A stretch of 64,000 bases of DNA from Gallionella sp. (GTDB taxonomy: Bacteria; Pseudomonadota; Gammaproteobacteria; Burkholderiales; Gallionellaceae), in contig JAQTUP010000004.1 of the NCBI GenBank assembly GCA_028707275.1, positions 62,001 through 126,000 of the forward strand, written 5' to 3'. Both the position numbers and the translations under genes were made by a program. Position 1 is the stretch's first letter, and each line of letters opens with the position of its first letter. Positions 1 through 64,000 of the stretch are shown piece by piece. The notes under the pieces were generated by a model. The model saw nothing but the letters and a program-made list of their open reading frames with translations, had not been told where the DNA came from and searched no databases.

Positions 1-1
1 C

Positions 2-808
2 ACACCGACACTGGCGCTCGGATACGGCGCATTTTTGAAAGGATTCAATGGGCTGCGTTTCGATTTTGGCGGCAGCTGGTCAACTTCTGTCCGAACCAGT
101 CAAAAAGGGCTGTCTGACGCGATGCCGGGCGATGCCCGTCTGTGGCGCGCGGCGAGCGCCAATCCCGCCGCATGCATCGTGTTACCCGTCGACTGGCCCG
201 CAGTGCAAAGAGTCATCGACAAGGCAAAGCCGCCCGGGATAGCCACATTCGCCATGCTCGACGGCCCGGCGCTCGCCTGCTGGTATGGCGAGTCCACCTT
301 ATATTCGCCGGTGTTCACAGCACGCATAAAAAAGGGCCAGCCTGCGAGCTCGGCCTCGATGCAGGCGCTGGCCGACTGGTCTATCGCGTCAGGCGGCACG
401 GTCGACAAAGGCTCGGTCGGCAATCAAATGGTCTGGCGAGGCACGGGCAACACAGCGGCACTTGCGACCCTGGGCGACTACGTGGTGTTCTCGCCCGATG
501 GCGCACTGGTCGACAAGGCGCTCGACACCATCGCGCGCAAATATCCGAGCGTGGCCGACCAGCTGCCCGCCTCCGATACGACGCTGGCATTGATGATGCC
601 GCCCCCCCTGTCGAAAATGGCCGAACAGGAAATATTCAAGGCTCTGAATGGCGCTGCGGATGCCAACTTGTTAGCGGCCGCGCAAACCCATCTGCCCGCC
701 CGCATGCTGGCGCTGGCGGCCTACCCGCCGTATCGCCTCGAATTAACGCCGCAAAGAAAAGGCGAGTGGCAACGCGTCGAATGGCGCACTGCGGTGACAC
801 CCAGGTGA
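2..808 (+). CDS. yfaA: DUF2138 (YfaA/MagA-like) protein, 3' part
   Basis: The reading frame is open from the left edge, so the start lies outside the window; 268 codons remain. The sequence has no membrane segment and looks like the soluble C-terminal part of the DUF2138 family. Assignment rests mainly on context. It is followed, with overlap, by DUF1175, a bacterial alpha-2-macroglobulin, DUF2300 and DUF2135 genes, which is the yfaA-T-S-Q-P set of enterobacteria and resembles the six-gene mag element of Pseudomonas aeruginosa. The MagA-type partner is reported to sit with the macroglobulin at the inner membrane. Its stop TGA (806-808) overlaps the GTG start of the next gene, implying coupled translation. 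The molecular role is unknown. Confidence 0.72.
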   Translation, partial: TPTLALGYGAFLKGFNGLRFDFGGSWSTSVRTSQKGLSDAMPGDARLWRAASANPAACIVLPVDWPAVQRVIDKAKPPGIATFAMLDGPALACWYGESTLYSPVFTARIKKGQPASSASMQALADWSIASGGTVDKGSVGNQMVWRGTGNTAALATLGDYVVFSPDGALVDKALDTIARKYPSVADQLPASDTTLALMMPPPLSKMAEQEIFKALNGAADANLLAAAQTHLPARMLALAAYPPYRLELTPQRKGEWQRVEWRTAVTPR

Positions 809-1467
809 ACCGGCGAAATTTCCTGGCAGGGATGATGGCCGCAGCTTTATGCAGCGCGCCGCAGCTGAAGGCTTTTGCGGCAACACGCACGGACCTGGTC
901 GCTATGCTGACACCTGCGCAATCGCGCGCCTTTCGCGCCTGGATGGTGCGCATCATCCAGGCGCAACTGGCAGCAGGCCCGACACCGCGCTGGCAGCAAC
1001 GCGACTGTGCAGGGCTGGTGCGCTTCGCCGTCGCCGAAGCATTGCGCGATCACGATGAAAAATGGAAACACGCCAATGGCCTGGCAGGACTCGCGTCTCC
1101 GCCTGAGATCGCGCTCGAACCCGGACAGCAATCAATGCGTCACAGCTGGCGTCTGGCCGATGGCTCCCTCTCGGCTTATGTCGGCGCACTGGAGCTGGTT
1201 CAGGGAAACACACGCTTCCTGACAAAAAACTGCAATCAGGCCGCCGCGGGCGATCTGTTGTTCTTCGATCAGGGGGACGCGCAACATCTGATGGTGTGGA
1301 TGGGTTCATACATCGCCTATCACACGGGGACGGTCAACAAAAACGACAACGGACTGCGCGCCATCGCCCTGCACGAGTTGCAGCGCTGGCCGGACACGCG
1401 CTGGCATCCGTTGCAGGACAATCCTAATTTTGCGGGCGTCTATCGCATAAACTTTCTGACGGCCTGA
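805..1467 (+). CDS. yfaT: DUF1175 (YfaT-like) protein with Tat signal and NlpC/P60-like motifs
   Basis: 220 residues. I chose GTG at 805 because it overlaps the upstream stop and puts a twin-arginine signal (NRRNFLAG, then a hydrophobic stretch) at the extreme N-terminus; the longer open frame to the left is a shadow of yfaA. The mature part resembles an NlpC/P60 papain-like fold: a DCAGLV motif with Cys68, a GDLLFF segment and His161 in a QHLMVW context. These match the usual Cys-GD-His order of peptidoglycan amidases and endopeptidases. That reading is inferred from motifs, not proven. It would make this a periplasmic, possibly cell-wall-active partner of the macroglobulin encoded next. Confidence 0.78.
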   Translation: MNRRNFLAGMMAAALCSAPQLKAFAATRTDLVAMLTPAQSRAFRAWMVRIIQAQLAAGPTPRWQQRDCAGLVRFAVAEALRDHDEKWKHANGLAGLASPPEIALEPGQQSMRHSWRLADGSLSAYVGALELVQGNTRFLTKNCNQAAAGDLLFFDQGDAQHLMVWMGSYIAYHTGTVNKNDNGLRAIALHELQRWPDTRWHPLQDNPNFAGVYRINFLTA

Positions 1468-1524
1468 TGGCCTGCCGACACCCGAGGCCGAAGCGTTATT
1501 AAACCCAATGGAAAGCAAACTCCG

Positions 1525-4500
1525 ATGAGAAGCCCGAGATCCCGTCACCTCACATTTTTGATCATGCTGTTAGCCTATCTGATGGTCTGGCCGTGTTTCG
1601 CCGAAGAAGGTACGCAGGGCACACCCTTCTTCCTGTTAAGCGATGCGGCCTATGGTTCGACCGATACGGCGATGGTGCGTTTGGAAGCGCAAAGTATGGG
1701 GCCGGTCGCCGAATACGGTGGCGTCGATATTTATGTCTACCGGGTCAGGCAGCCGCTTGATTTTCTCAAGGCGCAGAAAAATTTGCACCGGATCAACACG
1801 GAAGGCGCATACACAGGTTCAGGGCTGTCCAATGCGCTCGCGCGCGCCTGGGACAACTGGTGGGTAGACTCGCGCAAAAGCTGGCGCGGAATTTTTTCGT
1901 CCGATGCGCGACAGGCGGTGACCTCACAGGCGCCTGACGTGCGCTCACACCCGCTGATGAAGGCCGAAACGCCGGTATCCCTGAATCCGAAATACCGGCC
2001 ACTGAAGGCGCACACACTGGTCGACAGTTTTCGCTACCCGGTACACATAGCACAGCCCGTCCAGCCGCCCAAAGGCGTACAGCTTGCGGGCAGCAGCAGC
2101 GACTTCATCCAGTCACCCAAAGGCAACGTGCTGATCCCGATAGGCAAAAGAGAACCCGGCCTTTATCTTGTCGAAGCGATGGTAGGCGATCACCGCGCGA
2201 GTACACTGGTCTTCGTCTCGGATTCAGTCGCTGTCACCAAGGTGTCGGGCAAACAGATGCTGGTGTGGGTCGCCGACCGGCGCAACAGCCAGCCTGTCGC
2301 AGGCGCCATGACCGTGTGGAGCGATGGCGCCGGGGTGTTGGCCAGCGGCAGCACCGACAAGCGCGGCATCGTCTCCTTCGGACGCAATGCGCCGGAAAAA
2401 ACCTACCTCTATGGCGAAGACCCAAAAGGCGGCGTCTACGTCGCAGAGAATTATTACTACGACAGCGAAATCTACAATACCAAGCTGTATGCAGTCACCG
2501 ATCGCCCCTTGTATCGTCCGGGGGAGAGGGTGTTCGTCAAGTTCATGGGGCGCACCTTCCGTTCTGCGCGCGAATCAAGACCCGTGACAGCGGGCGAGCT
2601 CAAATTACAGGTGTTCGATGCCAACGGTTTCCCGGTTGCCGGGCAAACCTTGCAGATGACACCGAAAACAGGAGGAGATACCAGCTTCCAGCTGCCTGAC
2701 AATGCCGTGGCCGGCGGATACGAATTGCGCTTTGCCTACAAGGGGAATTCCTACGGCGCAGCGTTCCGGGTCGCGGAATACCAGAAGCCGCATTTCGAAA
2801 TCAAGGTGCAGCCTGAAAAAAGCAACTTCAAAACCCGTGAGGAAGTCAAAGGGCGGCTGCAACTGTTCTATCCTGACGGCAAGCCGGTGGTCAACGCAAG
2901 CGCTGAGCTCTCGGTACGGGCGCAACGGCTATCCATGATAGAAGGGGATCTGGGGTATGCCGGACAATTTCCGGTGCAGCTGACTACGACCACACTGACC
3001 ACCGATACCAGAGGCTTTGCCAGCTTCGTGCTGCCCGCCGCGACTGAACCTGCCCGCTATGTGCTCTCGGTGCTGGCCACCGATGGCGCCGCCTACCGGG
3101 TTCGCGCCACCCGCGAAATTCTCATCGAACGGGCGGCCGGCACTTATACGATCAGGAGTGAGCGCGCATTTTCCGCCGCGAATGACCAGGTGACCTTTTC
3201 GTTCGCGCCATCGGCGAGTTCGGCGGCAAACTCGACGCCTGCCACCTGGGACTGGGTACGTCTGGAAAACCAGCAAAAACAAAGCGGCCAGTTGACCCGA
3301 CGCGACCAGTTGATGCTGAGCTTCTCAGAACCTGGCACCTACACCATCTCTTTGCGCGATGCCGCAGGCAACATCATCGGTGCTACCTCGCATTACGTCA
3401 GCGGAGCCGGCGTTGCCGCCCCACAGGGCTCAATCGAGATGTTGTTCGACAAACGCAGCTATAAGCCTGGCGAGACCGCGAGCGCACTGATCACCTTCCC
3501 GCAAAGCGTCGATCAGGCGCTGTTCACGCTGGAGCGCGACAAAGTCGAAAAAACCGCGTTGATGGCAGGCGCATCAGGCTGGGTGCGCGCCACCCGCCTA
3601 TCCCCCCGGCAGTGGCGCGTCGAGATACCGGTGCGCGAGGATTACGGCCCCAATATTACCTTCTCGGTAGTCTACGTAAAGGGCGGGGATTATGTATTTC
3701 AGAATCTGGGGCTCAAAGTCGAGCAGCCGCGCATCGACGTCACGGTTCATGCCGACAAGCCCCTCTATGCCCCGGGAGACCTGGTCACGCTGGATCTTTC
3801 GGCCATGACAGGCGAAAAGCCGGCTCCCGGCAGCCAGCTCACGGTGAGCGTCGTGGATGAAATGGTCTATGTGCTGCAACCTGAAATAGCGCCGGATATT
3901 TTTGATTTTTTCTATCATCCCAGGCGCAACAATGTGCGCACTTCGGCGAGTCTGGCTTTCATTGCCTACGATCTGGCCAAACCGCCTTCGAAGCCGTCAC
4001 AGCCTGCGCGCAGTCAGACTCATCAGCGCGCCATCAAGGTGCTGGAGAGGCCCAGGCGCGAAGACCGCGACACCGCCTTCTGGCAGCCGACGGTCGCGGT
4101 GGACAGCAACGGACACGCGCGCGTGTCATTCATCATGCCCGATTCGCTCACGCGCTGGCGCATCACGGTGCGGGCAGCTGCACCCTCAGGCCTAGTAGGG
4201 CAAAACGTATCCCATGTGCTATCGGATAAAGACTTCTATGTAAAATGGACCGCGCCCGACTGGATGCGCGCTAAAGATGCGCCGAATGCGAGCATCGCCA
4301 TTTTCAATCAGGGCAACCAGGAAGCTGTCGGCGAACTGATGGCCACAGGGGGCGGATTGAAGCGGCGCGACACCTTAAAACTCAAGCCCGGGGTCAATTT
4401 TGTATCGCTGCCCGTCACCCCTTCGATGACTGAAAACAGGGTCAATCTGGCGCTCTCGGTCAATGGGCGCGCGGTTGATGCGCTGAGCGTGGCGCTCAAG

Positions 4501-6084
4501 GTGATGCCCCTTGACTGGCAAAGTCGGCGCTCACAGAGCATACCCCTCACCGGCCAACATACCGCGCTCAGGCTGCCCTCTGATGCCACTGACGTGAAAC
4601 TGCAGTTTGCCGATGGCGCCAGCGCGCAGTTCCACCGCGTGATGGACGATCTGATCGACTATCCTTATGGCTGCGTCGAACAAACGTCCAGCCGCCTGAT
4701 CCCTTACAGCCTGGCACTGCAATCGGTCTTGCCCACTGAAGAACGCCTGTCGGCACAACTGAGACAAAAACTGCACAGCTATCGCTTCCGCCTGGCTCAG
4801 ATGGCAGGCCCCCTTGCGACATTCGGCTGGTGGAGCGCGCCCGAAAAGGACGACGACCCCTTTCTTACGGCTTACGCGTATTACGCGGACTGGCATGCCA
4901 GCCGTGCGCTGGGGCTTGACATGCCCGAAGGACACTTTAATCGTCTGCTGGACGTGTATCGCACCCGTGGCGTTCAACGCTCACACTGGCACCGGGCGCT
5001 GATGCTCTACTGGATGCAGGAAATGGGTCTGCCGGTACGCTCGCTGGCTGACGCCTTGTTTGACGAAATGACGCGCCAGGCGGCAGTGGCGACAAGACAG
5101 GCAAAACCCTCCGCCATGAACAGCCTGGTGCTGACGGATCAGAGTGAACCTGAGATGAGCCTGTTGCTTGCGGCCTATGTGGTACAGCAAACTCAGGGGA
5201 CGCTGCCAGCTGGCGCGAGCGCGCAACTCGACAAAGCCGCAGATGGTGTGCGGCAACTGGGGGTTCCGCTGTCGGATGCCCTGCTGCTGCTCACGGGCAA
5301 ACGTCCGGCAGCTGATGCGGCGGGCATACTCGAAAGAGTGCGCGCCGAATCCCCCACCATAGATCGTTCGCTGACCTTGTTGTGGACATACCGCGCATTG
5401 GCGGGCACCGTCCCGCTGCGCGGGGGCATGGCGCGCACAGCGCTTAAAGCGCCGTGGATACCTGTCGAGACAGCCACAGGACAACATGTGTTCAACTGGC
5501 CTCAGGCGACTGCCGTGCCGACATCGATCAGCCTGGCGGCAGCGCCTGCCGCAGGATTAACGGCGGTGGCGCAATATGACAGTTTCGACACCCAGAAAAG
5601 CCAGCTGCCGGTGCAAATCGAGCGACACATTTATCGCCTGATGAATGAAAAAACCGCAGGCGGCGCGACAGATGCCACCAACTACAAGCTCATCTTGCTG
5701 CCCGATGATGCCCCCCTTAAAACTGACGAAGTCTATCTTGACGAAATCGTCTTGAAGCAAACAGCGGGAGCGCCGCTGCGCTTTGGTATTCTGGACGTGC
5801 CACTGCCGCCTGGCACCACCGCCGATCGCACGACCTGGGGTATCAATGTGCAATCGACATCCGCCCAAACCCCCGAGGCGCTCGAACACGCCCGGTATGA
5901 GCAAACGCCGCGCGGTTATGCCGTGCCGGTTGAATCGCTCAACGGCACTGTCGTGATCAGGCATCTGGTGCGTGCGGCACAGACAGGCAAATTCACGCTG
6001 CCGCCGGTACGTTTTTACCGCATGTATCAGCCCGAACAAAAGGCCTTCGAGGAAAAGCCCCGTGCGCGCATCGAGATACGCTAG
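1525..6084 (+). CDS. yfaS: bacterial alpha-2-macroglobulin, YfaS/MagD type, with thioester motif
   Basis: 1519 residues, the usual size for bacterial alpha-2-macroglobulins. A signal peptide (about residues 1-26, ending CFA) has no lipobox at its cleavage site, so a periplasmic protein is expected. Repeated MG-type beta domains follow, then a bait/CUB-like region. The thioester motif CVEQ lies at Cys1050-Gln1053 inside YPYGCVEQTSSR, at the start of the helical thioester domain, and a C-terminal receptor-like domain follows. Family members trap proteases by a shape change after bait cleavage. From memory, the YfaS/MagD subgroup usually lacks CxEQ while the YfhM group linked to PBP1c has it, so an intact motif in this operon is noteworthy. 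The gene overlaps yfaQ by 23 nt. Confidence 0.9.
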   Translation: MRSPRSRHLTFLIMLLAYLMVWPCFAEEGTQGTPFFLLSDAAYGSTDTAMVRLEAQSMGPVAEYGGVDIYVYRVRQPLDFLKAQKNLHRINTEGAYTGSGLSNALARAWDNWWVDSRKSWRGIFSSDARQAVTSQAPDVRSHPLMKAETPVSLNPKYRPLKAHTLVDSFRYPVHIAQPVQPPKGVQLAGSSSDFIQSPKGNVLIPIGKREPGLYLVEAMVGDHRASTLVFVSDSVAVTKVSGKQMLVWVADRRNSQPVAGAMTVWSDGAGVLASGSTDKRGIVSFGRNAPEKTYLYGEDPKGGVYVAENYYYDSEIYNTKLYAVTDRPLYRPGERVFVKFMGRTFRSARESRPVTAGELKLQVFDANGFPVAGQTLQMTPKTGGDTSFQLPDNAVAGGYELRFAYKGNSYGAAFRVAEYQKPHFEIKVQPEKSNFKTREEVKGRLQLFYPDGKPVVNASAELSVRAQRLSMIEGDLGYAGQFPVQLTTTTLTTDTRGFASFVLPAATEPARYVLSVLATDGAAYRVRATREILIERAAGTYTIRSERAFSAANDQVTFSFAPSASSAANSTPATWDWVRLENQQKQSGQLTRRDQLMLSFSEPGTYTISLRDAAGNIIGATSHYVSGAGVAAPQGSIEMLFDKRSYKPGETASALITFPQSVDQALFTLERDKVEKTALMAGASGWVRATRLSPRQWRVEIPVREDYGPNITFSVVYVKGGDYVFQNLGLKVEQPRIDVTVHADKPLYAPGDLVTLDLSAMTGEKPAPGSQLTVSVVDEMVYVLQPEIAPDIFDFFYHPRRNNVRTSASLAFIAYDLAKPPSKPSQPARSQTHQRAIKVLERPRREDRDTAFWQPTVAVDSNGHARVSFIMPDSLTRWRITVRAAAPSGLVGQNVSHVLSDKDFYVKWTAPDWMRAKDAPNASIAIFNQGNQEAVGELMATGGGLKRRDTLKLKPGVNFVSLPVTPSMTENRVNLALSVNGRAVDALSVALKVMPLDWQSRRSQSIPLTGQHTALRLPSDATDVKLQFADGASAQFHRVMDDLIDYPYGCVEQTSSRLIPYSLALQSVLPTEERLSAQLRQKLHSYRFRLAQMAGPLATFGWWSAPEKDDDPFLTAYAYYADWHASRALGLDMPEGHFNRLLDVYRTRGVQRSHWHRALMLYWMQEMGLPVRSLADALFDEMTRQAAVATRQAKPSAMNSLVLTDQSEPEMSLLLAAYVVQQTQGTLPAGASAQLDKAADGVRQLGVPLSDALLLLTGKRPAADAAGILERVRAESPTIDRSLTLLWTYRALAGTVPLRGGMARTALKAPWIPVETATGQHVFNWPQATAVPTSISLAAAPAAGLTAVAQYDSFDTQKSQLPVQIERHIYRLMNEKTAGGATDATNYKLILLPDDAPLKTDEVYLDEIVLKQTAGAPLRFGILDVPLPPGTTADRTTWGINVQSTSAQTPEALEHARYEQTPRGYAVPVESLNGTVVIRHLVRAAQTGKFTLPPVRFYRMYQPEQKAFEEKPRARIEIR

Positions 6085-7738
6085 CGCCATCGTGCTGATG
6101 GCACTGCTGCTGACAGATCAGGCGCGGGCGTCAAGTGATGCGACGGTGGCCTGGTTGCGCGATGGCGCAGTGCAGATACGCGCGCTCACCGGCGCGCTCC
6201 CGGCGCATGAAACGGCGAACGTCTTTGCCCGGAACAAAGTGCCGCTGGGGAGCCTGTGGAAACTCTTCGTGTATGCGTATCTGTCAGATACCCGCGCACA
6301 GGAACCCGCTTATCTTTGCGCGGCTAAAAGTTCCGTGACCGACAGCGAAGAGCGTTATTGCTGCCAACCGGGTGATACAGTTGACCGCGACACCGCCCTG
6401 GCGCGCTCCTGCGCACCGTACTTCTCGGCCAGGCGACTGGGTATAGGCGAGTCGGCATGGCAGGCGTACTGGATGCCGCGCACCCGCGCCTCGTGGTTGC
6501 TTGATCTGTCCGCCCTGCAAGCTGCAACCGAAGTGCCGCTTGACGAACTATTAGCAGCTCTCGCCGCCATTGCGCCCGGAGCGCGCACCGAGGCGAGGCG
6601 CGCGATGCTGGACATCGGGTTCAACGGCTATGGCCGCGATGCCTGGACGCGACTGGGCACGGGCATACGCTACAAGACTTATTCCTGGCATAAAAACGAT
6701 GGCAGCGCAGTGGGCGGCGCGGCAGGCTGGCTGGCGGATGGCACGCCGTTCTGGTTTGCGGCAAAAGGTGCCAGTCGCGCAGCGCTCACAACCTGGGCGA
6801 GCCAGCTTGCATCAGTCCTGCCTGAACCGCGCCAAAACAAGCTCGACGCCGATGACACGAGCTGCGTCGATGTCGATTTCTTTGCCCGTTACCCCTTGCA
6901 GGCGGTTTGGCAGGAAAACCCGTCCAGGCTGATCGCACAGGGGGAATTGAAGGGGCGTTACCGCCTGCTGTTTGCCAATGGGCAATGGCTGCGCTTCACA
7001 GCAGAGAGCGACATGACGCTTGAGAGCGGCTCACTTATCCGGGGGCGCTTTGGCATGAATGAGTATGTCGCCCGCGTGATCGACCGCGAAGGTCGCGCCC
7101 AACCTGTGCAAGCCGCGCGCGCCCTGGCGATTGCCGCGCGCAGTTATCTGCTGCAAAACGCACACTTCGAGGGCGGCTGCTGGCACATTAACGATTCGAG
7201 CCAGACGCAGCGCGTGAGTCCCAATCCACCCTCAGAGGGAGCGAAGGCCGCTGCCGCATTTACCGACCAAATCATATTGAATGGCGTGGCGGTGCACTAT
7301 CACAGGGTGGCGGCGGGCAACAACCGTATGGCCTGGCAGGATGCAGTCGTTCGCGCGACCGGCGGCTGGGATTTTGAGCGCATCCTGAACGTCAGTTTTC
7401 CAGAGGCGACTTTCGCCACCCTGAACGGTCGCAGCGAATGCGCGCGCCTGAATGCGGCAGAACTCTGGCTGGCAGAAAAAGCGCCCCGCTGGCAGACAAA
7501 ATTAAATCAGGAACCCGGTTACGAGGCGCTCGATGCAACGCCCAAAATATGTGCGCTTGCCGACGGCCATCCCTATTCCGACCAGCAACGCATGCGCATC
7601 TATGTACGTGGCTGGCGCAGCCTCGACGAGCGCGTGACCCTGGCGCACGAGTATTTGCACCTGGCCTTGCGTTTTCATCCGAATGGCGCGAGCGAAGATT
7701 ATATCGAGGCGCTGGCACGACAATTAATCGGGGGTTGA
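6062..7738 (+). CDS. yfaQ: DUF2300 (YfaQ-like) secreted protein: SxxK-like, SpoIID-like and HExxH regions
   Basis: 558 residues from GTG 6062, chosen because GAGG precedes it and it opens a signal peptide (VRASRYASAIVLMALLL, cleavage near ARA). The longer open frame runs into yfaS. Three regions can be read. Residues 60-235 resemble a penicillin-binding transpeptidase: SLWK at 64-67 (SxxK), SCAPYF at Ser116 (like SxN, with Asn lost) and YKTYS near Lys205 followed by a GTPFWFAAK segment. Residues 325-420 look like SpoIID, a peptidoglycan lytic domain, with Glu343 in the expected place and a long AARALAIAARSYL helix. The C-terminus carries HEYLH at 529-533, a zincin-like motif. The domain reading is mine; the family is officially of unknown function. 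Confidence 0.8.
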   Translation: MRASRYASAIVLMALLLTDQARASSDATVAWLRDGAVQIRALTGALPAHETANVFARNKVPLGSLWKLFVYAYLSDTRAQEPAYLCAAKSSVTDSEERYCCQPGDTVDRDTALARSCAPYFSARRLGIGESAWQAYWMPRTRASWLLDLSALQAATEVPLDELLAALAAIAPGARTEARRAMLDIGFNGYGRDAWTRLGTGIRYKTYSWHKNDGSAVGGAAGWLADGTPFWFAAKGASRAALTTWASQLASVLPEPRQNKLDADDTSCVDVDFFARYPLQAVWQENPSRLIAQGELKGRYRLLFANGQWLRFTAESDMTLESGSLIRGRFGMNEYVARVIDREGRAQPVQAARALAIAARSYLLQNAHFEGGCWHINDSSQTQRVSPNPPSEGAKAAAAFTDQIILNGVAVHYHRVAAGNNRMAWQDAVVRATGGWDFERILNVSFPEATFATLNGRSECARLNAAELWLAEKAPRWQTKLNQEPGYEALDATPKICALADGHPYSDQQRMRIYVRGWRSLDERVTLAHEYLHLALRFHPNGASEDYIEALARQLIGG

Positions 7739-7741
7739 ATC

Positions 7742-8485
7742 ATGTTTATTCGCAGTGTATTGCTGGCACTGATGGCGGCTCCCGCCTCGGCGCAGGTCGA
7801 ATTCGACTCGCCGCAGGGGGGCTGGCGTTATAGCGCAGGAGAAGCGGCAGGTTTTCGCCAGCAGGTGAATTACCCGGCGGCCTCGGTCAATGCGGCAGGA
7901 CACGGCAAGATGGCGCGGATTAAAGGGCGCATCAACGGTCATGCCAAGAATGAACCGGCAAAACTGGTAGCGAATGGAATTCCCATGCCTTTGTCGCTGG
8001 ACGAGAGTGGTCGCTTCGAGCGCCCGTATGCATTCGGCGCCGGTTCAAATGGTATCGAGATTCGCAGTGGCCGGATGCATCGGCGCGTTCAGTTTTACGA
8101 CGCCTATGCCGACAAGCCGCAGTCACGGCTGCGCGTGGTGCTGTCATGGGACAGCGACGGCACGGACCTTGACCTGCACGTCATATCCCCCGATGGCGCT
8201 CATGTATTCTACGGCGACCGGGTCGCGGCCAACGGCGGCGCGCTCGACGTCGATGTCACCACCGGCTTCGGCCCTGAAATCTACGCAAGCGTAGCGCCAC
8301 CCGTCGGCGTATATCACGTTTATGTCAATTATTACGGTCGCGGCGGGGACGATCAGCAAGTCACCACCGCGCAAGTGGCCATCGTGACACAGGAAGGAAC
8401 GCTCTCTGAAAAACGCCAGATCGTGCAAGTCCCCTTGCGCAATCCCGGCGAACTGACACTCATCAAGTCGTTCAGTTATCCATGA
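7742..8485 (+). CDS. yfaP: DUF2135 (YfaP-like) secreted protein
   Basis: 247 residues with a short signal peptide (cleavage near ASAQ). The C-terminal half is a typical DUF2135 beta domain: SWDSDGTDLDLHVISPDG, then an ALDVD strand and a GVYHVYVNYYG strand. The acidic DxDLH stretch is typical of this family and may bind metal, which is inferred. The gene starts 3 nt after yfaQ and overlaps the next gene by 4 nt (ATGA). In this operon type the DUF2135 protein is probably a periplasmic partner of the macroglobulin. It is about 45 percent similar by eye to the next gene, so the pair looks like a tandem duplication. Confidence 0.82.
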   Translation: MFIRSVLLALMAAPASAQVEFDSPQGGWRYSAGEAAGFRQQVNYPAASVNAAGHGKMARIKGRINGHAKNEPAKLVANGIPMPLSLDESGRFERPYAFGAGSNGIEIRSGRMHRRVQFYDAYADKPQSRLRVVLSWDSDGTDLDLHVISPDGAHVFYGDRVAANGGALDVDVTTGFGPEIYASVAPPVGVYHVYVNYYGRGGDDQQVTTAQVAIVTQEGTLSEKRQIVQVPLRNPGELTLIKSFSYP

Positions 8486-9261
8486 AACGCCTTGCCGTAA
8501 TGCTTGTGGCAACGGGGCTGTCGACTCCCCGGCCAGGCCTGTCCGCCACCATGGACAATCCGGCAGGCGGCTGGAATTATTCGGGCATGAGCGACCATGC
8601 AACCGAGTTGCGCACAGCCTATCCCACGCCGCCTATCGATCGCGGCGTCCAGCGCAACCGCACCTTGATCAAAGGCCGTATCGAAACCGTCGGCAAACAG
8701 CGTACCTTGATCGTCAATGGCAACCCGATGGTGTTGAACACGGACAACGCGGGACGCTATGAACGTCACTACGCCTTTGGCGGAGGTTCAAACAGCGTCG
8801 AAATCAAGACAAGGAGCGGGGTCAGCGCTGCGCGGGTGCAATTCTACGAAGCAAACCCGAATCAGTTGTCGCCACAACTGCGCATCATTTGCTCATGGGA
8901 TGCGCCGGAGGCCGAAGTCGATTTGCACATCATCACGCCTGACGGACAGCATGCTTTCTGGGCGCACCCGGTGCTGAACGGCGGCGGAGGGCTGGATGTC
9001 GACAGCGTCGATGGCCCGGGGCCGGAAATGTTTACCACAGTCGCGCCAGCGCACGGCGCATACCATGTTTACATCAACTACTGGGGGAACTATGGCGCGG
9101 GAGGCTATAACTTTGACGAGACGCAGCGCCAGGCGCCGATTATCACAACACGCGTGACGCTGGTGTTCCATGAAAATACGCCGAACGAAAAACGCGAGAG
9201 CTTCGTCATTCCGCTGCGCAAGATTGGCGACCTTAATCTGGTGAAATCCTTCATGTATTGA
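8482..9261 (+). CDS. second DUF2135 secreted protein
   Basis: 259 residues; the start ATG overlaps the previous stop (ATGA). There is a signal peptide with cleavage around GLSA. It matches the preceding protein along its length: an NPAGGWNYSG N-terminus like SPQGGWRYSA, a KGRI motif, RYERHYAFGGGSN, CSWDAPEAEVDLHIITPDG and YHVYINYWGN. In place of DGTDLDLH it has EAEVDLH, so the acidic site is partly changed. It is the last gene of the operon. A weak hairpin follows before the convergent hemN. The role is unknown; duplication and divergence within the macroglobulin operon is the likely origin. Confidence 0.78.
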   Translation: MKRLAVMLVATGLSTPRPGLSATMDNPAGGWNYSGMSDHATELRTAYPTPPIDRGVQRNRTLIKGRIETVGKQRTLIVNGNPMVLNTDNAGRYERHYAFGGGSNSVEIKTRSGVSAARVQFYEANPNQLSPQLRIICSWDAPEAEVDLHIITPDGQHAFWAHPVLNGGGGLDVDSVDGPGPEMFTTVAPAHGAYHVYINYWGNYGAGGYNFDETQRQAPIITTRVTLVFHENTPNEKRESFVIPLRKIGDLNLVKSFMY

Positions 9262-9264
9262 GGC

Positions 9265-9297
9265 GGGCAAGGGAACAAACCGCTCTGTGCCCTGCCC
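9265..9297. other. hairpin between convergent yfa operon and hemN
   Basis: GGGCAAGGG (9265-9273) can pair with CCCTGCCC (9290-9297), with one bulged base. It lies in the 57-nt gap between two converging genes and could act as a two-way terminator. No T-run follows on either strand, so this is weak. Confidence 0.3.
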
Positions 9298-9318
9298 TCC
9301 GTGCACCGTACAGAGGCG

Positions 9319-10710
9319 TTATATCACTTTCGAATAGCGCGCGTGTTCCGTGCGGGTACGCAGATATTTATCGAACACCATACAGATGTTGCGTATCAGC
9401 ATGCGTCCCTTGGGTGTCACGCTGATCCACTGCTCCGATATTTCCAGCAGGCCTTCGCGTTCGTATTCACGCAACTCGTTCATCTCGGTGGCAAAATAGC
9501 TGTCAAAGTCGATCAGGTAGGCGATGTTCAGCGACTCCTTGGACAGTTCGAAGTGGCACATCAGCCCCTGTATGATGGCGCGGCGAACCAGGTCATCCGC
9601 ATTCAATTCCAGGCCGCGCATGATGGGCAACTGGTCCCGATCGAGCGCGTCGTAATAATCTGCCAGTTCACGGTAATTCTGGCTGTAGGTGGGGCCGATT
9701 TTACCGATGGCGCTCACACCCAGCGCGACCAGATCGCAATCTGAGTGCGTTGAATAGCCCTGGAAGTTACGGTGCAGGCGCCCCTGGCGTTGCGCGATGG
9801 CCAGTTCGTCTTCAGGCTTGGCAAAGTGATCCATGCCGATATACACGTAGCCCGCACCCGTCAACTTGTTCACCGCCATGCTCAGGATGTCCAGCTTTAC
9901 CTGCGGTTCTGGCAAGTCATCTTCATGAATGCGGCGCTGCGGTTTGAAGATGGTCGGCATGTGCGCGTAGTTGTAAATGGACAGTCGATCCGGGTTAGCC
10001 GCAATCACTTTATCCAGAGTCACGCCAAAACCTTCCAGCGTTTGTTTGGGCAAACCGTAAATCAAATCGATGCTCACCGACTTGAAACCGTTGGCGCGTG
10101 CCGCCTCGATGACTTGCAGCGTTTCCTCTTCACTCTGAATGCGGTTCACCGCGCGCTGAACTTCCTCATCGAAATCCTGCACACCGATACTGATACGGTT
10201 AAAACCGGCGGCCCCCAGCAGGGCAATCGTCTCGACGCTCACCTTGCGCGGGTCGATCTCGATGGAATATTCACCGTCGTCGATCAGTTTGAAATTTGTC
10301 CGTATGGCCTCCATCAGCTGGCGAATTTCTTCGTCGCTCAAAAAGGTCGGCGTACCGCCGCCAAAGTGCAGCTGCTCCACCACCTGCCCGGCTCCCAGCA
10401 ATTTCGCCTGCATGGCCATTTCCTTGACCAGATAGCGCACATATTCGGCAGATTTGCTGCGATCCTTGGTGATGACCTTGTTGCAGGCGCAATAAAAACA
10501 CAGCGTATTGCAAAACGGAATATGGATATACAGCGACAAAGGGCGACTGACACCACCGATCTCGCGCTTTAACAGCCACTGGCTATAAGTTTCGGCGTTA
10601 AATGCCTCGACGAAGCGATCCGCCGTCGGATAAGAGGTATAGCGCGGACCGTTCTTGTCCAGCCTGCGTATCAGTTCAAGATCTACGACCAGTTGATTGT
10701 TGTTTAACAT
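9319..10710 (-). CDS. hemN: oxygen-independent coproporphyrinogen III dehydrogenase
   Basis: 463 residues from ATG 10710. The radical SAM motif is CNTLCFYCAC (CxxxCxxC plus the extra Cys typical of HemN), with the following GGGTPTFL stretch. HemN makes protoporphyrinogen IX without oxygen, using two SAM molecules. The frame is open to 10749, but a promoter with an FNR box (10768-10781) and a CATTAT -10 (10740-10745) predicts a transcript start near 10733. Initiation at 10749 is therefore unlikely, and the 10710 ATG gives the family's usual length. Placement beside fnr and control by FNR fit the need for this enzyme at low oxygen. Confidence 0.95.
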   Translation of the reverse strand: MLNNNQLVVDLELIRRLDKNGPRYTSYPTADRFVEAFNAETYSQWLLKREIGGVSRPLSLYIHIPFCNTLCFYCACNKVITKDRSKSAEYVRYLVKEMAMQAKLLGAGQVVEQLHFGGGTPTFLSDEEIRQLMEAIRTNFKLIDDGEYSIEIDPRKVSVETIALLGAAGFNRISIGVQDFDEEVQRAVNRIQSEEETLQVIEAARANGFKSVSIDLIYGLPKQTLEGFGVTLDKVIAANPDRLSIYNYAHMPTIFKPQRRIHEDDLPEPQVKLDILSMAVNKLTGAGYVYIGMDHFAKPEDELAIAQRQGRLHRNFQGYSTHSDCDLVALGVSAIGKIGPTYSQNYRELADYYDALDRDQLPIMRGLELNADDLVRRAIIQGLMCHFELSKESLNIAYLIDFDSYFATEMNELREYEREGLLEISEQWISVTPKGRMLIRNICMVFDKYLRTRTEHARYSKVI

Positions 10711-10739
10711 GAGTATCGCCGCTACCTGAGTGGGCGAGC

Positions 10740-10781
10740 ATAATGCCATTCTGCACGCGCAACTGCTTTGATATATATCAA
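10740..10781 (-). promoter_or_regulatory. FNR-dependent promoter of hemN
   Basis: TTGATATATATCAA at 10768-10781 is a perfect FNR box (TTGAT-N4-ATCAA). On the minus strand a CATTAT -10 lies at 10745-10740, so the box centre (10774.5) falls about 41 bases before a start near 10733. That is the class II activator position. The box also lies 90 bases before fnr on the other strand, where repression or autoregulation is possible, though no clear -10 is placed for it there. Confidence 0.8.
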
Positions 10782-10870
10782 AAAGAGTATCTTATTCGCA
10801 AGGATTCATGATGACCGGCACACTTCCTGTTATCCTCTGCCCAATTACTGAATTTCGATAGGTAAGCGAC

Positions 10871-11599
10871 GTGCCATTACCCGTTTCAATCCATCCGCCC
10901 AAGTCTGCCTGTTCCAGTTGCAATCTGGCCGAGCTTTGCCTGCCCATCGATCTTAGCGCACGGGAATTGCGAAAGCTCGATGAGCTTAGCACATTAAAAC
11001 GCAATTTTTCCCGCAGCGATTACCTTTATCGCAGCGGCGACAAGTTTCGCTCCCTGTTCGCCATCCACAGCGGTTCCTTCAAGACGCAGATTCTGCACGA
11101 GGATGGTCGCGAACAAGTCACCGGATTTCAAATGGCCGGTGAAATCATCGGCCTTGACGCGATCAGCACAGACATTCATGCCTGCGAGGCCGTCGCCATG
11201 GAAAGCTGTGTCGTGTGCGAACTTCCGTTCAACAAGCTGGAGGCATTGAGCCGCGAGATTCCGACCCTGCAGCGTCATTTGTATAAAATAATGAGTCGCG
11301 AAATCGTGCGCGACCAGGGCATCATGCTGCTGCTAGGTTCGATGCGTGCGGAAGAGCGTCTGGCGGCATTCCTGCTCAACCTGTCACAGCGTTACGCGGC
11401 AAGGGGATTGTCTGCCACCCAGTTTCAGTTACGCATGTCGCGCCAGGAAATTGGCAGCTATCTGGGACTAAAACTGGAGACCGTCAGCCGCGCATTCTCG
11501 CATTTTCAGGAAGACGGCATCATCATCGTAAAAGTGCGCGCCATTGAAATCATCAACCTTGCAAGCTTACAAGCCTGCCTCAATAACTCACGCCTGTGA
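10871..11599 (+). CDS. fnr: FNR family oxygen-sensing transcription regulator
   Basis: 242 residues starting at GTG 10871, preceded by AGGTAAGCGAC. All four cluster ligands of classical FNR are present: Cys14, Cys17 and Cys23 (CSSCNLAELC) and Cys116 in VVCELPF, so an oxygen-labile [4Fe-4S] cluster is expected. A cyclic-nucleotide-type beta roll spans about 50-140. The winged helix-turn-helix at about 190-220 (MSRQEIGSYLGLKLETVSR) has the ETVSR recognition helix that reads TTGAT-N4-ATCAA. Perfect boxes of this type lie in front of hemN and ccoN in this window, so those are likely targets. The two genes that follow downstream start about 95 bases on and may be separate. Confidence 0.94.
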   Translation: MPLPVSIHPPKSACSSCNLAELCLPIDLSARELRKLDELSTLKRNFSRSDYLYRSGDKFRSLFAIHSGSFKTQILHEDGREQVTGFQMAGEIIGLDAISTDIHACEAVAMESCVVCELPFNKLEALSREIPTLQRHLYKIMSREIVRDQGIMLLLGSMRAEERLAAFLLNLSQRYAARGLSATQFQLRMSRQEIGSYLGLKLETVSRAFSHFQEDGIIIVKVRAIEIINLASLQACLNNSRL

Positions 11600-11693
11600 T
11601 ACATAAAATCAGCCGGCCCGTTTCGTTTGACACAAAACCCGCTTGAGCGGATTATTCACCACCCCCATCATTAACCGTAAAGAGGATGCCACC

Positions 11694-12197
11694 ATGGAAC
11701 ATCAAGTCACAGAAGCCGAAATATCACGCGCAAAAAGCCTGCACTCCCTGCTGTTGTTCGACTTTATCGTTGTCCACGTTTTTGTTTTTGTACTGGCGCT
11801 GAGCCTGCTCAAGGCAAGTCCCATCCCGATCATGCTCATGCCGGTTTTATCCGTTGCGCTGCTCGGAACAGTCATATTTAAAGCCACGCGCGCGCGCACT
11901 CAGGATCTGTCCGTGTTTGTCCTTTGCCACAACTTACTGGCAGCCCAGCGTGCAAAACTATTTCTCGTGCTGTTTCTTGTGACAGGCACTTTGACGGCCG
12001 CGCTGGTCATGGGGGGGGCTCAGTTTGGCATGAGCAAGATCACCAGTTACGCATTAGCCGCCGGCATCGGTCAGCTACCCTTCATGGTATCGCTGCTGAT
12101 CCTGGTCGTGCTGGAATTTGACGCAGAACATCAATGCAAGAGCGGTAAAATCCCGGCAAAAGCGCTGGCTCTTCATGCATCACTCAATAAGGCTTAG
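11694..12197 (+). CDS. four-helix inner-membrane protein of unknown function
   Basis: 167 residues from ATG 11694, which has AGAGGA eight bases upstream; the open frame extends left without support. Four hydrophobic helices can be seen (about 20-40, 43-62, 92-115 and 125-145), joined by short basic loops, with a charged start (EHQVTEAEISRAKSL) and a soluble basic tail. I do not recognise the family. It lies one nucleotide before the next gene, so the two are almost certainly co-transcribed. Position after fnr and opposite the cco cluster gives a loose respiratory context but no function. Confidence 0.7.
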   Translation: MEHQVTEAEISRAKSLHSLLLFDFIVVHVFVFVLALSLLKASPIPIMLMPVLSVALLGTVIFKATRARTQDLSVFVLCHNLLAAQRAKLFLVLFLVTGTLTAALVMGGAQFGMSKITSYALAAGIGQLPFMVSLLILVVLEFDAEHQCKSGKIPAKALALHASLNKA

Positions 12198-12198
12198 T

Positions 12199-12870
12199 AT
12201 GGACAAGAAAATAATTTTTGCCGTACTGGCGCTGATCATTGTCACAATAGCGCTTATTCTGGTCATACCGGAAAAATCCGTCAGCACCCCTGATACGCTG
12301 CCATGGAAAATCAGCCACCCCACACCGGAAACCACCCGCGTGTTCGGCATTACGCTGGGGAAAAGCACGCTTGACGAAGTAGCGCAGACCTACAAAAATG
12401 AAGCCGAACTTGAAATCAGCCTGTTCAAACCATCCGATGCAAAAATGGGTGTCGAGGCATTTTTTGAAGAGGTGAACTTTAACGGACTGAAAGCTAAAAT
12501 AGTCATGACTATTGCCGTGCCGGAGGAAGAGCTGCCAGGCATGTTTCAGCGGGGACTGCGCATGAACAGCACGCCCAGTGGCAAACGCATCACGATGACC
12601 GCAGACGACCTGGCGCGGGTAAAGTCATTACCCATTACCAGCCTGACCTATCTGCCCAATACCAAACTGGAAGAGTCTGTCATCGCCAAACGCTTTGGTA
12701 CGCCGACACAACGTGTACGCGAGAAGAAGACCAATCTTGTTCACTGGCTATACCCTCAACACGGTCTTGATGTGGTGCTGGATGCAAAACCCCTGTTTCA
12801 ATATCTGCCGCTCAAGGATTTTGACCGGGCAAGGGTGCCCTTACTGGCCAATGGCGAAGTGCTGAAATAA
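12199..12870 (+). CDS. membrane-anchored hypothetical protein
   Basis: 223 residues. ATG 12199 follows the previous stop by one base, which indicates coupling. A single N-terminal helix (about residues 4-24, IIFAVLALIIVTIALILVI) anchors a soluble domain that faces the periplasm by the positive-inside rule. The domain begins near HPTPETTRVFGITLGKSTLDEVAQTY, a pattern seen in proteins that compare sequence-like modules with a GxxLGxS start, but I cannot name the family. No Cys, no metal motif. A strong terminator lies right after the stop, so this ends the transcription unit. Confidence 0.7.
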   Translation: MDKKIIFAVLALIIVTIALILVIPEKSVSTPDTLPWKISHPTPETTRVFGITLGKSTLDEVAQTYKNEAELEISLFKPSDAKMGVEAFFEEVNFNGLKAKIVMTIAVPEEELPGMFQRGLRMNSTPSGKRITMTADDLARVKSLPITSLTYLPNTKLEESVIAKRFGTPTQRVREKKTNLVHWLYPQHGLDVVLDAKPLFQYLPLKDFDRARVPLLANGEVLK

Positions 12871-12877
12871 GGTTTAT

Positions 12878-12911
12878 CCCGTTGATCCATTGATGGATTA
12901 ACGGGACTTTT
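12878..12911 (+). terminator. intrinsic terminator
   Basis: Thirteen-base arms CCCGTTGATCCAT (12878-12890) and ATGGATTAACGGG (12893-12905) pair with one G-T wobble and a 2-base nominal loop, followed by CTTTT. It sits 8 bases after the upstream stop and separates this unit from the convergent ccoS. Confidence 0.85.
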
Positions 12912-13000
12912 CCTGCCCGTTCCCGCAAAAAAACGGCCGATGCGTCAATGGCTATACGCGTCAGCACCTCGCCACGCACACTAAGATTAAATCGAGATTT

Positions 13001-13201
13001 TCACAGGCGGGGCTCAGCTTTTATGGCGGGTTCTTTTGGGTAATTGTGCAGCAGCGCATCTTCATCGTCGTCCAGCAGAATGCGGCTGGCATTGCCTTCC
13101 ATATCCTCGTACTGACCTTTCTTGACGGCCCAGATAAGAATCCCGACAAACACCAGACCAAATATGGTCATGCCCGGTATGAGGCTGTAAATCACGTCCA
13201 T
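13001..13201 (-). CDS. ccoS: cbb3-type oxidase assembly protein CcoS
   Basis: 66 residues: one N-terminal helix (about 4-27) with a short hydrophilic tail ending in many acidic residues (ILLDDDEDALLHNYP). This is the CcoS/FixS pattern, needed to load heme and copper into cbb3 oxidase. Its ATG overlaps the ccoI stop by one base (TAATG), the usual arrangement in ccoGHIS operons. Confidence 0.92.
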   Translation of the reverse strand: MDVIYSLIPGMTIFGLVFVGILIWAVKKGQYEDMEGNASRILLDDDEDALLHNYPKEPAIKAEPRL

Positions 13202-15825
13202 TATTTTTCCTTAACTTGAAATTCGCATAGCGATTCGTTTTTCTCCGCGTCCGGGAGAGGGCTGGGGCGAGCATGCTCGTTGAACAAATTACGAATGCGC
13301 GCCGCATTGCCGATGACCAGCAACGAGCTCACCGGCATGGTGATGGCGGCAAGCAACGGGGTGACATGACCCATCATCGCCAACGGCACCATGATACTGT
13401 TATACACGAACGACAAACCGATATTTTGTTTAATCGTACGCAAAGTGCGCCGGGACAGCAGCGTGGCCAGCCGCACCTTATCCAGTTCGTTGCGCATCAG
13501 TACGATGTCCGCGCTCTCGACTGACACATCCGTACCCGATCCCAGGGCGATGCCCACATCGGCTCTGATCAACGCCGGCGCATCATTTACCCCGTCACCC
13601 ACCATCGCGACACATTCGCCGCGCTGTTGCAATTGCTGAATGACCCTGTCCTTATCTTGCGGCAGCACTTCGGCGATGACCTCCATCCCGCCCAGCTGTC
13701 GCGCGATGGCTTCGGCCACGGCACGGCGATCACCGGAGAGCAAAGTCATGCGAATACCGGCTGCGCGCAGAGTGTCAATCAAACCCTGCGCGTCCGCGCG
13801 CAGGGTGTCTGCGATCACCAGCACGGCGACATGCTGCCCATCCACCGCCAGATGCACACAAGTTCTGGCATCGGCTTCAAGCTCATCCAGCGACTGAGTC
13901 AGGGAAGACAACAGCACCACGCTGTTGCGCGACAACCATTCCGCCGTACCCAGCAACACGCGCTGACCGGCAACGAGCGCCTCCACACCTGCCCCCGCCG
14001 TCGCATAAAAACCCTCTACAGTCTGATTGCGATAAGGCAACTGGCGGGCTTCAGCGGCGATGACCACAGCCTGTGCGACGCTGTGTTCCGAAAACCGTTC
14101 CACTGCCGCCGCAGCAGCCAGCAGGGCATCTTCATCCTGACCTGTGGCGGCCATCACCCGATCCACCCGCATCCGGCCTTCGGTGAGGGTGCCTGTCTTG
14201 TCGAACACAAAGTGCGTGACCTTGGACAAAGTTTCCAGAACCACACCGTTTTTGACCAGAATACCGTGACGCGCGCCCAGCCCTGAGGCCACCGCAATCG
14301 ACATGGGTGTAGCCATCCCCAGCGCGCAGGGGCAGGTGATGATCAGCACCGATGTGGCGGCCATCAGCGCGAACTCAAAATCATCTGCCCAGATATAGAA
14401 GGTGATACTCGCCAAAAGCAAGGTTGCCAGCACGAACCAAGGCACGATACTGTCCGATAGCCGCTGAATCGGCGCCTTGGAAGACTGAGCTTCCTCGACC
14501 AGGCGGATGATCTTCGACAGAGTCGAGTCCTGTGATGACGCGCGAACCTCAACGACCAGCGCCCCGCTGCCATTCAACGTGCCGGCGGCAACCCGGTCGC
14601 CTGCACGCTTTCTGACCGGCATGGATTCGCCGCTTAACATAGACTCGTCGACAGAACTCCCCCCCTCGCGCACTGTTCCGTCCATCGGAATATTGCCCCC
14701 GGGCTTGACAATCACCAGATCGCCCACTTTCACCGCACGAACCGAGGTGATTTTCTCTACCCCGTCACACAGCACCGTCGCCACGCGAGGTTGAAGGTCC
14801 ATCAAACGATTGGTCGCAGAAACGGCCTGATGGCGGAACATCCCCTCCAGATAGCGTCCGATCAGGATAACGAACGTCAGATTGGTGACCGTATCAAAGT
14901 AAACCCTATCCCCGCCTGTTATCGTCACGTAAAGCGAGAAAGCGTAGGTAACCGTCAGGCCAATCGCAATCGGCAAATCCATCGTCAGGCTTGCATTTCT
15001 CAGCCCGCTCCATGCGCCCTTGAAGAACGGATAACCCGAATACAACAAGGCCGGAGTCGCCAGCGCAAAAGCCATCCAGTGAAAGAAGTTCAGAAACTGA
15101 CCACGATCGGCACCGCTGTAGAGAGCGATTGCAATCATGTTCAGGTTCATCATGGCAAAGGCCGCGAAGAACAGGCGAAACAACATGGCGCGGTTGATCC
15201 GTTTCATCGAACCTTCAGCGACTTCCGGATCGTAAGGCACACCTGAATAACCAATACGTGAGAGTTGATTGATCAAGGTGGAAAGTTTGACCTGGCTGTT
15301 GTCCCAGCGCAGGTGCAGGCGCTTGCCTGCCAGGTTAACACTGGCGGAGAGTACGCCAGGCGTACGCATCATGCCGCGCTCGATCAGCCAGACACAGGCG
15401 GCACAATGAATCCCCTCGACCAGCAAGTGCGTGTCGCGCACCTCGCCTGCACAATTAACGAAGTCCTGCTGAACCTCATCCAGATCATACATCTCGACGT
15501 CTCTTGGCGGCATGGGCGGCGGCGCCAACAGCACGCCCTGAGGGGTGCGCTGATAGTATCCTTGCAGGCCCGCATCATGGATCGCCACACACACCGACTG
15601 GCAGGCAAAACAACAAAAATCGCGCTGACGGCCATCCAGTTGCTCGTGATAATGAACACCGGATTCAATGGGCAACCCGCAATGAAAACACCCCGCCTGA
15701 GCGAGGTGACAGGCTTCTGTGATGGCAAGACTTGCAAAAAGATTCGTCTGCTCGCTATCCCCCGAGGAGGGAGAGATTTGGGCTAAGGTCACGGGCATGG
15801 TCGTTTTTATCATCCAGGGCGGCAT
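13201..15825 (-). CDS. ccoI: copper-translocating P1B ATPase CcoI/FixI
   Basis: 874 residues if ATG 15825 is used; starts at 15849, 15813 or 15798 are also possible, and 15825 has AAGG at good spacing. The N-terminus has a Cys-rich region (CFHCGLP, then CCFAC), a heavy-metal domain with CAAC, membrane helices, the metal site CPCALG, phosphorylation site DKTGT and hinge [10 protein letters not shown]. It supplies copper to the CuB site of cbb3 oxidase. Two oddities: the start region (residues 1-12) lies in a palindromic repeat module, and the C-terminal tail after the last helix is encoded by a fragment of the same kind of repeat. The annotated N-terminus is therefore uncertain. Confidence 0.92.
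13211..13270. repeat. fragment related to left half of the palindromic element
   Basis: TTAACTTGAAATTCGC and following bases match the left half of the element at 35020 and 50881 at about 24 of 29 positions. A GGGAGAGGGCTGGGGCGAG stretch follows. It encodes the C-terminal tail of CcoI. Confidence 0.5.
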
Positions 15826-15841
15826 CTTTGCCTTGCCCGTT
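15791..15841. repeat. 51-nt terminal module of the palindromic element (copy C)
   Basis: Same length and about 80 percent identity to the end module inside bioF (35091-35141). Arms ACGGGCATGG and CCTTGCCCGT pair around a TTTTATCATCCAGGGCGGCAT-like centre. It overlaps the possible start codons of ccoI. Confidence 0.75.
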
Positions 15842-15858
15842 TGTAGCATTTAAAGTCG

Positions 15859-16422
15859 TTATGATTGCTTCGGGATTGCAACAAAAACCTTTTGTTCCGT
15901 ATCGAACTGACTGCCTTCGCGTTCAGCCCTGATGAGGAGATCCCAGTTCCCGGCTCTTGGGAACTTCAAACTTCCCTCATAATTTCCGGGTGCAGTTTCA
16001 TGCAAGGTATCTTTGAAGTCAAAAGCAGGATCCCCCGGCCACTGCGCCTTGATTTCTACCACCGCACCCTTAACAGGCTCACCCTGGCTGTCATGCAACT
16101 CGAACTTCATATTTGCCGGGCTTGCCAACAGGATGAAGCGCGCGGCTTCGGCATCTGCCTGGCTGTCGTTTTCGAGCCGGTGCTGAGAACGGAGCTGGGT
16201 CTTCCAGCCCAGCGTTGAACGTTCAGCCTGCTGCTGTAACCACTTCGCATCATATTGGTTATGCGCCCTGACGCTGTAGTGATCATCCAGCACACGAACC
16301 GGATTATGGAACACGTTCCACAAGAAACGCGCGTTGATCAACACACCGGACAACATAATGGCCAACAGACCGAAGACCCAGGGATTGCGCCAACCCCTGC
16401 TGTTTTTTTGCGAAATCATCAT
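15859..16422 (-). CDS. ccoH: CcoH/FixH family cbb3 oxidase assembly protein
   Basis: 187 residues from ATG 16422; GAAAGG precedes it, and an adjacent ATG at 16419 is equally possible. One N-terminal helix (about 14-33) is followed by a periplasmic FixH domain: AEAARFILLASPANMKFELHD, AQWPGDPAFDF and a YEGSLKFPRAGNWDL beta segment. CcoH stabilises the cbb3 complex during assembly. It lies between ccoG and ccoI, the standard order. The 140-base gap to ccoG holds a degenerate repeat. Confidence 0.88.
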   Translation of the reverse strand: MMISQKNSRGWRNPWVFGLLAIMLSGVLINARFLWNVFHNPVRVLDDHYSVRAHNQYDAKWLQQQAERSTLGWKTQLRSQHRLENDSQADAEAARFILLASPANMKFELHDSQGEPVKGAVVEIKAQWPGDPAFDFKDTLHETAPGNYEGSLKFPRAGNWDLLIRAEREGSQFDTEQKVFVAIPKQS

Positions 16423-16433
16423 CAAACCTTTCG

Positions 16434-16560
16434 TTAAACGTAAAACTCGCGGAGCGATTGCGCCCTTGCCCGCATGCCTGCCTGTGCGTTACCGGACAGA
16501 AAGGAGAGGGTACCGGACGAAAAACGGGCCGTCGGCGCCAAAAGGCCCAACAGCCCGCTC
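16434..16560. repeat. degenerate copy (D) of the palindromic element
   Basis: TTAAACGTAAAACTCGCGG and the following GCGCCCTTGCCCGC and GCCTGCCTGTGCG stretches align with the intergenic copy at 50881-50940. The right end is shortened (AAACGGGCCG ... CAGCCCG arms). It fills the ccoG-ccoH gap. Confidence 0.5.
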
Positions 16561-16562
16561 AC

Positions 16563-17984
16563 TCAACGTTTAGGGCCGTTGAAGACCGTATTGTATTCAG
16601 CGGACATAGCCGGATCTTCCACATTTTCCACACGGAACTGTAATTTTGTTACCTCGCTCTTGACGTTTTCCTCAGGCGCTTTGACGAACACGGTAAAGCC
16701 GGATGCTTTGCCATGGTGAATCAATTGTGGCTTGTCAGCATCGATCAGAACCTGCCCTTTGACCCCACCTTCGGCGCTGATTTTTACATTCAAATCCTTG
16801 TCGGTCTTGTTGAGCACCTTGAATGCATATTTGTTTTGAATCGATCCGTCGCTCATCCGGACGAACAGCGGCTGACGCTCAGGTGAGACACGCAAGGTGA
16901 GCGCACCCAGGTGGTTCAACCCGTAGATAATGCCGCCCAGCGCCAACAGAATAATGCCGACATACACCCAGGTACGCGGATGCTGGTAAAGCTTTTTAAC
17001 CGGACGCCCTTCGAGCTCATCCAGCGACGCGTAACGTATCAGCCCGCGCGGACGACCAATCTTGTCCATCACCGAGTCACAGGCGTCAAGGCACAGCCCG
17101 CAGGTAATGCAACCCAGCTGCTGACCCTCACGTATATCCACCCCGGTGGGGCAGACTTGCACGCACTGAAAACAATCGATGCAATCGCCCTGCTGCGCCA
17201 CCACTTTTCCGGCGTGGCGCAACTTGCCACGCGGTTCGCCGCGCTGCATGTCATAGGCCGGAAGGATAGTCTGCGAATCGGCCATCACCGCCTGAATACG
17301 CGCATACGGACACAACCAAAGACAGGTCTGTTCGCGCATGAATCCGGCAAGGATATAGGTGCCCAGGGTGAAGGCGAGCAAAACAGTCACCTCGATCAGT
17401 GATAAGTGGAAACTTGTCAGATCGTGCCAATAGACAAAGGCATCCTCGAACCAGATGGTAAAACTGATTCCGGTCAACACTGAAATTAACAGCCAGATAG
17501 CGTGCTTGGTCAGCTTGATTCGGATTTTCTCGGCATTCCAGGGAGCCGCATCCAGCTTGTGGCGCTTGTTAGGGTTACCTTCTAGTTTCTCTTCAATCCA
17601 GGTAAACAGATCGACCCAGGCTGTCTGGAAACAAAAAAAACCACAAAACACCCGAGAGGCTACGGATGTCACGGCAAACAGCGTCATGGCCAGCAGCAGC
17701 AGCAGCAAGGAGACCATCCAGATATCCTGGGGAAGAATCGTGAGATTGAAGATGTGAAACTGGCGATTGTTGACATCCAGCAATATCGCCTGCTTGCCGT
17801 TCCAGCGCAAATAAGCGCCGACAAAGAAAAACAGCCAGAGAGACTCCGTGATGTACTTTAGCGTGCGGAACCGGCCCGGCATGCGTTTGGCATGAACCGT
17901 CGCATCCCCCATGTTGACCTTCCACTCTTCATGCTCACTGTAGATACTCGTAACGCTGCCAACTTCTTTTACCGGTTCGCTCAT
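16563..17984 (-). CDS. ccoG: cbb3 oxidase accessory ferredoxin-like protein CcoG
   Basis: 473 residues with five or six membrane helices and two [4Fe-4S] motifs: CIDCFQCVQVCP and CITCGLCLDACD. A C-terminal immunoglobulin-like domain (about 370-470) faces the periplasm. CcoG is a cupric reductase that helps copper delivery to cbb3 oxidase. ATG 17984 has AGGAG eight bases upstream. A short hairpin and, further up, a terminator lie between it and the ccoNOQP unit, so ccoGHIS may be transcribed at a lower level by read-through or from its own promoter. Confidence 0.95.
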   Translation of the reverse strand: MSEPVKEVGSVTSIYSEHEEWKVNMGDATVHAKRMPGRFRTLKYITESLWLFFFVGAYLRWNGKQAILLDVNNRQFHIFNLTILPQDIWMVSLLLLLLAMTLFAVTSVASRVFCGFFCFQTAWVDLFTWIEEKLEGNPNKRHKLDAAPWNAEKIRIKLTKHAIWLLISVLTGISFTIWFEDAFVYWHDLTSFHLSLIEVTVLLAFTLGTYILAGFMREQTCLWLCPYARIQAVMADSQTILPAYDMQRGEPRGKLRHAGKVVAQQGDCIDCFQCVQVCPTGVDIREGQQLGCITCGLCLDACDSVMDKIGRPRGLIRYASLDELEGRPVKKLYQHPRTWVYVGIILLALGGIIYGLNHLGALTLRVSPERQPLFVRMSDGSIQNKYAFKVLNKTDKDLNVKISAEGGVKGQVLIDADKPQLIHHGKASGFTVFVKAPEENVKSEVTKLQFRVENVEDPAMSAEYNTVFNGPKR

Positions 17985-18006
17985 CCCCTACTCCTGTAAT
18001 TTTTGT

Positions 18007-18023
18007 ATCCGACAAAGTCGGAT
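18007..18023. other. hairpin in the ccoG leader
   Basis: ATCCGAC and GTCGGAT pair around AAA, 23 bases before the ccoG start on its own strand. On the plus strand a T-run follows, but no plus-strand gene reads into it. A leader structure or mRNA stabiliser for ccoG is possible. Confidence 0.45.
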
Positions 18024-18098
18024 GTTTTTTATAAAGAAAGCGCTGAATAAACTCTTCCTCGCCGGAAGAATTTACTCAGAGCATTCCTGACTGCAATG

Positions 18099-18126
18099 AA
18101 AAAAGGAGGAGGCGAGCCCCCTCCTT
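18099..18126 (-). terminator. intrinsic terminator after ccoNOQP and the small ORF
   Basis: On the minus strand AAGGAGGGGG pairs with CCTCCTCCTT around CTCG, followed by six T. It ends the ccoNOQP-small ORF transcript 16 bases past the small ORF stop. Confidence 0.85.
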
Positions 18127-18141
18127 CATCAAACCGACCGA

Positions 18142-18264
18142 TTACTTCTCGCCGGATTTTTTAGTTGTCGCATTTTTAAACAAGAAAATCAAAGCAGCGA
18201 TTAACGCGCCAAAGGCGCCGGCCGTGCCGATCATCAAACTCCACCATACAAAGTCGTGTCCCAT
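18142..18264 (-). CDS. 40-residue single-helix membrane protein in the cbb3 operon
   Basis: A short ORF too small for usual gene finders: MGHDFVWWSLMIGTAGAFGA, then LIAALIFLFK and a basic tail NATTKKSGEK. ATG 18264 has AAAGGA eight bases upstream. One membrane helix covers about residues 6-29. It lies between ccoP and the operon terminator, where no standard cco gene is expected. Small subunits of similar size (CcoM of Pseudomonas stutzeri) are known to stabilise cbb3 oxidase. I infer a comparable accessory subunit here; no sequence match is claimed. Confidence 0.7.
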   Translation of the reverse strand: MGHDFVWWSLMIGTAGAFGALIAALIFLFKNATTKKSGEK

Positions 18265-18285
18265 TTCTATTTTCCTTTCATAAAA

Positions 18286-18310
18286 CCTGCACGGAGATGA
18301 ACCGTGCAGG
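18286..18310 (-). terminator. hairpin with short T-run after ccoP
   Basis: Perfect nine-base arms CCTGCACGG and CCGTGCAGG around a 7-base loop, followed on the minus strand by TTTT. It lies between the ccoP stop and the small ORF. It may partly end the transcript or protect its 3' end. Confidence 0.6.
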
Positions 18311-18330
18311 AAAACGGAGATTTACCTGGC

Positions 18331-19311
18331 TTAAGGTGCCGTTACGGGCGCAGCTTCAGCGGCAGAGGCGGCTTCTACAGCAGGCGCAACTTCTACAGCA
18401 ACGGGAGCTGCTTTCTGACCACCACCGAACTTGTACACGTACACTGCCAGCTTTTTCATCTCGACAGCAGACAATTTACCGGCTGCGGTGAAGTTAGGCA
18501 TGATTGCGACACGAGCATTGTCACCTGCGTTTACGCCGTAAGTGATGGTTTGCTTGATGCCTTCCAGAGAACCGTCAAAACGCCAGACTTTGTCTGTCAG
18601 GTTGGCAGAACCCATGGCAGCCATACCCTTGCCATCAGCACCGTGACATGCCGTACATCCTTTTTCCGCAAACAGCGGAGTGGAAGCCGGATTACCCGAA
18701 GCAACAGCATTCGCAAGCGTATCGATTTCAGCAGCAGACAATATATCCTTGTGCGCCACCATCATTCCCTGGCGACCGCCGGAGATTGAGGTATGGATAT
18801 CGTCGATGGTTCCGCCATACAACCAGTCATCGTCGTTCAGGCGAGGAGCCATCAGACCTTGCTCGCGTTGTGCAAACTTGGCGCCAACCTGCTCGGTACC
18901 CACGCCGTTTTGACCGTGGCAACCACCGCAGTTATCACTGAACAAAACCTTGCCGGAACGTTCGACGTACTTGGACAATTCTTCATCAGCCAGAATCGCA
19001 GCAGGCGTCATGTTTTTCAGCTTGTCCTCATAAGGCTTGCGCACATCATCGAGCACCTTCTGGTCTTCAGCCAACTCTTTGATAGCAGTCCACTTACCAG
19101 AACCCGGCAGACCGACGCCTTCAAAGAAAGTACCGGACATAGCCAAAGGAACAGCCGGATACATAGTCCAATACACCACTACCCAGATTGCACTTGCAGT
19201 CAAACCAAGCATCCACCATTTAGGCGGCTGATTGACATAATCCGCCAAATCGTCATCCCATACATGCCCCGTGGTAGGCACACCACCAGCGGAGTTGTGA
19301 ATATCACTCAT
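18331..19311 (-). CDS. ccoP: cbb3 oxidase diheme cytochrome c subunit CcoP
   Basis: 326 residues. An N-terminal FixP segment (HVWDDDLADYVNQPPKWW) and one membrane helix (about 35-53) precede two cytochrome c domains with CGGCH and CTACH. CcoP passes electrons from soluble cytochrome c to CcoO and the CcoN site. The C-terminus is an Ala/Glu/Pro-rich tail of about 30 residues. Its ATG overlaps the ccoQ stop by four bases. Confidence 0.97.
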   Translation of the reverse strand: MSDIHNSAGGVPTTGHVWDDDLADYVNQPPKWWMLGLTASAIWVVVYWTMYPAVPLAMSGTFFEGVGLPGSGKWTAIKELAEDQKVLDDVRKPYEDKLKNMTPAAILADEELSKYVERSGKVLFSDNCGGCHGQNGVGTEQVGAKFAQREQGLMAPRLNDDDWLYGGTIDDIHTSISGGRQGMMVAHKDILSAAEIDTLANAVASGNPASTPLFAEKGCTACHGADGKGMAAMGSANLTDKVWRFDGSLEGIKQTITYGVNAGDNARVAIMPNFTAAGKLSAVEMKKLAVYVYKFGGGQKAAPVAVEVAPAVEAASAAEAAPVTAP

Positions 19312-19508
19312 TTTTTATCTCCTGAATTGTTGTACTCGCCATCTTCTCGCAGAACCATGTCGCTCTGCGAGTCGAATGCATCCTTGTTCTTAGGATTGAA
19401 CACCATCACATAGACCACAATCATGGCAATGAATGCGGACACAGTGAAAAACACACCTTGCCAGTCATTGCCAGTCATAGCTGCCCAGTCCGTGTGCAGG
19501 TAGTCCAT
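19308..19508 (-). CDS. ccoQ: cbb3 oxidase subunit CcoQ/FixQ
   Basis: 66 residues from ATG 19508, four bases after the ccoO stop. The frame is open further up, but only by overlap with ccoO. One membrane helix (about 20-41, ending VMVFNPKNKDAF) and an acidic tail match CcoQ, which stabilises the NOP complex. Confidence 0.88.
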   Translation of the reverse strand: MDYLHTDWAAMTGNDWQGVFFTVSAFIAMIVVYVMVFNPKNKDAFDSQSDMVLREDGEYNNSGDKK

Positions 19509-19512
19509 CAGT

Positions 19513-20310
19513 TTAGTCACGGTAGTTGACACCTTCCTCAAACTTCACGTGATTACCCAAGGATTGCAGGTAAGCGATAACTGCGTCCATTTCTGTCTTG
19601 CCTTCGACTTCTTTAGCTGCGCCTGCAATGTAGGCATCAGTGTAGATAGTCTTGGGAACAGGATTGAACGGCATCTGCGTCATGACTTCCAGTGTCTTCG
19701 TGAGCTTGACTGTATCAACCGGATTTTTTTCCAGGAAGAAGAAGTTAGGCATGACAGATTCAGGAACCACGTCACGCGGATACTTCAGATGCTTACGATG
19801 CCATTCGTCGGAGTACTTGCCACCTACACGAGCGATGTCCGGCCCTGTACGCTTGGAACCCCACTGATAGGTATGGTCGTACATCGACTCCTCAGCGATC
19901 GAGTAGTGACCGTAACGATCCTTCTCGTCGCGGAACGGACGAATCATCTGCGAGTGGCACAAGAAACAACCTTCGCGGATGTAAACATGACGCCCGGCTG
20001 TTTCCAGCGCAGTGTAAGGACGCACGCCATCGCCTGGCTGCCAGTCTGCCAGGGTCTTGTGGGCCGAGGTAGCTGGATTCCAGATGATCTTGTCCATAGG
20101 AATCGCATTGCCTTGCAGATCTTTATGCTGTGTGTTGTTACAGGTAGGATCGTTCTGGCACATACCTGTATTTGGCAGGTAGAACAAAGGTACAATTTCC
20201 ACAATACCGCCGACCGCAACTGCAACAGCAGTTAAGACAAACATCAAAAGCGTATTGCGTTCGATCTTGTCCTGAAACTTGGTCGAATAAATTTTATCGT
20301 GATCAGACAT
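19513..20310 (-). CDS. ccoO: cbb3 oxidase monoheme cytochrome c subunit CcoO with an unusual insert
   Basis: 265 residues from ATG 20310 (GGGGAG upstream), longer than the usual roughly 200. One helix (about 21-43) is followed by CFLCH at 115-119 with the conserved SQMIRPFRDEKDRYGHYS context and Met in ESVMPN. Between the helix and the YTALETAGRHVYIREGC start of the heme domain lies an extra 40-residue hydrophilic segment (about 50-95) with a Cys pair, CQNDPTC (51, 57). Such a loop would face the periplasm, near the entry site for electrons. The gene lies 13 bases after ccoN. Confidence 0.95.
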   Translation of the reverse strand: MSDHDKIYSTKFQDKIERNTLLMFVLTAVAVAVGGIVEIVPLFYLPNTGMCQNDPTCNNTQHKDLQGNAIPMDKIIWNPATSAHKTLADWQPGDGVRPYTALETAGRHVYIREGCFLCHSQMIRPFRDEKDRYGHYSIAEESMYDHTYQWGSKRTGPDIARVGGKYSDEWHRKHLKYPRDVVPESVMPNFFFLEKNPVDTVKLTKTLEVMTQMPFNPVPKTIYTDAYIAGAAKEVEGKTEMDAVIAYLQSLGNHVKFEEGVNYRD

Positions 20311-20323
20311 GTTTTTTCTCCCC

Positions 20324-21754
20324 TTATGCTTTAGCTGCGACAGCATTTACGCCGCGAACAGCGCCAGCCTGACGAACAGTCATAATCACGTTGTACAGCA
20401 TGATCCATGTGCCCAGATTGAAGATTGCACCGCCAACAGCGCGCATCACGTAGTACGGATGCATAGCAGATACAGATTCAACGAAGGTGTAGGTCAACGT
20501 GCCGAATTCATCATAATCACGCCACATCAGACCTTGCATAATGCCTGACACCCACATCGCCACGACATAAGTTACCGCACCGATCAAAGCCACCCAGAAA
20601 TGCACGTTCACGAGCTTGTCAGAATACATTTCGGTATTCCACAATTTCTTGACCATATGGTAGATCGCGCCGAAGGAAATCATCGACATCCAGCCCAGAG
20701 CACCTGCGTGAACGTGACCTACCGTCCAGTCAGTGTAGTGTGACAATGCGTTTACGCTCTTGATCGCCATAACCGGACCGTCAAAAGTAGACATCGCATA
20801 GAACGCCATCGCTGTTACAAGGAAACGCAGGATGTAGTCAGTACGCAACTTGTCCCATGCACCGGACAAAGTCATCATACCGTTCATCGCACCGCCCCAT
20901 GAAGGGATGATCATCGACAGGGAAATAGCAGCACCCAGGGAGCCGGTCCAGTCAGGCAACGCTGTGTATTGCAGATGGTGAGCACCCAGCCATACATAAC
21001 CGAAAGTCAGTGTCCAGAAATGCAGAACAGACAGACGATACGAGAACACTGGACGACCGGATTGCTTAGGGATGAAGTAGTACATGATGCCCAGGAAACC
21101 ACCTGTCAGGTAGAAACCAACCGCATTATGACCCCACCACCATTGAATCATCGCATCTTGAACGCCAGAGTAGATGGAGTAAGCAGTTGCCATATCCACT
21201 GGAATCGCCAGACTGTTAACCACATGCAGGTAAGTGATCATCACGATCATACCCATGGTGAACCAGTTGGATACGTAGATGTGCGAAGTCTTGCGAATGC
21301 CGATGGTCATGATGTAATTCAGACCATATGACAGCCACACAACCGCAATCATGATATCAACCCACCAAGGCAGCTCTGCGTATTCCTTGCCTGAAGACAT
21401 ACCCAAAGGCAAAGTAATTACAGCCAGCACGATAATCAGGTTCCATCCGTAGAAGGTAAACCAGGCCATCGTATTGCTCCACAGCTTGGTAGCACCCGTG
21501 CGTTGCACGATGTAAAAACCAGTCGCCATCAGCACACAACCACCAAATGCAAAAATCACTGCGTTGGTATGCAGTGGACGCAGACGCCCGAACGTAATTT
21601 CAGGAATGTCAAAGTTTAAGAACGGGAACGCCAATTCCGATGCCACATAGACACCGATCAACGTACCTACTACTGCATAAACAACTGCCATGATGGTGAA
21701 CCATCTGACAACGTCCATGTCATACTTTACTGGTGTCGCTTGTTTAGCTTCCAC
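20324..21754 (-). CDS. ccoN: cbb3 oxidase catalytic subunit CcoN
   Basis: 476 residues from GTG 21754, chosen for a strong GGGAGGAG six bases before it; the open frame reaches 21868 without support. About 12 membrane helices carry the heme-copper oxidase histidines, including [20 protein letters not shown] and HVHAGALGW. It binds heme b, heme b3 and CuB and reduces oxygen with high affinity. First gene of the operon, with a long leader (about 195 bases) and an FNR-dependent promoter. Confidence 0.97.
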
Positions 21755-21948
21755 AGTATCTCCTCCCAAGAGCAAAGTTAAAAAATAACGAGTCATTTGC
21801 TTCATAACTACAGAGCAATTAACCCATCTCTTCTTACAGCTTAAAAAAGCTGCGCAATCATGGCACATCCTTCGGCTTTAAGTAAAGGGAAAATGCGACA
21901 TTACGTCGCACTCCCCCCCAATCTACTCGGACTTTACCCACAATTACG

Positions 21949-22002
21949 TGGCCGCATAATAAACGATATGACTTAATCAGCCTTGATATAAATCAATCAA
22001 GG
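21949..22002 (-). promoter_or_regulatory. FNR class II promoter of ccoNOQP
   Basis: TTGATATAAATCAA (21983-21996) is a perfect FNR box and overlaps a wider palindrome CCTTGAT...ATCAAGG (21981-22002). A TATTAT -10 on the minus strand lies at 21961-21956, giving a start near 21949 and placing the box centre at about -41. The rest of the 400-base gap (21755-22152) holds the leader, this promoter and the tRNA terminator; I see no gene in it. Confidence 0.82.
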
Positions 22003-22118
22003 CGAAGAAACCATAAAACAGCAATGATATTTACGGACAGCTGTATTTTGGCGATAAACACCCGAAACCTGCCGACGCCCCCGACAGCAAAGGACTCATT
22101 TTTCAGGCCAACGGATAC

Positions 22119-22150
22119 AAAAAAACCGCCCACAAAGGGGCGGTTTTTTA
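22119..22150 (-). terminator. terminator of tRNA-Ser
   Basis: CCGCCC and GGGCGG arms around a short loop, flanked by A-runs and T-runs on both sides, so it can act both ways. It begins three bases past the tRNA 3' end on the minus strand. Confidence 0.85.
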
Positions 22151-22152
22151 TT

Positions 22153-22242
<90 letters not shown>

Positions 22243-22290
22243 GAACTTCGAATTCTACCAGAAACACTCGATTTCGTGCAAAATGATAGT

Positions 22291-25050
<2,760 letters not shown>

Positions 25051-26394
25051 TTATCCTTTTTTTGCCGCCGCGTCCAGTTCACGCAGACGTGCTAATTTTT
25101 CTGAAATTTTACCCTCCAGCCCGCGATCGGTGGGCTGGTAAAAACTGACCGGCGGCATTTCGTCCGGAAAATAATTCTCGCCTGCCGCATAGCCGCCCGC
25201 CTCGTCGTGCGCATAGCGATAATCGCGTCCGTAATCGAGCTGCTTCATCAGCTTAGTCGGCGCATTGCGCAAGTGCAGCGGCACCTCGCGCGAGGCGTCC
25301 TGCGCCACATACGCGCGGGCGGCATTATACGCGACATAACCCGCATTCGATTTGGGCGCGACAGCCAGATAAATCACCGCTTGCGCCAGCGCCAGCTCAC
25401 CCTCCGGAGAACCCAGTCGCTCATAAGTTTGCGCGGCATCATTGGCTAACTGGATCGCTCGCGGGTCAGCCAGACCTATATCTTCCCACGCCATGCGCAC
25501 GATGCGCCGGGCCAGATAGCGCGCATCCGCACCGCCGTCCATCATGCGCACCAGCCAGTACAGCGCCGCATCCGGGTTCGATCCGCGCACCGATTTGTGC
25601 AGGGCTGAAATCTGGTCATAGAACGCCTCGCCGCCCTTGTCGAAACGGCGCAAATTTTGTGCCAGCGTGTTATCGAGAAAGACGCTGTCTATATGGCGAA
25701 CCCCGGATGTTTGAGCCGCCGTGTGCAATTGCTCCAGCACGTTCAGCAAACGCCGGGCATCTCCGTCTGCATATCCGATAATGCGTTCACGCGCGTCATC
25801 GGTGAATTCCAAACATTCCGCGTGCGGGTCGGGTTTTAACCCGACACTCAAAGTTTTTCTCGCACGCTCGAACAGGGTATCCAACTCATCAGACGACAAG
25901 GCATGCAGCACATAAACTTGCGCGCGAGAGAGCAACGCGTTGTTCACCTCGAAGGAAGGGTTTTCGGTCGTGGCCCCTATAAAAGTCACCAGCCCCTGTT
26001 CGACGAAGGGCAAAAAAGCATCCTGCTGCGACTTGTTGAAGCGATGAACCTCATCCACGAACAAAATGGTATGGCGCCCGCGCTGCTCCAACACCCGTTG
26101 CGCTTGCGCGATGGCTTCCCGGATATCCTTTACGCCGGACAACACCGCCGAGAGCGGGATGAATTCGGCGTCGAAGGCCTGCGCCATCAATCTGGCCAGC
26201 GTGGTTTTCCCCACCCCCGGCGGCCCCCACAGTATCATCGAATGCAGGCGGCCTGACTGAAAAGCCAGTCGCAACGGACGCCCCGGCCCCAGCAAATGCG
26301 ATTGGCCGATGACCTGGTCTATCTCTTTGGGGCGCAGGCGTTCGGCCAGAGGCGCGGCAGCAGCGGGGCTATCAAACAACGAATCACTGTACAT
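25051..26394 (-). CDS. rarA: replication-associated recombination protein A (AAA ATPase)
   Basis: 447 residues. Walker [10 protein letters not shown] and Walker [11 protein letters not shown] are intact, with sensor 1 [11 protein letters not shown] and the C-terminal tetramer domain ([21 protein letters not shown]). RarA/MgsA acts at stalled replication forks. It starts three bases after the lolA stop; lolA-rarA-serS in this order is common in betaproteobacteria. Confidence 0.96.
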
Positions 26395-26397
26395 CGA

Positions 26398-27015
26398 TCA
26401 GTCGCTTATCACATCCGCGCCTGCGGGGGGCGTAAATTGAAACTGCTGCGCGGGTAACTTCGGATTGCGCTGCATGGCAGAAAAACGCAACACCGTCTTA
26501 TGACCGAAGGTGTCGTTCAGCTCCATCAAAACCAATCCGGCCTGCGCATCGAAGCCCATCAACACAGCGGCAAAGCTGCTGTCCTGCGCTTTGGGGGTCG
26601 CCTGCAACCACTCCAGCCCGCCCCTGCTGCCGTTCTCACGGAGCACAAAACCGCGCTCGATTTCATTGCTGCCCGCCAGCAGTGCAGCCGGGCTGCTGCC
26701 CAGCGCCGCATCGAGCTTTTTGACCGTCACCTGGTTCAGGTCCTTGTCATACAGCCAGAATTTCACCCCATCGCCTACGATGATCTGCTCATAGGGCGTC
26801 TGGTATATCCAGCGAAATTTCCCCGGGCGCTGAAATTGCATGATGCCCGATGCGCTCTGGATACGGCGGCCATCCTGATCGAGCACCTCCTGGCTGAAAT
26901 TTGCCTGCGCCGAATGCGTCGCGGCGATAAAGGTTTTAAGTTTTTCTATCGCCCCGGCCTGAGCGGCTGTCGCACACATAAAAATTGAGAGACCGATAAA
27001 AAGTTTTTTTAGCAT
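26398..27015 (-). CDS. lolA: outer-membrane lipoprotein carrier LolA
   Basis: 205 residues from ATG 27015; the open frame continues left only into repeat DNA. A signal peptide ends near AQAGA. The mature part is a LolA beta-barrel with TFIAATHSAQANFSQEV, FQRPGKFRWIYQTPY and the late hydrophobic segments. LolA carries lipoproteins across the periplasm from LolCDE to LolB. The leader between ftsK and lolA consists of 7-bp repeat arms. Confidence 0.94.
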   Translation of the reverse strand: MLKKLFIGLSIFMCATAAQAGAIEKLKTFIAATHSAQANFSQEVLDQDGRRIQSASGIMQFQRPGKFRWIYQTPYEQIIVGDGVKFWLYDKDLNQVTVKKLDAALGSSPAALLAGSNEIERGFVLRENGSRGGLEWLQATPKAQDSSFAAVLMGFDAQAGLVLMELNDTFGHKTVLRFSAMQRNPKLPAQQFQFTPPAGADVISD

Positions 27016-27031
27016 GCTTAACACCTGAGTT

Positions 27032-27115
27032 GGGGGAAGGGAGAAGAGGGAAGGGAGAAGGGTAAAAAACCTGCGCACGGAGCCCCTTATCCCTTATCCC
27101 TTTACCCTTCTCTGT
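27032..27115. repeat. 7-bp repeat array with inverted arms, ftsK-lolA gap
   Basis: AAGGGAG-type units on the left and CCCTTAT/CCCTTTA units on the right. A perfect 12-base inverted repeat GAGAAGGGTAAA (27055-27066) / TTTACCCTTCTC (27101-27112) joins them. The right arm supplies the last codons and TAA stop of ftsK. Confidence 0.85.
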
Positions 27116-29927
27116 TTGGAGCAATCACTTCGCGATTGCCATTGCTTTGCATCGCAGACACAATGCCGGCGGCTTCCATTTGTTCGACCAGACGCGCGGC
27201 ACGGTTGTAGCCGATGCGCAAATTGCGTTGCACCTGAGAAATCGAGGCACGGCGAGACCTGACCACGATATCCACCGCCTGATCGTACAGCGGATCGGCC
27301 TCGGCATCGAGCGTGGGGCCGCCTCCGCCCTCATCCACCGAGTCTTCCTGTGAACTCAGCACGCCCTCTATATACTGTGGCGCGCCCTGCGCCTTCAGGT
27401 ATTCGGCGACGCGATGCACCTCCTGATCGGAGACAAATGCGCCATGCACGCGTTGCGGGTAACCTGTGCCCGGCGGCAAATACAGCATATCGCCCTGTCC
27501 TAGCAAGGCTTCCGCGCCCATCTGACCCAGAATGGTACGTGAATCTATCTTGGAGGATACCTGAAAAGCCACGCGAGTCGGCACGTTAGCCTTGATCAGT
27601 CCGGTAATGACATCGACAGACGGACGCTGGGTGGCTAACACCAGATGAATACCGGAGGCGCGCGCCTTCTGCGCCAGGCGGGCGATCAACTCTTCAACCT
27701 TTTTCCCCACCACCATCATCAAATCGGCCAGCTCGTCGATACAGACCACGATCAGCGGCAGTTCTTCGAGCGCTTCAGGGTCATCCGGCGTGAGAGAGAA
27801 CGGGTTGGTGCGCGGCTTCCCGGCATGGATGGCCTCATACAACTTCTGGTTATATCCTGCGATATTGCGTACGCCCAGCGCCGCCATCAGGCGATAACGC
27901 TTGTCCATTTCCTGTACACACCAGTTCAAGCCGGAGGCGGCCTGGCGCATATCCGTTACCACGGGGCAAAGCAGGTGCGGGATGCCTTCATAGACCGACA
28001 ATTCGAGCATCTTGGGATCGATCAGCAACAGGCGAACCTGTTGTGGCGTGGCCTTGTACAACAGGCTCAGTATCATCGCGTTGATCGCAACCGACTTGCC
28101 CGAACCCGTGGTTCCCGCCACCAGCACATGCGGCATCCGTGCCAGATCGGCCACCACGGGCTTGCCGGAAATATCCTTACCCATCGCTATCGTCAGCGGA
28201 GAGTGCATACCGGCATATTCCTGCGAACTTAAAATCTCGGACAGCTGCACCGTCTGCCGCTGCTCGTTGGGCAGCTCCAGCGCCATATAGGCCTTGCCGG
28301 GGATGGTCTCGACCAGACGAATGCTCGCGACCGACAAGGCGCGAGCCAGGTCTCTGACCAGATTGGTGATCTGACTCCCCTTGACGCCGACGGCCGGTTC
28401 AATCTCATAACGGGTAATTACAGGGCCAGGATAGGCGCCCACCACTTTGACGGCGACCCCAAAATCCTGCAACTTGCGTTCAATCAACCTCGATGTGGAT
28501 TCGAGCAGGTCAGCCGAAACCACTTCGACATGCTGTATCGCAGGATCGAGCAACTCCAGGGGCGGCAGGACAGGTTCGGGCATGTCGGCGAAATGACGGA
28601 CTGGCCTGTCTTCACTCGCAGGGGCAGGCCTGACCCGTTCGATTGCAGGGAGGATGACCTGAACCGCATGAGGATTTGCAAGAGGGGCAGGCAACGGCTC
28701 GACAACGGGCGACACCGGCTCAAAAACCGGCGGCACCTCGTGAACCGGCAACACCTCGCGAGCCGGCAACACCTCGTGAACCGGCAACACCTCGTGAACC
28801 GGCGGCACCTCAAAAACCGGCGGCAGCGGATCGATCTGTGTAAAAGGCGCGACCTCGATATTGACCGAAGATACCTCATCCATCCGGGTTGACTGTTCAA
28901 TGCGAGCGACTTCCGGCAGGACGACCGGCGGAATCACAGGCGCTATCTGCATCGGGGCAGGTTCATCGGTGTGCGCAGGCTCATCGACAGGCACGCCGAC
29001 AAAAGCGGGGCGAACTGTTTCGATCGCTGCAACCCTGGGCACTGGCGCGGCGTGTATCACCGGCTCATGAACAGGCGCCACAACAGGTCTAGCCATTTCA
29101 ATACGCGCAGCGGGCACTCCGGCATCCGGCAGTTTCGCCGATGGCATCACCTCCTGCGGAAGATCGACAGGCGTCGCCGCCTGAGCGGGCGGGCGATCTG
29201 ATTGATCAATCGCAATATGGATAGGCTGATGCTCTTCGACGCGCCGCTTCTCGACTTCTATGGCGATGCTGCGAACATTCATGGTCTGCTCGCCGATGCT
29301 CTTGTCCTTGCGCGTCTGGAAGAACAGGTTCACCCGACAAAAAGCGGCTTCCAAATGCGCGCCCAACCAATCGACCAGGCGCAGCCACGACAGTCCGCTG
29401 AACACGCTGAAGCTGGTCGCCATCAGGGTCAGCAACAGCAAGGTGGCGCCGGTAAAACCCAGCCAGTGAGACAGCGTCTCACCGATCAGCATGCCGAACA
29501 TGCCACCGGGCGCCGTTGGCAGAGAAATTTTGAGCGTGTGTAAACGGATCGCCTCCAGCGCACTGCTGGAGAGCAACAACAAGGCGAATCCGGCAACGGA
29601 AACCCACAACGCACGCTTACAAAAGAGACTGTCTGCGCGCAAACTGCGATAGCCCGCCCACACCTGTTGCAGCATGAACAGCACCAGCCACCAGATTGAA
29701 ACGCCGAACAGATAGAACATCAGATCGGACAGATAAGCGCCCAGCACCCCCATGGGATTATGAATTTGCGTACTGCCGCTACTGTGAGACCAGGCAGAGT
29801 CAGCCGGATCGTAACCATACAGCGCTGCCGTGATATACACCGCACCCGCTACCAGCCACAGCCATCGTGATTCGCGCAACAAGCCTAACAGCTTATTGAT
29901 CAGCAAGTCGTGTCCTGCTTCAGCCAT
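27102..29927 (-). CDS. ftsK: DNA translocase FtsK
   Basis: 941 residues from ATG 29927. Four N-terminal helices (about 15-185), a long Pro/Val/Glu-rich linker (about 200-440) with repeated VLPVHE units, then the RecA-like motor with Walker [15 protein letters not shown] and Walker [15 protein letters not shown], and a C-terminal winged gamma domain ([19 protein letters not shown]) that reads KOPS sequences. FtsK pumps chromosome dimers at the septum and activates XerCD. The stop codon lies inside a 7-bp repeat arm. The start overlaps the upstream regulator gene by 8 bases. Confidence 0.97.
28717..28827. repeat. 18-bp tandem repeats in the ftsK linker
   Basis: Four to five copies of an 18-base unit (like ACCTCGTGAACCGGCAAC) that code for VLPVHE hexapeptides. 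In-frame, ordinary for FtsK linkers, and unrelated to the 7-bp arrays. Confidence 0.8.
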
Positions 29928-30573
29928 GCAACACCCCAAACAGACTCAAATGCTCGGCAACACGCACAGCCTCCAGGCGGCTGCTTACTTTCAGCGTCTG
30001 ATACACCGCAGCGGCATGAATCTTGACCGTCCCTTCAGCCAGATGCATGGCTTGCGCAATTTCCTTGTTGCTCATTCCGGCACAAAGATGGCGCAACACC
30101 TCCATCTGGCGAGGCGTCAATCCATAGGCATTGGTATGCAGGCTGCGCCTGTCCGTATGTCCGGCGTCCGTCGCATGGTAGCGCAGCAGCTCGGGTGGAA
30201 CATACACGCCTCCCGAGAGCACGATCTTCAGTGCCGCCAGCATCGTCTGTTCGTTCGAGCTCTTGCTGATAAAACCGCTGGCGCCATAATCAAGTGTTTT
30301 TTCCATGTTTGCGCATCCTTCCTCGCCTGATATCACCACGACAGGAATATGCGGATAACGTTGATGAAAATAGCTGACCGATTTCGCCCCGTCGCTGCCG
30401 GGCATGTGCAGATCCAGCAGCACCAGATCAAGATCCGGATACTGCCCGGCCAATTTCAAACAATCCAGAAAATTATTTGCCTCCAACATTTCCAGTTCGC
30501 CTGAGAGCTGCTGCAACAAATAGCGCATTCCTCCCCGGAATAACGAATGATCGTCTGCCAACAAAATCCTCAT
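29920..30573 (-). CDS. LuxR/NarL-type response regulator, orphan
   Basis: 217 residues from ATG 30573 (GGAG upstream). A receiver domain (1-120) has DD near residue 8, the phosphoryl Asp in [11 protein letters not shown] and Lys in GFISKSS. A LuxR helix-turn-helix (about 150-205) reads [23 protein letters not shown]. No histidine kinase gene is adjacent, so the partner is elsewhere. The overlap with ftsK suggests shared transcription, though a functional link is not implied. Confidence 0.88.
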
Positions 30574-30643
30574 GTTTTTCTCCGGGAAAGTTAGGCCATG
30601 CAATGCCACGGGCTAATCATAACATCCGGCAAGCGAAACAACA

Positions 30644-30663
30644 GAAACCGAAAACCGAAAACC
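30644..30663. repeat. short array of GAAAACC units
   Basis: GAAACC GAAAACC GAAAACC between the Sco gene and the response regulator, same unit family as in the pseudopilin leader at 54122-54142. Confidence 0.7.
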
Positions 30664-30669
30664 TGGCAT

Positions 30670-31254
30670 CTACGGCTTCCCCAGCGCCAGCAGCAGTCGT
30701 ATGTCCTGTTCAAACCAGTCGGCACGCTGCCCGTAGGGCGCGATTAAGCGCACACGCCCGGCCATATCGATCAAGTACGTACCCGCACTGTGATCCACGT
30801 TGTAGCCGGATTTCGTCGCCTGCTTTTGATAGCTCACATCGAAGGCGCGCGCCACCTCCGCCGTGGCTTTTGCATCGCCGTACAGCCCCAGAAAGGAAGG
30901 GTGAAAAGCGGGCACATATTGCGCCAGCAATTGGGGAGTGTCGCGTTCAGGGTCCACGGTGACAAACAATACTTGCACGCGATTAGCGTCTTTTCCCAGT
31001 CGGCCCATCACCTGCGCCAGATCGGCCATGGTAGTCGGGCACACATCCGGGCAATGCACGTAGCCAAAAAACAATAACACCACCTTGCCGTGAAAATCAT
31101 TCAGGGTACGCGCGACGCCATTGTGATCGGTCAGTTTGAAATCCGCAGCATTCAGCCGTGCACCGACGTCCGCCGCGTGAAAAGGGGAAGGAAGCCTGGG
31201 CTCTTCGCAACCGGACAAAAACAGGATAAAAATAAGCAGGCTACGCAGCAACAT
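30670..31254 (-). CDS. Sco1/SenC copper chaperone lipoprotein
   Basis: 194 residues. Lipobox LSGC (about 13-16) anchors it to the membrane. The thioredoxin fold has the copper-binding CPDVC motif and the partner His in VDHSAG. Sco proteins deliver copper to oxidase copper centres or reduce their cysteines. It overlaps the UreH-like gene by 14 bases. With cbb3 genes in the same window, a role in oxidase assembly is a fair inference. Confidence 0.92.
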   Translation of the reverse strand: MLLRSLLIFILFLSGCEEPRLPSPFHAADVGARLNAADFKLTDHNGVARTLNDFHGKVVLLFFGYVHCPDVCPTTMADLAQVMGRLGKDANRVQVLFVTVDPERDTPQLLAQYVPAFHPSFLGLYGDAKATAEVARAFDVSYQKQATKSGYNVDHSAGTYLIDMAGRVRLIAPYGQRADWFEQDIRLLLALGKP

Positions 31255-31951
31255 GGCAACTCCCGGCCCAGCCGTTAATATAAAAGGTATAGCCTACCTT
31301 GGCCAGACCGTAGAGGCCGAAACACACCACCAGCAAACCGGCCGCACGCCGTACCCGGACTGATTGTACCCAGCCCTTGAGACTCTCCCAAAACAGGCCG
31401 ATCGCCAGCAAATTTGGCAGCGTGCCCAGTCCAAACGCCAGCATCACCAGCGCGCCACTTTGTGCATGGCCACTGGCCAGCGCCGTGACCAGCACGCTGT
31501 AGACCAGACCACAAGGCAACCAGCCCCATAAGGTGCCCAGCAAAAAAGCGCGCAGCGGTGTCGTCACCGGAAAAAGGCCGCGTGTCAGCGGCTGGATGCG
31601 CTGCCAGATCAGCCGCCCGGCGCCCTCGATGCGCCGGACGATACCCCAGATACCGGCGATATAAAGCCCCAGGGCGACCAGCATCAGGCTGGACAAGGCA
31701 AACAAGAGGTGTTGGACCGGAATCACATCGCGCAACAACATACCGGCCTGCCCCACCGAACCTACCAGCGCACCGGCCAGGGTATAGCTCAACACGCGTC
31801 CGCCGCTGTAGGCCAAGTGATAGGGCCAGCGAGTCCCTTCTTTAGGCAATTGAGCCGTGAGAATGCCTGCCAGACTGCCGCACATGCCAAGACAATGCAC
31901 TCCGCTCAACAGGCCTACAAAAAATATTGCGATCAGGCTAAATTCAGTCAT
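31241..31951 (-). CDS. UreH/TauE-like six-helix membrane protein
   Basis: 236 residues with about six helices and the family signature SGVHCLGMCGSLAG near the N-terminus, which has conserved Cys. Such UreH_2 proteins are often found beside cbb3 assembly genes and are thought to move metals or thiols; substrate unknown here. It is co-transcribed with the Sco gene. Confidence 0.82.
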   Translation of the reverse strand: MTEFSLIAIFFVGLLSGVHCLGMCGSLAGILTAQLPKEGTRWPYHLAYSGGRVLSYTLAGALVGSVGQAGMLLRDVIPVQHLLFALSSLMLVALGLYIAGIWGIVRRIEGAGRLIWQRIQPLTRGLFPVTTPLRAFLLGTLWGWLPCGLVYSVLVTALASGHAQSGALVMLAFGLGTLPNLLAIGLFWESLKGWVQSVRVRRAAGLLVVCFGLYGLAKVGYTFYINGWAGSCHVAA

Positions 31952-31960
31952 GGAAAAATA

Positions 31961-31981
31961 GTGGATAGTGGATAGTGGATA
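31961..31981. repeat. three perfect GTGGATA units
   Basis: GTGGATA repeated three times without error, filling the gap before bioD's 3' end at 31984. Confidence 0.9.
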
Positions 31982-31983
31982 TT

Positions 31984-32652
31984 TTAATGATTTAACAGTG
32001 AGATATCCAAAAGATTCGCCACATCCCTCGCATCCGGGGACACCGGATAATGCGGCACCACGCCCAGCAACGGCGCCCTGATGCGTTGCTGCAAGGCAGC
32101 TATATTTTCATTTTGCATGCTCATTGATCCGTCCACGCAGTTAGCCACCCAGCCTGCCAGCTCCAGGCCGCAACGGACAATCGCATCCGCCGTCAGCCGC
32201 GCATGATTAAGACACCCCAGCCGAATCCCGACCACCAGAATAACAGGTAATTTCAACAGACAGGCAAGATCTGCGCCGTCCTGCTCGTCGTTCAAAGGCA
32301 CGGCAAAGCCGCCCACGCCTTCTGCGATGACGATGTCGGCCTGTTCCGACAAGAGCCTGCAGGATAGCGCAATCCGCTGCAAATCTATCCTGACACCGGA
32401 CAACTGGGCGGCTAAATGCGGGGCCATCGCCTGTGCGAAACAATAAGGGTTCACGGCTTCGCGACTGAGGGAAAGATTGCCGGCGGCTAACAGCTGCTCG
32501 ACGTCCTCGTTCAGCCCCTGCTGGTCGCAACCTGCTGCCACCGGCTTCATTCCGGCCACCCGCAGTCCTTGCGCGGCGAAGCCTTGCAGCAGCGCGCAAC
32601 TGACCAGTGTCTTGCCGACATTGGTATCGGTACCGGTAATAAAATAGCTCAT
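31984..32652 (-). CDS. bioD: dethiobiotin synthetase
   Basis: 222 residues. Start MSYFITGTDTNVGKT carries the BioD P-loop; the following MKPVAAG lysine and the AEGVGGFAVPL region are conserved. It closes the ureido ring of dethiobiotin using CO2 and ATP. Two GGATTCA repeats lie directly before its start codon. Fourth step in the order bioB-F-H-C-D here, all on one strand. Confidence 0.96.
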   Translation of the reverse strand: MSYFITGTDTNVGKTLVSCALLQGFAAQGLRVAGMKPVAAGCDQQGLNEDVEQLLAAGNLSLSREAVNPYCFAQAMAPHLAAQLSGVRIDLQRIALSCRLLSEQADIVIAEGVGGFAVPLNDEQDGADLACLLKLPVILVVGIRLGCLNHARLTADAIVRCGLELAGWVANCVDGSMSMQNENIAALQQRIRAPLLGVVPHYPVSPDARDVANLLDISLLNH

Positions 32653-32667
32653 GGATTCAGGATTCAG
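32653..32667. repeat. two GGATTCA units
   Basis: GGATTCA GGATTCA immediately next to the bioD ATG. Confidence 0.75.
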
Positions 32668-32679
32668 ATGAGCATGCGG

Positions 32680-33549
32680 TCACAGTTTGAACGAAGTTTT
32701 GATGATCGCGGCACCCTCGCGGGTGACACGCGGGGCAGGCTTCCAGGCGTGACCATAGACCACTTCATAGGTGGCGGGCAATTTCCCGTCGCGACGCAGT
32801 TTTTCATAATTTTCCAGCAGGCGCGCCCAGGCGGATTTCCCCATCAAACCCTGGGAGCGTCCGGCGGTCGCGTTGTGTGCACCTATCGCCTTCAGGTCTT
32901 GCAGCACACCGCGCACATCGTCATAGGTCAGCGTCAGATATTCCATATCCATCACAGGCTCGGCAAAACCTGCCTGCATCAGCATGTCGCCTATGTCGTG
33001 CATATCGGCAAAACGGCTCAGATGAGTATGAGCGTCCACCCCGCTGAAGGCCTGTCTCAATTCCTTCAGGGTATCGGGGCCAAAAGTACTGAACATCAGC
33101 AGCCCATCCACCTTCAGCACCCGGTTCAGCTCGACAAAAGTAGCCGGCAAATCGTTGCACCATTGCAGGGCAAGATTCGACCAGACCAGCTCCAGACTAT
33201 CAGAGGCGAGCGGCAAGGCTTCCACATCGGCGCACACCGGCAATTGCCGCGCTCCGCCGAACAGCTTTTGCCACCAGCTGGCGCGACTTTGCGCGGTTTG
33301 CAACATGCCGATGGCAATATCCAGCGAGACCACCTGAGCGGCCGGATATTTTTCCGCCAGCTGGCGCCCGCCCCAGCCCGTACCGCTGCCCGCATCGAGC
33401 AGGCGCTGAGGCTGCATCCTGATGTAGTCCAGCCTCTCCAGCATCCGCGTACACACCTCGCGCTGTAAAACAGCCGACGCATCGTAGCCTGTTGCCGCAC
33501 GGGAAAAAGCCCGGCGCATCATCTTTTTGTCTATTACAAATTCATTCAT
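32680..33549 (-). CDS. bioC: malonyl-ACP O-methyltransferase BioC
   Basis: 289 residues. SAM-binding motif I is LLDAGSGTGWGGRQL, with motif II near LVWSNLALQWCND and motif III GLLMFSTFGPDTLKEL; all are typical of BioC. It methylates malonyl-ACP so that fatty acid synthesis can build the pimeloyl chain. It overlaps the bioH stop by eight bases. Confidence 0.95.
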   Translation of the reverse strand: MNEFVIDKKMMRRAFSRAATGYDASAVLQREVCTRMLERLDYIRMQPQRLLDAGSGTGWGGRQLAEKYPAAQVVSLDIAIGMLQTAQSRASWWQKLFGGARQLPVCADVEALPLASDSLELVWSNLALQWCNDLPATFVELNRVLKVDGLLMFSTFGPDTLKELRQAFSGVDAHTHLSRFADMHDIGDMLMQAGFAEPVMDMEYLTLTYDDVRGVLQDLKAIGAHNATAGRSQGLMGKSAWARLLENYEKLRRDGKLPATYEVVYGHAWKPAPRVTREGAAIIKTSFKL

Positions 33550-34375
33550 GCAAAAAATCCACTACGTGTTTTACAAAGGTATCGGGATGCGACAGAAAGG
33601 GCGCATGTGCTGCACCCGCTATCTCCACCAGTTGTGCGGCGGGCAAACAAGCCGCCATATATTGCGAAGCGGTCAGCGGCGTGAGCGTATCACGGACGCC
33701 TGCGATTACGAGCGCGGGCTGGCTGATTTGTGACAATTCATCGCGCAAATCCACCTCGCGCAATATTTCAAGACCGGATTGCAACGCCGCCAGATCAGGC
33801 TCGCCGCGACTTTGCAACAATTTGCGCAAACCGGCCAGCAATTCGCGCTCACGCTCACTGCCACGCACTTGCAGCGCCAAAAATCGCCGCAAGGTCAGCA
33901 AGTAGTCTTGCTGCAGAGCCGCTGAAAAATCCGCCAGGGTATCCGCTGCCATCGCACAGGGCCAATCAACCCGCTGTACAAAACAAGGGGTTGAGGAAAC
34001 GGCGATCAGACGCGTCACCTGCGCCGGATGCCGCATCGCCCAGCGCAAGGCCACCTGTCCGCCCAGCGACCAGCCACAGACTGCCAGCTGCCCGGTGAAC
34101 TGGGCGGCCAGTTGGTCAACGATAGAATCCAGGTGAGAATAGTCAGTGGCGAGTGGCAAGTGGTGAGTGTGCGGTTCGGCGCTTTTCCCACTGACCACTT
34201 CCAACTGACCACTTGCCGCACTAAAACCATGCCCCGGCAAGTCCACGCTCATCACCTGAAAATGTTCCGCCAGCATCGTCAACACCCCGCCCCACATTCC
34301 GCCGTGCATCCCCCAGCCGTGGATGAACAACAGCTGCGCACCCGAATCGCCAAAGCGGTCAATATGCAAGCTCAT
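33542..34375 (-). CDS. bioH: pimeloyl-ACP methyl ester carboxylesterase BioH with an internal repeat insertion
   Basis: 277 residues from ATG 34375, which overlaps the bioF stop by 17 bases. Alpha/beta hydrolase: HGWGMHGGMW oxyanion region, nucleophile in CGWSLGG, Asp in GVRDTLTP, His in GAAHAPF. It ends the BioC-primed chain by removing the methyl ester. Compared with E. coli BioH, about 24 extra residues (about 53-80, after LPGHGFS) are encoded by a 7-bp repeat array with inverted arms. The catalytic residues lie outside it. Confidence 0.92.
   Translation of the reverse strand: MSLHIDRFGDSGAQLLFIHGWGMHGGMWGGVLTMLAEHFQVMSVDLPGHGFSAASGQLEVVSGKSAEPHTHHLPLATDYSHLDSIVDQLAAQFTGQLAVCGWSLGGQVALRWAMRHPAQVTRLIAVSSTPCFVQRVDWPCAMAADTLADFSAALQQDYLLTLRRFLALQVRGSERERELLAGLRKLLQSRGEPDLAALQSGLEILREVDLRDELSQISQPALVIAGVRDTLTPLTASQYMAACLPAAQLVEIAGAAHAPFLSHPDTFVKHVVDFLHE
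34137..34222. repeat. 7-bp repeat array with inverted arms inside bioH
   Basis: Left arm units CAGTGGC GAGTGGC AAGTGGT GAGTGTG (34144-34171) and right arm CCACTGA CCACTTC CAACTGA CCACTTG (34188-34215). GGCAAGTGG pairs with CCACTTGCC. In frame with bioH. Confidence 0.85.
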
Positions 34376-35633
34376 GCAAGGCCTCCAGCAGACGATCGAC
34401 ATCGGACGCGGTATGCGCGGCAGACAGGGTGATGCGCAAACGGGCTGTGCCCGTTGGCACGGTGGGCGGACGGATCGCCGCGACCCAGATGCCGCGTTCT
34501 CGCAAGGCCGTACTCAAATCCAGCGCCGCCTGATTCTCACCTGCGAGCAACGGCTGTATCGCCGTACCGGATTCCATCAATACACAGGGCAAATTCGCAA
34601 GGCCCGTGCGCAATTGCGCAATCAGCTTTTGCAAATGTGCGCGCAGCTCATCCCCTCCCCGGATCAGTCGCAAACTCTCCAGCAGTGCGACAGACAAGGC
34701 AGGAGGAGTGGCCGTTGTGTACACATAGCTACCCGCATGGTTGATGAGCGTGTCGATCACCACCTGTTCTGCCGCAACAAAAGCACCAAACACCCCGGCG
34801 GCCTTGCCCAGAGTCGCCATATAAATGATACGTTTTGAATTTATGCCAAAATGAGCAAGAGACCCGCGCCCCTGCTCACCCAGCACACCAAAACCGTGCG
34901 CATCATCCACCAGCAGCCAGGCATCGTATTGCTCACACAAGGCCAGGAGTTCCGGCAGTCGCGCCATATCGCCGTCCATACTGAACACGGCATCGGTACA
35001 GATCAGTTTTCGCCCCGCTTTAACGTGAAACCCGTGCGGCGTTTCGTTTGCCCTTGCCCCCGCAAGCGGGGGAAAGTTGGAAAGGGGGAAACGGGCATGG
35101 TTAGTTTCATCATCAGGGATGGCCTCTTTGCCGTGCCCGTTAGTCTGTGCCAGCAAGCTTTCCAGCTGAGCGATGTCATTATGTCGATAGCGTTTGACGC
35201 AGGCTCGCGAGAGTTGCATCGCATCATTCAATGAAGCGTGATTGAGTTTGTCGGCAAACACCGTGTCCCCGCGTCCGGCCAATGCCTGCACCACACCGAG
35301 ATTGGCCATATAGCCTGTGGAAAACAACAGCGCGGCAGGCTTGCCTGCGAAATCCGCGAGCTCGTGTTCGAGCTGCTCGTGCGGCAAAAAATGCCCGTTC
35401 ACCAGATGCGCCGAACCCGCGCCCGCGCCCCACTGCTGCGCGCCCTGCTGCAAGGCGGCAATCAGTTTTGGATGATGAGCCAGCCCCAGGTAATCGTTGC
35501 TGCAAAAGGAAAGATAAGGCGTGCCCTCGACCACGATATGCGGCGACTGGGGGCTGAAAACCGTGCGTCGCGACCGCAGCAAACCCAGCGCGGCACGCTC
35601 ATCTAATTGAAGCTGTAGTTCAGAAAAAGGCAT
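34359..35633 (-). CDS. bioF: 8-amino-7-oxononanoate synthase BioF with an in-frame repeat insertion
   Basis: 424 residues, about 40 more than usual. PLP enzyme: HND, VDDAHGFGVLG and the Schiff-base Lys277 in TLGKAAG are intact. It condenses pimeloyl-ACP with alanine. The extra 40 residues (about 164-206, between ESLLAQ and LICTDAVFSMDGD) are encoded exactly by a palindromic repeat element and form a Pro/His/Asn-rich loop. Homologues join these two segments directly. The loop is at a surface turn before a conserved strand, so activity may be kept. Confidence 0.93.
   Translation of the reverse strand: MPFSELQLQLDERAALGLLRSRRTVFSPQSPHIVVEGTPYLSFCSNDYLGLAHHPKLIAALQQGAQQWGAGAGSAHLVNGHFLPHEQLEHELADFAGKPAALLFSTGYMANLGVVQALAGRGDTVFADKLNHASLNDAMQLSRACVKRYRHNDIAQLESLLAQTNGHGKEAIPDDETNHARFPLSNFPPLAGARANETPHGFHVKAGRKLICTDAVFSMDGDMARLPELLALCEQYDAWLLVDDAHGFGVLGEQGRGSLAHFGINSKRIIYMATLGKAAGVFGAFVAAEQVVIDTLINHAGSYVYTTATPPALSVALLESLRLIRGGDELRAHLQKLIAQLRTGLANLPCVLMESGTAIQPLLAGENQAALDLSTALRERGIWVAAIRPPTVPTGTARLRITLSAAHTASDVDRLLEALHELAY
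35020..35141. repeat. palindromic element copy A inside bioF
   Basis: Left part TTAACGTGAAACCCGTGCGG, hairpin CCCCCGCAAGCGGGGG (about 35057-35072), AAAGTTGGAAAGGGGG, and the 51-nt end module 35091-35141 with arms ACGGGCATGG / CCGTGCCCGT. About 120 nt, equal to the 40 extra codons of bioF. Confidence 0.88.
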
Positions 35634-35639
35634 CTTCGG

Positions 35640-35705
35640 TTTACAGTTTTTCAGTTCACGGCTTTCAGTTTAAAGGCATACAGAAAACGGCAAACTAAAA
35701 AACAG
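35640..35705. repeat. degenerate CAGTTTT-type 7-bp array
   Basis: GGTTTAC, CAGTTTT, CAGTTCA, CGGCTTT and CAGTTTA units, then AAAACGG CAAACTA on the other side. Fills the bioF-bioB gap. Confidence 0.7.
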
Positions 35706-35709
35706 GCAA

Positions 35710-36705
35710 CTACGCTTTGTCGGCGAAAGCATACATGCCCAGTTTATCGAGCAAGGCTCGGTCACGCGCGACTTCCGGATTGCCGGTGGTGAGCAATTGT
35801 TCGCCATAAAAAATCGAATTCGCGCCTGCCAGAAAACACAACGCCTGAATCGCGTCGGACATCTGCGCGCGTCCTGCGGATAATCGCACACGAGCCGTGG
35901 GCATGGTGATGCGAGCGACCGCGATGGTGCGCACAAAATCCAGCGGATCGAGCTCGGCCTGATCGGCCAGCGGCGTGCCCTCCACCTTGACCAGATTGTT
36001 GATCGGCACGCTTTCAGGGTAGGGATCCATATTCGCCAGCTGAGCGATCAGCCCTGCGCGCTGTGTCAAATTCTCGCCCAAACCCACGATGCCACCGCTG
36101 CACACATGCATGCCCGCCGCCCGCACGCGTTCCAGCGTATCGAGCCTGTCCTGATAATCGCGGGTGCTGATGATGTCGCCGTAAAATTCAGGCGATGTAT
36201 CCAGATTGTGGTTGTAGTAATCAAGACCGGCATCCTTGAGCTGTACGGTCTGTTCGTCGTTTAACATGCCCAATGTGGCGCAGGTTTCCATCCCCAGACC
36301 TCTGACCGCCTTGACCATCTCCACCACGCTCAACATGTCAGCCTCTGTCGGTTCGCGCCATGCGGCGCCCATACAGAACCTGTCAGCACCGGCCATCTGG
36401 GCGGCTTTGGCGGCCTCGACCACGGCAGATAATTCCAGCATTTTCCGGTCTTCCACGCCCGTCGAATGAAACGCCGACTGCGGGCAATAGCCGCAGTCTT
36501 CCGAACAGCCGCCGGACTTGATGGACAACAGGGTGGATAATTGCACCTGATTCGGATCAAAATGTTCGCGATGCACCTGCTGCGCGCGGTACAGCAGGTC
36601 GGCAAAGGGCAGACTGAACAAGGCCTCCACCTCATCCACGGCCACGCGTTGCGGCGTGACAGATTTCTTGACGGGCGGGTGAAATACGATAGTCTGGGCG
36701 GTCAT
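35710..36705 (-). CDS. bioB: biotin synthase
   Basis: 331 residues. Radical SAM cluster Cys67, Cys71 and Cys74 (CSEDCGYC) and the [2Fe-2S] ligands later in the barrel. It inserts sulfur into dethiobiotin. First gene of the biotin operon; comF starts divergently 58 bases away. Confidence 0.97.
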
Positions 36706-36763
36706 AATCGGTATGATGCGAATAAGGGTTGCGACGGCGCATCATCCTTGAAAGGGGCGCACC

Positions 36764-37477
36764 TTGTCAATTTTCTGGCAGAAAACACTGAACATCGGCA
36801 CAATAATCAGGCAACTTGTTCCCGCTCAGCCCTGCGTATTATGCGGCAGCATGGGCCACTCCGGTTTATGGTGCAAGGCCTGCGATGCGGCCATGCCCCG
36901 CCTCGCGCTGCCGCGCTGTCCGGTTTGCGCCCACCCCGGCCCCGGAGGAGAGGTCTGCGGCCAGTGCCTGAAAAATCCGCCGCTGTTTGACCGCACCATA
37001 GCCGTTTTCAGTTATCAGTTCCCGGTTGACCGTCTGATTCAATCGCTGAAATATCACGAGCAACTCGCCCTGGGGCGAGTCTTTGCAGAAAAGCTTAAGG
37101 CATGCACAGAGCCGAACGATTTACCCGATTGTGTCATCCCGATGCCGCTGCACCCGAGCAGGCTGAAAAATCGCGGGTTCAATCAGGCCCGGCTGATTGC
37201 CGCCCCGCTGGCAAAATCACTCCATCGCCCCCTGCTGGACCATGCCTGCCATCGGGTGCGCGACACCCCGTCGCAAACCTCGCTGCCCTGGCCGGAGCGC
37301 AGTAAAAACATGCGCGGCGCATTTAGCTGCGAGATGGATTTATCCGGTATGCGGGTCGCGCTGGTGGATGATGTATTGACGACCGGCGCCAGCCTCAACG
37401 CACTGGCCGATGCCGTCAAAAAACAAGGCGCCATCGAGATTGACGCATGGGTGGTGGCCAGAACGGTGAGAGACTGA
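36764..37477 (+). CDS. comF: ComF family phosphoribosyltransferase-like protein
   Basis: 237 residues from TTG 36764, which has AAAGGGG upstream; no ATG gives full length. An N-terminal double zinc knuckle (CVLCGSMGH, CKACD, CPVCAHP, CGQC) is followed by a PRTase domain with VALVDDVLTTGASLNA. ComF proteins take part in DNA uptake. It runs opposite to bioB and converges on mshN through a 7-bp array that begins right after its stop. Confidence 0.9.
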   Translation: MSIFWQKTLNIGTIIRQLVPAQPCVLCGSMGHSGLWCKACDAAMPRLALPRCPVCAHPGPGGEVCGQCLKNPPLFDRTIAVFSYQFPVDRLIQSLKYHEQLALGRVFAEKLKACTEPNDLPDCVIPMPLHPSRLKNRGFNQARLIAAPLAKSLHRPLLDHACHRVRDTPSQTSLPWPERSKNMRGAFSCEMDLSGMRVALVDDVLTTGASLNALADAVKKQGAIEIDAWVVARTVRD

Positions 37478-37478
37478 T

Positions 37479-37534
37479 GTTTACGGTTTACGGTTTTTAC
37501 TCTCCACTCTCCACTTACCACTTACCACTTACAG
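37479..37534. repeat. eight contiguous 7-bp units between comF and mshN
   Basis: GTTTACG x2, GTTTTTA, CTCTCCA x2, CTTACCA x2, CTTACAG, all in one 7-bp phase. The last unit supplies the mshN stop codon. Confidence 0.9.
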
Positions 37535-38515
37535 CTTGTTGATTTTCTGCTGCACGAAGGCTTGCAGTTCGGGGCTGAGCGTCCGGCTTTCAAGCGCATG
37601 CCGGTAAGCTTCTTTCGCGTCATTCAGGCGCAACAGCGCCTGCAAGGAAATACCGTAGCCCATCAGCCAGACCCCCTTGTCAGGACTCGATTTGAGTGCG
37701 AGTTGATAATGTTCGGCAGCCTCACCGTGACGCCCCTTGCGCTGTAACAATGCGGCATAAAAAGCCTGATAATCTGCCAGTTGCGCCGCATGGGGCAAGG
37801 TGGCATCAAGCGTGGCCAGCGCCAGATCCAGCTCGCCGTGTTCGACCTGCAAACGCGCCAGCCACATCGCCTGCCCGCTGTTGCCAGGCTTATTCTTCAG
37901 GCCGTCCTGCAACACCTGTTCAGCATCACGTGCCCGCCCGCCCTCCAGCAACAGTGCAACCAGGGCCTGCCTTGCCGCATCATGGTTCACATCAGAACGC
38001 AGGACACCTTCATAAGCTGCAATGGCATCCGCTGTTCGTCCTTGCAACATGCTGGCATTCGCCCGGCGATATTCCGCATCGACCTGTTGCGCCTGACTGA
38101 TTTGCTTGACCGGAAGACTGCCAGGCGGAGTCGTCGCCACCGGTATCTGACGCACCTCCGGCATCGAAGGTTTGGCCTGCCCGGGCATCGCTTCACTCTT
38201 ACTAGCAGTGAGCGGCCTCTCGGGCAGCGGCACCGAACTCAATTCAAAACTCAAACGGGATGCCAGAGGCGGCATGACGGGCGCCACCGGTGCAGCCCTC
38301 GTCGGCGCGCTCGCCGGAGTCAGCGCCACGACCTTCGTCGGCACAGGCAAGAGACGCCAAAATACAACGGCTGCCATCAGCAAGCCCACAAGCAGCGCGA
38401 TGAGCGCCCGTATGCCATGATAATTGCGCACCACTTGAACCGGGCGCACCTGAGGAGCCGCCGACTGCACGCCGCGTTTATCCAGCTGGTTGAGCACCTG
38501 ATTGATCACGCTCAC
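37529..38515 (-). CDS. mshN: MSHA biogenesis protein MshN (TPR)
   Basis: 328 residues from GTG 38515, giving the typical MSVINQVLNQLDKRG start; GTGA overlaps the mshM stop. One helix (about 39-58), a Pro-rich periplasmic linker, then TPR repeats (about 155-325; VDAEYRRANASMLQGR, DAIAAYEGVLRSD, GEAAEHYQLAL). MshN links the inner-membrane platform to the secretin. Its stop lies in a 7-bp repeat. Confidence 0.9.
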   Translation of the reverse strand: MSVINQVLNQLDKRGVQSAAPQVRPVQVVRNYHGIRALIALLVGLLMAAVVFWRLLPVPTKVVALTPASAPTRAAPVAPVMPPLASRLSFELSSVPLPERPLTASKSEAMPGQAKPSMPEVRQIPVATTPPGSLPVKQISQAQQVDAEYRRANASMLQGRTADAIAAYEGVLRSDVNHDAARQALVALLLEGGRARDAEQVLQDGLKNKPGNSGQAMWLARLQVEHGELDLALATLDATLPHAAQLADYQAFYAALLQRKGRHGEAAEHYQLALKSSPDKGVWLMGYGISLQALLRLNDAKEAYRHALESRTLSPELQAFVQQKINKL

Positions 38516-39462
38516 AACAAGGCCCACCCGACAATCAGCGCAGCTGCGAGCATCGCGCCTGCGGACAAGACATAAGGTTGCCAGTCACGCCGAACTTCCG
38601 GAGTGTCGGATGCCGCGATGCCGATATGCCGGGCATTCACGCCCTGACGCCCCTCGCCGAACGCCATCATGAGCGCCTTATGCGCGACAATATTCACAAG
38701 CCTTGGCGTGCCGCCGGTAATACGGTGCAATTTTGCCACCGCCGCCCGGTCGAACAGAGTTTCCCCGGCAAACCCCGCCACGTTCAGGCGATGGCGCAAA
38801 TAGCGATCCAGTTCATCGGCGCGCAAGCCGCGCAACTCATATTGAAAACTGATGCGCTGGCGCAACTGGCGTATCGAATGCTGAGCCAGATGTTCGTTCA
38901 GTTCAGGCTGACCGAACAACACCACTTGCAACAGCTTGCGCTTCTCGGTTTCAAGATTAGTCAAAAGACGCAACACCTCCAGCGTCTGTAAGGGCAAGGC
39001 CTGCGCTTCATCCAGGCACACCAGCGCGCGACGCCCCTGCCGCGCGCAGTCGAGCAAGGCGCGCGTCAGCCCCTTGAGCAGCTGGTGCTGATCGCTGTCT
39101 TTTTCCAGAGGCACCCGAAATTCGTCCGCCAGAGCCAACAGCAGACTGCGCGGCTCCAAAAACGGGTTCGGAATATAAGCCGCCATAAAGCGCTGAGGGG
39201 ACGCTGCATCCGACGCCGGATCCTGGGTGCCGATCGCGGTTGTCGATTCATCCGGCTGATTTAGGGACGCCAGAAATTTCCGGCACAACAGCGTCTTGCC
39301 GTTCCCCACCTCACCTGTGATCTTGATGAATCCTTCACCGTTACGCGCCGCCACCAGCAGGGTATTGAGCGCCTCCTGGTAACTTGAACAGGCGAAGAAG
39401 AAGCTGGTATCGGGTGTCAGCCCAAAAGGCGATTCGCGCAGACCAAAGTGATCCCGGTACAT
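38512..39462 (-). CDS. mshM: MSHA biogenesis ATPase MshM (ExeA-like)
   Basis: 316 residues. Starts MYRDHFGLRESPFGLTPD, typical of ExeA/MshM; Walker A GEVGNGKTLLCRKF, Walker B ALVCLDEAQ. A C-terminal helix (about 297-314) anchors it. Thought to help secretin assembly through the cell wall. The stop overlaps mshN. Confidence 0.93.
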   Translation of the reverse strand: MYRDHFGLRESPFGLTPDTSFFFACSSYQEALNTLLVAARNGEGFIKITGEVGNGKTLLCRKFLASLNQPDESTTAIGTQDPASDAASPQRFMAAYIPNPFLEPRSLLLALADEFRVPLEKDSDQHQLLKGLTRALLDCARQGRRALVCLDEAQALPLQTLEVLRLLTNLETEKRKLLQVVLFGQPELNEHLAQHSIRQLRQRISFQYELRGLRADELDRYLRHRLNVAGFAGETLFDRAAVAKLHRITGGTPRLVNIVAHKALMMAFGEGRQGVNARHIGIAASDTPEVRRDWQPYVLSAGAMLAAALIVGWALL

Positions 39463-39463
39463 G

Positions 39464-39568
39464 TCAGGATGCAGGATTCAGGATGCAGGATGCAGGATGC
39501 AGAGATTCTGTGGCGGCACAGCCGCATGCCGCGAACAGCAAACTGAAAACGGTAAACTGAAAACTGGT
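39464..39568. repeat. 7-bp arrays filling the mshL-mshM gap
   Basis: Units TCAGGAT/GCAGGAT (39464-39498, six in phase) and AACAGCA AACTGAA AACGGTA AACTGAA AACTGGT (39534-39568), with a GCGGCACAGCCGC hairpin between them. Confidence 0.9.
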
Positions 39569-39576
39569 TTTTCCTG

Positions 39577-41286
39577 TCATTTTCCTTGCCTGGACAGATT
39601 CTCGATACGATCCCGGCTTCGGGCAATATCGTCTGACCAGTCTTTATCGCTGTCGACCACAGTCGGTTTGATCAAAATAACCAGCTCCCGCTTGTCGTTC
39701 ACCTTGGCAGTCTGGCCGAACAGCATCTTGGGCAAGCCCGGCAGGCCGGATTCGCTGCTGTTCGACGCCTGACGCATCAGGCCGCCGATCGCCACGATCT
39801 GCCCGTCGCGGGCGCGCACGATGCTGTCGGTCTCTGACACGGCACTCGATGCCAGCGGCAAGGTATAAGACCCGATACTCGTACCCAGATTCAGCACCTT
39901 GTTGACCGTCGTCACCGCACTCACCGAAGGATGGACATGCAGGATGATTTCGTTATTTTCGTCGATCTGCGGCGTCACATCGAGCGCGATCCCGGAAAAG
40001 AACGGCTGAACTTTCACCGTGGGTGCCGTGCCGGCCACATTAGCCGTGGCCTGCGTACCGCCCGAAATCTCGGTGACAAAAAATTCATCCGTACCCACTT
40101 TGAGCACGGCTTTCTGGTTGTTCAACGTAGCGATACGCGGGCTGGACAGCACATGAACATCGCCCTGGGACTCCAGAAAATTGAGCAGCACGGCAAAGTT
40201 ATTCGTTTGAAAGGCCAGACCGAACAACGACCCGGCTCCCGCTGGCAGCAGTGAAGCGCCAGGCGTTGCCGAAAGAACAGCATTGGACAGCGCAGTCGCC
40301 ACCCCCCCCACGCCACCTGTGGAAGGAGTCAGGACACTGCCATTGCTGCCCATGCCGGCCGAAATATGGCTGTTGGGTCCGTTTTTAAATGCGGCCCAGT
40401 TCACCCCGGACTGAAAACTGTCGTTCAGCTGCACATCCACAATTTTGGCTTCGAGGATCACCTGGCGCTCGATGGAAATTTGCGAAGCCCTGAGATAGGC
40501 GGTGACATTTTTTAATTCATCGGGCAGTGCGCGTATCACGATCACCCCCGACATCGGGCTGATCACCACATTGCGCCCGGGTTCTGTCCCTACAATGGTG
40601 TGCAGTGCCAGACTCAGCTCGTCCCAGAAATCACTCGATGTCGTGGTCGTCACTTTACTGCTGTTGTCGGTACCACGCTCGAACTTGAGCTTCTTGTTCT
40701 CGCCGCCGCCGACGATGGTCGTGCCCTGATTGGCCGTCGGACTCGCAGCACCGCCTGTCGAACCTGATGCTGTATCCGTCAGAGCGCTCGACGTTACCCG
40801 AACCGAAGTCGTCCCGGCGCGATTTCCCGTCAGGTAATTCACCTGAAAAATACGCGTCTGCAAGGTCAGCGGCTGAACGAAGATGCGCTTACCGTCAACC
40901 TTGTAGTCATAGCCATACATCTCGCGCACCGCTTCTAGCGCCTCGAACACCGTGACATCCTTCAGGTTCAGTGAAATATTTCCGGTCACATCAGGATGCA
41001 GCAGCATGCTGTAACGTGTGCCCGATACTATCGCCATGAATACCTGAGCGGCGGGCGTGTTGTTCACGGCCAGATCAAATTTGGCCTCAAGAGGCTTGTT
41101 GTCCACACGGGGCAGGGCGACCGCCAGCGGGGGCAGCAACGCCTCGTTCACCGCATCAGGCTTGGCAATGCCGGGCGACGACGCCTGATTCAACTCCTGC
41201 CGGATGGCATCCACCGTTTGATTCCGGCTGTTGTTGGCAGCACAACCTGCCAGCAATAATGTACATAACGCCAATATTCTTATCAT
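39577..41286 (-). CDS. mshL: MSHA secretin MshL
   Basis: 569 residues, lipoprotein signal LLLAGC (about 11-16). N-terminal STN-like domain (GNISLNLKDVTVFEALEAV), a Ser/Thr/Gly-rich loop, and the secretin domain with VHVLSSPRIATLNNQKA and VPLPGLPKML-like SGLPGLPKMLFG ending. It forms the outer-membrane channel for the pilus. It overlaps mshK by four bases. Confidence 0.95.
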   Translation of the reverse strand: MIRILALCTLLLAGCAANNSRNQTVDAIRQELNQASSPGIAKPDAVNEALLPPLAVALPRVDNKPLEAKFDLAVNNTPAAQVFMAIVSGTRYSMLLHPDVTGNISLNLKDVTVFEALEAVREMYGYDYKVDGKRIFVQPLTLQTRIFQVNYLTGNRAGTTSVRVTSSALTDTASGSTGGAASPTANQGTTIVGGGENKKLKFERGTDNSSKVTTTTSSDFWDELSLALHTIVGTEPGRNVVISPMSGVIVIRALPDELKNVTAYLRASQISIERQVILEAKIVDVQLNDSFQSGVNWAAFKNGPNSHISAGMGSNGSVLTPSTGGVGGVATALSNAVLSATPGASLLPAGAGSLFGLAFQTNNFAVLLNFLESQGDVHVLSSPRIATLNNQKAVLKVGTDEFFVTEISGGTQATANVAGTAPTVKVQPFFSGIALDVTPQIDENNEIILHVHPSVSAVTTVNKVLNLGTSIGSYTLPLASSAVSETDSIVRARDGQIVAIGGLMRQASNSSESGLPGLPKMLFGQTAKVNDKRELVILIKPTVVDSDKDWSDDIARSRDRIENLSRQGK

Positions 41287-41720
41287 TTTTTCTCCCCGGG
41301 TTTGGGTCGCTTATGCCTGGCGACCCGCACGTTGGCCGCAGGCTTTAACGCCGCGACACTTTTTGAACGCTTGATTACATCGGGAAAAAGCGATAAAACC
41401 TGCCGCCCCTGCCCGTTGCGCAACACCACACTCTCCTCGTTCACTTCGATCAGCGTCGCATCCCCATGCTTGCCGCCCAGCGCCACGAGTTCACCGTCGA
41501 TGATCGCGGCGCGCCGCTGCCGACTGATGAGAATGGATTGCAAACCGGCGGGTGGATTCGCGACTCCCGAAACAGCCGCAGGAACGGATACGCTGGCAGG
41601 TGGCAGCGTCGGGTCGACCAGTTCTTCGGCCCAACTGCAAACCGTAAACAGCAAACTGAAAACAGCAAACAGCTGCGCCCTTTTCCCTCTTCCCTCTTCC
41701 CTCTTCCCGATGATTTTCAT
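41283..41720 (-). CDS. mshK: MSHA protein MshK with a repeat-encoded signal peptide
   Basis: 145 residues from ATG 41720, fixed by an ATGA overlap with mshJ. The mature part (DPTLPP motif, LQSILISRQRRAAIIDG, VRLGGKH-like VALGGKHGD) is a GspC/PilP-like periplasmic domain. The signal peptide is remarkable: residues 6-28, both the basic n-region (KREEGRGKRA) and the hydrophobic core (QLFAVFSLLFTVC), are encoded by ten 7-bp repeat units in phase. Cleavage is expected near SWA-EE. Confidence 0.85.
   Translation of the reverse strand: MKIIGKREEGRGKRAQLFAVFSLLFTVCSWAEELVDPTLPPASVSVPAAVSGVANPPAGLQSILISRQRRAAIIDGELVALGGKHGDATLIEVNEESVVLRNGQGRQVLSLFPDVIKRSKSVAALKPAANVRVARHKRPKPGEKK
41637..41706. repeat. 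ten 7-bp units forming the mshK signal sequence
   Basis: GCAAACC GTAAACA GCAAACT GAAAACA GCAAACA GCTGCGC CCTTTTC CCTCTTC CCTCTTC CCTCTTC, in one phase, no gaps. Confidence 0.92.
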
Positions 41721-42379
41721 ACCGTCAGCCATTTCTTGTCCAGACTCAGGGTATAAACGGTCAACGAGAGCACCGCATCCGGATGCTTATCCACGGTCAG
41801 GCTCACCTCCGCCCAAAACATCTGCACCGGCATCTTTTCGAGCGCTGCAAGATAACGCATCAGTTCCAGATAGCCGCCGCGCACCGTGATCTGTACGCCG
41901 TGCTTGTAAATTTGCCTCGTGTCCAAGGCGGCCATCTTTCCGGCAGAGGGCTCAACCAGCAGACTGAACGGCAAGGTTTTTAATTCGACCAGCTGTAACC
42001 TGTCATTGCTGTGCAGCACCTGTTCGAGCAATTCGGCCATTTTTTCGGGTTCGACCAGACGGTCGCTGCGGCTTTGCAAATAAACCTCGTGCTCCTGCAA
42101 TTGCGCCTTTAGCCGGGCTAAGGTCGCCCGCAATGGCGAATGCTGATCCTCTCGTTTGGACTGCAACAACACCTGCATCGTCCCTTGCATTTCGCGTATT
42201 TTATCCTGCTGCTGCACCACCTGCGCCGACATGGACTTTTGCCTGACCAGCAAGGGTTCAAGCAACGAGGCATTGATCGCGTATATCAGCACAAAAGCCA
42301 TTGCAGCAAAGACAATCACGCGCTCGCGCAACGACATCGCGTCGATTTTACTGCAGGCCAGCTCCCAATACTGCATCAT
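41717..42379 (-). CDS. mshJ: MSHA biogenesis protein MshJ (PilO-like)
   Basis: 220 residues from ATG 42379 (ATGA overlap with the previous gene). One N-terminal helix (about 22-42), a coiled coil (about 45-105) and a ferredoxin-like C-terminal domain, the PilO layout. Part of the inner-membrane alignment complex with MshI and MshI2. Confidence 0.85.
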   Translation of the reverse strand: MMQYWELACSKIDAMSLRERVIVFAAMAFVLIYAINASLLEPLLVRQKSMSAQVVQQQDKIREMQGTMQVLLQSKREDQHSPLRATLARLKAQLQEHEVYLQSRSDRLVEPEKMAELLEQVLHSNDRLQLVELKTLPFSLLVEPSAGKMAALDTRQIYKHGVQITVRGGYLELMRYLAALEKMPVQMFWAEVSLTVDKHPDAVLSLTVYTLSLDKKWLTV

Positions 42380-42990
42380 GGCGCGCCCCCCTTGTCCGGC
42401 GCGGAGTTCAGGGTAAATTCCACAACCCCCTTGGTCGTGGTCGTTGCAGCCTGCATGTTTAAGTCGGAGAAACTCTTGCCCTGCATGATGCCCTCCCGAC
42501 CCAGGCGCTGAATATAGGCCGGCACCGATTCAGGCGCAGTCGTGGCACCGCTGAGGCTGATCTGCGCCGCATCCCCCGCGATATGAAAACCTGTCAGCCA
42601 CAAGCCTGTCCGCGCCTGACGGGCAAATGCACGCATATATTCCGAAAATCCCGCCGTGTTACCCACGGCCCCCGAACGCAGAGCGTCAATCGTTTTTCTC
42701 GACTCGGCTTCCTGTTTTTCCAGTTGCGAGATCTCAGCTTCGAGCAACTGATTCGCTTGTTGCGGAGAAAATTCTGCTGAATATTGCGACACGCGCGCCT
42801 GCTCGGCGTTGAACCGAACCGTGCTCTCTTCGGACTGGCGGCTCAGTTCGGACACCTGATAGACCGCATACCCGTAAAAAACCGAAGAGACCAACAGGAT
42901 CAGCACCAGCCCCTGCAACATCGCTTTGAGCGAAAAAAGTTTTTGCTGTTTGAGAAAAACCGGGTTGAATAAGTTGATCTGCTGGCTCAT
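42376..42990 (-). CDS. mshI2: PilN-like MSHA protein (MshI2)
   Basis: 204 residues. Starts MSQQINLFNPVFLKQQKLFS, a conserved N-terminal motif like that of PilN (binding PilM), one helix (about 24-44), coiled coil and small domain. Overlaps mshI by four bases. Confidence 0.85.
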   Translation of the reverse strand: MSQQINLFNPVFLKQQKLFSLKAMLQGLVLILLVSSVFYGYAVYQVSELSRQSEESTVRFNAEQARVSQYSAEFSPQQANQLLEAEISQLEKQEAESRKTIDALRSGAVGNTAGFSEYMRAFARQARTGLWLTGFHIAGDAAQISLSGATTAPESVPAYIQRLGREGIMQGKSFSDLNMQAATTTTKGVVEFTLNSAPDKGGAP

Positions 42991-43940
42991 AAGACCCGCG
43001 CTTTCTGGCGCATGGCGGCGCCCAGCGTTGGCAGCGCCTGAACCACGAAGTCCATGTCAGCCAACCCGGACGCGGCGCTGATGTCCATCACCTGCGACAA
43101 GTCCATTTTTTCAACCACAACGTCCAGCACGGCGGCCAGAGAAAACGTCGGCACGATGTCGTCAGGCACGCAGAGCAGCACGCGACTGACGGGCAACTGA
43201 TTGAATTGCCGGTCAAAATAATCGAGGGAGCGCTGCACTTCGAGTTCGAGTCGGCTCAGGGATTGTTCGCGCAACGCTTCGTTGGCATCGCGCAACTGTC
43301 CGAGATTAATCTCGATGCGCCGGGACAAATAGAGCTCACCGCCGGAGGTGAAGGTCAGCAGACCGCCGTTATCATCGATCACCAATAAGGCCAGCGCAAA
43401 ATCGCTTTGTTCAAAGAGGGCTGCGACATTGCGCTGGGCGGTCTCCGGAATGTCGATCACGGACAATTTGAGGCGGGCTTGCTCGAACAGGCTGATGCGT
43501 TTTTGGATGATTTCGTTCTTTGCCGCGATGGCATACAGCGACAAACCGCGATCAGACCTGTTTTTATTGGGCGGAATCTGCAACACATCTACCGTAGCAT
43601 CGTCGATATGGTAATTCAAGCCGTCCTTGATTTTCCAGCGTATTGCCGTCTTCAACTCATCGGCCGGCACATTCGGCGCCTCGACCATCAGCATCTGGTA
43701 TTCGCCGACAGACAACACAGTGGTGTATTCATGCTTGCCCAGACCTGCCGTGCGCATCAGGCGCTCCAGATCTGCGGCCGACACCACATCCTGATGATAT
43801 TCGCAACGCACAACGCGAGGCACTGAGCCTACAAAGACCACCTGTGCCAGATAAACTCCATGCGCGGCAAGACCTAAGGCCAGCAAACCTGCGTCGCTGG
43901 CTTTGGTCTTGAACAAAGAGGACAAAGACGGAATTTGCAT
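42987..43940 (-). CDS. mshI: PilM-like MSHA protein MshI
   Basis: 317 residues, an actin-like ATPase fold related to PilM/MshI (LALGLAAHGVYLAQV, ELKTAIRWKIKDGLNY, LLVIDDNGGLLTFTSGGELYLSRRI). It forms the cytoplasmic side of the alignment complex. First gene of the I-N block. The 165-base gap upstream holds no gene; no clear promoter can be placed. Confidence 0.87.
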   Translation of the reverse strand: MQIPSLSSLFKTKASDAGLLALGLAAHGVYLAQVVFVGSVPRVVRCEYHQDVVSAADLERLMRTAGLGKHEYTTVLSVGEYQMLMVEAPNVPADELKTAIRWKIKDGLNYHIDDATVDVLQIPPNKNRSDRGLSLYAIAAKNEIIQKRISLFEQARLKLSVIDIPETAQRNVAALFEQSDFALALLVIDDNGGLLTFTSGGELYLSRRIEINLGQLRDANEALREQSLSRLELEVQRSLDYFDRQFNQLPVSRVLLCVPDDIVPTFSLAAVLDVVVEKMDLSQVMDISAASGLADMDFVVQALPTLGAAMRQKARVL

Positions 43941-44106
43941 AAGAACAAAAAATTAGTCTGGCAACAGACAGCTGTCAGATATTGCCGGTCGACAATACGT
44001 TTCAACTCCACATATACTAAAAGCGCATCCAAAACCATGTCTCACAGATCAACCCCCTTTATGTGGACGACGAGAGCGTAACACAAGTCAGACAACGATG
44101 ACACAC

Positions 44107-47100
44107 TCAACGGCCATGGCGTCCGCGAAAAATGACGACATTCGTGCCGCTGTACACGCCAAACGTGGCCGTCCCCGCGCTAAAAGACAGATAAGCCGGA
44201 AGCGCGGTCGGCGCGACCGTCGCCCGCCCGGTTCCGCCTGTCGGCGGAGCCAGGCTGATCGACATCACCCCGCCTGACAGCGTGCCCGTCGAAGGCGTGG
44301 CCGAAGTCGTGCCTGCACCCACGGGGTAGGATGCAGGAAACGTCAGGTTCGTCACGCTGTCGGTCAGGCTGGTGACCCAACGACCCGTCGCATCGTAATA
44401 CTGCGCTGTCGGTCTCAAGGTAAGGGGCAGCAACTCTGTGCCATACACATTGGCAATGCTGATGCGCCCGCTCACCACTTTCACGCCGCCTTCGACAGCG
44501 CCGCTCAAGGATGTCACCGAGTCGCTATCTGTGGCGCGCAGATAGATATCAGCGGGCGCAGTCGGCGTCGCGGAAAAGGTATATTTCTCGGCGGGCTCAG
44601 TGAGCGTGCCTGCCGAAAATGCGGTCACGGCGGACACCCCCAATGCTCCCGCTCCGGCGGGGGGCGTCATCGTACCAGGCGCCCCCCATGCGGTAAGGGT
44701 AGCGGTTTTGGCGAAACCAGTCGTGGCATTGTAATTGGCAGTGACAGCGCCAGCGGCATTCTTCGCCGTCACGGACAGACTGAACGGCTGTCCGGAATAG
44801 ACGACACCATTAACCGGACATGTCAGACCGGCAGGACACGCCATGGGCGAGGCTGCCGTCGGAACCACTGCGGTATCAAAATGATCCGGGTAGAAGCGCC
44901 CCACGTTTACGCTGGCTGCACCCGCAGTATCTCCTGCGCCCAGATAACTTCCGCTGGCCACACTTGGCGTCAGCGTGATGATACCCGCCTCGCCCCAGGT
45001 GAATGCCGTACCTGTTGCAACGCCCGACGCGAATGCAGTGAAGGTTCCGCCGATTGCTGGAACTGGCGTCACCATACCTGCGATCACGTTGACAGGCGTG
45101 AGTATCACGTTTTCCGGTGTAATTTCCATTCCGTAGTTCGGTGTCACGGCCCCTGCCACCGTGCAGGTCGCGGAAGCCGGCGCGCAAGTCGTGGCAGTCA
45201 CGGTCACACTGAACGCTTCGCCCGCTTTGACGAACTTCGCGCCCAGAGCGTTCGCGGCGGCCGGGTTCGCCAGATTCGGCACAGCCGTCTGCTGGATTGC
45301 GGACAACACGAACCCGCCCGGCTTGACCACAAATGCGCCGCTCGATCCGATACTCGTGGTACCTGATTTTTTCATCCACAACTCCACTTTACCCACGTCC
45401 GGGTAGTTGAAGCTGAATGGACCGGAAGACGGGCTGCCAGCCGGGAAAGAGATGTTCGCCGCCGTAGTCCATGCGGTTGGCGTTGCACCATTCCCCTTGC
45501 ATGCAGGAAAAACATTAGCGGTTGCAGAGAAAGTCGGAACCTTACCGGCACCCGCTACCGGGTTGTGGCACGACAAGCCGTATTGCATGCTGACGTTAGT
45601 CGCAGCGGTTCTGCTAAGGCGCGTCGGCACGCCCGTCGGACTCACAGCCGTAATGTAAATGTTGGGAAATAACTGCCCGGCGATTTGCGACGGCCAGCTC
45701 AGCGGTATACAGGTCTGACCCGCTGCACCAAACGCGATGTTGTGAACGCAAACACCGTTGGTGAACACATAACCTGGCCGCGTGTAAGTAATGGTGTTCG
45801 CTTTTTCCCCGACAGGTGTGTTGACCAGCAAGTCAACGCCTGCCGCATCCCTGACGGACAGGATCACCGTACCGGCCGTCTGATAGGTAAAGTTCAGCGG
45901 CGCGACAGTCTCACCCGGCCCGAATGTGTAAGTCGCCAGACCGCTGTTGGCCGCACCCGGGGTCAATGTGCCAGTCCCGCCCCCTATCGTCCAGTCACCC
46001 AAACCTGTGCTGGTGGACAGGCTGAGGGTGCTCCCGTTACTGATCGCGGCGTGCGCTGCATCGTGCGGCGCGATGGTGACCAGGGTAGCGGTAAAAGCCA
46101 TGTCGCTGGCCGGTGCACTGATGGCGACATGGTCGATCCCGGACTGGCAAACATGGGTTTTTTTACTGATCGCTGCCAGTTGCGCCGCAGTTAACACGCT
46201 GCCATACACGGCAACTTCGTCCAGATTACCCTTGAAATGAAAGTTTGCCGGTGATTCGGCAGACGCATTAGTTTCAGCGCCTATGGAGACCGGACCGCCG
46301 TCGACGCCCCATGCACCGGCTGTCCATGCAGCCTCTGTGGTGGTATTTAGCAAAACCCCGGCGGCGTCGTACACGTAGAGGGTGCGCTTCTTGTTGGTGA
46401 TATCCGCTACTGCGGCCACGAAATACCAGGTATTGTTGGCGATGGTGTAAGTCGAATCGAGAATGACCGGCGTAATGCCGCGCGAATAAAAGCGGATCTT
46501 CCCTGCTGCGCCATCAGCCAGACTGATGCCATAACCGCCGGAGTTGTTCTGATCGTCGACCAGGATGCGCTGCGCGGGTATCGTGTTGTTGGTCGTTCTG
46601 ATCCACGCAGTGACGGTAAAGTCGGCGGTCAGGTCGGGTAACGGCGTTTGCACGTAACCTTTGGTAATCGCGCCGCCATTGTCGAACACGCCATAGCCGC
46701 AGGTACCGGGATTGCCTGCGATGGCCGGCGTCGTGGATGCTGTACTGGCGCTGTTAAAGGACTGGGCGTTATTAGCATTCGCGGAACTGTCTGTCACCTG
46801 CCCGGCAACGCCGCTCCAGGCAGCCTCGTCCATACGGTATTCGGCCAGAGGGGGCGGAGTAGTGCAACTTTGCCCGATGACCGCGCCGGCACCATTGGTA
46901 ATGGTGTAATTGGCAGGACAGGTAGATGCCAGACTGGCCGCCGTCAGATTGGTCGTACCCGTCACCGTTATATTCCCGGCGAGCGTGAGTATCGTGCCCG
47001 CGCCCACAGTCAGGTTGGCAAAGGTCACATTGCCGGTAATGGTCTGATTGGTTCCGGTGAATGCTACCGTGCTGCCGGGAGGCGCCGTGAACGTGCCATT

Positions 47101-47415
47101 ATTGGTAAAGTTACCTGTGAGACTGAGCGTATTGCCACTTTTGCCCAGCAGCGTACCCCCCGCGTTGATGGTGATATTCGCAACGGTGGGCGGGTTGGTA
47201 TCCACTTTAACGGTTGTGCCGTTGGCAATCACAACACTGCTCCCCGCAGCCGGACCTGCCCCGCCATTGCAACTGGCCGTCGTGTCAGGCGCCGTAGCTG
47301 TCCATATCGGATCTTTCCAGTCTTTGCTCGCATTGCTGGTACACAGCGCAAACGCACCAGTTGTCAGCAACAAACCTGCCAACCCGCACAACAGCAAACC
47401 GATTATTTTTTTCAT
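44107..47415 (-). CDS. mshQ: MSHA surface protein MshQ with LamG domain
   Basis: 1102 residues from ATG 47415, opening a signal peptide (KKIIGLLLCGLAGLLLTTG, cleavage near AFA). Gly/Thr-rich repeats (about 60-185), a LamG/concanavalin-like domain (about 190-410; FTVTAWIRTTNN, FKGNLDEVAVYGSVLTAAQL), then a large beta-rich DUF6701 region typical of MshQ. It is probably a tip or surface adhesin of the pilus. It follows mshP with a Uma2 gene inserted between them. Confidence 0.9.
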   Translation of the reverse strand: MKKIIGLLLCGLAGLLLTTGAFALCTSNASKDWKDPIWTATAPDTTASCNGGAGPAAGSSVVIANGTTVKVDTNPPTVANITINAGGTLLGKSGNTLSLTGNFTNNGTFTAPPGSTVAFTGTNQTITGNVTFANLTVGAGTILTLAGNITVTGTTNLTAASLASTCPANYTITNGAGAVIGQSCTTPPPLAEYRMDEAAWSGVAGQVTDSSANANNAQSFNSASTASTTPAIAGNPGTCGYGVFDNGGAITKGYVQTPLPDLTADFTVTAWIRTTNNTIPAQRILVDDQNNSGGYGISLADGAAGKIRFYSRGITPVILDSTYTIANNTWYFVAAVADITNKKRTLYVYDAAGVLLNTTTEAAWTAGAWGVDGGPVSIGAETNASAESPANFHFKGNLDEVAVYGSVLTAAQLAAISKKTHVCQSGIDHVAISAPASDMAFTATLVTIAPHDAAHAAISNGSTLSLSTSTGLGDWTIGGGTGTLTPGAANSGLATYTFGPGETVAPLNFTYQTAGTVILSVRDAAGVDLLVNTPVGEKANTITYTRPGYVFTNGVCVHNIAFGAAGQTCIPLSWPSQIAGQLFPNIYITAVSPTGVPTRLSRTAATNVSMQYGLSCHNPVAGAGKVPTFSATANVFPACKGNGATPTAWTTAANISFPAGSPSSGPFSFNYPDVGKVELWMKKSGTTSIGSSGAFVVKPGGFVLSAIQQTAVPNLANPAAANALGAKFVKAGEAFSVTVTATTCAPASATCTVAGAVTPNYGMEITPENVILTPVNVIAGMVTPVPAIGGTFTAFASGVATGTAFTWGEAGIITLTPSVASGSYLGAGDTAGAASVNVGRFYPDHFDTAVVPTAASPMACPAGLTCPVNGVVYSGQPFSLSVTAKNAAGAVTANYNATTGFAKTATLTAWGAPGTMTPPAGAGALGVSAVTAFSAGTLTEPAEKYTFSATPTAPADIYLRATDSDSVTSLSGAVEGGVKVVSGRISIANVYGTELLPLTLRPTAQYYDATGRWVTSLTDSVTNLTFPASYPVGAGTTSATPSTGTLSGGVMSISLAPPTGGTGRATVAPTALPAYLSFSAGTATFGVYSGTNVVIFRGRHGR

Positions 47416-47486
47416 ATCAACTCTTCTGCGCGAGGCGCGCGATGTCAGTGCCGCGATTGTACTTTGATAACCTACTGATGTCATGG

Positions 47487-47528
47487 CTATTTAGCCAGCC
47501 TGGCCGTCGCCACCTGCTCGACATAATT
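47487..47528. repeat. 42-bp direct repeat, copy 1 (relic of mshP 3' end)
   Basis: Matches the last codons of mshP (VEQVATARLAK and stop) at 41 of 42 bases. Its partner is at 48281-48322. The two flank the Uma2 gene. Confidence 0.9.
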
Positions 47529-47656
47529 GACTGATGTTACGCAGCAACATCAGTTTTGCATACAAATCAACTTCGCCGGTGGCAGCCCGGCTGCTGATCT
47601 AAGAATCTAAGAAGTGGAGAAAAGTGACAATCAATACGCAGGCTTACCGTTTTGCA

Positions 47657-48214
47657 TTACGCATCTTCAAACACGCGTTCCATACTGATGGTTAGCGCTA
47701 CCGACTCAAACACGCAGGCGGCTTCTCCCGTAAAATCCCGTAACAACCAGCGACCGTCGGCTTGACGTCGAAAACTCTCGACACTTTTTCGTTCCACATC
47801 CACCAGCACATATTCCGCCAGACTTTCGATTTTACGATAGGCCGCGAACTTCGCACCACGGTCGTAAGAAGCCGTAGAATCTGAAAGTATCTCTATGATT
47901 ATCTTAGGGTTTTCTATAAATAGCTCGGTTACCTTATCCGCCTCATCACAGGTCACCATCACATCGGGATAATAGAAAGCATCCATCGCCCGCACCTGCA
48001 ACCTCATGTCGGCAATAAAAGGCATGCAAGACGTACCGCGCAAATGCTCGCGCAAATGAGCAAATAAATTACCCGCAACAATTGCATGCCCGCGTCGCAC
48101 ACCCACCATGGCGAATACCTCGCCCGCCACATACTCATGCTTGTCGATCTGCGCCTCTTCCCAGTCCAGATACTCCTGCGCGCTGAACTTCGTTTGTGTT
48201 TGCGGCAAACCCAT
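47657..48214 (-). CDS. Uma2 family (DUF820) putative nuclease
   Basis: 185 residues from ATG 48214, preceded by AAGGAG at six bases. PD-(D/E)xK-like restriction fold: KHEYVAGEVFAMVG, PDVMVTCDEAD and IIIEILSDSTASYDRGAKFAAYRKI. Uma2 proteins are widespread in cyanobacteria and others, often in mobile contexts; the substrate is unknown. It sits between mshP and mshQ and is bounded by 42-bp direct repeats made of mshP sequence, so it looks like an insertion. Confidence 0.88.
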   Translation of the reverse strand: MGLPQTQTKFSAQEYLDWEEAQIDKHEYVAGEVFAMVGVRRGHAIVAGNLFAHLREHLRGTSCMPFIADMRLQVRAMDAFYYPDVMVTCDEADKVTELFIENPKIIIEILSDSTASYDRGAKFAAYRKIESLAEYVLVDVERKSVESFRRQADGRWLLRDFTGEAACVFESVALTISMERVFEDA

Positions 48215-48280
48215 GATCGCTCCTTCCGTGACAACGTTCATTTACAGCCAAACAAAATCCGACGACCGCCATCATACCCG

Positions 48281-48322
48281 CTATTTTGCCAGCCTGGCCG
48301 TCGCCACCTGCTCGACATAATT
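48281..48322. repeat. 42-bp direct repeat, copy 2 (true mshP 3' end)
   Basis: Partner of 47487-47528; contains the active mshP stop codon. Confidence 0.9.
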
Positions 48323-48853
48323 AAGATCCCCTGCCGCGCCCGCCGTACGGGCAACCGATGAGATATCGTAGACCCAGAGGGTGCTGGCGCCCTCCACTGC
48401 CGAAGTCGCACTGCAATTGACCGTCACCGTAAACGGCGCGAGATTGCCCGCGCCCGTCACCGTTCCCGCTACGACGACCGCCGGCGTGGGGCAGGCGGGC
48501 CAGACGACACCCGACGCCTGCTGACTGACGTTAAAGGCCGCCCACTCGACCCCGGCCAGCGCCGCCTGATAAGCGCGCGCGCCCATCACATCCATCGTCT
48601 GGCTTTGGTGCTGCGTGGTGGATAATGTCACCGCAAAGGTGCCCAGCATAGCGATCACCACCAGCAGGAAAATCGCGGAAACCAGGGAAAAACCTCTTTG
48701 AGAGGATTCAGGATTCGGGATTCGGGATTCAGAAAACCCCTGCTCACTCCAGGCTCCTGCATTCTGTATCCGGCATCCTGATTCCTGCTCTTTGAATACT
48801 GCATCCTGTATCCTGTATCCTGACTCCTGCATCCTGCATCCTGTTTTAATCAT
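48281..48853 (-). CDS. mshP: MSHA pseudopilin-like MshP with a 54-residue repeat-encoded leader
   Basis: 190 residues; ATG 48853 overlaps the mshO stop (ATGA), fixing the start. The mature part starts FSLVSAIFLLVVIAMLG after Gly54, a PilX/MshP-type N-terminus without Glu5. Normal leaders have about 6-25 residues. Here residues 4-50 are translated 7-bp repeats (GCRMQESGYRIQDA, SRIPNPES). I see no other start codon close to the cleavage site. Confidence 0.85.
   Translation of the reverse strand: MIKTGCRMQESGYRIQDAVFKEQESGCRIQNAGAWSEQGFSESRIPNPESSQRGFSLVSAIFLLVVIAMLGTFAVTLSTTQHQSQTMDVMGARAYQAALAGVEWAAFNVSQQASGVVWPACPTPAVVVAGTVTGAGNLAPFTVTVNCSATSAVEGASTLWVYDISSVARTAGAAGDLNYVEQVATARLAK
48704..48849. 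repeat. 7-bp arrays in the mshP leader
   Basis: GGATTCA GGATTCG GGATTCG GGATTCA (48704-48731), then fourteen units of GCATCCT/GTATCCT type (48752-48849) in one phase; together they form inverted arms. Confidence 0.92.
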
Positions 48854-49827
48854 GGTGTATTGTTCACATGAATTTCCTGATAAAGGCTCACGCTCTCGCC
48901 ACCGCTGGTAAGCGTCAGGCGCACGCCCAGCAGGCCGAGCCGCTGGTTGGCCACGCCGTAATCCATGACGCAGCCGCTGACATTGTTGGCCAGAACTGCG
49001 CTCGAACCTGCCAGAGCCAGCGGCGCCACTTGCGTCGCATTGAAACCATAGCCCCAGTGTTTCATCAGCCTTGCCTGCCCGTTACCACGTGCGTCCACAC
49101 CCAGAGCGCCTTCGCAGGCGAAGGTCACCGCCTGTTGTGCGCCGTCCACCACATCAAAACTCTGTGTGGAGAGCGCCGCAAAAGCCGGAAATTTCGTCGC
49201 AGTCATGTTTACCGTCGATTGCAAGCCTGCAGCGCCCGTATAAGCGCGCAACACACCCGATGTCGCCGTGGTGTCATAGGCCGGCGCGCCGTCAGACTGC
49301 GTACTGCCGACCACGATGGCGTCGCTTGCCGCGAACAGGACAGGCTGACCGATGATATCGAAACTACCGTCGCCTGCCGCAAAGTCCAGTATATCGCCCA
49401 CTGCGGACGCCGGATTGCTGAGATCCTGAACCGCCCGGTAACGCCCGACATCTCTGGTCGGCAAAAACTCGACACAAGGAATTCCGCCACAGACGGCAAC
49501 CCGGATACTGTTGGGCACGGCGGTGCTGATGTCGCTCGCCAGGCGGAACAAGGCCGTATCGACGATATCGGTCAGTTCGGCGCGGCGCGACACATCCAGA
49601 TATTGCTGGATCGGCGCCTTGAGAAACATCGCGACCATGCTGCCGATGATCCCGGTAATCACGATCACCATGATCATCTCGATCAGAGTAAATCCAGAAG
49701 AGGATTCAGGATTCAGGATTCGGGATTCAGCAAACCCCGGATTGACTCTGCGTCTAACAGGCGTAGCGACGAGCGACACACCTTCCTGCATCCTGCATCC
49801 TGCATCCTGCATCCTGACTTTACTCAT
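48850..49827 (-). CDS. mshO: MSHA pseudopilin MshO with a 45-residue leader
   Basis: 325 residues; ATG 49827 overlaps the mshD stop (TGATG). Mature start FTLIEMIMVIVITGIIG after Gly45, with Glu5. The leader contains VRMQDAGCRMQEG and SRILNPESS, both from 7-bp units. In-frame ATGs at residues 6 and 13 lie inside CAGGATG units and could also be used. Minor pilin needed for pilus assembly. Confidence 0.87.
   Translation of the reverse strand: MSKVRMQDAGCRMQEGVSLVATPVRRRVNPGFAESRILNPESSSGFTLIEMIMVIVITGIIGSMVAMFLKAPIQQYLDVSRRAELTDIVDTALFRLASDISTAVPNSIRVAVCGGIPCVEFLPTRDVGRYRAVQDLSNPASAVGDILDFAAGDGSFDIIGQPVLFAASDAIVVGSTQSDGAPAYDTTATSGVLRAYTGAAGLQSTVNMTATKFPAFAALSTQSFDVVDGAQQAVTFACEGALGVDARGNGQARLMKHWGYGFNATQVAPLALAGSSAVLANNVSGCVMDYGVANQRLGLLGVRLTLTSGGESVSLYQEIHVNNTP
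49702..49815. repeat. 7-bp arrays in the mshO leader
   Basis: GGATTCA x2, GGATTCG, GGATTCA (49702-49729) and four perfect GCATCCT units (49788-49815), inverted to each other. Confidence 0.92.
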
Positions 49828-50351
49828 CAGTACGCCGTCCTGTATCCGGTGGCTGTCACCGTCCCGCCATTGGGGGAGGTCACCGTCACGTTGATCTGCA
49901 CCGCGCTGCCTGCCGCGATACCGTTCAAGGCCATCGGCACCACAGCAACACTCGCGTTATAGGTCGGCAAAATGGCCGAAGCCGACGTAGAATCCGTCAC
50001 CGAATAGATGCCGGTCGTGTTAAAGCCGTGGTAATCATTGACGATGTGGTAGACAGAGGCACGATTGGCCTGGGTCACGGCCGCACCTGCGGCACCGGAT
50101 GCAGGCAGAAAATCCTGCAACTCGACCTCCTCCAGCAGCGAATAGGCGGCCACCATGGCCTGCTTGTTCAACAAAGGATCGGCGCTGCCGCTGGTTGTGA
50201 CATTCATCACCAGCAGGATGCCCGCCACCGCCACACTGACAATCACGATGAACATAATGAGCTCGATCAGACTGGCTCCGCGCGCGCGCATCCTGGATCC
50301 TGCATCCTGAATCCTGAATCCTGAATCCTGAATCCTGCTTTTAATGTACAT
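49827..50351 (-). CDS. mshD: MSHA pseudopilin MshD with a repeat-encoded leader
   Basis: 174 residues from ATG 50351, which overlaps the end of mshC by 11 bases. Mature start ASLIELIMFIVIVSVA after Gly25, with Glu5. Leader residues 5-20 (SRIQDSGFRIQDAGSR) come from GGATTCA-type units. PilV-like minor pilin. Confidence 0.85.
   Translation of the reverse strand: MYIKSRIQDSGFRIQDAGSRMRARGASLIELIMFIVIVSVAVAGILLVMNVTTSGSADPLLNKQAMVAAYSLLEEVELQDFLPASGAAGAAVTQANRASVYHIVNDYHGFNTTGIYSVTDSTSASAILPTYNASVAVVPMALNGIAAGSAVQINVTVTSPNGGTVTATGYRTAY
50288..50343. repeat. eight 7-bp units in the mshD leader
   Basis: GCATCCT GGATCCT GCATCCT, GAATCCT x4, GCTTTTA, in one phase. Confidence 0.92.
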
Positions 50352-50772
50352 AGCCTGTCTGCGCCTCAACGGTGATCGTGTAGGTTCCGACGACACCAGA
50401 CGTCGCGGCACTGGGTTGACCCAGCGGATTAAAATTAAAATTGGCGGGCGAAGTGGTAAAAGTCACGCCCGATGGCGCATTGATAACGTAACTCGCCTCC
50501 CCTGTCGGCGACTGCAACGGCGTGCCACAGGCTGACGTGGCGCCGATAGACAGCGTCACGCTGCTCGCTGTGAACGCTGCGCAAACGAAGCGATTCTGCG
50601 CGATGGCGACTTTTTGCGCATAGCGCAACGAGGCCTGCACCTGATCGGCAAAACCGCGCGTCTCAAAGATGCTCTTGTCAAACATCCGGGGCACAGCCAC
50701 CGCGCTGATAATCCCGATGATCACCATCGTCATCACCAGCTCGACCAGCGTAAATCCGCGATTTTTAATCAA
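50341..50772 (-). CDS. mshC: MSHA minor pilin MshC
   Basis: 143 residues with a normal six-residue leader (MIKNRG) and mature FTLVELVMTMVIIGIIS. A Cys pair (VCAA..., SACG) may form a disulfide. First gene of the C-D-O-P-Q block. Upstream lies a palindromic element and the Rpn-like gene rather than mshA. Confidence 0.88.
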   Translation of the reverse strand: MIKNRGFTLVELVMTMVIIGIISAVAVPRMFDKSIFETRGFADQVQASLRYAQKVAIAQNRFVCAAFTASSVTLSIGATSACGTPLQSPTGEASYVINAPSGVTFTTSPANFNFNPLGQPSAATSGVVGTYTITVEAQTGYVH

Positions 50773-50880
50773 TGAATCAGGTCTCCTTTGAGCGGCGCCT
50801 TTGTATTCGATTCAAAATGGCCTGACCGTGCCGCGAGAATAGTCTATTGAGGCGATTCATGCAAGGCAGCAAAGCACGCG

Positions 50881-51031
50881 TTAACGTGAAACTCGCGAAG
50901 CGTTTCGTTTGCCCTTGCCCCCCGCTTGCCTGTCTGCGTGCAGCGCACAGGTAGACGGGGGGAAAGTTGAAAAGGGGGGAACGATCATGGCGGGTTTCAT
51001 TATCAGGGGTGGCTTTCGTGCCATGATCGTT
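50881..51031. repeat. palindromic element copy B between mshC and the Rpn-like gene
   Basis: 151 nt: TTAACGTGAAACTCGCGAAG, a G/C stem CCCCCCG...CGGGGGG (longer than in copy A, with an inner CCTGTCTGCG / CGCACAGG stem), AAAGTTGAAAAGGGGGG, then the 51-nt end module 50981-51031 with perfect arms ACGATCATGGC / GCCATGATCGT. Confidence 0.88.
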
Positions 51032-51923
51032 AGTGGTGCATTGTGCCGGAGAATATGTCCTCAAGGCTGCTGGCATCGAAGATCCCGTCCAACCATTGTT
51101 CAATTTGAGCCGGACTGGCCGCGTTGATGCGAGCGGAAATTTCCACCGGGACAGAGCCGAACCGTTTGGTGAGCAGCTTTTGCAAGGCCAAAGCTTCGCC
51201 CTGCTGCATTCCCTGTTGCATACCCTGCTGCAAGCCCTTTTCAATCCCCACCTGTTCGACCGACGATACGTAGCGCATTTTTTCCTGCTCCTCAAATTTT
51301 TCGATATTTTGGCATAATGCCCGTTTCAGATGCTCCGGCAGTCGCATCATCCAGTCCAGCACCAGAAACAGGTCGATAATGCGCTGTTTTTCCCAGCCAC
51401 GTTGGTAGAGCAACTGAACCAGCTTCCACTTCGCCGCAAAGCGGGCATCCATATCGCGGCGCGTGGCACGGGTCAGCAGGTGAGCCCAGGTAATCAGCGC
51501 GAAAGGATTTTCGTCTGCTTGCAATTGCGCTTCCTGGCCCGCGAATTCCAACAGTTTGACGGTGGGAAATTTTAAACGATGTTCGCAGCCCAGCACATCA
51601 AAGCCAAAGGATGTCGGATGCCAGTTTTCTGATTCATCCGCTAACACCGCCATGCTTGCAACCGGGCGACGGTATCGGTCATATAAACGGTAGTTGTAGA
51701 CGAACATCCGCTCGGCAAATTCGGCTTGCTGATTTCCCTGCACTTCTAGGTGAATGTAAATCCAGCCCTCTTCTCCCGACAACCGGCTCACCCGCACCAG
51801 CTTGTCAACAAAGCGTTTACCGAGCTCCGCATCCTGCACTACTGCACGCAACTCCTGATCGAGGAATTCGTAACCGCGCCGCCAGTCGATCTGTGCGTGA
51901 GCCGCAGAGAAATAGAAGGCCAT
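51030..51923 (-). CDS. Rpn family (DUF4351) putative nuclease, start codon probably lost
   Basis: 297 residues from the first ATG (51923). The family-like sequence continues in frame upstream to about 51989 (DDYDSPWKEAVERYFAEF) with an ACG at 51992-51990 where an ATG would be expected, so the full-length start seems mutated. The domain has HLEVQGNQQAEFAERMF (PD-(D/E)xK-like), a GMQQGMQQG spacer and a C-terminal DUF4351 (LLTKRFGSVPVEISAR). Such proteins are linked to recombination and mobile DNA. Its stop codon lies in the palindromic element. Confidence 0.8.
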   Translation of the reverse strand: MAFYFSAAHAQIDWRRGYEFLDQELRAVVQDAELGKRFVDKLVRVSRLSGEEGWIYIHLEVQGNQQAEFAERMFVYNYRLYDRYRRPVASMAVLADESENWHPTSFGFDVLGCEHRLKFPTVKLLEFAGQEAQLQADENPFALITWAHLLTRATRRDMDARFAAKWKLVQLLYQRGWEKQRIIDLFLVLDWMMRLPEHLKRALCQNIEKFEEQEKMRYVSSVEQVGIEKGLQQGMQQGMQQGEALALQKLLTKRFGSVPVEISARINAASPAQIEQWLDGIFDASSLEDIFSGTMHH

Positions 51924-52154
51924 AAATTCGGCAAAGTAACGCTCGACGGCTTCTTTCCAGGGACTGTCGTAGTCATCTGCATTTTCAGTCGTGTGGACGG
52001 AGATTGCTTGCGGGGGAGAGAGGTTGATTTTCCATGCGGTTATTCTACCAGACAGGTCTCAGACAGGAGTGACTGGCATTCCCGCTTGCAGTATCGCCGG
52101 ATTACTTGCCGCACGCCGGGCAGAATGAAGATCACCCGCCGTAAAACAGCAGAC

Positions 52155-52183
52155 AAAAAAAAGGGAGGCTTCCGCCTCCCTTT
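52155..52183 (-). terminator. intrinsic terminator after mshA
   Basis: On the minus strand AAAGGGAGGC-GGAA-GCCTCCCTTT followed by eight T in total. 58 bases past the mshA stop; it separates the pilin from the downstream minor-pilin block. Confidence 0.92.
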
Positions 52184-52240
52184 CTTATCCCTCAGACTAA
52201 CGACAGGATTTACCCGTTCATCACCCTGAATCCAGATTGT

Positions 52241-52600
52241 TTAGATTACAGGGATATTAACAGACACAGCTGAAGTTGCGGTCGGACTTGTATCAACCGA
52301 GCAAGTTGGTACGGTACCTGTCACTGCATAACCAGCAGGAACACCACCATCAAGAACAGAGCCTGCAACAGTCGCGCACAACACACCAGAGGTCGCGATT
52401 CCTGACGCAGCATTCAAGGAACGCTGAGCATAGTTAATCACACCACCGGAAGCCAGCGAGGCCGCAACGCCCTTGATTGCCGATTTTTTGGCATCTGTTG
52501 ACAGATCCGCGAACTTTGGCAATGCAACCGCTGCCAGAATGCCCAGAATAACGATGACCATGACCAGTTCGATCAGTGTAAAACCAGATTGCTTTTTCAT
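52241..52600 (-). CDS. mshA: major MSHA-type pilin
   Basis: 119 residues; ATG 52600 has AAGGAG upstream. Normal six-residue leader MKKQSG and mature [20 protein letters not shown] with Glu5. A Cys pair (LCATVAG and PTCSVD) near the C-terminus probably forms the D-loop disulfide. Strong promoter-like sequence, its own terminator and a good ribosome site fit high expression. Confidence 0.92.
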
Positions 52601-52617
52601 TTTGAAACTCCTTGTTT

Positions 52618-52631
52618 GGAGCCGCAGCTCC
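52618..52631. other. leader hairpin of mshA
   Basis: GGAGC / GCTCC arms with a four-base loop, just upstream of the ribosome site. May stabilise the pilin mRNA. Confidence 0.5.
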
Positions 52632-52763
52632 GATTATGAATTCACCCGCGCCGCCTGAAGACCGCGATACCCGGCGCACCGGATCACTACAGAAATCAGA
52701 ATAGTCAGATGATTAGCCGTCCTGAAGAACCTGCCGCAGCAGAGTCCGAACAAAACGTGATGC

Positions 52764-52792
52764 ACTATAAACCAAGTTTTTTCAGTATGCAA
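52764..52792 (-). promoter_or_regulatory. putative sigma-70 promoter of mshA
   Basis: On the minus strand TTGCAT (52792-52787), 17-base spacer, TATAGT (52769-52764). Leader about 160 bases. Confidence 0.55.
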
Positions 52793-52863
52793 CAACCACT
52801 TATACTGTCCGACGAACGGTAAAAGACAGTTGACGACAGGAATGTCTGCGTGCAACGCAGGCG

Positions 52864-53475
52864 CTACGCCAGAAACCAGAACATGGTAAAGAACAAGAAG
52901 GCGCTGGCCAGGATCAGCAGCCAGCCTGTACTGCGCGCATGTTCCATGACAAACGCGTCCACCTGGCCATGGGTCACATCCAGCGCGCTGGTGCCACGGC
53001 GCAAAGAGATCCACTGGTTGGATTTTTTTTCAAAACTGCGCAACAAGCTGGGGCGCAGCAGGACAACCAACCCGACGACAAATGCCAGCAGCGCGCCTGT
53101 CAGCAAAAAAATGATCGTGGCATCGAGCAGGCCGCCCATCTGGTCGGCAGGCATATAGCTGATCAGCCGCTGCACGGCATAGACCTTGTCGAACAACCAG
53201 CTGAAGTACACCACGATGTAGGCGGCTCCTACCATAATCAACAAGCCCATCGGTCTGTGGTTGCGATAAAACCATCGCTCGATGCTGATGCTGCGATCGA
53301 ACCACTGGTTGATATGCCGGGTGGAAACCCAGCGGTTCGCCATCCGGTTAACCCCCTTCATGAGATGCGGCTTGAAAATCAGCAGCATTCCCAGCAACAT
53401 CCCCAGCAAGGACGCGATCAGCAAAAAGATCGCCAGGGCTCGCCACATCAGAATTTCGGTTATTTCAGTGTGCAT
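52864..53475 (-). CDS. four-helix membrane protein with internal duplication
   Basis: 203 residues. Two similar halves: a helix, then FKPHLMKGVNRMANRWVS / LRPSLLRSFEKKSNQWIS, a soluble stretch with a long helix, and a second membrane helix (GLLIMVGAAYIVVYF / GWLLILASAFLFFTMFW). I do not recognise a named family. Its place between the MshF-like pseudopilin and mshA suggests a pilus role. Confidence 0.72.
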   Translation of the reverse strand: MHTEITEILMWRALAIFLLIASLLGMLLGMLLIFKPHLMKGVNRMANRWVSTRHINQWFDRSISIERWFYRNHRPMGLLIMVGAAYIVVYFSWLFDKVYAVQRLISYMPADQMGGLLDATIIFLLTGALLAFVVGLVVLLRPSLLRSFEKKSNQWISLRRGTSALDVTHGQVDAFVMEHARSTGWLLILASAFLFFTMFWFLA

Positions 53476-53493
53476 GGTGTAAGCTCATAACGG

Positions 53494-53542
53494 TAAGTGG
53501 GAAGTGGGAAGTGGTTAGTGGTAAGTGGTTAGTGGTGAACGG
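53494..53542. repeat. seven 7-bp units TAAGTGG type
   Basis: TAAGTGG GAAGTGG GAAGTGG TTAGTGG TAAGTGG TTAGTGG TGAACGG in one phase, between the membrane protein and the pseudopilin. Confidence 0.92.
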
Positions 53543-53549
53543 GCATGGG

Positions 53550-54191
53550 TCAGAACCACGAATACGGCTCGACCGGTTCGAATAAAAGGCCTGAAAGCCC
53601 CAGTTGCACGCCTTTTAACGAGGGCACGCTGGACGAATCATAGCGCAATGAAACATGAAAGCGTATCCACAAACGCCCGTCGGCTGCGGGTTTTAAATGC
53701 TCACGATTGCGCGGCACATAGATAAGCTCGTGCGACTTGCGGTCAAACAGCCAGTTACCCGGCGTCACACTGGCAGGAGGAGGGTCATAAAACTCGCCCG
53801 CGTAGTTAGCCGGTCGCCTTTCCAACCAGTTCATCGGGTTATCTTGCGCGAGTTTCGACACATCCGCCGAATTGCCTTGCGCCAGCATGTGCCCGTATTG
53901 CAGGGTCAGCGCGGTTTGCAGCGCGCCCGCCACCGATTCCATCGCCACCTTTTCCGCCAGCTCCTGATAGAACAGCGCGCGGGTCAGGAAAGTACCCATC
54001 AACACCATGGCGATAATGATGACGACAATCAGCTCAAGCAGGGTAAAGCCGGACTGTCGGGGTCCCAGTTTTCGGTTTGCAGTTTTCAGTTTGGAACGGT
54101 CTGCTGTCAGCGGCAAACAGGAAACCGAAAACCGGAAACCGGATTTGCCAAACCATGAACCGTAAACTGTGACCTTTGAACTGTTTTTCAT
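53550..54191 (-). CDS. MshF/MshB-like pseudopilin with a 48-residue repeat-encoded leader
   Basis: 213 residues from ATG 54191, fixed by ATGA overlap with mshG. Mature start FTLLELIVVIIIAMVLMGTF after Gly48, with Glu5. The mature domain (WLERRPANYAGEF, WLFDRKSHELIYVPR) has no Cys pair. The leader, about residues 3-42, is translated 7-bp units of the CAGTTTT/AAACCGG type. Which msh name applies is unsure. Confidence 0.82.
   Translation of the reverse strand: MKNSSKVTVYGSWFGKSGFRFSVSCLPLTADRSKLKTANRKLGPRQSGFTLLELIVVIIIAMVLMGTFLTRALFYQELAEKVAMESVAGALQTALTLQYGHMLAQGNSADVSKLAQDNPMNWLERRPANYAGEFYDPPPASVTPGNWLFDRKSHELIYVPRNREHLKPAADGRLWIRFHVSLRYDSSSVPSLKGVQLGLSGLLFEPVEPYSWF
54066..54184. repeat. 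seventeen 7-bp units in the MshF-like leader
   Basis: CAGTTTT CGGTTTG CAGTTTT CAGTTTG (left arm) through AAACCGA AAACCGG AAACCGG (right arm) to GAACTGT, one continuous phase of 119 bases. Confidence 0.92.
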
Positions 54192-55423
54192 GGGTGCATC
54201 GCCGCTTTGCCCAGATCCCACATCGGCAGGAACACGCCCAGCGCCAGCACCAGCACCAGCACGCCCAGACAGACGATCAAAATAGGCTCGATCTTGGAGC
54301 TCAGGGTCGCCACTTCGTATTTGACTTCCTGCTCGTACATTTCGGCCACCTCGAACATCAGCCCGTCCAGATCCCCGCTCTCCTCGCCGACGGCGATCAT
54401 CTGCAACACCACCGGATTGAACACCCCGGCCGCCACCGCCGTGCGCAAGATACTCTCGCCGCGCTCGACCCCGTCCCGCATCTGTTCGATCCGGCTGCGC
54501 ATGAATTCGTTATCCACGACCAGCCCCACCACGTTCATCCCCTGCAGTATCGGCATGCCGCTCTTGCCGGTCAAGGCCATGCCGCGCGCAAAACGCGACA
54601 GCGTGGCCTTGAAGATGATTGATCCTATCACGGGCAGGTGCAGCTTGTATTTATCCCAGTTGTAACGACCATTTCTGGTATTGATGTAATAGCGAAACCC
54701 CGTCACCGCAGCCGCCAGCGCACCCAGCATCAACATCCAGTAGTTCACCATGAACGCCGAGAAGCCCAGCAGCAGTTTGGTCACGGCCGGCAATTCGGCG
54801 TGAAAACCCGCATATACCTTGGCAAAAGAGGGTATCACGAAGATATTGATGATGACGATGGCAATCCCCATGGCGATCACCACGAACATAGGATAGCGCA
54901 TCGCGGTCGTGATGCGCTCTTTCATGTCGCGCTCAAAATCAAGATACGCATATAAACGGGTAAAGCTCTGATCGAGCATGCCGGTCATTTCGCCCACCTG
55001 CACCATGCTGATATAAAACTGCGAGAATATCTTCGGGTGGCGGCGCAGCGCAGCACTCAGCTCGCGGCCACTGTCGAGACTTTCTCGCAAGTCTTGCAAC
55101 ATCGCGGCAAAAGTCGGGTTGTGCGTGGATTCTTGCAGCCCGGCCAGCGCACGCAAGATGGGCACCCCCGCCTTGAGCAAGGTGTACATCTGACGACTGA
55201 ACAGCATGACATCCATAGGCGTGACGGGTTTCTCGGTGAAGGTGCGCGTAATCCAGTCAGGCTTTGCCGCGCCTCCGCTCTTGCCGCGAAAGGGCGTGAT
55301 TTCGATGGGCGTCACGCCCATGTTGATCAGGCGATCTGCAACCGCGCTGCTGTCATCCTCATCTAGCGTGCCTTGCACCTGATCGCCATGCGCATTGCGC
55401 CCCTTGTAGGAAAAAGTCGCCAC
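54188..55423 (-). CDS. mshG: MSHA platform protein MshG (GspF/PilC family)
   Basis: 411 residues, two T2SSF domains (about 75-195 and 280-400), each with membrane helices; FSRQMYTLLKAGVPILRAL and FARGMALTGKSGMPILQGM show the repeat. Inner-membrane platform on which pilin is assembled. Two bases after mshE. Confidence 0.95.
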   Translation of the reverse strand: MATFSYKGRNAHGDQVQGTLDEDDSSAVADRLINMGVTPIEITPFRGKSGGAAKPDWITRTFTEKPVTPMDVMLFSRQMYTLLKAGVPILRALAGLQESTHNPTFAAMLQDLRESLDSGRELSAALRRHPKIFSQFYISMVQVGEMTGMLDQSFTRLYAYLDFERDMKERITTAMRYPMFVVIAMGIAIVIINIFVIPSFAKVYAGFHAELPAVTKLLLGFSAFMVNYWMLMLGALAAAVTGFRYYINTRNGRYNWDKYKLHLPVIGSIIFKATLSRFARGMALTGKSGMPILQGMNVVGLVVDNEFMRSRIEQMRDGVERGESILRTAVAAGVFNPVVLQMIAVGEESGDLDGLMFEVAEMYEQEVKYEVATLSSKIEPILIVCLGVLVLVLALGVFLPMWDLGKAAMHP

Positions 55424-55425
55424 GA

Positions 55426-57129
55426 CTAATCTTCCACCTGATTGCTGATACGCATCACTTCAGCTACCGTGGTCTGCCCCTGCCTCATTTGCGCCAGCGC
55501 GTGATCGAGCAGGGTTTTACCTCGCATATGCAGCGCCGCGACCTCCATGAAATGACTGACGCTTTCGTGAGCGGCCGCCTCCACCATCTCACGCCCCATT
55601 TCCAGCATCTCGTAAACACCCATCCGGCCATGGTAACCCGTGCCGTTGCAATGAGAACACCCACGACCTTGCATGAGTCCTGCCAGCTGCGAGCTGTCCA
55701 CCCCTTCAGCCTGTAGCCATTCACTTTCCTGAGGGGTCGGCACGTGCCACTCGCGGCAACTCTCGCAGACACGCCGCAGCAAGCGCTGCGCGATGACAGC
55801 CTGCACCGAGCTTGCCACCATGAAACGCGGCGTGCCCATGTCCACCAGACGAAACAGCGTACCCGCCGCATCCCGGGTATGCAAGGTGGAGAGCACCAGA
55901 TGGCCTGTCATCGCCGCGCGCAAGCCGATCTGCGCGGTCTCGGCATCGCGCATTTCGCCCACCAGGATGACGTCAGGATCCTGGCGTAAAGCCGAGCGCA
56001 ACACGACCGAGAATGTCAGCCCGATCTTTTCGCTCACCTGCACCTGGTTGATGCCGGGCAGCCTATATTCGACCGGATCCTCGACGGTGATGATCTTCTG
56101 GTCTATGGTATTGATCTCTGCCAGCGCAGAATAAAGCGTGGTCGTCTTGCCGCTGCCGGTAGGTCCTGTCACTAAAATCATGCCGTTACTGCGCCGTAAA
56201 ATCTGACGAAAGCGTGCCAGCATATCAGGGAGCATTCCCAGTTTGTCCAGCCCGACCATGCCGCCATCCTGGCGCAACAGCCGCATCACCACCGCCTCGC
56301 CGTATTGAGTGGGACAGGTGGCGATACGCACATCCACACCCTGATCGCGCACGCGCACGTGAAAACGTCCATCCTGAGGCATGCGTTTTTCGGATATATC
56401 CAGCGCCGACATCAACTTCAGGCGCAACACCAGAGCCGGCGCAATCTTGTTGGTGGCCTCCGTTTGCAGGTGCAGCGCACCATCGATGCGAAAGCGTATC
56501 ACCAGCTTGCCTTCTTGCGGCTCGATATGAATATCGGAGGCTCTGACCTGAGTCGCATCGTCGAACATGGTTTGCAACAACTTGACCACCGGCGCCTCTT
56601 CGCTGCCGACGTTGCCTGTCAGGGCGCCGAAGTCGACATAAGCGTCGCCCAACTCATCGCTGAGCTCGCGCGCCAGACCTGTAATCTCTTCGGTGCGCCG
56701 GTATCCCCGGTCTATCGTTTCGAGTAACTGACTCTCGGTCACGACCGCCACGTCGATGTCGCATTTGACGATGCGCGATATTTCGTCGAAAGCGAACAAA
56801 TCGGTAGGATCAGCCATCCCGATCAGCAGCCCGCCGTCTCTCTCCTCCAGCACCAGGGCGCGGAAACGCCGCGCCTGATTCTCGGGCAGTCTGCGCAGCA
56901 GCTCGATGTTGATGTTGTAATATTTGAGGTTGATATAGGGGATGTGGAGCTGCTTGGCTAACGCCTCCGAGATTTTCTCTTCGGTGACATAGCCGTTGTC
57001 AACCAGCACGCGCCCCAACTTGCGCCCGGTGCGTTTTTGCTCTTCGAGCGCAATCTTCAACTGATCTTGCCCGATGAGCTGCTGACTTACCAGCAAATAG
57101 CCTAAGCGAACTTTCTCCGGACGCGCCAT
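55426..57129 (-). CDS. mshE: MSHA assembly ATPase MshE
   Basis: 567 residues from ATG 57129 (GGGAAG upstream). N-terminal MshEN domain (RLGYLLVSQQLIGQDQL, LGRVLVDNGYVTEEKI), known to bind cyclic-di-GMP in Vibrio MshE through RLGxxL-type motifs, then the GspE motor with Walker A GPTGSGKTTT, Asp box, Walker B EMRDAETA and a zinc tetracysteine (CESC ... CSHC). Powers pilus extension; c-di-GMP control is likely. Confidence 0.95.
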   Translation of the reverse strand: MARPEKVRLGYLLVSQQLIGQDQLKIALEEQKRTGRKLGRVLVDNGYVTEEKISEALAKQLHIPYINLKYYNINIELLRRLPENQARRFRALVLEERDGGLLIGMADPTDLFAFDEISRIVKCDIDVAVVTESQLLETIDRGYRRTEEITGLARELSDELGDAYVDFGALTGNVGSEEAPVVKLLQTMFDDATQVRASDIHIEPQEGKLVIRFRIDGALHLQTEATNKIAPALVLRLKLMSALDISEKRMPQDGRFHVRVRDQGVDVRIATCPTQYGEAVVMRLLRQDGGMVGLDKLGMLPDMLARFRQILRRSNGMILVTGPTGSGKTTTLYSALAEINTIDQKIITVEDPVEYRLPGINQVQVSEKIGLTFSVVLRSALRQDPDVILVGEMRDAETAQIGLRAAMTGHLVLSTLHTRDAAGTLFRLVDMGTPRFMVASSVQAVIAQRLLRRVCESCREWHVPTPQESEWLQAEGVDSSQLAGLMQGRGCSHCNGTGYHGRMGVYEMLEMGREMVEAAAHESVSHFMEVAALHMRGKTLLDHALAQMRQGQTTVAEVMRISNQVED

Positions 57130-57273
57130 AATTCTTCCCTGAATGAATATGTGCAATTTTTACTTGCGGGCTGACGTTAGCCTTTTTTCATGCGACTTAC
57201 AAGAGGTCTCGGCAGAACTTTATCCGACAGACGGGGTTAAAACCCGACCTGTCGCCACTACAAGGTTATTTTT

Positions 57274-57822
57274 ATGTTCCATGTGATTCTGTACCAACCC
57301 GAAATACCGCCCAACACCGGCAATATTATCCGACTTTGCGCCAACGCGGGCTGCAAGCTGCACCTGATCCGGCCGCTGGGATTCACGCTGGAGGACAAGC
57401 AGCTGATCCGCGCAGGGCTCGATTATCACGAATTCGCAAAACTGCAAGTACACGACAGCCTGGAGCAGTGTCTGCTGGCATTGCCCGTCACTACCGCTCT
57501 CCCCCACGCCACCCCTCCCCCCGCAGGAGAGGGGACAAACGTATCGCTGCGCGAACTGATCAATACCCGGCGGGTGTTTGCGCTGACCACCAAAGGATCG
57601 CAGCCTTACCATAAAGTCAGCTACCGGGCAGGAGATGCATTCTTGTTCGGCCCCGAGAGCCGTGGCCTGCCAGCTGAGCTGCTTGGCCTGTTTGATCCTG
57701 AACAGCGCGTGCGACTACCCATGCTGCCGGACAATCGCAGCCTGAACCTGTCCAACACCGTCGCGGTGACGGTATTTGAGGCATGGAGACAGTGCGAGTT
57801 CGCGGGAGCGAGGATTGAGTAA
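57274..57822 (+). CDS. trmL: tRNA (cytidine34-2'-O)-methyltransferase TrmL with an internal insertion
   Basis: 182 residues, about 25 more than E. coli TrmL. SPOUT methyltransferase: EIPPNTGNIIRLCANAG, FALTTKG, FGPESRGLP and the knot-forming LPMLPDNRSLNLSNTVAV. Methylates the wobble base of tRNA-Leu. The extra residues (about 72-95, VTTALPHATPPPAGEGTN) are encoded by a C/G-rich palindrome and replace a short loop. Confidence 0.92.
   Translation: MFHVILYQPEIPPNTGNIIRLCANAGCKLHLIRPLGFTLEDKQLIRAGLDYHEFAKLQVHDSLEQCLLALPVTTALPHATPPPAGEGTNVSLRELINTRRVFALTTKGSQPYHKVSYRAGDAFLFGPESRGLPAELLGLFDPEQRVRLPMLPDNRSLNLSNTVAVTVFEAWRQCEFAGARIE
57497..57535. repeat. C/G-rich palindrome inside trmL
   Basis: CTCTCCCCCACGCC, then CCCCTCC / GGAGAGGGG pairing around CCCCGCA. 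Resembles the GGGAGAGGGCTGGGG stretch at the ccoI end. Confidence 0.6.
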
Positions 57823-57830
57823 AAATAGAG

Positions 57831-57914
57831 CAAGTGGCAAGTGGCAAGTGGTAAGTGGTAAGTGGTAAGTGGGAACACCGCGCCCACTACCGACTCCCCA
57901 CTTCCTACTCCCTG
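57831..57914. repeat. twelve 7-bp units between trmL and gpsA
   Basis: CAAGTGG x3, TAAGTGG x3, GAACACC GCGCCCA CTACCGA CTCCCCA CTTCCTA CTCCCTG: a direct arm and an inverted arm in one phase. Confidence 0.92.
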
Positions 57915-57922
57915 CTTTTTAA

Positions 57923-58960
57923 TTACTGGCTGAACTCCAGGCTGGTGGTGCGGTTGAGCAAGGTGGCCACCATCTCGGCAGCGGGAACATGGTCATAAAG
58001 AACGCGATAGACAGCATCGCAAATGGGCATATCCACCCCCAGTCGGCGCGCTATTTGATACACTTCGCGCACGGCGTACACCCCTTCGGCAACATGCCCC
58101 AGCTGAAGCAGGATCTCATCCAGGCTCAGTTTTTCTGCAAGCAACAGACCCACCCTGCGGTTGCGCGACAGGTCCCCCGTACAGGTCAGGATCAGATCCC
58201 CCGCACCGGACAAGCCCCCCAGCGTTTCCGGGCGTCCGCCCAGTTTCAATCCCAGTCGGGTAATTTCGGCAAGACCACGGGTAATCAGCGCGGCGCGCGC
58301 ATTGTTTCCCAGTTTCATGCCGTCGCAGACACCGGCGGCGATCGCCATCACATTCTTCACGGCGCCGCCCACTTCCACGCCGATCACGTCATTACTGGCG
58401 TACACCCTCAGGCGGCAATGATGCAGAGCATGAGCCACGCGCTGCGCAAATACCTCATCGGCGCAGGCCAGCACCAGGGCGGCAGGCAAACCCTGCGCCA
58501 CCTCCTGCGCAAAACTGGGACCTGACAGAACACCCCCCTGGAATCCCGAGGGCAAAACCTGCTTCGCCACCTGATGAGGCAACAGCGATGTACCCTCTTC
58601 GAATCCCTTGCATAACCAGATCACGTCTGGAAATTTCACAACGCCTCTCTGGCCTGTATCATCTGCCGAATGCGGAACAGAGAACGCGTCGGCCAGCCGC
58701 GCCAGGGTGGCGCGCAACGCCGCCGTCGGCACGGCCAGAATAACCAGTTCAGCGCCATGCAGCGAGGCTGAAAAATCTTCGCTCAACAGCAGCTTGTCCG
58801 GCAGAGGGCAACCCGGAAGGTAGCGATGATTGGTCCGCGTCTCGCGCATTTTTGCCACCTGCGTCACGTCACGTGCCCAGAGGGTCACGCGATGATGTGC
58901 TGCAAGACTGATGGCTAACGCCGTACCCCAGGCGCCGGCGCCAATAACGGTAATGTTCAT
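57923..58960 (-). CDS. gpsA: glycerol-3-phosphate dehydrogenase [NAD(P)+]
   Basis: 345 residues. N-terminal GAGAWGTALA nucleotide site, catalytic Lys in GGAVKNVMAIAAG, and the TCTGDLSRNRRVG substrate region. Makes sn-glycerol-3-phosphate for phospholipids. A stretch of about 14 residues (SVPHSADDTGQRGV, about 95-110) has no counterpart in E. coli GpsA, but I see no clear repeat there. Lies in the usual grx-secB-gpsA-trmL neighbourhood. Confidence 0.96.
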   Translation of the reverse strand: MNITVIGAGAWGTALAISLAAHHRVTLWARDVTQVAKMRETRTNHRYLPGCPLPDKLLLSEDFSASLHGAELVILAVPTAALRATLARLADAFSVPHSADDTGQRGVVKFPDVIWLCKGFEEGTSLLPHQVAKQVLPSGFQGGVLSGPSFAQEVAQGLPAALVLACADEVFAQRVAHALHHCRLRVYASNDVIGVEVGGAVKNVMAIAAGVCDGMKLGNNARAALITRGLAEITRLGLKLGGRPETLGGLSGAGDLILTCTGDLSRNRRVGLLLAEKLSLDEILLQLGHVAEGVYAVREVYQIARRLGVDMPICDAVYRVLYDHVPAAEMVATLLNRTTSLEFSQ

Positions 58961-58993
58961 GTTCTCAATAAAATTTTAGATAGAGGGGACTAG

Positions 58994-59099
58994 TAAGTGG
59001 GGGAGTGGGAAGTGGGAAGTGGCAAATGGCAAGTGGTGAGTGGTGAGTGGTAAAACCACTGCCCTGCCTGAGTCCTGAATCCTGAATCCTGAATCCTGC
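58994..59099. repeat. 7-bp arrays between gpsA and the SH3 gene
   Basis: TAAGTGG, GAAGTGG x2, CAAATGG, CAAGTGG, TGAGTGG x2, TAAAACC, then GTCCTGA and ATCCTGA x2, ATCCTGC. One 1-base slip near 59001; otherwise one phase. It joins the two main unit families in one array. Confidence 0.9.
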
Positions 59100-59101
59100 A
59101 A

Positions 59102-59542
59102 TTACTCCCCCCAGACCTCGGTGCTGCGCACATAGCCCGTCTCGCCGTCCTGATGCCGCACTTTCAGCCAGCCCGTACCGGTCGCCTCGATCAGTTCGAG
59201 CGCGACCTGCTGGCGAACCTGAAACACGCTCGCTGCCCCCGTATCGGGTTCTGCGCGCACATCGACGACAGGACTCACGGCCAGCACATATTTTTTGCTG
59301 GTCAACACGCGCTTTTCCAGCCAGTACAATCCGCCCGAACGATCGCGCACCTTGACCCAGTTATCCAGGTTAACCACCTGTTCGAAAGGCATAAAGCTGT
59401 TCACGACAAACAGCTTCTTTGCCATGAGTGAAGGGGCATCGTAGAGAATCGCGCTGCGCTCGCCCACAGACACGTAGTCCATCGCCTGCGCCGCACTCAC
59501 GGCGCACATGCCAAGTGCGAAAAACAGGCTGACGGACTTCAT
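59102..59542 (-). CDS. periplasmic SH3-domain protein
   Basis: 146 residues with a signal peptide (cleavage near AQA-MD). Two bacterial SH3 folds: residues 22-75 (AILYDAPSLMAKKLFVV, NWVKVRDRSGGLYWLEKR) and 88-142 (VDVRAEPDTGAASVFQV, GWLKVRHQDGETGYVR). Such proteins often bind cell-wall peptides. No enzyme domain. Co-directional with secB. Confidence 0.82.
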   Translation of the reverse strand: MKSVSLFFALGMCAVSAAQAMDYVSVGERSAILYDAPSLMAKKLFVVNSFMPFEQVVNLDNWVKVRDRSGGLYWLEKRVLTSKKYVLAVSPVVDVRAEPDTGAASVFQVRQQVALELIEATGTGWLKVRHQDGETGYVRSTEVWGE

Positions 59543-59561
59543 GAGGGATCGTCGCCGACCG

Positions 59562-60023
59562 TTAGTGAGTGGTGGCAGATGCAGCTTCTGCCTGCTGTTG
59601 TTTTTGTTGCTGATACAGCACGTCGAAGTTGATCGGGTTGAGCATCACCGGCGCAAACCCTGCTCGTACAGCCACATCGGATACGACCTCGCGCAGGTAA
59701 GGGAACAGGATATTAGGGCACATCACCGCCAGAACCGGCTCCATTTCTGCTTCGGGCAAATTACGCAGGGTGAAGATGCCGGCTTGTTTAGCCTCGATCA
59801 GGAACATCACTTTTTCGGCCACATTGGCGGTAACGGTTGCCGTGACAGTCACTTCGAACACGCTCTCGTCGACAGGGCTGGCCGCAGTATGCAGCTGAAC
59901 CTCGATTTGTGGATTTTCACGTTCCAGAAAAATCTGGGGCGCGTGAGGAATTTCCAGCGACAGATCCTTCACGTAGATTTTGTCCATGTTGAAAACGGGT
60001 TGGTTCAAAGCTGCTTCACTCAT
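59562..60023 (-). CDS. secB: protein-export chaperone SecB
   Basis: 153 residues. Conserved IYVKDLSLEIPHAPQIF, a beta core with FEVTVTATV and the CPNILFPYLREVVSD helix. Holds preproteins unfolded and hands them to SecA. Ends in a Gln-rich tail. Confidence 0.97.
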   Translation of the reverse strand: MSEAALNQPVFNMDKIYVKDLSLEIPHAPQIFLERENPQIEVQLHTAASPVDESVFEVTVTATVTANVAEKVMFLIEAKQAGIFTLRNLPEAEMEPVLAVMCPNILFPYLREVVSDVAVRAGFAPVMLNPINFDVLYQQQKQQQAEAASATTH

Positions 60024-60037
60024 GTTTCGTCCTTTTG

Positions 60038-60295
60038 TTAGTTTGCCAGTAATGCGTTTAATAAACCTGCCTGATCCAATGCTGCCAGATCGTCATAACC
60101 GCCGACATGCTGCTCGTTGATAAAAATCTGCGGCACCGTGCGCCGCCCGGTTTTCTCGACCATGCCTGCGCGTAATTCGGGCTGCAAATCCACCCGGATT
60201 TTCTCGATGGCAGTGACGCCCTTGCGCTGCAGCAGCTGCTCTGCCCGTATGCAATAGGGACAGACCTCCGTGCTGTACATCACGACCTTTGCCAT
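60038..60295 (-). CDS. grxC: glutaredoxin 3
   Basis: 85 residues from ATG 60295, overlapping the previous stop by one base (TAATG). CPYC active site (12-15), TVPQIFI cis-Pro loop and GGYDDL glutathione site. Reduces mixed disulfides with glutathione. Confidence 0.95.
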   Translation of the reverse strand: MAKVVMYSTEVCPYCIRAEQLLQRKGVTAIEKIRVDLQPELRAGMVEKTGRRTVPQIFINEQHVGGYDDLAALDQAGLLNALLAN

Positions 60296-60705
60296 TATTT
60301 TTGTGTCGGCAGACTGGCTTTTTGCCACGCCATCATGCCGCCTGTCAGATTGTATGCCTGGGTAAAACCCAGTTTGGACAGATCCACACATGCCGAGCCT
60401 GACCGGTTGCCGCTGCGACAAACGACCACGACCGGTTTATCCTTGTATTTGTCCAGCTCGCCGATACGCTCTTTGAGCTTTCCCAGCGGAACCGACTTCG
60501 CATTCAACAGATGCCCGGACTTGTACTCGTCAGGCTCGCGCACATCCAACACGAGGGCATTCTTGTGATTGATGAGTTGCAGCGCCGCATGCGTATCGAC
60601 CTCCTTGATGCCGCGCACACGGCTACCCAGGATGGACCATAAAAGCATGGCGCCGCTCATCAGCGTTAAGGAAATCGGAAAAAAATTACTGGTTATGAAT
60701 TGCAC
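60295..60705 (-). CDS. membrane-anchored rhodanese
   Basis: 136 residues from GTG 60705, which has AGGAG seven bases upstream; ATG 60711 has the same site too close. An N-terminal helix (about 9-28) and one rhodanese domain with catalytic Cys in VCRSGNRSGSA. Of the YibN type, which commonly precedes grxC-secB-gpsA. Confidence 0.92.
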   Translation of the reverse strand: MQFITSNFFPISLTLMSGAMLLWSILGSRVRGIKEVDTHAALQLINHKNALVLDVREPDEYKSGHLLNAKSVPLGKLKERIGELDKYKDKPVVVVCRSGNRSGSACVDLSKLGFTQAYNLTGGMMAWQKASLPTQK

Positions 60706-62464
60706 TGGCATACTCCTGTTCTGTCTTGAGGGCGAATTCTAGCAGAGCAGAAAAATGTGCGGGATCTTTCTGAGCCAACTTGACCAACTCCTGATGTGCG
60801 CCCGCATCTGTCGGAAAGGCCCAGATCGCCTGTTCGAGCACCTGTTTCGCCTGCACGGACTGGCCGCTTTGCGCCAGCAAAAAAGCCTGGCGATAGACCA
60901 CCGGAGCAATCGGGACGAAACGAATCACACGAGTATTGAGCGCGAGCTTGGTTTCGAGCCGGTCTTCATTCACCTGGGCGTAGGAACTCAAAAACAACTC
61001 GGAAAGGGGCAATAACAAGGAGTTGCCATGCACGGCAACCAACCCGTCGCGGGTACGCTCAAAGGCCGCACTGACATTCCCCGATGCAGGGCGTATCGCC
61101 AGCGTATCCTTGAGAAGCTGATAACCGCTTTTCAACTGGAGCAGCGACAAAAAACCCAGCAACAGCATGGTCGCGACCGACATCCGTCCTATGTTGCGCA
61201 ATTCCAAGCGATAGCGGGTTTCGTCCAGCGCACCGAGCAAAATCGCCGCCACCGCAAGGAAGTAGACATACCACAGAGGATATTCGAGCAGGCTGTGAAT
61301 CGCCAGCACACCCAGGATGGCATACCCCCACCATCTGGCAGCACTCATCGCGGCGCGTCTGATGCCGTTTAACCAGAGCCCGATTCCTGTGAACAACACA
61401 GTCAGCCCTGCGACACCCGCTTCGGCCGCAAACTGGAATATCAGGTTATGCGCGTTATTGTACAAACCCACGATACTGGTCTGGCGCAGCACCGGACCTA
61501 ACTGAAAATGCTGCCAGGCAAACTGGCCGAAGCCCGCACCCAGCCACGGCGATTCCTTAAAGATCAGCCATGTCTCATGCCATAAGTACAGGCGAATATC
61601 GCCTGACGCGGCATCGGCCAATACACGGTGCATGACGTCATAGCTGCGGCCCTCGCCTTTCATGAACGGTAGCTGCACGACGCCATGCATCAGCACGTAT
61701 CCTGCCAGCAACGTCAGGCTGTAATACAGCAGGGGGCGAAGTTCAGGCATGCGGCGGCAGCTCCACCCTGCCAGCGCGGCCATCAGCACCAAATACAGCC
61801 AGCTGCTGCGCGAACCGCTCACCGTCATGACGAATAACAAAGGGATAACCAGCAGCGCCACGAGACCTGCGGGCCATTTACGCTGCTGATACAGCAAGCC
61901 CAGTGAAATCAGCCCCAGCGAGATGTAATTGGCAAAATGATTGGGCTGCGCCAGATTGCCGTAAGTGGCGGCCGCGACCTTCACCACGATCACCGAATCG
62001 AGCCATGTGTGCCAGCGATAGTGTTGCAGCACACCGATCAGGGCACTTAACTCGGCGCCTGCCAGCAAAAAAAACGCCAGAACAATGGCCAGTTTTTCCA
62101 ACCCTATGCACTCTCGCAGCCTGGCGCCCAACATCATCAGCAGCAGCGCGAACAGCAAGTACAACAGATACAGCAAAGCCTGGTCGAAATAGGCCATCAT
62201 GCCCATCAACGATTGCAGCAGGACCAGGATGATGAGCGCCGCCGGCAACTGCACGATGCGCGGAATTTCCGGCTTGCGCCAGTAATGGCTCCCCACCAGC
62301 AAGGTAAGCGCCAACACGCCCAGCAACGCGCTCCACCACTCCTGGTCGAAGGTGGTCAGCGGATATTGATGGCGATAGTGTAAAAACGGCAAAACCCACA
62401 TGAGTCCGACCAGGGTCAGACTCATGTGGGCCGGGCTGATGTGCCTGAACAGGCGATTTAGCAA
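60686..62464 (-). CDS. Wzy/PglL-type O-antigen ligase or pilin glycosyltransferase
   Basis: 592 residues from TTG 62464 (AAGG upstream; ATG 62425 is possible). About 12 membrane helices, a large periplasmic loop with the Wzy_C signature (WLIFKESPWLGAGFGQFAWQHF, YNNAHNLIFQFAAEAG, including the conserved His), and a C-terminal TPR-like tail. Such enzymes transfer glycans from lipid carriers to LPS or to pilins. With a pilus locus nearby, pilin glycosylation is a reasonable guess. Confidence 0.85.
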   Translation of the reverse strand: MLNRLFRHISPAHMSLTLVGLMWVLPFLHYRHQYPLTTFDQEWWSALLGVLALTLLVGSHYWRKPEIPRIVQLPAALIILVLLQSLMGMMAYFDQALLYLLYLLFALLLMMLGARLRECIGLEKLAIVLAFFLLAGAELSALIGVLQHYRWHTWLDSVIVVKVAAATYGNLAQPNHFANYISLGLISLGLLYQQRKWPAGLVALLVIPLLFVMTVSGSRSSWLYLVLMAALAGWSCRRMPELRPLLYYSLTLLAGYVLMHGVVQLPFMKGEGRSYDVMHRVLADAASGDIRLYLWHETWLIFKESPWLGAGFGQFAWQHFQLGPVLRQTSIVGLYNNAHNLIFQFAAEAGVAGLTVLFTGIGLWLNGIRRAAMSAARWWGYAILGVLAIHSLLEYPLWYVYFLAVAAILLGALDETRYRLELRNIGRMSVATMLLLGFLSLLQLKSGYQLLKDTLAIRPASGNVSAAFERTRDGLVAVHGNSLLLPLSELFLSSYAQVNEDRLETKLALNTRVIRFVPIAPVVYRQAFLLAQSGQSVQAKQVLEQAIWAFPTDAGAHQELVKLAQKDPAHFSALLEFALKTEQEYASAIHNQ

Positions 62465-62670
62465 CAGCCGCCCTTGATGCCGAATTTTGCAAGAATATTA
62501 TTCAAAGGGCAGAAGCTGGTAAAACCGCTCTGAAACAGATTCAAACCGACAAAACCGGTAAACCATAAAAAATTACTGCTGACAAATACCGGACTGGCTT
62601 GTGCACCCAGCGCCAAAGACAACATGACAAAAAAACCTGCGACGATGCGGACAATGCGTTCTGCGTTCAT
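62458..62670 (-). CDS. DUF2892 small membrane protein
   Basis: 70 residues, two helices, start MNAERIVRIVAGFFVMLSL and a Cys-rich end (SFCPLNNILAKFGIKGGCC). DUF2892 is often fused or next to rhodaneses. Lies downstream of the RND gene. Confidence 0.9.
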   Translation of the reverse strand: MNAERIVRIVAGFFVMLSLALGAQASPVFVSSNFLWFTGFVGLNLFQSGFTSFCPLNNILAKFGIKGGCC

Positions 62671-62703
62671 ACCTTGAATCTCCTGAAATTATGGTTAATT
62701 ATA

Positions 62704-64000
62704 CTACTGAATTTTCTTGTACAGCGTGGCGTAATACAGTACCGGGATGACGACCAACGTCAGCAAGGTGGAGACGAGTATCCCGAAAATCAGGGAAATC
62801 GCCAGCCCGTTAAAGATCGGATCGTCCAGAATAAACAATGCGCCCAGCATCGCCGCCAGACCTGTCAGGATGATAGGCTTGGCGCGCGCGCCAGCTGCCG
62901 CGATCACCGCCTGCTGCAAATCGGCCCCTTCGGCCAGTTGCAGATTCACAAAATCCACCAGCAAGATCGAGTTGCGCACGATGATTCCGGCCAGCGCAAT
63001 CATGCCTATCATGGAAGTTGCCGTGTACTGGGCACCGAGCAAGGCATGCCCCGGCATCACACCGATGATGGTCAGCGGAATCGGCGCCATGATGACAAGC
63101 GGCACAAGGTACGATTTAAACTGCGCGACAACCAGCAAATAGATCAGGATCAACCCCACACCATAGGCGATGCCCATGTCGCGGAACGTCTCGAAGGTGA
63201 CCTGCCATTCGCCATCCCACTTCAGCGCATAACCGGCATACGGATCTCCCGGCGTCTTGAAGAAATAACTTTGCAGCTTGCCGCCCTGCGGCAGCGCTGT
63301 GCCGTTGAGGCGCCCGTTGATGTCGAACATGCCATACAAGGGACTGTCCAGCTTGCCCGCCATATCGCCGAACACATACACGACCGGCAACAGATCCTTG
63401 TGATAAACGGGGTAATCGCGCGCCACCTTGATCACCTCGACCACTTCGGAGACCGGCACCAGCGCACCATCGCGGGCACGCACCTTGAGTTTGAGCACGT
63501 CGTCTATATTGCTGCGCTGTTCAGGCGGCAGGCCGATACGCACAGCAGGCGCGTACTTGGCATGGGTGTCGTGCAAGGAACCTGCATCCTGCCCGGACAA
63601 CGCTACACCGATCACATCGACAATGTCGCGAGGCGACACGCCCAGCAAGGCAGCCTTACTTTGCAGCACTCGCAACTGCAATTTGGGCGCAGCTTCAGTC
63701 ACGGTATCATCTATCGCGACAATGCCCGGAGTCTTGCCAAATTGCTCACGCACCTTGGTCGCCACCTCGCGCGCGCCCGCATAATCGGGCCCGTAGATTT
63801 CGGCGACGACGGGCGACATCACAGGAGGGCCTGGCGGCACTTCGACGATCTTCACCTTGGCGCCCCAGCTGGCGGCTATTTTTTGTATGGGAGCGAGCAT
63901 CGCCGTGGCGATCTCATGGCTGCTGCGGCTGCGATGATGCTTGTCACGCAAATTGACCTGGATATCACCCTGGTCGGCGCCGCTGCGCAAATAATATTGT
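62704..64000 (-). CDS. RND efflux permease, C-terminal part
   Basis: Open to the right window edge; 431 codons remain, so the N-terminus is missing. Contains the periplasmic PC2/DN parts (EVPPGPPVMSPVVAEIYG, GIVAIDDTV) and the last six helices (LILIYLLVVAQFKSYLVPL, IALAGIIVRNSILLVDFVN, KPIILTGLAAMLGALFIL). AcrB/CzcA superfamily. The substrate cannot be told from this part; the second-half helix 4 charged residues that mark metal pumps lie outside the window. Confidence 0.9.
   Translation of the reverse strand, partial: QYYLRSGADQGDIQVNLRDKHHRSRSSHEIATAMLAPIQKIAASWGAKVKIVEVPPGPPVMSPVVAEIYGPDYAGAREVATKVREQFGKTPGIVAIDDTVTEAAPKLQLRVLQSKAALLGVSPRDIVDVIGVALSGQDAGSLHDTHAKYAPAVRIGLPPEQRSNIDDVLKLKVRARDGALVPVSEVVEVIKVARDYPVYHKDLLPVVYVFGDMAGKLDSPLYGMFDINGRLNGTALPQGGKLQSYFFKTPGDPYAGYALKWDGEWQVTFETFRDMGIAYGVGLILIYLLVVAQFKSYLVPLVIMAPIPLTIIGVMPGHALLGAQYTATSMIGMIALAGIIVRNSILLVDFVNLQLAEGADLQQAVIAAAGARAKPIILTGLAAMLGALFILDDPIFNGLAISLIFGILVSTLLTLVVIPVLYYATLYKKIQ

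Follow-up and report, generated by a model that had tools for sequence, protein, structure and literature searches.

Seven-base repeat arrays in Gallionella relatives: letters that vary, and a period, polarity, and places that persist

Arrays of seven-base repeats in a Gallionella genome are best explained, with what we judge a slightly better than even chance of being right, as one class of short noncoding heptamer elements copied from existing tracts, with the period inherited and the letters drifting. What we observe is a period of seven, a polarity, a core motif, and dialects specific to each genome; at orthologous places the arrays stay while their unit changes, some arrays lie in essential genes, and one element occurs at two unrelated loci. 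The organism belongs to the Gallionellaceae, a family of iron oxidizers.

In the window, the 64,000-nucleotide stretch analyzed, self-matching at lag 7 gave 15 runs at 13/14 matching positions, compared with 0 or 1 run at each lag from 2 to 30 that is not a multiple of 7, and a mean of 0.0 lag-7 runs in 20 local shuffles. This agrees with a sequence-only reading that had described heptamer arrays of constant length at no fewer than 16 loci, and period-7 TRF rows lie at or adjoin 15 of the 16 listed. The other, at 35,640, has no TRF row, but its inverted repeat is strong (RNA fold z −5.72). The same reading saw no arrays in the first 26 kb, and indeed all 17 runs found at a relaxed 12/14 fall within 27,082 to 59,101. 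Its description of strict and unbroken phase was overstated, as many arrays are imperfect and have spacers between arms, and its picture of arrays filling gaps was too narrow, as the array at 34,145 to 34,214 sits within the bioH reading frame. The genome-wide autocorrelation that it proposed gave a similar result to that in the window: over 1.66 Mb, lag 7 yields 111 runs and the other lags from 2 to 22 that are not multiples of 7 at most 12.

We catalogued 146 arrays in 1.664 Mb of this genome (G000). The commonest consensus units are AGGATTC (42), AGGATGC (16), and AAGTGGT (9), with AAACTGA-type variants present as a minor component; a minority of units contain a GGG tract, most having GG, and the modal length is four units (40/146). 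Between 26,900 and 59,100 there are 13 elements (merged within 150 bp), where the average over the 1.664 Mb, window included, predicts 2.4, and this stretch is therefore a local cluster. An assembly artefact is an unlikely source, given that other, separate assemblies from congeners have arrays at the orthologous places too. Genes were called with a simple codon-score caller, for which stops are exact and starts rough. Nine of 10 submitted proteins received a name, TsaB being the one without; TsaB, the bio genes, and some other genes carry the names that we take to be correct from our own reading.

Several window elements can be compared with congeners. The lolA/ftsK gap holds a two-armed element (27030 to 27110; fold z −2.74) with a GGGAAGA-type arm, a AAAAAACC core, and a CCCTTAT-type arm, and the orthologous gap holds other units in congeners. 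The gap between sco1 and a response regulator contains an AAACCGA array (30642 to 30665; TRF, lag 7), which reads CGGTTTT in this genome and CAGTTTT in both copies in congener G073. The ATAGTGG array in the bioD/dsbD2 gap (31956 to 31984) also has a different unit in congeners. A weak repeat of about two copies of GGATTCA between bioC and bioD (32653 to 32667) was found by TRF and is a family-like isolated duplication. The two-armed AGTGG/CCACT element inside bioH (34145 to 34214, in frame within 33,542 to 34,402; z −2.32) is matched by other units at the same protein position in congeners. At 35,640, the bioB/bioF gap contains a degenerate CAGTTTT/AAACTGA inverted pair (35636 to 35712), of which the center is common to G073 and the arms differ. 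An element with an AGGATGC arm, a GC-rich core, and an AAACTGA arm (39464 to 39568; z −1.92) occupies a gap that is 1 nt in six congener rows.

The remaining window elements follow the same range of forms. Three arrays, seen by TRF and at lag 7, consist of GTTTACG, CTCTCCA, and CTTACCA (37479 to 37537), ATCCTGA (50288 to 50340), and GGTAAGT (53491 to 53538). Two AGGATTC/TCCTGCA two-armed elements lie at 48702 to 48846 (z −1.29) and 49699 to 49819 (z −2.58), a CAGTTTT/AAACCGG inverted pair at 54064 to 54145 (z −3.56), and a GCAAGTG/CCCACT element at 57826 to 57915 (z −3.42). An AAACAGC arm with a CCCTCTT arm (41631 to 41711) gives no significant hairpin (z −0.77), and the element at 58995 to 59101 (AAGTGGG arm, AAAACC core, CCTGAAT arm; z −0.85) has nonmatching arms. 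Altogether, z is −2.5 or lower for five of the 10 elements folded from the window and −1.29 or weaker for three.

The two-armed elements have a consistent polarity. The G-rich arm precedes the C-rich arm in 43 of 58 pairs and follows it in one, so the G-rich strands converge on the element center; 10 of the 58 come from orthologous places of congeners and are not independent. Arms are matching inverted repeats in 22 of 38 pairs, compared with 10.7 expected (0 of 2000 permutations), and the other 16 do not match at ≤2 differences. Just inside the arm, AAACC/GGTTT occurs in 22 of 38 spacers versus 2.5 expected, a post hoc test in that the motif was chosen after the spacers were inspected. When arms were re-dealt at four single gaps, the within-species pairing was reached in 102, 5, 424, and 0 of 5000 permutations, and one of the four gaps was not significant. 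It is tempting to suppose that the polarity arises only because G-rich, Shine-Dalgarno-like tracts are avoided ahead of starts. The single arrays agree with this, with 17 C-rich and 6 G-rich on the start side of genes and 20 C-rich, 26 G-rich, and 2 neutral on the stop side. However, among 17 pairs classed inside genes the polarity is again 12 to 1, though some of these may be gene-call errors, and we rejected the explanation. Only two pairs lie between convergent genes, too few to decide the matter.

In orthologous gaps of about 20 congeners, arrays persist and the unit differs, and we saw no heptamer conserved across species at a given gap; the element is wholly absent from many of these gaps. 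The earlier observation of constant length with changing sequence within one genome thus extends to the same gap in sister species, where the heptamer changes and the array stays. Units are still more alike at the same locus across species than in permutations (0.341 vs 0.167; 0/2000) and, modestly, across the bio and carA loci within a species (0.198 vs 0.133; 43/2000). These similarity tests and the arm re-dealing left out L010 and L014, which are the same contigs as G081 and G088. Genomes have heptamer dialects: by counts of exact three-unit matches to four families, AGGATNC makes up 60 of 61 in G032, and ACAGARG 89 of 91 in G040 and 78 of 80 in G083, counts being rougher for ACAGARG and AAGTGGN, for which reversed-pattern controls reached 16 and 22 (the latter in G000), than for AGGATNC and GGATNGA, with controls of zero. 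Among 76 genomes of the genus, such matches range from none to 196, G000 having the most; in 400 kb of G017 beyond its bio region there are just 2 lag-7 runs. Across Gallionella relatives, then, the letters vary by species, but the elements keep their length of seven, their left-right polarity, and their places in the genome.

Arrays are not confined to gaps, as 31 of the 146 lie inside genes, including carA, mutL, dnaE, murD, and metG. A stop-free array can be read in every frame, because seven and three are coprime. The carA segment is longer in 11 of 23 species, and the lengths are all divisible by 3. In G022, carA has gained a complete two-armed element (+63 nt), absent from its sister G053. 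Neither G017 and G019 (plain 78 nt) nor G077 (a short trace) has the full insert, though they are nested in an insert-bearing clade, so loss or recombination is needed.

Could the arrays be selected RNA or DNA regulators, i.e., hairpins, G-quadruplexes, or binding sites, as proposed or considered for the repeats of Beggiatoaceae, Xanthomonas, and Geobacter? By analogy with those repeats this may be so, and we consider it unlikely. Persistence at the same gaps, arm pairing above expectation, the window elements with strong predicted folds, and the modal length of four units, a mode also given in the portions of PMC4692102 available to us, are what a regulator would be expected to show. However, the variable heptamers, the many empty orthologous gaps, the many arrays within coding regions of essential genes, and the unmatched arm pairs speak against it.

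Alternatively, polymerase might slip by sevens, a length set by its contact with DNA, so that any sequence could found an array (an idea that the available text of PMC4692102 takes from its reference 33). In this genome the enrichment is confined to period 7, and a survey of 7006 prokaryote genomes ranks heptamers as the most abundant intergenic tandem repeat over a wide range of them, with their function unexplained in its accessible part (PMC6344855). The sequence-only reading had suggested copying in counted steps of seven bases; if this worked on any sequence, it should also leave isolated duplications of arbitrary heptamers. Isolated intergenic 7-bp duplications do show a raw excess (36 vs 17), with 8 of the 36 near arrays. 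Once split by a list of unit families that we drew up from the same genome, the excess falls to family-like units (23 vs 3.3 in shuffles), and nonfamily units show none (13 vs 13.6). Likewise, 67 outgroup betaproteobacterial loci have no excess (18 vs 21.2) and a single exact array of at least three copies. Excess pairs stand to arrays as 19 to 60 at period 7 and as 30 to 3 at period 6, and only at 7 is the ratio inverted. These data favor a seven that seems to be passed on by tracts already present over one counted afresh; they have already weakened the slippage explanation, which we regard as rather improbable.

There is still less to recommend the idea that each element is a REP- or MITE-like miniature mobile element moved by a transposase such as Y1_Tnp, which we hold to be quite improbable. 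The whole-element gain in carA and the common AAACC core are in its favor, as is one whole element at two loci with unrelated flanking genes (C12:549482 and C14:366276), which match over 70 of 86 positions with 8 gaps, one end unit having changed from CTCAATC to CTGAATC. However, this is the only such pair among 118 elements, whose spacers and flanks are otherwise nearly all unrelated (beyond it there are three short matches and a 70-bp match between flanks, outside the arrays), unlike a classical mobile element with a shared core or shared ends. No target duplication was recognized by eye at carA. Y1_Tnp matches occur in 63 of 76 congeners and correlate weakly with array counts (rho 0.34), but G032 has 61 array matches and no Y1_Tnp match.

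The last alternative, a telomerase-like reverse transcriptase that adds heptamers to broken 3′ ends whose G-rich tails converge upon joining, agrees with the convergent G-rich strands and with bacterial DRT10, which copies an RNA template into tandem-repeat DNA (PMC12632851), but is highly improbable, as the DRT10 repeat measures 9 nt in one system and is variable elsewhere in the available text, and G000, the genome with the most array matches (99.95% complete), has no RVT_1 profile match, nor have 11 of 23 array-rich congeners (≥20 matches). The sequence-only reading had proposed a reverse transcriptase link, and for a present-day RVT_1 enzyme this is practically refuted; array and reverse transcriptase counts are weakly correlated (rho 0.23, ignoring kinship and genome quality). 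A diverged enzyme outside the RVT_1 model is possible as the array maker.

Returning to copying from existing tracts, the arrays would form one element class of roughly 20 to 150 bp with a small, genome-specific heptamer vocabulary. The full element would comprise a G-rich heptamer arm, a short core often with AAACC (GGTTT at its other end), and a C-rich, often complementary arm. New tracts may be seeded by copying existing heptamer tracts, through template switching in repair or replication or through a trans-acting enzyme. Once seated, tracts would grow and shrink in whole units, and slippage, together with copying from one hairpin arm to the other, would homogenize them; the period would therefore be inherited and the letters would drift. 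In favor of this are the pair at C12:549482 and C14:366276, the sole case of whole-element copying among the 118 elements, and the duplication excess confined to existing units; against it are the 16 unmatched arm pairs, the weakly folding window elements, and the modest dialect effect at the bio and carA loci. The elements are probably near neutral or mildly harmful, and would survive in gaps and tolerant protein loops, inside genes only at lengths divisible by three. A bolder version, which we advance tentatively and think doubtful, is a genetic element with a heritable identity of length and polarity, not sequence: its tracts would be copied within the genome by dedicated machinery, drift into dialects, converge with their G-rich strands on the AAACC core, and colonize gaps and protein loops of essential genes.

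How do these arrays relate to known systems? The STRR of cyanobacteria, including heterocystous ones, are seven-base tandem units in gaps, as here, with other units in other hosts; we know of no two-armed layout for them. Rickettsia palindromic elements, which have a conserved consensus, are palindromic inserts found in frame within genes and also between genes. The arrays described here share the in-frame insertion into protein genes, but are built of heptamers and have almost no consensus common to copies. Also close are the Xanthomonas and Nostoc heptamers GGGAATC and GGGGAYT (Rehm 2015; this and the following from the available text of PMC4692102), mostly intergenic with a mode of four units. 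They form close convergent pairs in Xanthomonas (70 in Xcc, 75 in Xac), with the G-rich strand soon after stops on the coding strand and shortly before starts on the noncoding strand, and 83% lie at the same place in a sister species with extensive variation in length and sequence. Our arrays share the period, the mostly intergenic location, the four-unit mode, and the convergent G-rich pairs. However, each Xanthomonas or Nostoc lineage has a single unit type, which contains a GGG tract (GGGANTN or GGGGAYT). Here a genome has several, mostly with GG; units are replaced at orthologous places, and there are dialects, a core motif, and essential genes with in-frame inserts.

In the accessible text of PMC2700814, Geobacter metallireducens has elements of four GGGACCG heptamers and another class with five MTYCTGA heptamers in a looped layout; 49 copies match at the nucleotide level and are read as regulatory, whereas here almost nothing aligns beyond the unit. 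The TAACTGA repeats of marine Beggiatoaceae, Cyanobacteria, and Bacteroidetes (MacGregor 2015, PMC4679880, as far as available) are also direct heptamer repeats in gaps, one base from our AAACTGA. However, their unit is always the same and mostly lies immediately before starts, with one indirect against 169 direct sets; our arrays have many units, are two-armed, and do not follow that direct, start-proximal TAACTGA pattern. The available portions of PMC4060949 and PMC12699852 yielded no passage for the heptamer terms tried. The sequence-only reading knew of no description in this group, which is half right: our literature search on heptamers in Gallionella and Sideroxydans found no paper naming these genera, but related heptamers are published for Xanthomonas, Nostoc, Beggiatoaceae, and Geobacter.

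Thus, the abundance of intergenic heptamers (PMC6344855) and the convergent pairs of Xanthomonas (PMC4692102) were already known. New here are the change of unit at orthologous gaps, the dialects, the G-first polarity with AAACC/GGTTT, the arrays in genes, the duplication excess restricted to existing units, and the two-locus element. Arrays in dnaE, mutL, carA, murD, and metG mean that repeat DNA can supply protein insertions. With 76 congener genomes, and orthologous places that change their unit and keep their period, whether seven is made anew or inherited becomes a testable question.

Heptamer arrays are real features of the window: both TRF and lag counting recover the 7-bp-phased arrays that the sequence-only reading had listed, and an assembly artefact is an unlikely source. 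At lag 7, the window holds 15 self-matching runs (13 of 14 positions), far above local shuffles (mean of 0.0 runs) and above other lags (0 or 1 at lags 2-30 outside multiples of 7). The genome containing the window (G000; 3,166,950 bases, 15 contigs) was counted over a sample of 1.664 Mb, which has 111 lag-7 runs; outside multiples of 7, the highest count for any lag from 2 to 22 is 12. Merging looser runs (12 of 14 matching) within 150 bp gives 122 elements in this sample. Positions 26,900-59,100 of the window carry 13 elements, against 2.4 expected from the sample, so the earlier reader had hit a dense cluster, and ten-kb bins across the sample are overdispersed (variance/mean of 1.42). Positions 1-26,900 have no heptamer array, and 32 dense kb follow. 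Just 3 lag-7 runs occur in C12:1-240000, another array-poor stretch of G000, and the two stretches are possibly islands of different history. Exact copies of AGGATNC x3 are present in 32 of 158 family genomes, and 67 outgroup betaproteobacterial loci (L022-L088) have 10 lag-7 runs, spread over 8 loci. The nearest relatives of BioB are in Nitrosomonadales/Gallionellaceae bins (L009-L019; Sideroxydans, Gallionella, and Ferrigenium; 81 to 90%), which places the host as a betaproteobacterium of the Gallionellaceae, a family known for iron oxidation.

The arrays have a consistent anatomy. Among 58 pairs of adjacent arrays at most 110 bp apart (48 from G000, none from 400 kb of G017, and 10 from 19 congener loci), a G-rich arm precedes a C-rich arm in 43 and the order is reversed in 1, the remainder being same-sign or neutral. 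Reverse complementation leaves this order unchanged, so the order belongs to the element itself, and the G-rich strands converge. Pairs on opposite strands at most 250 bp apart, at least 15 among the matches listed for four unit families, all follow that order. Among 38 pairs from 1.26 Mb of G000, 22 have arms complementary to each other (at most 2 differences per unit), compared to 10.7 when arms were re-dealt, a value of 22 being reached in 0 of 2000 trials. We also looked at 38 G-first spacers (30 from G000, 8 from congeners) over 24 nt starting 7 nt inside the 5' arm. In 22 of them, AAACC is found there or GGTTT at the corresponding place by the 3' arm, versus 2.5 (maximum, 7) in random intergenic pieces, a motif picked post hoc once the spacers had been inspected; none has both. 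Beside 184 arrays, read on the G-rich strand, AAACC occurs 29 times on the 3' side (7.8 expected) and 6 times on the 5' side, and GGTTT occurs 23 times on the 3' side (6.9 expected) and 4 times on the 5' side. Apart from this motif and one element pair, the spacers and flanks of 118 elements are unrelated. Modeled RNA folding gives z scores for ten window elements of -2.74, -2.32, -5.72, -1.92, -0.77, -1.29, -2.58, -3.56, -3.42, and -0.85, suggesting that hairpins are usual, not universal.

Arrays turn over at orthologous gaps: congeners largely preserve the gene order lolA-ftsK-RR-sco1-dsbD2-bioDCHFB, and the comparison across sister genomes that had been proposed as a check finds arrays recurring there with differing units. 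Between bioD and dsbD2, the arrays are of CCACTAT, CCACTGA, CGACTAA, or CCACTTA, by species, and seven rows of the comparison have an 8-nt gene overlap instead of a gap. The ftsK/lolA gap has GGGATAA, GGATTGA, GTGGTAA, GGATTCA, GTGAAAC, and other units, and in most array-bearing rows the G-rich arm follows the stop and the C-rich arm precedes the start; G053, G070, and G081 have different sequence. The gap at window positions 39,463-39,576 measures 93-129 bp there and in four more rows, and 1 nt in six rows (L014 and G088 being one contig). In the sco1/RR gap, GTTTTCGGTTTTCGG in the window versus GTTTTCAGTTTTCAG in G073 is a single change present in both copies. The g38512/g37529 (13 rows) and RR/ftsK (19 rows) junctions, with overlaps of 13-20 nt, never opened; dsbD2/sco1 opened in five rows, with heptamers absent. 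Overall, unit similarity tracks place as well as species. Other inverted-arm elements, which are of CCACAGAG... and CGCAGATTA... types and whose period differs from seven, lie in bioH/bioC, bioB/bioF, and ftsK/lolA gaps (L136, L143, and L011).

Each genome tends to have its own vocabulary, as seen in exact three-unit matches of four families (AGGATNC, GGATNGA, ACAGARG, and AAGTGGN) across 76 congeners, matches that overlap inside one array and are not independent events. In that family order, G000 has 142, 2, 0, and 52; G040 has 0, 0, 89, and 2; G083 has 0, 2, 78, and 0; G048 has 13, 83, 5, and 6; G085 has 8, 3, 0, and 71; and G032 has 60, 0, 1, and 0. At least one match occurs in 57 of the 76, with a mixture of families in some, such as G022 and G055.

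Arrays also reside in frame within genes. In G000, 31 of 146 arrays are located 90 bp or more within called genes, a few resembling ordinary coding repeats of different composition, and congener loci add 8. NCBIfam names carA, mutL (four arrays), aroA-cmk, purL, rmlB, murF, murD, murB, and lpdA, and PDB alignments identify metG, dnaE, and cysS. Typical encoded peptides are QDSGFRIQDSG and ESRIPNPES, and relative to solved homologues the array peptides are extra residues in CarA, MetG, MutL, DnaE, CysS (6 residues), MurD, and RmlB (by alignment). The carA segment is a plain 78 nt in 12 of 23 congeners including G000 and 84 to 156 nt in 11, every long length being a multiple of three; heptamer arms with differing units are recognizable in 8 of the 11, and G082, G066, and G077 have degenerate or short traces only. 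G022 carA has a full two-armed element (+63 nt) in its own dialect, its sister G053 lacks one, and this is likely a recent gain. The insert is absent or nearly so in G017, G019, and G077, although they are nested within the insert-bearing clade, so losses or recombination happen.

The four mutL arrays (L109:16494-18437), in a mismatch-repair gene, are in frame, two of them in the N-terminal part. The lone Y1_Tnp match of G000 (C14:588821-589144) lies ∼0.6 kb from dnaE, which holds a two-armed array. BioF (window 35015-35145) has an in-frame insert of ∼40 residues, a GC-rich hairpin that is not heptameric and is mostly missing from the listed congener BioFs; its matches elsewhere in G073 and G022 make it look like another dispersed repeat inside a gene.

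How do the arrays arise? A link to reverse transcriptase, raised by the sequence-only reading, fares poorly: RVT_1 matches are found in 28 of 76 congeners, with none in G000 and none in 11 of the 23 genomes having at least 20 array matches. Y1_Tnp matches occur in 63 of 76. Array counts correlate with Y1_Tnp (rho of 0.34) and RVT_1 (rho of 0.23), neither value being corrected for kinship or completeness. DRT10, a bacterial telomerase-like enzyme, is described as making repeats of 9 nt in one system and of different lengths in others (PMC12632851). Copying of a whole element is seen in one pair among 118: the alignment of C12:549482 with C14:366276 spans both arms in full, from the outer edge of the G-rich one to that of the C-rich one (70 of 86 positions, with 8 gaps). 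The surrounding genes differ, and so do the final heptamers, one element having CTCAATC and its partner CTGAATC. Separately, a 70-bp stretch, 90% alike at its two sites, upstream of two different genes (C1:3120-3189 and C1:173011-173080; L149 and L157) adjoins heptamer arrays and lies outside them, as a different repeat or promoter-like sequence.

Heptamer repeats are known elsewhere: they are the most abundant intergenic tandem repeat (PMC6344855), occur in Xanthomonas and Nostoc (PMC4692102), include TAACTGA repeats (PMC4679880), and lie both within and between genes in Geobacter (PMC2700814). Xanthomonas pairs are also convergent (Rehm et al., PMC4692102), and the same source relays second-hand the idea of slippage by contact length. 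Our search, made partly by title and with poor coverage of subscription papers, found no literature on heptamer repeats in Gallionella or Sideroxydans. The arrays belong to this known kind, with properties that we did not find described; their anatomy, their turnover, and their in-frame placement are demonstrated.

The constant unit length had been taken to indicate a copying process that counts seven bases. In G000, isolated intergenic two-copy duplications of length 7 number 36 versus 17 expected, and exact arrays of at least three copies number 60 versus 0; at length 6, there are 91 duplications versus 60.8 and 3 such arrays. The outgroup loci have 18 duplications of length 7 versus 21.2 expected, and 1 array of at least three copies; their gaps show a mild duplication excess at 6 bp (130 versus 70), 8 bp (11 versus 5.4), and 9 bp (4 versus 1.4). 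Of the 36 isolated duplications, 8 have an array no more than 150 bp away. Those within 1 difference of 13 known units, a list drawn from G000 itself and applied identically to the shuffles, number 23 versus 3.3, and those farther from the list show no excess in G000 intergenic sequence (13 versus 13.6). The 7-bp excess is thus limited to the existing vocabulary, which goes against a process counting seven bases on any sequence. Instead, the duplication data speak for the spread of existing tracts.
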